A stretch of DNA of 26,052 nt from a virus, in IMG/VR virus record IMGVR_UViG_3300038491_000024, positions 1 through 26,052 of that record; one strand, written 5' to 3'. Numbering within the stretch: the first letter of the stretch is position 1; every line of letters starts with the position of its first letter. The notes beneath the pieces are model-generated. The model was given only the letters and a program-made list of their open reading frames with translations, did no database searches and was not told the origin of the DNA. The translations under genes and the position numbers were made by a program. Below are positions 1-26,052 of the stretch, in pieces.

Positions 1-401
1 ATATATAATAAAGTATAATTTGTTCTCTTTACATCTTTATTTACCTTTTTATCAACTATCTTCTCATTAATATCCTTCTTAATAGATCCCTTTACAACAC
101 TATCAACCTTTTTAGCTACTTTCTTTTCCTTTTTATATGTTGATACCACAATTTCTTTTGCGTTGCTTAAAATCGTCTTATTACCCTTCTTGTCTATTAT
201 TATAAGAGGTTTATTATCAATTGGTATTATTTTAATTGATGTAGATGTTAAGTTTTCAATTAGCAACTCATTAGATGTTGTTTTAACGTCTTTTAAAGCT
301 ACCTCGACAGTTTCCCTGTTCACTTTATTAGTTTCTTTTATTACCTTCTTAGAGGAGGTACAAGAGCTTAATAGTAGTACTAATATAATTATCTGCTTCA
401 T
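1..401 (-). CDS. Lipoprotein, spanin candidate (partial, runs off the window)
   Basis: An open frame of 133 codons starts with ATG at 401 and has no stop before the window edge. The N-terminus is a short lipoprotein signal: Met-Lys, a run of Ile/Leu/Val, then the lipobox LSSC with the Cys at residue 14, so the mature protein would be anchored to a membrane by lipid. The rest is Lys-, Asp- and Val-rich and looks extended or helical; residues near the edge (NYTLLY) may begin a hydrophobic C-terminal segment. It directly follows the M15 endolysin gene. A lipoprotein ending in a transmembrane helix would match a one-protein (u-)spanin that fuses inner and outer membranes, but the C-terminus is not in view. 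The start lies in the last of three 28-bp repeats; earlier copies carry the same ATG but lead to early stops. I am sure of the lipoprotein call, much less of the spanin role. Confidence 0.75.
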   Translation of the reverse strand, partial: MKQIIILVLLLSSCTSSKKVIKETNKVNRETVEVALKDVKTTSNELLIENLTSTSIKIIPIDNKPLIIIDKKGNKTILSNAKEIVVSTYKKEKKVAKKVDSVVKGSIKKDINEKIVDKKVNKDVKRTNYTLLY

Positions 402-483
402 TACGTATATCTTTAATTATCTGCTTCATTACGTATATCTTTAATTATCTGCTTCATTACAAATATCTTTAATTATCTGCTTC
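387..483. repeat. 28-bp tandem repeats, three full copies plus a partial one
   Basis: Copies begin at 387, 415, 443 and 471, exactly 28 bases apart. The copies at 387 and 415 are identical; the one at 443 differs at two bases; the one at 471 keeps 13 bases and lies at the 3' end of the endolysin gene. On the minus strand each full unit holds an ATG followed by AAGCAGATAATT. The ATG at 457 gives a 14-residue peptide, the one at 429 a 26-residue peptide, and the one at 401 opens the lipoprotein. There are no spacers, so it is not a CRISPR array. The likely source is duplication of a 13-base identity shared by the end of the endolysin gene and the start of the lipoprotein gene. Confidence 0.95.
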
Positions 484-856
484 TGTTATCCCATCTGGCG
501 ATGGTTGTTCGAATATCTACGTGAACAAACGTATTGTAAATTCCTATCGCTCCAATTCTTAGCTGTCCACTTGAAATAAGCTCCTCTAAGGTATTTGCAA
601 TCTCTTTTGGTGTTATCCCTTCAATTGCTATATCTGCCGCTTTAGAAAGCGTGTGATGACTGTTAGCAACTCCACCAATAGCTTTGTTGTGGGTTTCACA
701 GCGATAACCGCTATTTATTTTGATTGGTTTACCAAAATAATCTCTAATAATCTGTAATTCCTTAGCGAGCTTTTTTATATTGTCTATATTTCCAATCTCA
801 CAATTTCTGCATCTGCACTCAAATTCTGAAACATTAAAATCCTTTGTTATTTGCAT
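473..856 (-). CDS. Peptidase M15 family endolysin
   Basis: 127 residues, the usual size for single-domain peptidase M15A enzymes (D-Ala-D-Ala carboxypeptidase or endopeptidase type), which cut peptide bonds in peptidoglycan using zinc. The zinc ligands are visible: SHHTLSKAAD at 66-75 fits the SxHxxGxAxD pattern and supplies His68 and Asp75, and HVD at 112-114 supplies His112. The third position from the motif's Gly is Ser here. Gly-Tyr-Arg at 50-52 is the family's usual substrate-side segment. There is no signal peptide, so export to the wall would depend on a holin. The start overlaps the end of the upstream PAS gene by 10 bases, and a lipoprotein follows, giving a compact lysis cassette. 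It probably lyses the host at the end of infection. Confidence 0.9.
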   Translation of the reverse strand: MQITKDFNVSEFECRCRNCEIGNIDNIKKLAKELQIIRDYFGKPIKINSGYRCETHNKAIGGVANSHHTLSKAADIAIEGITPKEIANTLEELISSGQLRIGAIGIYNTFVHVDIRTTIARWDNRSR

Positions 857-1467
857 AGTTCCTCCCTTGTCTTTGCTGTGTTTAATACTATCCCTCCTAC
901 TCCAATAATTTCATTTCTGTAAAATCTCGGAAATTTTAAAACCTCAATAAATAATTTTCCATTTGCTAAATCTATTTCTTCTAAGTATCTACTCGAAATC
1001 CTGTTAGTTACAATTAAATCATCATTTAATCGAAAAGAGTCGGCAACATCCTTTGACCACACGTTGTAATCAGTCTTACCAAGGTAGTCGTGCATATTAT
1101 AACCCCTTGGCTTTAAAAATAAATCCTCATAATAATCATTTATAAACAACACCTTACCCTCTGTATCCTTTAACCAAATTGGCAAAGGAACATCTGTGTG
1201 CGATCCCTCCACCATAAGAATCTGCATTCTCAATCCGTGAATTTCCGCCGCCTGTCTTTGCTTATCTTCTCTTAGCTCTTCAATTATCTTTTCCATAGCA
1301 GCCATACGCTCTAATAAGTCTTTAGCAAAATCCTTGCGATCATCTATAACTAACTTAAAATCTGTACTACTTTGCTTGCTCTTATTAGTTTTGTAGTTTA
1401 TAAGAGTAGCTATCAAGCCACCACCCAAGAGAGTGGCGACTGTCTGAATTATATCACTTACTCCCAT
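847..1467 (-). CDS. Membrane-anchored coiled-coil PAS-domain protein
   Basis: 206 residues in three parts. Residues 4-24 are hydrophobic with a GGG turn and form one membrane helix; residues 44-86 are charged and heptad-like (a coiled coil); residues 92-197 look like a PAS fold, with PLPIWLKDTEGKVLFIN, a central YLGKTDYNVW segment and a closing IIGVGGIVLN strand. PAS domains sense small molecules, redox state or partner proteins. There is no kinase, cyclase or DNA-binding output domain, so signalling would have to go through the membrane segment or through binding. It sits between a holin-like gene (1 base shared) and the endolysin (10 bases shared), which implies a part in lysis or its timing. 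That role is inference. The short TM-plus-coiled-coil front part also resembles small phage membrane proteins of lysis regions. Confidence 0.75.
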   Translation of the reverse strand: MGVSDIIQTVATLLGGGLIATLINYKTNKSKQSSTDFKLVIDDRKDFAKDLLERMAAMEKIIEELREDKQRQAAEIHGLRMQILMVEGSHTDVPLPIWLKDTEGKVLFINDYYEDLFLKPRGYNMHDYLGKTDYNVWSKDVADSFRLNDDLIVTNRISSRYLEEIDLANGKLFIEVLKFPRFYRNEIIGVGGIVLNTAKTREELCK

Positions 1468-1718
1468 TACTGAATAAAGTAAAAAATAACAGGAATAACG
1501 CTAAACACGAAATCTTTAAAATCGACTGTTCCTTGTTTTAATAGTCCATCCCATACAACTTCCTTTGCTGCTGCTACTAATACAGTAATAACAGTACTTT
1601 GTAAATCTGTAAAAAACAGCATTGAAATTGTAAATAGCACACTCCCACCGAAGAAGTGTGCTAATTTATCTTTAGGTATCTTTGTAAAAATATTTATTAA
1701 TTCTTTTAACTTATCCAT
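1467..1718 (-). CDS. Small membrane protein, holin candidate
   Basis: 83 residues with hydrophobic stretches at about 20-36, 40-56 and 70-82, and polar residues in a fixed pattern: KDKLAHFFGG at 16-25, AAAKEVVWD at 49-57 and DFKDF at 66-70. The His, Lys-Glu and Asp residues within or beside the helices resemble the YfiM/DUF2279-like small membrane families. The gene shares one base with both neighbours and sits just before the PAS protein and endolysin, the place where a holin is expected. Holins are too varied to recognise by motif, so the call rests on size, hydrophobicity and position. Confidence 0.55.
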   Translation of the reverse strand: MDKLKELINIFTKIPKDKLAHFFGGSVLFTISMLFFTDLQSTVITVLVAAAKEVVWDGLLKQGTVDFKDFVFSVIPVIFYFIQ

Positions 1719-2950
1719 TATTTTATGCTGCTTATTTCTTCTTCACTCAAAACTTGATTGTAAAATAGAATCTTCTTAATATCCCCGTTGAAAATCTCCT
1801 CTTCTCCTGTCCTAAAACTTCTTAGCCAATTAATATTCATATCTACCTCATCAATAGTACTATTATTTTCCCCAATTTTTATACCGTTCATAAAAAATTT
1901 AAAGGAACCACTTTCATAAGAAAAAGCAAACGTATTAAATTCCCTTAAATTCTCAACCAAAAACAGCCCAATCTCAATTGTGTTAATTCCATCTCTATAT
2001 TGTACCAATATCCTATCTTCTTGATTGGCAAATTGGATTCTTATTCCATCAAACGAATTATTTGTATCTCCTAATCTTATACATCTGTTTTCTGCACCGC
2101 TAATATCGCTTTTTAATCTTGAAGTGAATATTAAAGTACCTCTCAATGTAGTGAATACATCACTTACTAAACCAATTTTTTTAGAACTTTTAACTATCGT
2201 GCTTCCGCTTGTAGGTATATAAGAAGTACCGCCATATCCTAACTCCATTTGCGCACCCCAAAAGTAAAAACCACTAACACCGTCACCTTTATAGACCGTA
2301 TCACCAGCTGCGTTAGCTAAATAAACTCTAACCAATGGTGTGATTCCGATTTGAATATTTCCAATAGCTTCAACCCTTAACCATCCATTAGCATCTCTTT
2401 TAACGTCAAATTGAAGAATCTGGGCTCCAACTACCTCATATTCAAGCGTTTCAAGGTTTAGATTGGTGATATAATCTGCACCGTCACCTAATAATATTAC
2501 TACGTTTGTATGATTATTAGATTTTATATAAAAAGAAGCGGTATATACAGCCGGTGCAACCAATGGATCTGCAACACTATCATTAATTCTATGCTCCTCC
2601 ATCGTTTCGGTAGCTGCAACGTGATAAACTCCTAATTTACCGCTCGGACTCACTACGCCACCATCAAGAGATACCGTTGTAGCTGTTTTTAACCATTCAC
2701 TAACACTTATATTTTCACTATATTTAACAAGATTTTCAGTACCTCTCTCTAACCTTAAAAACGATTCGCCTTTTTCTACATTTATTGCGGGTATATTTGA
2801 TGCCACCTCTTTAACGAAGGCTTCTTTATCTACAACTGTGGATGAACCACCCGCGTAATCAAAATCATTTCCCACGGTTGGCATAATTGAATATAATACC
2901 GACTCCTTGTAGCCGCTCGGTATCATCGCGATTGTTGGTTTAGTTTTCAT
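1718..2950 (-). CDS. Virion fibre-like protein with LamG-like C-terminal domain
   Basis: 410 residues. The N-terminus (VLYSIMPTVGNDFDYAGGSS) matches a pattern I know from Bacteroidetes phage structural proteins, in which an anchoring segment is followed by carbohydrate-binding-like beta sandwiches. Residues 80-255 look like a CBM-type domain (YTASFYIKSNN, then FYFWGAQMELG and SYIPTSGSTIV), and residues 265-410 look like a LamG/concanavalin-type sandwich (GTLIFTSRL, FKFFMNGIKIG, IKKILFYNQVLSEEEI). Such proteins usually decorate the particle and may bind surface sugars of the host. It follows the connector gene and precedes the lysis genes, so it is expressed late. It could be a capsid fibre or a tail fibre; the neighbouring head genes slightly favour the head. 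Confidence 0.65.
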   Translation of the reverse strand: MKTKPTIAMIPSGYKESVLYSIMPTVGNDFDYAGGSSTVVDKEAFVKEVASNIPAINVEKGESFLRLERGTENLVKYSENISVSEWLKTATTVSLDGGVVSPSGKLGVYHVAATETMEEHRINDSVADPLVAPAVYTASFYIKSNNHTNVVILLGDGADYITNLNLETLEYEVVGAQILQFDVKRDANGWLRVEAIGNIQIGITPLVRVYLANAAGDTVYKGDGVSGFYFWGAQMELGYGGTSYIPTSGSTIVKSSKKIGLVSDVFTTLRGTLIFTSRLKSDISGAENRCIRLGDTNNSFDGIRIQFANQEDRILVQYRDGINTIEIGLFLVENLREFNTFAFSYESGSFKFFMNGIKIGENNSTIDEVDMNINWLRSFRTGEEEIFNGDIKKILFYNQVLSEEEISSIK

Positions 2951-3038
2951 CTTTCTTTTGTTTACTTAAAAATATTTGTAATTTCTTTACATTAATCTGT
3001 TTAGGCTTGTAATATTTATTCTTCTTTATAATTGCCAT
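2940..3038 (-). CDS. Possible 32-residue basic micro-protein
   Basis: A short frame that starts 13 bases inside the end of the connector gene and ends 11 bases inside the start of the fibre gene, filling what would otherwise be a 75-base gap. The product is very basic (12 Lys of 32; it opens MAIIKKNKYYKPKQ) with no hydrophobic segment. The overlaps at both ends are like those of its neighbours and suggest translational coupling. I know no function. It may be a chance frame in AT-rich DNA. Confidence 0.45.
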   Translation of the reverse strand: MAIIKKNKYYKPKQINVKKLQIFLSKQKKDEN

Positions 3039-3526
3039 CCTCCAAAATTGTTTTCTTCCCTATCGGGTTTGATATCCTCGTTAATGTTAGTTAAATATTC
3101 GGGAAAATCCCTATTATTATAACACAAATAATCAACAAGTAAGTTGCTGTAATGCTGTGCAATAGTACGCTCCTTTTCAATTAAGAAATCTACCTCCTTT
3201 TTATCAACACTTTCACTTGTTTCAGATTGATGCTTATATACACCACCATTAGCAACCGTATAAGCTAAGAATGGTAAGCTGTGAACTGCCGCCCAATGTA
3301 TTAGAGCAGGTTTAATATATTCCTCTACCAATTCTTTGTAAGGCGTGGTTAAAGTGTTATCAATTATATCGTTTAATATTCTCTTGTACAATCTTGTACC
3401 TAACAAGCTTTGTATTTCAATATCTTGAGCCACATTTGCCCATTGGATTAATTTATCATCATCAACACTACCGTCATAGATAGTATGTGATTTTAAATCC
3501 TTCATCGTAATCATTATAGCTTTCAT
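3026..3526 (-). CDS. Head-tail connector / head completion protein
   Basis: 166 residues, mostly helical, of a type common in Bacteroidetes phages directly after the portal gene. Recognisable stretches are DDKLIQWANVAQDIEIQSLLG (given here only as the pattern of an opening helix), EEYIKPALIHWAAV, GGVYKHQSE and EVDFLIEKERTIAQHY. Proteins of this size and position form the adaptor ring that joins the portal to the tail, like gp6 of HK97. The gene starts 2 bases after the portal stop. The assignment rests on remembered sequence patterns and gene order. Confidence 0.6.
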   Translation of the reverse strand: MKAIMITMKDLKSHTIYDGSVDDDKLIQWANVAQDIEIQSLLGTRLYKRILNDIIDNTLTTPYKELVEEYIKPALIHWAAVHSLPFLAYTVANGGVYKHQSETSESVDKKEVDFLIEKERTIAQHYSNLLVDYLCYNNRDFPEYLTNINEDIKPDREENNFGGWQL

Positions 3527-3527
3527 A

Positions 3528-5327
3528 TTATCTCTTATTTACATAACCTTTATTTGGCATATCGTTAGGCGTCATACTTACTTCTTTTTCATTAACGGGG
3601 TTAAATCCTTGTTTTCTTGCTTTTCCTGTTGAAATCTTAGGAGCTAATGGACTTTTAACATCAATACCTGTTTCACTTCTAAAAGTAACCCTTCTCCACT
3701 TATGCTTACATTGAGCACCTCCTTTGTATAACCAAATAGAATAAGTATCTGCACCTCCTTTGCCTAAACCTTTGTTTACTGCCTTATTGCCCATTGCAAT
3801 TATATCTTCTTTGCGATACAGTTTATTAGCATTCATCATTTTCTTACAAAAGGATCTCTCAGGCGTTGGATTGCCTACGTACCTGTATCTAACTTTATAA
3901 TTAACACCTCTAACTTCCTTATCTTGACTTGATTTAGCATTTGGAACTGCTCTACCTGTTGAAACGAAGTTAATAACCCTATCCAGCATTGATAACTTAA
4001 CATCATTATCTAAAGACTTTAAAAATGCATTCTCATCAGCTTCAATCTGTGATACAATCTCATCGTATTCATCTTCAAGCTCATAGTCAACATCATTTTC
4101 ACTTACTAATTCCCAACCTTCCAAATCGTCGTCACACTTACTAATTAATTCATCAGTTAAATCATCTTCAATTGATTCTTTATACATTTTAATACCTGTT
4201 TCCTCTTCTTTATCTTCATTATCAAGTACAACATCAACATTAGTAAATTCAAGCGGATCTAACGTTTTAAAATAAAGGTTTAAGCTAATCCCATTAACTG
4301 CCAATATATCTTCAATAGCATCAGTTAATTCTTCTTGAAACGATTTAATAGTTATGTTTGAAAACATCAATTGAGCTGTTTTAATCTCATCAGCATTATT
4401 TCCTAAACCGCCATTACCTGTTTCAATACCAATTAATTTACCACTTATTACTCTGTGACCTATTTTAAGTTTATTTTGGCACTCCTCAGATAAGTATTGA
4501 TAGTGGGCGGCTGCATCTGTTAAAGGGATATCGTCAACAGTTGTTTTACTTTCCGCTGAATTATTAAAACTTACTATAACTTTTTGTCCTCTTGAACCTG
4601 TTAAATTAGATACAATACCATTCTTTATAGACTCCCTTTTGCTTTTATCATTAGGAATACCATCGTTAAAATTAACAACCTTAGTCCCGCTAAAGTGATT
4701 TAAAGCATCGTTGATGAGATAATCAGCAATTTCTTCTTCTAAAACTGCATAAGGTAGTGATCCAACATAATCAACAGGGCTAAAATAATCATAACCCGCA
4801 ACGTAATCTCTAACAATATAAACCTCGTTCCCTTTGGTTGATGTTCCAAAAACGGGTATTTCTGTTTTTTTGTCGCTTGGCTTTGCTTCTGCCCAATTAG
4901 GATGGTACAACCAAGATTGCACAACGCCTTTATCATCTGCAAGTGTTGGTCTAAGCGTTTGCATTGGTATATGAGTTATTTTAGCAACCTTATTACCCTT
5001 GTAAGATACTTGTAAAGCAGCCATGCCCATTATTTTCCTATCCGCAACAACTCTTTTCAAGTCTTTTTTGGATAGTATTGATTTTAAAGCTGCATATTGC
5101 ATTGGTTTTTTAGTACTATCAGTTGCATCAAGTCCTTTACCATAGATTTGTTTTACAATACCATTAATAATAGCGTTGTTAGTTGTTGAGCCTACATATC
5201 TATCAATTAAATACTTAAAATAGTTGTTATCCGCTCCATATTCTACAAAATTCTTATTCTTTACCTCTGTAATTGTAGGTGATGTATATTGCGACAACTC
5301 AATTATGAAATTGTTTCTGTCTTCCAT
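3528..5327 (-). CDS. Portal protein with C-terminal extension domain
   Basis: 599 residues. The first 390 or so read as a portal: an N-terminal clip-and-wing region (IVKQIYGKGLDA, MGMAALQVSYKGNK, HIPMQTLRP), then a long helical part with GHRVISGKLIGIETG and the NADEIKTAQ segment typical of Bacteroidetes phage portals. A very acidic linker follows at about 390-440. From about 460 a separate basic domain begins, with RYRYVGNPTPERSFC, ADTYSIWLYKGGAQCKHKW and a tail rich in Lys/Arg. That tail domain is common on portals of this phage group and may be a degenerate head-morphogenesis domain; I cannot assign an activity. The portal is the ring through which DNA enters and leaves. It lies far downstream of the terminase and after the major capsid gene, which is unusual. 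Confidence 0.8.
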   Translation of the reverse strand: MEDRNNFIIELSQYTSPTITEVKNKNFVEYGADNNYFKYLIDRYVGSTTNNAIINGIVKQIYGKGLDATDSTKKPMQYAALKSILSKKDLKRVVADRKIMGMAALQVSYKGNKVAKITHIPMQTLRPTLADDKGVVQSWLYHPNWAEAKPSDKKTEIPVFGTSTKGNEVYIVRDYVAGYDYFSPVDYVGSLPYAVLEEEIADYLINDALNHFSGTKVVNFNDGIPNDKSKRESIKNGIVSNLTGSRGQKVIVSFNNSAESKTTVDDIPLTDAAAHYQYLSEECQNKLKIGHRVISGKLIGIETGNGGLGNNADEIKTAQLMFSNITIKSFQEELTDAIEDILAVNGISLNLYFKTLDPLEFTNVDVVLDNEDKEEETGIKMYKESIEDDLTDELISKCDDDLEGWELVSENDVDYELEDEYDEIVSQIEADENAFLKSLDNDVKLSMLDRVINFVSTGRAVPNAKSSQDKEVRGVNYKVRYRYVGNPTPERSFCKKMMNANKLYRKEDIIAMGNKAVNKGLGKGGADTYSIWLYKGGAQCKHKWRRVTFRSETGIDVKSPLAPKISTGKARKQGFNPVNEKEVSMTPNDMPNKGYVNKR

Positions 5328-5328
5328 A

Positions 5329-5658
5329 TTATTTAATTATTACGTATTCGTTGTTTGTAGGGTTTTCCTTATAACTACCCTTATTTATAGTGTACTTTGA
5401 TTGATTAGTACAAAAAATTCTATCATATACCACCAATTCCTGCTTAGTGTTATCTGTGTAACCTTTTAAAGTATAAAATCTATCTTCAATTAAATCTAAT
5501 ACAACATCAATGCTAACATAATATCCTTGATTGGTAGTATTAACCACTTTACTGATTAATGTATCGTTTTTATCTCCCTCAATTTCAATATAACCCAACC
5601 CTCCATTAGGCACCAAGCTAATTGTTTGAAGCAATCCAGTTTGCTTTAAAATTATCAT
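5329..5658 (-). CDS. Conserved phage protein of unknown function (109 aa)
   Basis: A 109-residue beta-rich protein (LLQTISLVPNGGLGYIEIEG, RFYTLKGY, VVYDRIFCTNQSKYTI). I recognise the layout from Bacteroidetes phages, where it sits next to the portal gene, but no function is known to me. It ends one base before the portal start and is the first gene after the terminator at 5677-5709. Its leader carries the GTTTATA motif 18 bases before the ATG. An upstream ATG at 5662-5664 is out of frame and meets a stop at once, so the start at 5658 is preferred. Confidence 0.6.
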   Translation of the reverse strand: MIILKQTGLLQTISLVPNGGLGYIEIEGDKNDTLISKVVNTTNQGYYVSIDVVLDLIEDRFYTLKGYTDNTKQELVVYDRIFCTNQSKYTINKGSYKENPTNNEYVIIK

Positions 5659-5676
5659 CTCATTTATTATATAAAC
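5659..5676 (-). promoter_or_regulatory. GTTTATA leader motif before the 109-aa gene
   Basis: GTTTATATAATAAATGAG occupies the 18 bases just before the ATG at 5658. It starts one base after the T run of the upstream terminator. The same layout precedes the starts at 9898, 12162 and 17019. It could be a late promoter element or a translation-start signal. Confidence 0.5.
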
Positions 5677-5709
5677 AAAAAAAAGGCAACTACGTTAATA
5701 GCTGCCCTT
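5677..5709 (-). terminator. Rho-independent terminator after the tail-tube pair
   Basis: On the minus strand a 10-bp stem (AAGGGCAGCT with AGTTGCCTTT, two G-U pairs) closes a loop of 8 bases and runs into eight T. The G-U pairs form only in RNA of the minus strand, so it works in the direction of the tail-tube genes, whose last stop lies 19 bases upstream. Confidence 0.85.
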
Positions 5710-5727
5710 TATTAAATTAAATTAAAA

Positions 5728-6264
5728 TTATGGTTCAATACTTGATGCTTGTACATCAAAATCTTGTCCCGCTCCAATAGCACTTGATGCAATATATTGA
5801 GCAGAAAATTCCTCTACTCCTGTTGCCACTAAATTATAACCATTCATAGCTCCGAGCGTATCTCCTGTTGCTGTTGAAATAGCCACATCCATACCATCAA
5901 CTGCGCCTAATAACCTAAAATTATCATTGTTATCTCTAACGATAATCTGTGCATTAGATTTTGCTAATGATTCAAATAAAGCTCTGCTTTCTTTATCTTG
6001 CTTATATAGAGGTGCTGTAAAAGTTTGTGTATAAAAACTTGTATTGTTTTCCCTGCTCACCTCTGCAGCTTCCTCAAGAGTAACCGCTCCTCTTACTTGT
6101 ATTTTCCAAACATCTTGCGATGCCGATAGTGCAGTTATTTCGTTACCTGTAATCGTTGCTAAGTCTAAAAGCCCTTCTACATATTGCATAATGTAAAACT
6201 CTTTAACCCCTCCCCAATTTGACTTACAAGCCATTTTCCTACCGTTTCCTATCAAACAACTCAT
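5728..6264 (-). CDS. Tail tube protein paralogue 2
   Basis: 178 residues and clearly a paralogue of the gene just upstream: both begin MSCLI, then GR, a Cys-Lys pair and GG-x-K, and both share a central FYTQTFTAPLYKQDKESR / FWTGTLNVTLHKQDAASQ block and a following RDNNDNFRLLG / EDYNGNFRLIG block. This is the pattern of tail tube (major tail) proteins in Bacteroidetes siphoviruses, which polymerise around the tape measure. The start codon overlaps the stop of paralogue 1 as TAATG. One of the pair could be the main tube subunit and the other a terminal or decorating variant; sequence alone does not say which. Confidence 0.7.
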   Translation of the reverse strand: MSCLIGNGRKMACKSNWGGVKEFYIMQYVEGLLDLATITGNEITALSASQDVWKIQVRGAVTLEEAAEVSRENNTSFYTQTFTAPLYKQDKESRALFESLAKSNAQIIVRDNNDNFRLLGAVDGMDVAISTATGDTLGAMNGYNLVATGVEEFSAQYIASSAIGAGQDFDVQASSIEP

Positions 6265-6797
6265 TATACATTTACGGTATTTGCTGAAATATCAAATCCA
6301 CTTGGACTATCAATTAAAGTGTTATTAATAAAATAAGCGGGATTCTTTTCCATTGATGTAGATACAATAGTGTATGCATTAGGATCTCCTAAGTTAACAC
6401 CTGTACTTGTAGATACAGTCGTTTCAGTTCCAAACTCAGTACCAATCAATCTAAAGTTTCCGTTGTAATCTTCTATAATTGCATGTGGCCTTCCATACGC
6501 TAATAATTTTAACAAATTTTGTGATGCTGCATCTTGCTTGTGTAAAGTAACGTTTAAAGTTCCTGTCCAAAATGATGCTCCACCATCTCCACCTTCATTG
6601 GCTTCCTCGAATGATGCTTGACCTCCTCTTACTGCATATTTGTAAATGGTTATTGCACCTCCTGTCGAGGTAACAACATCATCAACAACCGTGATATCAT
6701 CGATCAAGTCTTCTATATTATTAAAGAAATAAACGTTCTTAATACCTCCTACATTCTTGCAGGGCAACGTTCTTCCTTTATTTATTAAACAACTCAT
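6264..6797 (-). CDS. Tail tube protein paralogue 1
   Basis: 177 residues from ATG at 6797. A GTG-initiated frame from 6833 is longer by 12 residues, but that start lies inside the terminator hairpin, and the MSCLI start aligns exactly with paralogue 2, so 6797 is chosen. The opening MSCLINKGRTLPCKNVGG and the block LLAYGRPHAIIEDYNGNFRL are typical of tail tube proteins of Bacteroidetes siphophages. It is the first gene after the major capsid protein and its terminator, a usual place for a highly expressed structural gene. It shares one base with paralogue 2. Confidence 0.75.
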   Translation of the reverse strand: MSCLINKGRTLPCKNVGGIKNVYFFNNIEDLIDDITVVDDVVTSTGGAITIYKYAVRGGQASFEEANEGGDGGASFWTGTLNVTLHKQDAASQNLLKLLAYGRPHAIIEDYNGNFRLIGTEFGTETTVSTSTGVNLGDPNAYTIVSTSMEKNPAYFINNTLIDSPSGFDISANTVNV

Positions 6798-6815
6798 ATT
6801 TTTATTTTTTAGGTT

Positions 6816-6849
6816 AAAAAAAAGGGAGCGCACCTAAGCGCAACTCCCT
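6816..6849 (-). terminator. Rho-independent terminator after the major capsid gene
   Basis: On the minus strand AGGGAG pairs with CTCCCT; the stem can be lengthened by CGC with GCG if three bases bulge on the 5' side. A run of eight T follows. It lies 15 bases after the capsid gene stop and would reduce read-through into the tail-tube genes. Confidence 0.8.
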
Positions 6850-6864
6850 CCAATTTAGTTATTA

Positions 6865-7770
6865 CTATACTGTTGCGTATAACACTATATCTTCTGAGAT
6901 ACCATATTGAACCCCTCCTGTCATTTTCATAATGATTCGGATATTATCAGAACCATCTAAATCAGACATATCTAAAACCTTAGCCATTTGCGTATCAGAT
7001 AACAAACCTGTTCCAAAGTGTAAATTATCTTTTTGAGCGACCAACATAGTGTTATCAGACATTCCGTCCACCATTACAATCTTAGTGTTGTTAAAAAACA
7101 ATACATCAATCATTTGGTTGTTGTATTTATCAACATATCCATCAGAACCTAAAGCAGTAATGTATGCTCTAAACACGTTAGCTGCCGCATATATAGTTAA
7201 ATCTTCTTTACCATACAATCTATTCGGAACCGAATCAATTGCTTTTTGTAATTCAGCTTTAACATTTGCAGGCGTTACCGCTGTACCTAACACATCAATA
7301 ACATTTGCATCTGCTTTTGCTAAAGTTTCAAAACCATCAAACTCTCCAGCGTTGGTAGCTACACCTTGCCAAATATTAGTTTCTATTTTTTGTGCTGTTT
7401 TAGCCGCTACATATCCAAGTACATAATCTTGAAATGATTTAGGCATATCTCTATGAGCTGAAGGGTTAGCTTCAATTGCTTGCCAAGATTTTACGAACTG
7501 TGACTTACATAAAGATAGGTTTACAGATAACTCCTTTGGCTCGATTACGCGCTCCGTAAGTGTCAAAGTTGAAGTAGCATCGAAATCACACGAAGCATCC
7601 TTTAAAATATCGTCTAAATCTACTCTTTGAATAACCTCTTTAAAGATTACATTTGACATTACATTTACTAATCCTTTGCTAAGTGTCGAACCCGCTAATA
7701 ATGCTGGACTAATATATTTACCCGCAAACTCTCCAGCGTAAGTTGTTGTAATATTTGTTGTTGTTGCCAT
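6865..7770 (-). CDS. Major capsid protein
   Basis: 301 residues, with patterns of the HK97-fold capsid proteins of Bacteroidetes phages: an N-terminal TYAGEFAGKYISPALLAG segment, the CDFDATSTLTLTERVIEPKEL stretch (Cys61), a long helix FQDYVLGYVAAKTAQKIE, and the closing MKMTGGVQYGISEDIVLYA strand. Many copies form the shell. It follows the scaffold gene by 13 bases and is followed by its own terminator, as expected for the most abundant virion protein. There is no long N-terminal delta domain; scaffolding is supplied by the separate acidic gene upstream, with an XkdF-like protease also present. Confidence 0.85.
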   Translation of the reverse strand: MATTTNITTTYAGEFAGKYISPALLAGSTLSKGLVNVMSNVIFKEVIQRVDLDDILKDASCDFDATSTLTLTERVIEPKELSVNLSLCKSQFVKSWQAIEANPSAHRDMPKSFQDYVLGYVAAKTAQKIETNIWQGVATNAGEFDGFETLAKADANVIDVLGTAVTPANVKAELQKAIDSVPNRLYGKEDLTIYAAANVFRAYITALGSDGYVDKYNNQMIDVLFFNNTKIVMVDGMSDNTMLVAQKDNLHFGTGLLSDTQMAKVLDMSDLDGSDNIRIIMKMTGGVQYGISEDIVLYATV

Positions 7771-7783
7771 TTTTTTACTCTAT

Positions 7784-8344
7784 TTAATTATTATTAATCA
7801 TTGATTGAACTCTTTCCGCTATTGTCATTTTTTTAAAGTTGACTTTCTCCACTTCTTTTTTTACTAATTTTTCAGGACTATGAGTTAAAGGTTGTACTTC
7901 TTCACTCATTTTAACCTCTTCGACTTCTGTTGACTCCGCTTTAACCTCTTCCGCTACAACTTCTGCACTCATTTCGGTATTACCCTCTAATGCTTTAATC
8001 CTTGAAGATAGTTCTGCAATCATTTCCAACAAAGCATCCGTGTCGCTCTTAACATCCGCTTCCGCTTCTACTTCGACAGACTCATCTACTTCCTCTTCTT
8101 TAACCTCATCACTTACAGAAGCAATCAACCCCTCTTTTTCTACCCTTAAAACTTTACCGTCGTACTTATATTCCCCAACAGGAAGAGCTACTTTTTCGCC
8201 TTCCTCTGAAACAATAAATACTTCATTATCCGCTTCAAATGCTTCCGCTTCGATTTGTGTTCCATCTTCTAATTTTTGTTTAGCAAATGCAACCTCCATA
8301 CCTAACAGCTTTTTGATAGCGTCAATTTTACTTGTTGATTTCAT
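7784..8344 (-). CDS. Head scaffolding protein
   Basis: 186 residues, strongly acidic. Residues 1-75 form a compact part (KQKLEDGTQIEAEAFEADNE, VFIVSEEGEKVALPVGEY) of a kind found before capsid genes in Bacteroidetes phages. Residues 80-160 are repeated Glu/Val/Lys with a coiled-coil segment (ALLEMIAELSSRIKALEG). The end is basic and helical (KKMTIAERVQSMI), which often contacts the capsid protein. Length, charge, coiled coil and place directly before the capsid gene support a scaffold. The start overlaps the stop of a 26-codon micro-frame as ATGA. Confidence 0.75.
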   Translation of the reverse strand: MKSTSKIDAIKKLLGMEVAFAKQKLEDGTQIEAEAFEADNEVFIVSEEGEKVALPVGEYKYDGKVLRVEKEGLIASVSDEVKEEEVDESVEVEAEADVKSDTDALLEMIAELSSRIKALEGNTEMSAEVVAEEVKAESTEVEEVKMSEEVQPLTHSPEKLVKKEVEKVNFKKMTIAERVQSMINNN

Positions 8345-8421
8345 ATATTAATTAATTTAGTTTCCCGCAGGACATTATACATTATAAACCTATTTACTTG
8401 CTTACTGTTAAGTTTTTGCAT
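8341..8421 (-). CDS. Possible 26-residue micro-protein
   Basis: A short frame that begins as TAATG at the stop of the 70-residue gene and ends as ATGA at the scaffold start, so it exactly fills the gap. The product opens MQKLNSKQVNRFIMYNV and is basic. Coupling at both ends suggests it is translated, perhaps only to carry ribosomes to the scaffold gene. No function is known, and it may be chance. Confidence 0.45.
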   Translation of the reverse strand: MQKLNSKQVNRFIMYNVLRETKLINI

Positions 8422-8633
8422 TAAATAGTTCTACCGTTATTCGTATTAGTGTAATTAACCGTTGTTTGAGAGCTTTTAACGTCATTAACTTGCGTTAACA
8501 TATCTTCGCTATTAGGGTTGCTTAAATCAGTTGTATTTGTACCTGTTAAATTACCGACCCCCTCACATTTACCCTTACAGTCATTACATTTTTTTGAATA
8601 CTTCTTTGTTTTCTTACAATACTTTGCTTTCAT
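8421..8633 (-). CDS. Small Cys-containing protein of the head module
   Basis: 70 residues. The N-terminal third is basic and holds four Cys (6, 16, 19, 23; KYCKKTKKYSKKCNDCKGKC) that could bind a metal; the rest is Asn/Thr/Ser-rich and probably flexible. I do not recognise the family. Its start shares one base with the stop of the fibre-like gene, and its stop overlaps the next micro-frame. It lies between protease, fibre-like and scaffold genes, so a minor head protein is possible. Confidence 0.6.
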   Translation of the reverse strand: MKAKYCKKTKKYSKKCNDCKGKCEGVGNLTGTNTTDLSNPNSEDMLTQVNDVKSSQTTVNYTNTNNGRTI

Positions 8634-9310
8634 TATTTACCTTTATTTACGATTGCTATTTGAAATTCAATATTGTAGATTTCTACATCTCCACCTACTG
8701 CTGTTATTTTTGGAACACCTCCATTATTGGTAAATTCAGCACCTGCATATCCATTTGAAACAATATTTAATGGATGCTCAACGCCCGCTCCTTTTGGGAA
8801 CTCTTTAGTATCTGGAAATATTAAACCATCAGGAAATAATGGTAATACGGCTTGTCCAATATCTAATGAGTATTCAACATATGTAAAAGCTGTCGAACCT
8901 TTAGCGAAAAACCTAAAACTCATTATCATATAGTCACCTTCCTTTAAGGGGGTTATCTTGTTGCCAACCGCATCGTAAAGTCCTGTGCTATTCTTAGGTG
9001 CGTGGTTGTTTACAATTATGTTACCGTTATTAGTTAATATAGCGGTTGTATCTTTTGTAATTATTAAAGGGTTTTGCTCCGTATAAAAGTTACCCCCCCA
9101 AGACTCCCATCCTAAATTATCTACACTATCACTTGAATCACCTAATTTAATACGCTTCCATACGTTGTCCTCTGCGTACCATAAACCCTTATTAATTCCA
9201 TCGTTAACATAATGCATCGCACCGTTTTCTACGTTGATTAAATCATGATTATCGTCATTAATTTTATCAACTCTTACATGATACGACGTGTCTTTTGTGA
9301 ACCTTGCCAT
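8633..9310 (-). CDS. Head fibre / decoration-like beta-sandwich protein
   Basis: 225 residues. The first 60 or so resemble a virion-binding segment with GLWYAEDNVWKRI. From about 70 the protein is beta-rich (PLIITKDTTAILTNNGNIIV, GDYMIMSFRFFAKGSTAFTY, VEIYNIEFQIAIVNKG), as in C-terminal jelly-roll or TNF-like domains of phage head fibres. It lies between the protease and scaffold genes, which fits a capsid decoration or fibre. Another option is a receptor-binding protein. No motif settles the function. Confidence 0.5.
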   Translation of the reverse strand: MARFTKDTSYHVRVDKINDDNHDLINVENGAMHYVNDGINKGLWYAEDNVWKRIKLGDSSDSVDNLGWESWGGNFYTEQNPLIITKDTTAILTNNGNIIVNNHAPKNSTGLYDAVGNKITPLKEGDYMIMSFRFFAKGSTAFTYVEYSLDIGQAVLPLFPDGLIFPDTKEFPKGAGVEHPLNIVSNGYAGAEFTNNGGVPKITAVGGDVEIYNIEFQIAIVNKGK

Positions 9311-9313
9311 ATC

Positions 9314-9898
9314 TTATTTTTTTAGAATTTCAATTATTTCATTTAGTAGCTTATCGGTGTTATCTTGTTCATCTTCGTTTAATTTTGGTTTTAAAAATCC
9401 TTCAATACTAAAGCCTAAATAAGTTCCGTTTTTAATTTCGCTCCACACTTGTTCATTCTCAATTTTGTAGCTAATTACCCAACTACCCTTAGGCGCATCC
9501 AATCCAAATGACACCGACTTGTCTAATTCAGGGTTATCAACAATCCAAGACTCAACAATGTAACAGTCTTTCACTCTCTTGTGATTATCGTGTTCTAAGT
9601 TAACGCTGTGTTGATTTTGATTTTTTAGATACGATTGCGATACATTGCGAACTGTATCTTCGGACATAGTAACATAATACTCACCACCTTTATTTTTTCG
9701 AAAAATCTTCTTATTAGGTATCAATGCAACGCCGACAACTATTCTTTTATCTTCGTTAATAGTTTTAAATTCCACCTTATGCTCATTGAACGCGACAAAG
9801 TTTGATTCCATAGCAGGAAACTCCACAAAGGCAATAGTATTAATACCACCATTTGCTTCATCTAATTCTAATTCAATTATTTCTAAATCTTTATCCAT
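9314..9898 (-). CDS. Prohead protease, XkdF-like serine protease
   Basis: 194 residues. The central block is the XkdF-like putative serine protease domain found in capsid modules: SVNLEHDNHKRV (His103 the likely catalytic base), then YIVESWIVDNPELDKSVSFG, KGSWVISYKI, and VWSEIKNGTYLGFSIEGF with Ser164 as the likely nucleophile. In the related HK97-type proteases, His and Ser on neighbouring strands cut scaffold and capsid during prohead maturation. Gene context agrees: scaffold and capsid genes lie about 1 kb downstream. The residues after 170 are acidic and coiled-coil-like. A GTTTATA leader motif lies immediately before the ATG. Confidence 0.85.
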   Translation of the reverse strand: MDKDLEIIELELDEANGGINTIAFVEFPAMESNFVAFNEHKVEFKTINEDKRIVVGVALIPNKKIFRKNKGGEYYVTMSEDTVRNVSQSYLKNQNQHSVNLEHDNHKRVKDCYIVESWIVDNPELDKSVSFGLDAPKGSWVISYKIENEQVWSEIKNGTYLGFSIEGFLKPKLNEDEQDNTDKLLNEIIEILKK

Positions 9899-9916
9899 CT
9901 TATTTATTTTATAAAC
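9899..9916 (-). promoter_or_regulatory. GTTTATA leader motif before the protease gene
   Basis: GTTTATAAAATAAATAAG fills the 18 bases before the ATG at 9898, in the gap after the tape-measure gene. It is the same motif at the same distance as before 5658, 12162 and 17019, and would start expression of the head genes if it is a promoter. Confidence 0.5.
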
Positions 9917-9934
9917 ACTATTAATCTGTTTTAG

Positions 9935-12025
9935 TTAACCAAGAGATGATTCTGCTTCCACTTCTTTATTCCTGCTTGCAACCGCTTCAAGCTCTGAGCT
10001 AACAACAAACGCTTTTACAGTTGTATCTTCTCTTCTACCCAACACATCTGCTAATTGATTTGTTTCACTTTGCCCTACAATATTAAAATTACTTTCTCTC
10101 GCTTGTACAGGTTGTGGAGATGATGATGCGCTATTTAATCCCGATGTACCTGTTACGTTAGCTCCTAATGCCTTGGTTTTACTAACTGCTCCTTTAATTG
10201 CGCTAAATATTCCGACCGCTTGTGCTGCGTAACCAATAATTAACGGAATATTTTGAGGGAATCCAACCGCTGCTGTTTTTGCTGCTCCTGTTGCATTCGC
10301 TAATGAAGCTTCTGCTACTGCTTTAGTAGACTTAAAAGATAACTGTTTAATATCCATTATAAGTTCTTGTGCTGCTAATATCTGTTTAGCTATTAACGCT
10401 GCCTTACCCGCTGCACTTTCTGCTCCAAATAATCCGATTATACCGTTTGTAATCGCAACTTTATTCTCAAACTTCTTTTGGTCTAAAACCAACTCAGCTT
10501 CATTTACCTCCCTTATTTTGTCCGCTTTTTCTCTTGCGCTTAATGTTTCATCTTCGTTTAAGATACGCCTTCTCTCAGCTAATCTCTCTCTCTCCAATAA
10601 GAAGTCCTCCTCTTCTTTTTCAGTATCTAACAACGCTTTATTTAGCTTCTCCTCTTTAGTTTGCTCCTCTAACTGAATATCCGCTTGCCTAAACTCTTCT
10701 CGCTTATCCCGTAAAGCAATCTCTGCTTGTATCTTAGCCTCAGTACCCGCATTAGCATTGTCAATTATCCTTTGTAACCTTGCTTCCTCAATTGCTTGCT
10801 CTTCATCTTGAACTACCTTCAAAGCTTCTAAACTTGCTATCTTGTCCGTTAATTGTTCCGCATTAAACCTCTTGCTTTCAATTAAAGTTTTATTAATAGA
10901 TTCCGCTTGAGCATTGTAAGCGTCTGTTTGTTCTTTAGTGACTCCTACATCACTTGTTTTTTGCTCTGACAATTTACCCGTAATATCACTTAATACACTT
11001 TGCCTATTGGTTAATGCTTCGGTTAAGGCTACTTGATTTTCAATGTTATCATTTACGCCTACCTGTGACTCTGCATAAGCAACCTGTGCATCTGCCTGCG
11101 CAATTAATGCTTTTTCTTGTTTAGCAAGTATCTTTTCTAACTTCTTTGATGCAGCACTCCGCTCTTTAAACGAAAGTGTCGTGTTATCTCTTATTTGTCT
11201 TTGTATCTCCGCTTCTTGCTCATACTTAGCTGCCAACTTACCTTGTTCAGCTGCTGCCAATTGTGCATTATTTTTAAGAGTAACCATTTGCTCAGCTCTA
11301 ACTCTTGCGCTTTCTAAATCAACTTTAGACAACTCCTCTGCTGCTGTTGTACCAATAGCTACAATCTCATTAATAGCCCCACCAACGTTTGCAACAATAG
11401 TTTTACCCGCTTCAATATTAGCTGTAATGTTATCCTTAATAGTTTTACCAACCTCAGTTAAACTTGTTTGTAATTCAAGTATTTTTGCTTGGTCATTACC
11501 ACCTAAAAAAGATTGTTCCCAAGCTAATTGTGCACCTAAAACAACTGCCTTAATTGCTAAAAAACCATTTTGAACCGTATTCAAACCAATAGTAATTGCA
11601 CCGCCAAGTACTGCTCCTAACTTTTCAAACCCTCCTGTTGCTTTGTTTACATTTTCAACTGTATTTATTAAAGCTGTAACAATATCACTTGTAACAATTG
11701 AAATAGTATTAAACACCTTGCTAACGGCATTCATTACTTTTTGATTCTTAGAAGCTGCAACTGTTAGTGATGCAACACCTGCAACAATAAGTCCAATACC
11801 TGTTGCTTTTATCGCTGTTCCTAAACCTTTAAAACCATTCTTTAAAGTGTTAACAAGTCCGCTTGATTTCTTTGATGCAGTACCTAATTTATCAACATCT
11901 TTCGAACCCTTGTCGCCGACCTCTTTAGTTTCCTTTTTTAAATCTTGAACATCTTTAGTTAAATCCTCAATACTCTTCTCAGCACCTCCAGTATTAACCT
12001 TAATTTTAACCTCTATATCTTTCAT
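9935..12025 (-). CDS. Tail tape measure protein
   Basis: 696 residues, the longest gene of the virion region apart from the 679-residue tail gene. The N-terminus is charged and coiled-coil (EKSIEDLTKDVQDLKKETKE), followed by Gly/Ala-rich hydrophobic segments (AIKATGIGLIVAGVASLTVA at about 70-90, and again near 135-170), then a long helical region rich in Ala, Gln, Glu and Lys (residues 215-540), another hydrophobic part (550-620) and a Ser/Gln tail. This is the standard make-up of tape measures, which set tail length and help DNA cross the membrane. At about 1.5 angstrom per residue the tail would be near 100 nm. The ATG overlaps the stop of a 46-residue gene as ATGA. It is 4.2 kb downstream of the tail assembly chaperone, although these genes are normally adjacent. 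Confidence 0.9.
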   Translation of the reverse strand: MKDIEVKIKVNTGGAEKSIEDLTKDVQDLKKETKEVGDKGSKDVDKLGTASKKSSGLVNTLKNGFKGLGTAIKATGIGLIVAGVASLTVAASKNQKVMNAVSKVFNTISIVTSDIVTALINTVENVNKATGGFEKLGAVLGGAITIGLNTVQNGFLAIKAVVLGAQLAWEQSFLGGNDQAKILELQTSLTEVGKTIKDNITANIEAGKTIVANVGGAINEIVAIGTTAAEELSKVDLESARVRAEQMVTLKNNAQLAAAEQGKLAAKYEQEAEIQRQIRDNTTLSFKERSAASKKLEKILAKQEKALIAQADAQVAYAESQVGVNDNIENQVALTEALTNRQSVLSDITGKLSEQKTSDVGVTKEQTDAYNAQAESINKTLIESKRFNAEQLTDKIASLEALKVVQDEEQAIEEARLQRIIDNANAGTEAKIQAEIALRDKREEFRQADIQLEEQTKEEKLNKALLDTEKEEEDFLLERERLAERRRILNEDETLSAREKADKIREVNEAELVLDQKKFENKVAITNGIIGLFGAESAAGKAALIAKQILAAQELIMDIKQLSFKSTKAVAEASLANATGAAKTAAVGFPQNIPLIIGYAAQAVGIFSAIKGAVSKTKALGANVTGTSGLNSASSSPQPVQARESNFNIVGQSETNQLADVLGRREDTTVKAFVVSSELEAVASRNKEVEAESSLG

Positions 12026-12162
12026 TTAGATTTCATTTTTCTAATTCTTCTTATTTGTTCAATACCCTTAGAAATAGTTAAGGGAAGTTCATTCTTACCC
12101 TTAGCTATTTCGATTATTTCTGACTTGCCAAAGTAGTCATATTGCCTTAATAATTTAAACAT
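12022..12162 (-). CDS. 46-residue protein preceding the tape measure
   Basis: A short frame from ATG at 12162 whose TGA overlaps the tape-measure ATG as ATGA. It is basic, especially at the C-terminus (GIEQIRRIRKMKSK), with a helical front part (FKLLRQYDYFGKSEIIEIAK). The gene has its own GTTTATA leader and would be needed for coupled translation of the tape measure. The second, shorter gene of a chaperone pair often lies here, but this one has no T-domain motif, which instead sits at 16289-16549. I do not know its function. Confidence 0.65.
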   Translation of the reverse strand: MFKLLRQYDYFGKSEIIEIAKGKNELPLTISKGIEQIRRIRKMKSK

Positions 12163-12180
12163 ATTATTTACTTTATAAAC
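12163..12180 (-). promoter_or_regulatory. GTTTATA leader motif before the 46-aa/tape-measure pair
   Basis: GTTTATAAAGTAAATAAT directly precedes the ATG at 12162 with the same 18-base distance seen at three other gene starts. It lies in the gap after the 679-residue gene. Confidence 0.5.
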
Positions 12181-12203
12181 ATTAATTTTGCTATTGCGTT
12201 ATA

Positions 12204-14243
12204 TTAATTAAAGTTGTCAAAGTTGCTAATCAGCGTTAACAAGCTCTTACCTGTTTTTAAATCACTCTCAATCTTTTCAATCCTATATTTTACATTACCA
12301 ATTATAAATAAATCGTTAAGCTTATAGTTTAACAGTATTTTATATGGCAAGTAAGCGGTAAAACTTAATTTCCTTGTCCTTATATCATATAGTGATTCAA
12401 TATAATCCTGATAATACTTATTAAATAAACTATTGTAATTTGTTTCTAAACTGTATTCATCTATCTCAGCTCCGAAATTCAAAGTGAAATCACCGCCTTT
12501 AATTGAATTAGAAGGTCTTATGTAGGTTGGTACATCATTTAGAGCAAGTCCATCATCAAACCTTACATTCTCAGAAGCATCCTGTTTAATTGCGTAAAAT
12601 AATAAAGGTGCGCCAAGTGTAGGTTCTTTTTTTTCATCAACAAACCAACCTGTCCCCATATCAGTTAAATCAGTATTAACGTCATCTGTAAGTCTTGTGA
12701 ATAACATCTTCTCAAAAGGTACTTCCAACTTGAACTTAGAACCATCATAAGGTAGCACATCATTCGAATCAAAAACTAAACTACCATATTCTTGATTTAC
12801 AATCTCACTTCTTTTCTTTGTTAAAAAAGTTTTACCCCCCTTAAATCCTAATGTAAGTTCACTATAAATAGCAGCCTTATCCACTTGATGAGATGAAGTA
12901 TCAATATATTGCGTTATATCATACTCCCCTCCATCATTATAGAAGTCGGTTAATGTTTTAACCACTATAACACCTTCTTCGTTATAATAAGCTGTTAAAT
13001 TAAATAACTTAAATATCCCTGTAAGAAAATCTATAACCTTAATGTTAGGCATCTGTGTACTAACATCCAATCTTAAATCAACATTGAAACCTCTTATTTG
13101 ATAAATACCCACATCACCTTGTGAATTTGCTCCAGCAAACGTTGCTGTAAAGTACTCAACCGTTTCTGATTCAAGCTTCAAAACTATATTAGTAGCCCCA
13201 TCAAGTTCAGACTCATTCAATAATATTGAGTTATCGCCTTTCAAGTCATTTCTAACCTTCAACACTCTTCCACTATCAACATCAACCACAGATATATTAT
13301 ACACGTCCGTATTAAACTCAAGGAATACATCAAATCTAACGCCTTGTACAAAAGGTAATATCTTGTTAAGATTATTTGGATCCCTTATCTCTGAGCCACT
13401 ATCCAAGATATAATCTTCTAATGTAACGGTAGTCACTACTGATTCCAATAACCTGTTAAGTGTACTCTTCTCTCTATGCAGCCATAAAAACAATTCGCTG
13501 TAAGGTTCGTTGTCAACGTTAAAGAAATCAGTACTAAATTGCAAACCATATTTCTCCTGTATCTTATCAATTATTTTTCTTACTTTTATCGCAGGCTTTA
13601 AACTTGTGTACTTAATTCCATAGTTATCATCATAATTTAAATTGCTCTTATAAATATTAATCCTGTTAGAATCGACTGCATCAATACCCTCATCGGAGCT
13701 ATAAAAATAATCTTTATCAACACTTATTAAAGGATATATTAAATCTCCTGTAGAGTTTGGATTGAAATTAGTTAATACTTGCCCGTTTGTTAAATTATAA
13801 CCGTTAGTTAACCCAACCTTTACATCTGTTGGTGAATATGGGCTTTCGTATTCATCAAAGTTTAACTCGTTTAATTTATCTTCTTTTAATATATCTTTTA
13901 ACACGATAGTTTCGCCAAAAAAAATAGACTTATAAGAAACAGGTTTGTTGTTCTTCATATTAACACCGTTTAACCTTAACTTTCCTTTCCTAAATGTTGC
14001 TCCGTTCAGTTTGATTTCCGCATCTACCTTGAACCGTGTGTCAAAACCGTTAGCAACATCTGTTCTATAAAAGTGATTAAACAGTTGATTATTAATTTTA
14101 TTTGCGGGCAACACAAATTGTCTACTGAAATCCGCAAAAATCTTCCCGATATCCTTAGCTTCTTGTATTGAAGATACTAATATTACAGAATCTTGGTCGG
14201 ATATAACCGCCTTCTTGCCTTCTATATATAAATCTAACTTCAT
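12204..14243 (-). CDS. Large tail/baseplate-type structural protein
   Basis: 679 residues. The opening (LYIEGKKAVISDQDSVILVSS, then DIGKIFADFSRQFVLPANKINNQLF and GATFRKGKLRLNGVNMKNNKP) is a pattern I recognise from virion proteins of flavobacterial phages, where it occurs in the distal tail region. The remainder alternates beta-rich domains, with no catalytic motif that I can see; the end (YRIEKIESDLKTGKSLLTLI) resembles the last strands of tail-hub-like proteins. It starts one base before the stop of the 369-residue gene. A hub or baseplate role is likely because of the partner gene, but in most phages such genes follow the tape measure instead of preceding it. Confidence 0.6.
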   Translation of the reverse strand: MKLDLYIEGKKAVISDQDSVILVSSIQEAKDIGKIFADFSRQFVLPANKINNQLFNHFYRTDVANGFDTRFKVDAEIKLNGATFRKGKLRLNGVNMKNNKPVSYKSIFFGETIVLKDILKEDKLNELNFDEYESPYSPTDVKVGLTNGYNLTNGQVLTNFNPNSTGDLIYPLISVDKDYFYSSDEGIDAVDSNRINIYKSNLNYDDNYGIKYTSLKPAIKVRKIIDKIQEKYGLQFSTDFFNVDNEPYSELFLWLHREKSTLNRLLESVVTTVTLEDYILDSGSEIRDPNNLNKILPFVQGVRFDVFLEFNTDVYNISVVDVDSGRVLKVRNDLKGDNSILLNESELDGATNIVLKLESETVEYFTATFAGANSQGDVGIYQIRGFNVDLRLDVSTQMPNIKVIDFLTGIFKLFNLTAYYNEEGVIVVKTLTDFYNDGGEYDITQYIDTSSHQVDKAAIYSELTLGFKGGKTFLTKKRSEIVNQEYGSLVFDSNDVLPYDGSKFKLEVPFEKMLFTRLTDDVNTDLTDMGTGWFVDEKKEPTLGAPLLFYAIKQDASENVRFDDGLALNDVPTYIRPSNSIKGGDFTLNFGAEIDEYSLETNYNSLFNKYYQDYIESLYDIRTRKLSFTAYLPYKILLNYKLNDLFIIGNVKYRIEKIESDLKTGKSLLTLISNFDNFN

Positions 14244-15353
14244 TTATCTAACATTGTTTAATAATTCGTGCGCATAGTTGATATTGAATCTGTAATTGAT
14301 TAACTTGTCATCTAATTTAGTCTTAAAGTTAAAACCACTGTTAGCAATTAATACGGGCATAACCCTCGTACCTTCTGTGATCCAAACTTGCTTACTCATT
14401 AATAACTCCTCAATAACTTCGTTGTATCTCTCGTCAACAAATCCTGTTGTTAATATTAAACTCTTTTGTGCAGTCTTATTCAAAATACTTGTTTGATGCT
14501 TGCAAGTGTTATAAGTTCCGTTATTAATTATATTAGCATTGAACTTTTCCTCAGTTACTCTGATACTTGTTTGAGTAGCTTTAAAACACCAAAAGTCCTG
14601 CAACACTCCGTGCTTATTTACAAATGTTAATTTCTTTACATCGTATAAACATTCACCAATATCTCTAACTTTAACAGTTCTTATAGTTCCATCAATATCT
14701 TCAATTATAACTCTATCAACAGGCATAGTCGGAAAATCAGATACAAAATCCTTCAAGTTCTGTGATTCTATAAAACTACCACCTCCATCTAATATATATT
14801 CCTTAAATGTTTTTACGTTCAATCCTTCATTTGATACATATTGAATTACCTCATCTGATTCAACTGTTGTTAATAAGTTAACTACTTGCATTTCATCTCC
14901 TTTAAGTAACATTGAAATGTTCTTAGCTACGTTGGTATTAACAGGTAACACTAATGGATTATCATCATATTTAATTATCAAGTCGTTTGTAATCATTAAT
15001 CCATTCTCATTAATGTTACCACCCTCTTCAAATGTATTATAACCACCAACAGCACTATTAGAAACAATACTTCCAAAACTACCCTCAACCCCATTAATAG
15101 TGTTTTGTATCTGATAATCTACCCAAACTACTTCTCCTTTATAGTTACCATCAAACTCAACATTAATAAAATCATCAATAAGCTCTGATATTTCAAAACT
15201 TATTTTATTAGATACCGCTGTACTGTTTAATTGGTATGTTATATTACCTCTGTCAATTATCTTTGTTCCTGTGTATATGTATAAATTCAACCTGCTACTT
15301 GTCAAATTTACCTCATCTACATTTATAAAAAAAGGACTTCTTGTATTAATCAT
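14244..15353 (-). CDS. Tail structural protein (Bacteroidetes phage type)
   Basis: 369 residues, beta-rich throughout. It begins with RSPFFINVDEVNLTSSRLNL and YIYTGTKIIDRG, and ends with VWITEGTRVMPVLIANSGFN and a KTKLDDKLINYRFNINYAHE block. These patterns belong to a virion protein that in flavobacterial phages travels with the 679-residue protein downstream. The pair probably forms the distal tail, with this one as the ring-like distal tail component. That role is inferred from context. Confidence 0.6.
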   Translation of the reverse strand: MINTRSPFFINVDEVNLTSSRLNLYIYTGTKIIDRGNITYQLNSTAVSNKISFEISELIDDFINVEFDGNYKGEVVWVDYQIQNTINGVEGSFGSIVSNSAVGGYNTFEEGGNINENGLMITNDLIIKYDDNPLVLPVNTNVAKNISMLLKGDEMQVVNLLTTVESDEVIQYVSNEGLNVKTFKEYILDGGGSFIESQNLKDFVSDFPTMPVDRVIIEDIDGTIRTVKVRDIGECLYDVKKLTFVNKHGVLQDFWCFKATQTSIRVTEEKFNANIINNGTYNTCKHQTSILNKTAQKSLILTTGFVDERYNEVIEELLMSKQVWITEGTRVMPVLIANSGFNFKTKLDDKLINYRFNINYAHELLNNVR

Positions 15354-15355
15354 AT

Positions 15356-15856
15356 TTATTCGTTTAAATTTTTATCTTCAATATCTTTTATTAATGCATC
15401 TAATATAACATCATCTAACTTTACCACCAACCTCTCATAAGGTTTTGTAAAAAAAAGAGAGGGTTTTATCCCATTCTGCCAAACCTTTCGACCAATTAAA
15501 TAAGATAATGTTTTAACACCTCCTTTTTTAAATCGACCTTTAGAATCTCTTAATCTGATACCTCTCTTCTTTGCCCAATCCTTTACCCAACTCGTGTTAA
15601 TAAATTTATTAGCTTTAAAACTGTATGGCGTTTGGTACTTTCTTAATACGCCGCTAACTCCCTCATCTTGAAACTTTCCATATTCGGGCATCTTAAATGT
15701 TATACCCGCACCATCATAAGTTGAATCAATTGTGTAATCTAAACCGTCATACAACTTGTTAGAAACATTCTTATCATTCCTTGTAAGGTTTGACCTTGAT
15801 TGTTTAACAACGTTCTTAGCTTCCTTCCTAAGAGCTTCCTCTAAATTCTTTAACAT
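15356..15856 (-). CDS. Neck / head-tail joining protein, gp10-like
   Basis: 166 residues with a basic N-terminal helix, a central YGKFQDEGVSGVLRKYQTPYSF segment and a closing IKPSLFFTKPYERL segment. The placement of YGKFQDEG and the PSLFFTKP ending is typical of the HK97 gp10-like neck family, as found in Bacteroidetes phages. Such proteins close the connector and take part in joining head to tail. It overlaps the tail-terminator-like gene by 7 bases, and the pair is normally adjacent. Confidence 0.65.
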   Translation of the reverse strand: MLKNLEEALRKEAKNVVKQSRSNLTRNDKNVSNKLYDGLDYTIDSTYDGAGITFKMPEYGKFQDEGVSGVLRKYQTPYSFKANKFINTSWVKDWAKKRGIRLRDSKGRFKKGGVKTLSYLIGRKVWQNGIKPSLFFTKPYERLVVKLDDVILDALIKDIEDKNLNE

Positions 15857-16287
15857 ATCTCGTTAGCTACTTCAACATTAAACTGCACACTCCATCCCGC
15901 TAATAAATTATCAAACCTATCTTTAAACGGTTCAATATTTGGTGTACCTCCTAATTGGAATTCATAGGTGTTATCTTGAAATCTCTTTAATACGTTAGTT
16001 ATTACAGGTAATAATGTATTCCAGATGTACATGGTATTATCATTGCCATAAATATTATCTATATTAGATTCTTTACTGATATCTACAATATCCATCACTA
16101 ACAAATTAACACTATAAATCTGCGTTTCATAATTGTGTATTACGTTATCAATCGATACGTGTGCTAATGGAAATATAGTTTGCTTATCTAAATCTAACTC
16201 AAATAAACTGCCATAACTTACTTCATTTATAAAAGGTGAACTATCGAGCTCCTCCTTTATTGTTTCTACTACTTTTAAAAAACTCAT
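15850..16287 (-). CDS. Tail terminator / completion-like protein
   Basis: 145 residues with an alpha/beta pattern. It contains FPLAHVSIDNVIHNYETQIY, VLLV-like strands (SVNLLVMDIVD), an NTLLPVITNVLKRF helix and the ending FKDRFDNLLAGWSVQFNVEV. The final 'FDNLLAGW…F.V' strand is characteristic of small tail-completion proteins next to the gp10-like gene in Bacteroidetes phages. It would cap the tail tube and bind the head connector. Function is deduced from pattern and neighbours. Confidence 0.6.
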   Translation of the reverse strand: MSFLKVVETIKEELDSSPFINEVSYGSLFELDLDKQTIFPLAHVSIDNVIHNYETQIYSVNLLVMDIVDISKESNIDNIYGNDNTMYIWNTLLPVITNVLKRFQDNTYEFQLGGTPNIEPFKDRFDNLLAGWSVQFNVEVANEIC

Positions 16288-16288
16288 G

Positions 16289-17019
16289 CTATTTAATTTT
16301 TTCTTTTATCATTTGACTATCATACTTTGCTTTATCACTTAAATATGCTAAATGGTTTAGGCATTGATGTAAGGGTAATCTACCAACCTCTGCAAATCTA
16401 AGGACGTCTCCGTTAGAGAGCGCAACAAGTTCTTGATGACTATTCCATTTACTTGTGAATTGACTGGAGCTACTAAGCCCATCTCCTTCTCCATCTCCTC
16501 CTCCAAATAATTCGGGATACATTTCAGTAATTCCTTGGTTAAATTGCAAAAAAAAACTAAGCAACTAAATGCAATCCCTAAAGGCATTTGTTTCATTTGC
16601 TCTGCTCTATCTAAATTTGTATACTCTTCAATCCTGTATTTGCCTAACACTTCCTGCTCAATTGGTCGATATATTACAGACATTGCATTATGCATCTGCT
16701 CCCAATCATTTATGAAGTAAGTTATATCTTTATTTTCCCCATAAGTAATATCATCAAAATTAGGGATTGCTCCGTACTTAACTCCATCCAATTCAAACTT
16801 AGTTAAGAAAGTGTTATGGTCTGCATCAAATATATCATTTAAGTGTGCTATAAGCATATCAAAATCCTTATCAGCAATTGCATAAAGACTATCTTTATTG
16901 AGTCCTAAGAAACATTCTAACATATCTTCATTAGTTGGATTCTCTACCCTCAAATAATTCTGATATTGACCCAACGTTAAGTCATTTAATGAAGTCGGTA
17001 TTGATATTTTTACACTCAT
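16289..17019 (-). CDS. Tail assembly chaperone G-T, by programmed -1 frameshift
   Basis: Proposed 243-residue product: 157 residues of the G frame to 16549, then 86 residues in the -1 frame to the stop at 16289. The -1 frame carries a typical T domain: SKWNSHQELVALSNGDVLRF, EVGRLPLHQCLNHLAYLSDK. This block (KW, then A/S-x-GD-x-L/x-F, L-P-L-H-x-C-L) is well known from the T part of tail chaperones in Bacteroidetes phages, where it binds the tail tube protein while the G part coats the tape measure. It has no ATG of its own at a suitable place; a TAG just upstream in its frame (16567-16569) confines the shift to the region that begins with a run of nine T. The exact slip position is inference. 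Confidence 0.75.
16357..17019 (-). CDS. Tail assembly chaperone G
   Basis: 220 residues in the unshifted frame. The body holds KYGAIPNFDDITYGENKDI, then TYFINDWEQMHNAMSVIYRP, KYRIEEYTNLDRAEQMKQMP and the hydrophobic LGIAFSCLVFFCNLTKELL, all typical of tail chaperones in Bacteroidetes siphophages (a W-x2-M-x2-A-M-x-V-x-YRPI core). G proteins coat the tape measure during tail assembly and are not part of the finished virion. The C-terminal 60 residues overlap the T frame and would be lost on frameshifting. It lies directly after the terminase gene and is separated by four genes of other kinds from the tape measure pair, which is unusual. Confidence 0.75.
   Translation of the reverse strand: MSVKISIPTSLNDLTLGQYQNYLRVENPTNEDMLECFLGLNKDSLYAIADKDFDMLIAHLNDIFDADHNTFLTKFELDGVKYGAIPNFDDITYGENKDITYFINDWEQMHNAMSVIYRPIEQEVLGKYRIEEYTNLDRAEQMKQMPLGIAFSCLVFFCNLTKELLKCIPNYLEEEMEKEMGLVAPVNSQVNGIVIKNLLRSLTETSLDLQRLVDYPYINA
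16549..16555 (-). other. Slippery heptamer T TTT TTT for -1 frameshifting
   Basis: The zero-frame codons are GTT TTT TTT TGC, within a run of nine T (16548-16556). T TTT TTT fits X XXY YYZ, so tRNAs can move back one base and continue with TTG CAA in the T frame. The in-frame stop of the T frame lies 12 bases upstream and the zero frame remains open for 190 bases. I see no strong hairpin directly downstream, although a GGAGGAGGAG stretch follows at about 50 bases. Confidence 0.7.
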
Positions 17020-17037
17020 ATATTTTAATTTATAAAC
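17020..17037 (-). promoter_or_regulatory. GTTTATA leader motif before the tail chaperone gene
   Basis: GTTTATAAATTAAAATAT fills the 18 bases before the ATG at 17019, in the 39-base gap after the large terminase gene. Same motif and distance as at three other starts. Confidence 0.5.
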
Positions 17038-17058
17038 CTTAATTTGTCGTTATTGTTA

Positions 17059-18234
17059 TTAATAGTAAACAGCATACTTCCCTTTATTTGGATTCTCTAA
17101 TACACTTACTAAGGCATATCTTGCAGCATCAATACAATCATTATATTTGTCAATAGGTTTGTTTAGCTTTGTTCCATCTTTTGCTGTAGCCCAAGTGTAC
17201 TTATTTAGTTCAGCTATCAAGTTTAAACTACTTGAAGTTACCCTAATCTTGTTTTGATTAATTAGATTAATTCCATACACAATACTGTCCTTCCCTTTTT
17301 TCACACCTGTTACGCTATGCCCTAATGATTTTAATTCGGCAATACTTTTTGGTTCTGCACTATCACAATAAATCAAGTCTTTAATACCTAAGCTATCAAT
17401 CTCTTGTGATATCTGCTTGTTAAGTATTCCTTTTTTGTAAAGCATTTCGTCAAAAATATACTCATCATTATATTTGTATAATCCAATAATAGTAGTAAAA
17501 TCATTAGCAAACCCCCAATCCAAACCTATTGAAATCAATCTTGCTTCATCTGGTAATTCATTAATAGGTGTCCAATCAGGGATGCATACACCTTCAAGTG
17601 AACCTATCTGCCCGAGTCCGTACACTTTCCACCAATTTGCCCAATATGTAGATCTCTTCGCTTTATCCCTTGCTGATTCAATATCCGCAACAATTGTGTC
17701 AGGTAACGCTTCGTTATCAACGTAAGTCAATGTTAAGAACTCGCTATCTTCCTCCTCGAGCACCTCTGTATGGGCCCAAAATTCAGCAGTCGGGTTAAAA
17801 TCAATCCATATCTCGCCACTTGTTCTAATAGCTAATTGATTGTAAGATTCAAACGCTATATTGTTTGCTTCATTTATATATAAGATGTTACGTCTGGCAC
17901 CTCTTAACTTATCTGGTTGGTCAACACTAAAGAACTCTATAAAACTGCCATTTGAAAAGGTATATTTCATTGTGGATTTATTATACTGCACATCTCTAAA
18001 CCTTTTCGTCATTATCATTATTTTAATGAAGTCTTTTAATGCTCCCCTCCTAAGATGGGGTACGCTTTCGGATACTACACTAATTTCAAGAAGTGGTGTT
18101 TTTATAGCCTTATCAATAAGGATAGGCAATATACCAAACGTTTTACCCGCTGATGTTCCACCTTGAACAACTTTTTTTCTTGCAGTTAATCTGTATAATT
18201 TTCTTATTGCCGATGTTACTAAAAAACTACTCAT
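17059..18234 (-). CDS. terL: Terminase large subunit
   Basis: 391 residues with both enzyme parts of a terminase. ATPase: Walker A GGTSAGKT at 25-32 and Walker B ILYINE at 117-122, followed by the Ala-Asn coupling segment. Nuclease (RNase H-like): Asp239 in LDWGF, Asp291 in CDSAEP and Asp366/Asp370 in YNDCIDAARY. It cuts concatemeric DNA and drives it through the portal. At 391 residues it is on the short side, as in phages with compact terminases. The start overlaps the small subunit gene by 8 bases. Confidence 0.95.
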   Translation of the reverse strand: MSSFLVTSAIRKLYRLTARKKVVQGGTSAGKTFGILPILIDKAIKTPLLEISVVSESVPHLRRGALKDFIKIMIMTKRFRDVQYNKSTMKYTFSNGSFIEFFSVDQPDKLRGARRNILYINEANNIAFESYNQLAIRTSGEIWIDFNPTAEFWAHTEVLEEEDSEFLTLTYVDNEALPDTIVADIESARDKAKRSTYWANWWKVYGLGQIGSLEGVCIPDWTPINELPDEARLISIGLDWGFANDFTTIIGLYKYNDEYIFDEMLYKKGILNKQISQEIDSLGIKDLIYCDSAEPKSIAELKSLGHSVTGVKKGKDSIVYGINLINQNKIRVTSSSLNLIAELNKYTWATAKDGTKLNKPIDKYNDCIDAARYALVSVLENPNKGKYAVYY

Positions 18235-18505
18235 CTAAATTAAATAATGGTTGCTCAGTTATTGTTGTTTCTTGTCTTACATTTACCATTGGCCTACCGT
18301 TGAAGTATTCAAAAAACATCTTAATAGCCCAAGATTCTCCATCCTCCATTGATTCCTTTAGTTTAGCTAATGCAAGCGGCTCAAGTGGTGTCAACTTCTC
18401 TATTAAATTCTGCTCCTCAGCTTTACTTTTACGACCGCTTACTCCCTTAGCTCCTCTATTTAGAGAACGCCTGTCAATCGTTCCGTCTTTTTTTAATTTT
18501 GCCAT
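18227..18505 (-). CDS. terS: Terminase small subunit
   Basis: 92 residues: a basic N-terminus (RRSLNRGAKGVSGRKSKAEE), then a helical part (LIEKLTPLEPLALAKLKESM) and an MFFEYFNGRPM segment before an acidic end. This is typical of short small-terminase-like proteins that precede the large subunit in Bacteroidetes phages. It would recognise packaging sites on phage DNA. The helix-turn-helix of larger TerS proteins is not evident. It is the first gene after the terminator at 18552-18583, so it probably opens the late operon. Confidence 0.7.
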   Translation of the reverse strand: MAKLKKDGTIDRRSLNRGAKGVSGRKSKAEEQNLIEKLTPLEPLALAKLKESMEDGESWAIKMFFEYFNGRPMVNVRQETTITEQPLFNLDE

Positions 18506-18551
18506 ATTACAAATTGTTTAAAATTATTATCAATTACTTTATATTATAAAC
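18506..18551 (-). promoter_or_regulatory. Leader of the late operon with a GTTTATA motif
   Basis: GTTTATAATATAAAG begins directly after the terminator's T run (motif at 18544-18551) and lies 46 bases before the terS ATG. At 18 bases downstream there is only a TTG codon in a nine-codon frame. No host-type TAnnTTTG element is present here, so if transcription starts in this interval the phage sigma factor is a candidate to direct it. Confidence 0.4.
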
Positions 18552-18583
18552 AAAAAAGCCCCCATTAAGTTAACAGGAGCTTT
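18552..18583 (-). terminator. Rho-independent terminator between early and late genes
   Basis: On the minus strand an 8-bp stem (AAAGCTCC with GGGGCTTT, one G-U pair) and a 12-base loop lead into a run of T. It stands 26 bases after the stop of the 80-residue gene and ahead of the terminase genes, so it separates the two transcription blocks. Confidence 0.85.
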
Positions 18584-18609
18584 AAACAAACAATATAAAA
18601 CAAAAAAAA

Positions 18610-18852
18610 CTAATCAATCATACTTTTCAACTTCTCTTCTGATTTGCAAACCTCACTTCTCAAAACTTCAATACTATATTCACAACCTTCTGCAAATTGT
18701 ATTGCTCTTTTTAATCCGTGGATTGCTTCGTATTCCTCAAACATAAGAAACTCCTCTTCCAACTCTTCAATATATAATTTCTCCTCCTCCATAAACAATT
18801 CCAACGCTGCAATATACGAAACTTCAGACCTAATATCAAACTGATTTACCAT
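18610..18852 (-). CDS. Small acidic helical protein
   Basis: 80 residues, very rich in Glu (about one in four) and predicted to be almost wholly helical or coiled-coil (FMEEEKLYIEELEEEFLMFE, later VLRSEVCKSEEKLKSMI). It overlaps the end of the MjaI-like gene by 17 bases and is the last gene before the terminator. I do not know a function. A small acidic partner next to a nuclease gene might modulate it or mimic DNA, but nothing in the sequence proves this. Confidence 0.6.
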   Translation of the reverse strand: MVNQFDIRSEVSYIAALELFMEEEKLYIEELEEEFLMFEEYEAIHGLKRAIQFAEGCEYSIEVLRSEVCKSEEKLKSMID

Positions 18853-19456
18853 ATTTAGTTGTTAACAATTCAACTGATTCTTTTATTAATTCGTGGGTAT
18901 CTTTATCATAGTACAAATAGTAAGGAGTAACTCCTGTTTTTTGCTTATACTTTTCGTGCTTCTTTGCGTTCGATACCTTAGATTGCTGCAAACCTACGTT
19001 ATATGGATTTTTAGATAGGTACGTGTGCGGTTTGATTTGTATCGCTGTACAATTATTATACAAGTCCACTGAAAAACTAACGTCTGTATCTTCATCTGTA
19101 TAATCTAAATGCAAATCATATTTTTTAGCTAACATTTTTTTTATACTATCTTCCGCTAATGCACCAAAAAAAGTATCTAATACAATTCTCTTGTACATAT
19201 ACTTCCTTACATCTTCAATATCAACTCCGAAATCTTTAACAATTCCCTCTAATATTTTATATAACTTAGCTTCTCCAAGACGATTGTAGATATATACACC
19301 GAACTCCTCATAATTTGGGTTTATAGCACTTTTAAAGTACTCTTTTACGTGGATTGATACTCGACCCACACTTCTAACTGATAAGCGCCTTCCAGCTGCT
19401 CTATTTATCAAATTAAACTTGTGTTTACTTAGTTGGTGAATTGGTTTGATATCCAT
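18836..19456 (-). CDS. MjaI-family restriction endonuclease-like protein
   Basis: 206 residues. The N-terminus (HQLSKHKFNLINRAAGRRLS), the EEFGVYIYNRLGEAKLYKIL segment and VLDTFFGALAEDSIKK match the layout of MjaI-like endonucleases that are frequent in flavobacterial phages. The likely catalytic core is a variant PD-(D/E)XK site: Asp131 in SVDLYNN and Gln140-Ile-Lys142 in AIQIKPHTYL. MjaI itself cuts CTAG. No methyltransferase gene adjoins it; the only methyltransferase in the window is 5.7 kb away. I found no CTAG in this window, so self-protection may be by site loss. The gene shares one base with the upstream 150-residue gene. Target and activity of this homologue are unproven. Confidence 0.7.
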   Translation of the reverse strand: MDIKPIHQLSKHKFNLINRAAGRRLSVRSVGRVSIHVKEYFKSAINPNYEEFGVYIYNRLGEAKLYKILEGIVKDFGVDIEDVRKYMYKRIVLDTFFGALAEDSIKKMLAKKYDLHLDYTDEDTDVSFSVDLYNNCTAIQIKPHTYLSKNPYNVGLQQSKVSNAKKHEKYKQKTGVTPYYLYYDKDTHELIKESVELLTTKYGKSV

Positions 19457-19908
19457 TAATAGTTTTTATATAGTTTAGTTAAGTCACCTATAACACTTTT
19501 AAAACAAGTTGAACAAGATGTTAATTGTTTATTTCTGTTGAAAACTCTATTGTATATAGCTAACATTTCTTTTTGCTGATTTGATGTAACTCTTGAAGTG
19601 TTTGAGTTAAAGTAATCATGCAAGTAAAGATACTCATCATGCGTTATACATTCTGCTACTTTCTTCTTAAATAGATTATTCAACTTATCTTTACGCTCAT
19701 CACATCCACAGTCAATATCTAATGCTTCCGATATAACCTCAACAGCTTTCTTTATTCCTGTTGCTTTAGTAATACCCTCCACAACATCTCCTAAGCTTTT
19801 TTTAGAGCTTTTAAGAGCTTTTAAACTTTCTTTAAGGTGTTTGTACTCCTTACTCCTTTTATCGCCCTTAAAGTCTCTTATTTGGCTTTCTAAATCTTTA
19901 ATAGTCAT
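19456..19908 (-). CDS. Conserved phage protein with CxC and CxxC motifs
   Basis: 150 residues: a basic coiled-coil front (LESQIRDFKGDKRSKEYKHL, then KESLKALKSSKKSL), a central KATGIKKAVEVISEALDIDCGCD with Cys67 and Cys69, and a C-terminal helical part with Cys132 and Cys135 (SCSTCFKSVI). The GIKKAV…DCGCDERKDKLN block is common in Bacteroidetes phages, always without a known role. Four cysteines in two pairs could bind zinc. It overlaps the end of the sigma factor gene by 11 bases and shares one base with the MjaI-like gene, so all three should be made together. Confidence 0.6.
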   Translation of the reverse strand: MTIKDLESQIRDFKGDKRSKEYKHLKESLKALKSSKKSLGDVVEGITKATGIKKAVEVISEALDIDCGCDERKDKLNNLFKKKVAECITHDEYLYLHDYFNSNTSRVTSNQQKEMLAIYNRVFNRNKQLTSCSTCFKSVIGDLTKLYKNY

Positions 19909-20422
19909 TTGTTATATTTTTATTAAACCAATCCTTTAACTCTTCTTTTATAATTGCCTTAACTTTAGATACAGTTCCGTGTAGTGATACGTGGCTTATA
20001 TCGATCTGTTTAGCCATCGTACGAAAACTCAAACCGCTATCTCTGTAAAGTCTAAACACTTCCGCATCATACCACTCAAGCCCATCCAAGACTTCCTCAA
20101 TTTTTAAATGCAAATTATGTTGCTTATTGAGAAAAACTATACTATCTAAGTCTTGTTCAATTTCTGTTTCAGTTTCCGTATATCTGTTAAACTTAGATTC
20201 TTTGTTATAGTAATTAGCTACTTCACTTCGGATAGTAAGATACACATACCCATAGTTGATTTTATTGTTGACTATTATCTTATCAAAAGTAGCATACTTG
20301 TGTAGCTTTATATATGTATTTTGTATAATATCATCCGCATTGCTTAAAGTAGCACCTAAACTTAATGCGTGAGCAATCCACATTTTATTCTCTTTTGCTA
20401 AGATAGTTAAGAAGTCACTCAT
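19898..20422 (-). CDS. Phage RNA polymerase sigma factor (sigma-70/ECF type)
   Basis: 174 residues with the two domains of short sigma factors. Region 2 at about 10-75 includes ADDIIQNTYIKLHKY, which matches the D-x-x-Q-x-x-F/Y core-binding helix, and a following YVYLTIRSEVANYY promoter-melting helix. Region 4 at about 105-165 ends in a helix-turn-helix, LSFRTMAKQIDISHVSLHGT. The acidic linker is at 80-95. Such a protein would steer host RNA polymerase to phage promoters, probably those of late genes. It is the first gene after the 244-base non-coding interval. A related option is that it is only a DNA-binding regulator, but region 2 makes sigma more likely. Confidence 0.75.
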   Translation of the reverse strand: MSDFLTILAKENKMWIAHALSLGATLSNADDIIQNTYIKLHKYATFDKIIVNNKINYGYVYLTIRSEVANYYNKESKFNRYTETETEIEQDLDSIVFLNKQHNLHLKIEEVLDGLEWYDAEVFRLYRDSGLSFRTMAKQIDISHVSLHGTVSKVKAIIKEELKDWFNKNITNDY

Positions 20423-20666
20423 TCGGTTAATCTGTTTAGATGATGCAATATACTATTTATTTTATAACAAGTAAAGATTTATTTGTTTTTTTTTATTAAA
20501 AATATTCTATAATTTTCATCACTTAAAGAAATAACAAGTAGCCCTCTTATATATATATATGAAGCACCCCCTCTACAAGTACCGCCATTCCTAAGAAAAG
20601 AGGTTACAAAAACATGCCCAAAAAAAATTTGGGAAGAAATATGTAACCTTTTCAGTATACATATAC
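20423..20666. other. 244-base non-coding interval with nested inverted repeats
   Basis: No convincing gene. It holds an inverted repeat AGGTTAC (20601-20607) and GTAACCT (20643-20649) that can be lengthened outward if two bases bulge, with a second repeat CCCAAA (20617-20622) and TTTGGG (20628-20633) nested inside. A (TA)n tract lies near 20549-20561 and a C-rich patch near 20565-20587. On the minus strand at about 20443-20471, TTG, 15 bases and TATATTGCATCA resemble the promoter at 24971-25000 but with shorter spacing. It could be a regulatory region for the sigma gene, a structured RNA, a terminator of the helicase gene or an origin; nothing decides between these. Confidence 0.5.
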
Positions 20667-22952
20667 TTAACTTTCTTGACTCCATTTATGTAAGTCATTA
20701 CTTAGACCTGCTTGCACCTCTAAAGACGCTCCTTCAATCTTAAACCAACCCTTTTTCCCTAAAAAGTCTAAATGATTTAAGTGAACTAAATTTGTACCGC
20801 TGTTAAATATTAAAATACTATCGTGCCTTCGGACAACCCCCTCATGCTCCCAAGAATCGTAAGCTTCCAACTTTAACTTAGAGATTAACTGTTTTTCATA
20901 AAAAGTCAAGAAGTTAAACAGGTTACCTCGATAATCTGATTCAAAAAAGTTATTAATCAAATAATCAACAACAACCTCGTTAAAACCAAAGAATAAAAAC
21001 CTATCTCTTGCCCTTGCTTTTTGAATCTTCTTAGGCGTTGCTTTCTTTTCATTATAAAAAAAGTTATTCAAAAACTTATTAATCTTTAACTTATTAACTT
21101 TATTGACTCCATAAATATCAGCAGGCAAATCAAAACCACATAAAGAGTATATGATCCTAATAAATGCTGCTTCAATATCCACCTCCGTAACACTTACGCT
21201 AAAATGTTCCGCAACCAATTTAAGCTCGTCAACTCCGATTTGCGTAAGTAAGTTGTAATTCCTATTGACTACCCAATTAGGAGGTGCAACAATATCCTCA
21301 TTTACAAACATCTGTATCAAGTTGTACAGAACCTTTATTGATTTAACTTTAAAAACCTCCCTATAAGGCTTTGAATCAATCTTTCCATACTTAGCGATAC
21401 TTCTTTCATTATATGCCTTTACAAGTCCTTTAAGTAGTTTATTAAACTTCTTTTCATCCGTCAGTAAATCCATACCCTCACGCTCCCTTAAAGTTAAACT
21501 TCTTTGTCCGTTGTAGTTTTTCCTTCTTAGGTACGTGTTAAAGTCCCTTAAATAGTATTCATCTTTAGTTTTCTCTTCAACTCTTAAAGTGTAATCCTTG
21601 CCGAACAGGTCCAACCTACTAATTAAAATCTCATTTTTCAATAACATAGACTCTTTAAATTCGTCCTGTAATTTACTTACGGGAAGCAATGATTGTTGCT
21701 CGTTCAAATCCTTAATAGTTAATTTTCGACTCTCTAAGAAACTTTTAAACTTTTCTGATGGAAATGGTTTGTCATACTCCAATTGTTCCTTATATAAGCT
21801 TATTGCAACTTCATTTCGTTTAACAGAGAAACTTCCGTAATCATCCGAACCCTCTCTTGTGTTTTGTGTAAAAATAACAAAAGGATGCAACTTGTAAAAC
21901 TTTCCCTCCGTACCTTTAGATTGTTTCTGATGTATGCTGTAATCATCTCTTTTAATAAATCTATCAACTTCTTTATCTATATCTTTAAATGAGTGTCTAA
22001 TATTTACCAAGTCAGCTCTACAATATTCAATGTAAGTTGCTCCTTTTCTTGTTCTACTGATCGCTTGATATAAGTTAGAAATGTAAAACGTTTCATAACC
22101 GCCTGGAGATGCCCTATCTTCAAAAAAATATAGTGATGCATCTGTGTAATTAATATCATAACCTTCAAACGCTCTTGAGGATATTATTGTAAGCTTAGAC
22201 TCGGGATTATGTTTAACCTCCATAAGTTCTACCAAACTGCTCATCAACCCGTTACCCACTATAAAATTTGCTTCTAATACGTGGGATTTGTTTTTTAGCT
22301 TATAAATTACCGTTTTGTTGTTAGTAGCGACCACTACACTCCTACCTTCTTGAATATCCTTTTTAATGCGATTTAAGGCACAAAATCTGTTTTTAGCTAA
22401 ATGTATTGTTTGTCTTGGTAAAAGTTCGTTAGTGATGTTAATATCTACTTTAGAATATAGGTTAGGGCTTGCGGTAACACTTACTATTGAAGCTTTACCA
22501 TAAAAAATAGATTCTAACTTGGAATAGAAATCGATTAATCTGTATCTGAACAGGGACTGAATTTCAGTCGAATGGCATTCATCATGCAGTACTTTATCAA
22601 CTTTATGAGATATATTTTTTACGGCATCCTTTCTCAGTAGAAAACTATCAGCAACAAACATAAGGATATCAGCATCACTAAAATCAGAATCTTGGGACTC
22701 CTTGTAGAAAAACTTGATACGATTATCTGTACCAAGTTCCCCTTTATTGTAAGCTTCTTGTTTATCCATCACAACCGCCTTATTAGGTGCAATCATAACA
22801 TTAACCATTCCAATTTTTACGGGAAGCGTAAGGAACCCATAAGAGAAACCGTTCCCTGTTTGCTGCTTGTTTACCCTGTTATGTTTGGACGCTGCAAAGC
22901 ATTTTTGAATCAACTCCTGTGATAAGTATTTTTGTTTGTTTGTTAGATTCAT
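20667..22952 (-). CDS. SF2 helicase-like replication protein lacking the Walker A lysine
   Basis: 761 residues. The first 310 or so follow a superfamily 2 helicase: a Walker A position at 32-39 (TGNGFSYG), motif Ia-like VMIAPNKAV, DECH at 124-127 (motif II), TAS at 160-162 (motif III), VVVATNNKT at about 207 (IV), KLTIISSRAFEGYDI at 253-267 (V) and QAISRTRKG at 296-304 (VI). The Walker A lysine is absent (GNGFSY, not GxGKT/S). I recall similar Lys-less variants in other Bacteroidetes phage helicase-like proteins. Residues 320-761 are helical and basic, and I do not recognise them. It probably acts in replication or recombination together with the nearby YqaJ nuclease. Whether it hydrolyses ATP is uncertain. 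Confidence 0.65.
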   Translation of the reverse strand: MNLTNKQKYLSQELIQKCFAASKHNRVNKQQTGNGFSYGFLTLPVKIGMVNVMIAPNKAVVMDKQEAYNKGELGTDNRIKFFYKESQDSDFSDADILMFVADSFLLRKDAVKNISHKVDKVLHDECHSTEIQSLFRYRLIDFYSKLESIFYGKASIVSVTASPNLYSKVDINITNELLPRQTIHLAKNRFCALNRIKKDIQEGRSVVVATNNKTVIYKLKNKSHVLEANFIVGNGLMSSLVELMEVKHNPESKLTIISSRAFEGYDINYTDASLYFFEDRASPGGYETFYISNLYQAISRTRKGATYIEYCRADLVNIRHSFKDIDKEVDRFIKRDDYSIHQKQSKGTEGKFYKLHPFVIFTQNTREGSDDYGSFSVKRNEVAISLYKEQLEYDKPFPSEKFKSFLESRKLTIKDLNEQQSLLPVSKLQDEFKESMLLKNEILISRLDLFGKDYTLRVEEKTKDEYYLRDFNTYLRRKNYNGQRSLTLREREGMDLLTDEKKFNKLLKGLVKAYNERSIAKYGKIDSKPYREVFKVKSIKVLYNLIQMFVNEDIVAPPNWVVNRNYNLLTQIGVDELKLVAEHFSVSVTEVDIEAAFIRIIYSLCGFDLPADIYGVNKVNKLKINKFLNNFFYNEKKATPKKIQKARARDRFLFFGFNEVVVDYLINNFFESDYRGNLFNFLTFYEKQLISKLKLEAYDSWEHEGVVRRHDSILIFNSGTNLVHLNHLDFLGKKGWFKIEGASLEVQAGLSNDLHKWSQES

Positions 22953-22967
22953 TTACTTATAATTGTT

Positions 22968-23252
22968 TTACAAAGGTTTAACACAACCCGCACAGTAACC
23001 ACTTACTCCATTCTCACTAACTTTCATCTGCGGGTGTGGTATCTTACATTTACATTTAACTTTGTCTTGCTCCAATTCCCTTATTGCTCTTTTTAAGTAA
23101 AGTGCCTTATCTAAGGTTTCTTCGTATGCGTGTTGTAACCAACCTTTTAGATCTATATCTGTTCTGTCAAGAGTAGTGTTGTACTTTTCAATACCTACTT
23201 CGCTTCTTAGTCTTAAATCCGTTCGAACCTCTGCTACTATTGTATCTTTCAA
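22968..23252 (-). CDS. Small protein with helical part and zinc-ribbon-like end
   Basis: 94 residues. Residues 14-62 (SEVGIEKYNTTLDRTDIDLK, then GWLQHAYEETLDKALYLKRA) resemble a helical domain found in many phage proteins with the pattern KYGTTLDRTD…WL.HA.EE..D..LYL. The end holds CKC at 67-69 and CAGC at 87-90, enough for one zinc ion. The start overlaps the stop of the YqaJ gene as ATGA, so it belongs to the recombination operon. The function is unknown; it may be a MazG-like or DNA-binding accessory. Confidence 0.6.
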   Translation of the reverse strand: MKDTIVAEVRTDLRLRSEVGIEKYNTTLDRTDIDLKGWLQHAYEETLDKALYLKRAIRELEQDKVKCKCKIPHPQMKVSENGVSGYCAGCVKPL

Positions 23253-23872
23253 AATTGTGCGTTTTTTTTAATTTGTTCAATAAATTCCTTTTTTATCTCA
23301 GAAGCTTCTGCAACTCTCTTCTCAATCAAAGCAATCATCTTCTCATCTCTTGGTACTTCAATTATATGATGCAATTCTTCACCTCTCTCTAAGTGGTAGT
23401 TAACAAAGTAGCTCTTCTCTGTTTTAGTTGCCAACATCTGCATTTGCATTTGAGCGTAATATTTCGGATCAATAGCGGGTAAACCCTCCGCTACTATCTT
23501 AAAAAACTTAGTACGCCTTGGGCATTTAATCTCTAAGTTAGAGTTATCAGAAACCAAACCATCTGGTGAAGCTCCCGCATCCTCTCCAAACGTATGGAAT
23601 CCTGTTTCAATAGTTTCTAAGAAGTCTGCTTCTTTTAACTCTTTAAATAGATTAAAAGCTAAAGGTTCAAGTGTAACACCCCTCTCTATGTCAGCACTTT
23701 TTAACTCAATATCCTCCCTCCCATACAAAGTTTCAACAGCTTTCTCAAACGCAAAAGAATTAATACTTTGCTTAGTTCGAGCCAAACCACCTTTTCCGAG
23801 TAGTCTATGAATCTCAGAAGCTGTAAACCTCCCTTCTCTAATTTTAAACCACTCTTTACTTCTCTGCTCCAT
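23249..23872 (-). CDS. YqaJ-like viral recombinase / exonuclease
   Basis: 207 residues with the lambda-exonuclease/YqaJ fold. The N-terminus has the family's KEWFKIREGRFTASEIHRLL. The PD-(D/E)XK site is Asp104 (ASPDGL), Glu114 and Lys116 (LEIKCP), with Glu69 upstream and YYAQMQMQML at 138-147 as the usual Q-rich helix. It degrades one strand of double-stranded DNA ends to give single strands for annealing. The partner is likely the 163-residue gene upstream, which overlaps it by 17 bases and may be the single-strand-binding or annealing protein. Confidence 0.9.
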   Translation of the reverse strand: MEQRSKEWFKIREGRFTASEIHRLLGKGGLARTKQSINSFAFEKAVETLYGREDIELKSADIERGVTLEPLAFNLFKELKEADFLETIETGFHTFGEDAGASPDGLVSDNSNLEIKCPRRTKFFKIVAEGLPAIDPKYYAQMQMQMLATKTEKSYFVNYHLERGEELHHIIEVPRDEKMIALIEKRVAEASEIKKEFIEQIKKNAQF

Positions 23873-24347
23873 AATCTAAATATTTTTTCTCAATAGCTTT
23901 AGTGATTGAATAAGCTTTTTTAATTTGCTCAATTGTCGCTTTAGCAGCTTTAGCCTTCTCAAACTGCGCTTCTGTAAAACTTGGTTTAACCTTTTCTTTA
24001 GGTTGTAAAGGACTAATACGAACACCACCAACAACAGCTCCTTTCATTCTTACATTCCTGTCAATTGTAAGATCAACTCTTGTGTCATTCCAATCCTCAA
24101 CAAAAGAACTACCCTTATTGAATCTGCTTACAGTTTTCGAATTAGTAGAATTCAGTACTAACGGTTTAATATTTTCGTAAAAGTAAGCAATATTATAATC
24201 CCCTTTGCGACCTGCCACAACCGCACCTATTTCCTGCTTTACTTCTCTAATGGTAAAACTTAAAGATTTCCCTTCTTCTAAAAATTCTTCTAAATCTGCT
24301 ACTCCTAAATGATCGCTTTTAAATACTTTTCTATAATGTGTTTTCAT
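23856..24347 (-). CDS. Conserved protein paired with the YqaJ nuclease
   Basis: 163 residues. Recognisable from Bacteroidetes phages by KVFKSDHLGVADLEEFLEEG, the YNIAYFYENIKPLVLNSTNS segment, and VVGGVRISPLQP. In those genomes it nearly always lies next to a YqaJ-type nuclease or a recombination protein, as it does here. It could be a recombination accessory or single-strand-binding protein, but I see no domain that proves it. The C-terminal 45 residues are a Lys/Ala-rich helix (EKAKAAKATIEQIKKAYSI). Confidence 0.65.
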   Translation of the reverse strand: MKTHYRKVFKSDHLGVADLEEFLEEGKSLSFTIREVKQEIGAVVAGRKGDYNIAYFYENIKPLVLNSTNSKTVSRFNKGSSFVEDWNDTRVDLTIDRNVRMKGAVVGGVRISPLQPKEKVKPSFTEAQFEKAKAAKATIEQIKKAYSITKAIEKKYLDYGAEK

Positions 24348-24369
24348 AATTTATTAGTTTATAATTTTA

Positions 24370-24513
24370 TTAGTTTATTATTGTTACATCTGTGATTCCT
24401 TTGCTAACTACCATTAAGTTAGTTCCGTTGTACTTTTTTATTTTATAGCCTTGATTAAATAATTCTTTTAATAACTGCGTTTGCTTAATTGTAAAGTTTT
24501 CTGGTAATATCAT
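24370..24513 (-). CDS. 47-residue protein of unknown function
   Basis: Frame from ATG at 24513 to TAA at 24370. It begins MILPENFTIKQTQLLKELFN and continues with a basic segment and a beta-like end, NLMVVSKGITDVTII. The ATG has an A-rich leader (AAAACTAAACAAA) like the neighbours'. It fills the gap between two early genes on the same strand. No known family. Confidence 0.6.
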   Translation of the reverse strand: MILPENFTIKQTQLLKELFNQGYKIKKYNGTNLMVVSKGITDVTIIN

Positions 24514-24524
24514 TTTGTTTAGTT

Positions 24525-24704
24525 TTATATGTTATAAATTTCTTTTCCTACTTCTAAACCTCTGCAAAAAGAGTTGGTTTTTAAATTACAGATAAGACTG
24601 TTTAGTTTGTTAAATAAATCCCCATCTTTAATTTGTAGTAATAATTTAGATTCCTCTAAACCTAACACTTCATTTTGCTTGTTTAATAATTCCAATTCCG
24701 TCAT
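24525..24704 (-). CDS. 59-residue protein of unknown function
   Basis: Frame from ATG at 24704 to TAA at 24525. It is a helical, mildly acidic protein (MTELELLNKQNEVLGLEESK at the start) with two Cys near the end. Its leader, AAAACAAAAATATT before ATG, is identical over 17 bases to that of the 68-residue gene. It lies 11 bases before the next gene. Function is unknown. Confidence 0.6.
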   Translation of the reverse strand: MTELELLNKQNEVLGLEESKLLLQIKDGDLFNKLNSLICNLKTNSFCRGLEVGKEIYNI

Positions 24705-24732
24705 AATATTTTTGTTTTTAGTTTTTGCTATT

Positions 24733-24939
24733 TTAAGTTAGTGCTATAATTTGGGCGTTTACAAATTGGCTATAAGTGTATTTTCGGTAGTTAAATAACT
24801 CTTTGTTGTTAAAGTAACTCATATAGCTTTTTTCACATTCTTTACACCAATTTGTAAAAGTCATATTAGCATAAGCACCTCTGGTATGTGCGAAAAGTGC
24901 TTTTAAATCGTCTTGGTCAATTCTTAAATCTGCTTTCAT
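24733..24939 (-). CDS. 68-residue first gene of the early operon
   Basis: 68 residues from ATG at 24939. It has an acidic front (LRIDQDDLKALFAHTRGAYA), two Cys (CKEC at 32-35) and an aromatic-rich end (SYMSYFNNKELFNYRKYTYS). It lies directly downstream of a strong host-type promoter and so should be expressed early. Early phage genes in this position often encode host takeover or defence-evasion factors, but nothing in the sequence identifies this one. Confidence 0.6.
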   Translation of the reverse strand: MKADLRIDQDDLKALFAHTRGAYANMTFTNWCKECEKSYMSYFNNKELFNYRKYTYSQFVNAQIIALT

Positions 24940-24970
24940 AATATTTTTGTTTTAATTGTTATTCCTGATG

Positions 24971-25000
24971 CAAATATACAAAGCTTTTTGACTTAAACAA
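24971..25000 (-). promoter_or_regulatory. Bacteroidetes-type promoter of the early operon
   Basis: On the minus strand TTG (25000-24998) is followed after 19 bases by TATATTTG (24978-24971), a full match to the TAnnTTTG -7 element with the -33 TTG of Bacteroidetes housekeeping promoters. The ATG at 24939 lies 31 bases downstream. It would be read by host sigma factor at the start of infection. Confidence 0.85.
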
Positions 25001-25006
25001 GAAAAA

Positions 25007-25024
25007 AGTAAATAAATGTTTACT
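25007..25024. promoter_or_regulatory. Palindrome upstream of the early promoter
   Basis: AGTAAA (25007-25012) and TTTACT (25019-25024) form a perfect inverted repeat with six bases between, 6 bases upstream of the -33 element. It could bind a regulator that acts on the early promoter. In AT-rich DNA a chance match is possible. Confidence 0.35.
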
Positions 25025-25100
25025 ATTTAACAAATATCTACTCTTTGTAAGTAGTTATATTCAATGTTTTTTTAGTTCAATTTATTGAATGGAGGATATA

Positions 25101-25138
25101 AGTAGTTACCCACAATATTTTTAAAAAGGGCAACCACT
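25101..25138 (-). terminator. Hairpin after the methyltransferase gene
   Basis: On the minus strand AGTGGTTGCCC pairs with GGGTAACTACT over 11 bp including two G-U pairs, with a 16-base A/T loop. The G-U pairs exist only in minus-strand RNA. It lies 10 bases after the methyltransferase stop but lacks a long T run, so it may be a weak terminator or another RNA structure. Confidence 0.5.
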
Positions 25139-25147
25139 CTTACGTTC

Positions 25148-26044
25148 TTACTCTTGCGGTTTTTTGAATACTAATATGTTTTGATGCACTTTGACTAATT
25201 TTTGAGTTTTCATATTTCCATTTGCTCTCATTGCAGCACTACCCATTCCATTTAATAAAATTGCTTCATTATAAAAATCCATTCCACACTTTTTAAAAGC
25301 GTTAATTGTATCAGGTACAAAACCAATGTAGTTTCCTTTTTTATCTCTAACCTCACCAACCACAAAACAAGCATAACCACCACTTTTTAATAAATCACAA
25401 CTTTTCTTTATAATGCTTTCATAAGATTTTAAAAAGTTTTCGTAATCCATATTAGATATATCACCATCTAAATCACTATAAACTTCTAAGTGAGCATAAG
25501 GTGGGCAACTAAAAACCATATCAAATTCTTTTTTAGAGTTTGTTAGAAGAATATCACTATCACCAACCCACCATTTAGGTTGATTATTTGGCTCTAATAT
25601 ACTAACTGCTTGTTCTATATTGCTTCTTATTTGTTCTTGTCTTATATCTATTCCACTATACTTATAACCTAAATAATTAGCAACAATACCTCTAACTGAA
25701 CCTCCTGCAAATGGGTCTAAAATATCTCCGTTATCTGGACAAAACCATTTATATAAAACCTCGCAAAGTGCAGGGTCAAATATAGAAATATAAGGTGTTT
25801 TAGATATATCTTTTTTTTCAGTTTTATTATTAGGGTTTCCTCCTTTTATTCTTATTGTAGATACTTTTCTACCAATTTCACTTAATATACCTAACTTATC
25901 CCATCGCTTCCTTCTTGCTTTCCAAAAAGCGGTCTTTGTATCTAAAATACTAAATGGAGGTTCTATAAATTTATCTCTTAATATAATTCTTTCTTTTGGT
26001 TTTTTAACCTCTTGTTTTTCTTCACTAAACAAATCTTTTTGCAT
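25148..26044 (-). CDS. Phage DNA methyltransferase (N4-cytosine or N6-adenine)
   Basis: 298 residues. AdoMet-binding motif I is DPFAGGSVRG at 110-119, followed by GIDIRQEQ (motif II), and the catalytic motif IV is SCPPY at 179-183. The block FSCPPYAHLEVYSDLDGDIS, then NMDYENFLKSYE and ACFVVGEVRDKKG, and the ending KVHQNILVFKKP are typical of a phage methylase family seen in many tailed phages, which protects phage DNA against restriction. The order I before IV matters for class; SPPY-type motifs occur in amino-methyltransferases for both C and A. No cognate nuclease adjoins it; the MjaI-like gene is 5.7 kb away. The target is not predictable from sequence. Confidence 0.85.
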   Translation of the reverse strand: MQKDLFSEEKQEVKKPKERIILRDKFIEPPFSILDTKTAFWKARRKRWDKLGILSEIGRKVSTIRIKGGNPNNKTEKKDISKTPYISIFDPALCEVLYKWFCPDNGDILDPFAGGSVRGIVANYLGYKYSGIDIRQEQIRSNIEQAVSILEPNNQPKWWVGDSDILLTNSKKEFDMVFSCPPYAHLEVYSDLDGDISNMDYENFLKSYESIIKKSCDLLKSGGYACFVVGEVRDKKGNYIGFVPDTINAFKKCGMDFYNEAILLNGMGSAAMRANGNMKTQKLVKVHQNILVFKKPQE

Positions 26045-26052
26045 AATTAATT

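Follow-up and report, generated by a model that had tools for sequence, protein, structure and literature searches.

How can a phage carry a restriction endonuclease of the MjaI family and escape being cut by it? Restriction enzymes are thought to require a protecting methylase, and MjaI, the founder of the family from Methanocaldococcus jannaschii, cuts CTAG. This is the very word that the original prediction had reported as absent from the stretch analysed here, a whole virus record of 26,052 bases that is classed as linear and possibly a fragment (hereafter the window). The window, which may thus not be a complete genome, holds no methylase adjoining its MjaI-like nuclease gene and none of the cognate type (Table 1). 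We consider it highly probable that the gene product is a solitary MjaI-type endonuclease, predicted to cut CTAG, which was made safe by purging CTAG from the phage genome.

Table 1 Features of the window discussed in the text
Feature	Coordinates	Strand	Evidence
Large terminase	17059..18234	-	PF17288 and PF04466
MjaI-family (PD-(D/E)XK) type II restriction endonuclease, predicted, 206 aa	18836..19456	-	Pfam RE_MjaI
Uncharacterised gene; stop codon overlaps nuclease start by one base	19456..19908	-	ORF list
Sigma-factor-like gene, upstream of nuclease	19898..20422	-	phrog_1740 9.7e-9
N6_N4-type DNA methyltransferase, motif CPPY	25148..26044	-	PF01555 55.6 bits; phrog_12517 3e-90

The absence of CTAG was confirmed by count (0 in positions 1..26052), while 55.2 sites are expected from trinucleotides by a Markov estimate and 73.1 under independent bases, close to the ~75 originally supposed. 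The composition assumed for that figure, about 16% each for C and G, does not hold, as the window is strand-asymmetric (C 5404, G 3187). When the codons of 32 predicted genes of the window, together 24,102 coding bases, were shuffled 500 times, the result was 44.3 ± 5.3 CTAG with a minimum of 29 (z = -8.3), where ~50 had been guessed for a codon-aware null. A sibling contig of 32,180 bases is likewise free of CTAG, and in window and sibling together it is the sole tetramer with a zero count. Among the words named for comparison, AGCT (113/117, observed/expected) and GTAC (70/68) do recur at normal frequency, as do TGCA and ACGT. GATC was counted by eye at about 19 and is present exactly 19 times, but it is depleted against 71 expected (z = -5.6 within genes). 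Since CATG (11/42, z -4.8) and CCGG (1/17, z -3.3) are depleted too, the window phage partly shuns several palindromes.

The assignment of the nuclease to the MjaI family was borne out by a match to RE_MjaI (PF09568; 49 bits, E = 7.7e-13, cut-off 22.7) and by a separate profile based on 30 cellular RE_MjaI genes, which found the window nuclease at E 2.3e-14 and also detected the gene of contig L041 (2.8e-9), missed by Pfam. Residues T95, G98, E102, D125, D131, Q140, K142 and P143 are invariant among the phage and cellular members (15 aligned), in agreement with a PD-(D/E)XK enzyme of the D...QxK type. It shares with MjaI the family, D131, Q140-x-K142 and the T-x-x-G-x-x-x-E motif, and the founder's site is the word missing from the phage. 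The protein forms a divergent branch with ~20-25% identity to the cellular members aligned. Its predicted model (pLDDT 76.9) has a confidently modelled C-terminal core; Foldseek with this model gave no significant fold match, nor did a sequence search of solved structures give a significant match, and a direct search of phage and plasmid records for the window nuclease matched nothing. A dN/dS of 0.08 between the window and its sibling L081, and of 0.04-0.09 within the L041 lineage, indicates that the gene is under purifying selection. Between window and L081 (10001-10621), synonymous divergence of the nuclease is 0.60, compared to 0.02-0.07 for the closest flanking genes (those for an 80-aa product, the uncharacterised and sigma-like proteins and the large terminase), so that the allele was apparently swapped by recombination. 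The uncharacterised gene overlapping the nuclease start matched no Pfam family above cut-off, and the sigma-like family (F6) also occurs near the nuclease in a second lineage (L116, L119, L122).

For the comparison with other phages, relatives were collected from viral contigs by means of the large terminase, which was also used to build the tree and which is 51% identical in the window to terminases of Flavobacterium phages; further carriers came from a search with the L041 nuclease protein. All 16 contigs with an unpaired nuclease (the window, G050, G446-G459) have zero CTAG against a pooled expectation of ~773 (119 in the window lineage and 654 in the L041 lineage), and no other tetramer has a zero count in either lineage. 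The original prediction had proposed relatives without the MjaI-like gene as a check, and in most of these 30-100% of the expected CTAG sites are retained. When only contigs of 8 kb or longer are considered, zero CTAG was found in 10/10 carriers versus 8/51 non-carriers (Fisher 5e-7, the contigs not being independent), the other 43 non-carriers keeping mostly 0.3-1.08 of expectation. On the terminase tree the carriers stand in three places, which takes three changes, of which two or more are forced. Tree neighbours without the gene keep CTAG (L001 52/87, L002 29/27, L069 32/58), and the kin of both the window lineage and the L041/L116 pair are CTAG-bearing non-carriers. With ~5 changes per column on its branch, the L117-L123 group is doubtfully placed, and its position was given no weight.

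Counting against a strict association, zero CTAG was also observed where no nuclease was detected, namely in L003, L071, L055, L080 and the group L050, L056, L058 and L060, whose terminases are identical. The fragments L055, L080 and L071 do not extend to the usual nuclease position, whereas the contigs of the L050 group do, but are empty there. Site loss alone is therefore no proof of the gene. A MazG-domain protein was the weak candidate for an MjaI-like gene in the L050 group and was rejected. In L070, a phage in which CTAG is kept, a possible match fell below cut-off (7.2e-5) and was rejected as well, the short ORF having a PD-(D/E)XK-like sequence of another kind.

An independent test was provided by cyanophages, as a search with cellular RE_MjaI sequences led to a gene in a 190.8 kb contig that represents Synechococcus phage S-SM2. 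This complete genome carries the nuclease as gene SSM2_066 without a methylase of the N6_N4, D12 or C5 families and has 0 CTAG versus 291 expected. No other tetramer is missing from it, the rest being at normal or moderately lowered levels, down to 0.37 of expectation. In S-CAM3, S-H9-2 and S-RIM32 the homologous nuclease gene overlaps a DNA methylase, and CTAG is at 76/424, 61/450 and 32/428, respectively (0.07-0.18). Seven cyanophages without the gene are at 0.87-1.09 of expectation (378/425, 369/404, 658/625, 232/241, 258/236, 166/190, 193/220). The CTAG counts cover complete genomes or stretches of at least 100 kb; for four of the gene-free phages they are limited to the initial 100 kb, and for one to 200 of its 205 kb. 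CTAG loss in cyanophages is thus graded by the presence of a methylase, between phages with the nuclease only and those with nuclease and methylase. Other viral contigs with gene and methylase vary widely (G465 50/59, G466 18/32, G461 16/56, G460 1/19, G467 0/13). Counting against the pattern, 2 CTAG (11 expected) occur in L133, an S-SM2-like fragment in which the gene is present and an N6_N4 methylase is not; both sites lie in a stretch that is missing from S-SM2 and encodes a PF05869 Dam-type methylase. Sf-CH1b (L229-L238), with normal CTAG (658/625), has ACGT at 39/345 and CCGG at 0/127.

The link between gene and CTAG in the window's group, together with the same pattern in the unrelated cyanophages, supports self-immunity by site loss, and the carrier/non-carrier and cyanophage contrasts speak for the earlier suggestion that the phage is immune because it has lost the site, with no need of a methylase. 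We propose that the gene encodes a solitary MjaI-type endonuclease which would cut double-stranded DNA at CTAG, and that a CTAG-purged genome would release the phage from the need for a partner methylase. During infection the enzyme would cut any CTAG-bearing DNA in the cell, be it host chromosome, plasmids or a rival phage, and selection against self-cleavage would then keep CTAG out of the phage genome. The site loss in carriers points to CTAG as the cut site of the window enzyme, which we presume to be expressed during infection. The benefit would most likely be the breakdown of host DNA, and possibly the exclusion of competitors. In small samples of Bacteroidota genomes CTAG was at 0.63 of expectation without RE_MjaI and at 0.27 with RE_MjaI, so that target sites exist in such hosts.

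An alternative that we regard as unlikely is that CTAG restriction-modification systems of the hosts drove the loss of CTAG, the nuclease being a passenger or a later capture that is tolerated by a CTAG-free genome. RE_MjaI is indeed common in Bacteroidota (62/395 genomes) and nearly always accompanied by a methylase, several relatives are CTAG-free with no nuclease detected, and the phages shun further palindromes. However, zero CTAG in 16 of 16 carriers and not in most non-carriers of the same group speaks against pressure from the host, and in cyanophages the loss follows the gene. Host WH8102 is common to S-H9-2 (61/450), Sf-CH1b and Sf-FS3 (232/241), of which only S-H9-2 has nuclease and methylase while the phages without the gene are near expectation; host pressure alone does not explain that difference. 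The intermediate CTAG level of cyanophages with both gene and methylase argues in the same direction. The original prediction had allowed that the host could be the cause; as the only cause this is disfavoured by the same-host cyanophages, but in the window's group the host is a possible helper. Host avoidance may have come first and enabled capture of the nuclease, and the data give no order of events.

Less probable still, and in our judgement very improbable, is an ordinary phage restriction-modification pair in which the window methyltransferase protects CTAG and acts with the nuclease. It is N6_N4-type, the same class as the cognate methylases, but it lies 5.7 kb from the nuclease, and its closest homologues (438 bits) occur in L066 and L040, which have no nuclease and keep CTAG at 47/64 and 52/71. 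These homologues suggest that it is probably not the partner. The cellular MjaI members examined, unlike the window gene, nearly always have an adjacent methylase: the cognate type (TSPPY motif) adjoins nearly all of the 30 cellular loci, where it constitutes one related family, and is also found in the phages that have nuclease and methylase. The window methylase matches these cognate enzymes at just 18-29 bits, and the carriers reach at most 27-29 bits with the cognate type (L081, G449). In S-SM2, G447, G451 and G453, no match to the N6_N4, D12 or C5 methylase families was found. In the sibling L081, four consecutive genes (1620-4757) encode different DNA methyltransferases, and with zero sites there is nothing that needs protection. 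As the window record is possibly a fragment, a partner methylase might lie off the contig; the window methylase itself was dropped as partner, because it follows neither the nuclease nor CTAG. Removal of CTAG by chance, mutation bias or codon usage can practically be dismissed, for although CTAG is scarce in many bacteria and expectations vary with the null, codon-preserving shuffles never fell below 29 sites, carriers have lost every site and neighbours of like composition show no such loss, and S-SM2 lacks all 291.

PacI, an enzyme of bacterial origin, has an 8-base site and a nuclease fold other than the MjaI type. In Pseudomonas alcaligenes it is a solitary restriction enzyme, and the host genome is without its sites (PMC3488263). 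The window nuclease, as we read it, resembles PacI as a methylase-free enzyme that is tolerated since its bearer's genome has no site, and CTAG is lacking from the complete S-SM2 as well as from the window, its 32 kb sibling and another 14 contigs. It differs from PacI in that the bearer is a virus and the site has 4 bases and would otherwise be expected dozens to hundreds of times. S-CAM3, S-H9-2 and S-RIM32 share with the window a phage-borne RE_MjaI gene and a strong depletion of CTAG, but they keep the accompanying methylase and 32-76 CTAG, while S-SM2 and the window's group have neither. In the known avoidance of recognition sites by phages the selecting enzyme belongs to the host (PMC6286503); the window likewise has lost a restriction site, but here the loss follows the phage's own enzyme. 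In the open-access literature we found PacI as a precedent, as well as site avoidance driven by the host, and no account of nuclease and site loss occurring together in phages. Phages appear to dispense with the methylase by emptying their genome of the site, over 190 kb in one cyanophage. Some of the words that phage genomes lack could be explained in this testable way, and phage nuclease specificity could be predicted from genome composition; cultured phages allow testing by comparing S-SM2 with S-H9-2, S-CAM3, S-RIM32 and relatives without the gene.

In carriers of the L041 lineage (L041, L116-L128; full contigs G446-G459) CCAG/CTGG occurs once versus ~581 expected, so that CTAG and CCAG/CTGG are both missing, equal to the word CYAG/CTRG; in the window lineage CCAG is at ~0.3 of expectation. 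This gap counts against a plain CTAG reading: either the enzyme is broader or another force acts. The same double gap exists in L055, L071 and the L050 group (L050, L056, L058, L060; full contig G035, L185, L186), where CTAG is 0/70 and CCAG 1/84 and no MjaI-like nuclease was detected, and nearly so in L080 and L075. The L050 group, and G001 (L167, L168) with CCAG/CTGG at 3/94 though CTAG is kept (52/87), call for caution in assigning a broader specificity to the L041 enzyme. Only tentatively do we suggest that phages have repeatedly resorted to unguarded enzymes, immunising themselves against these by deleting the site, with several independent gains (window lineage, L041 lineage, S-SM2), and that the missing word tells the specificity, the L041-type enzyme cutting CYAG/CTRG. 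If true, other missing words in the group would point to more nucleases.

Several further loci were observed. L085 (4575-5360) encodes an MjaI-like nuclease in a Bacteroidetes MAG, at a locus without a methylase gene. L130 (6190-7578) has two adjoining genes of the RE_MjaI type that belong to different branches; the opposite strand encodes one methylase. In G014 (L175, L176) a non-palindromic tetramer, CCTG/CAGG, is nearly absent (4/68).
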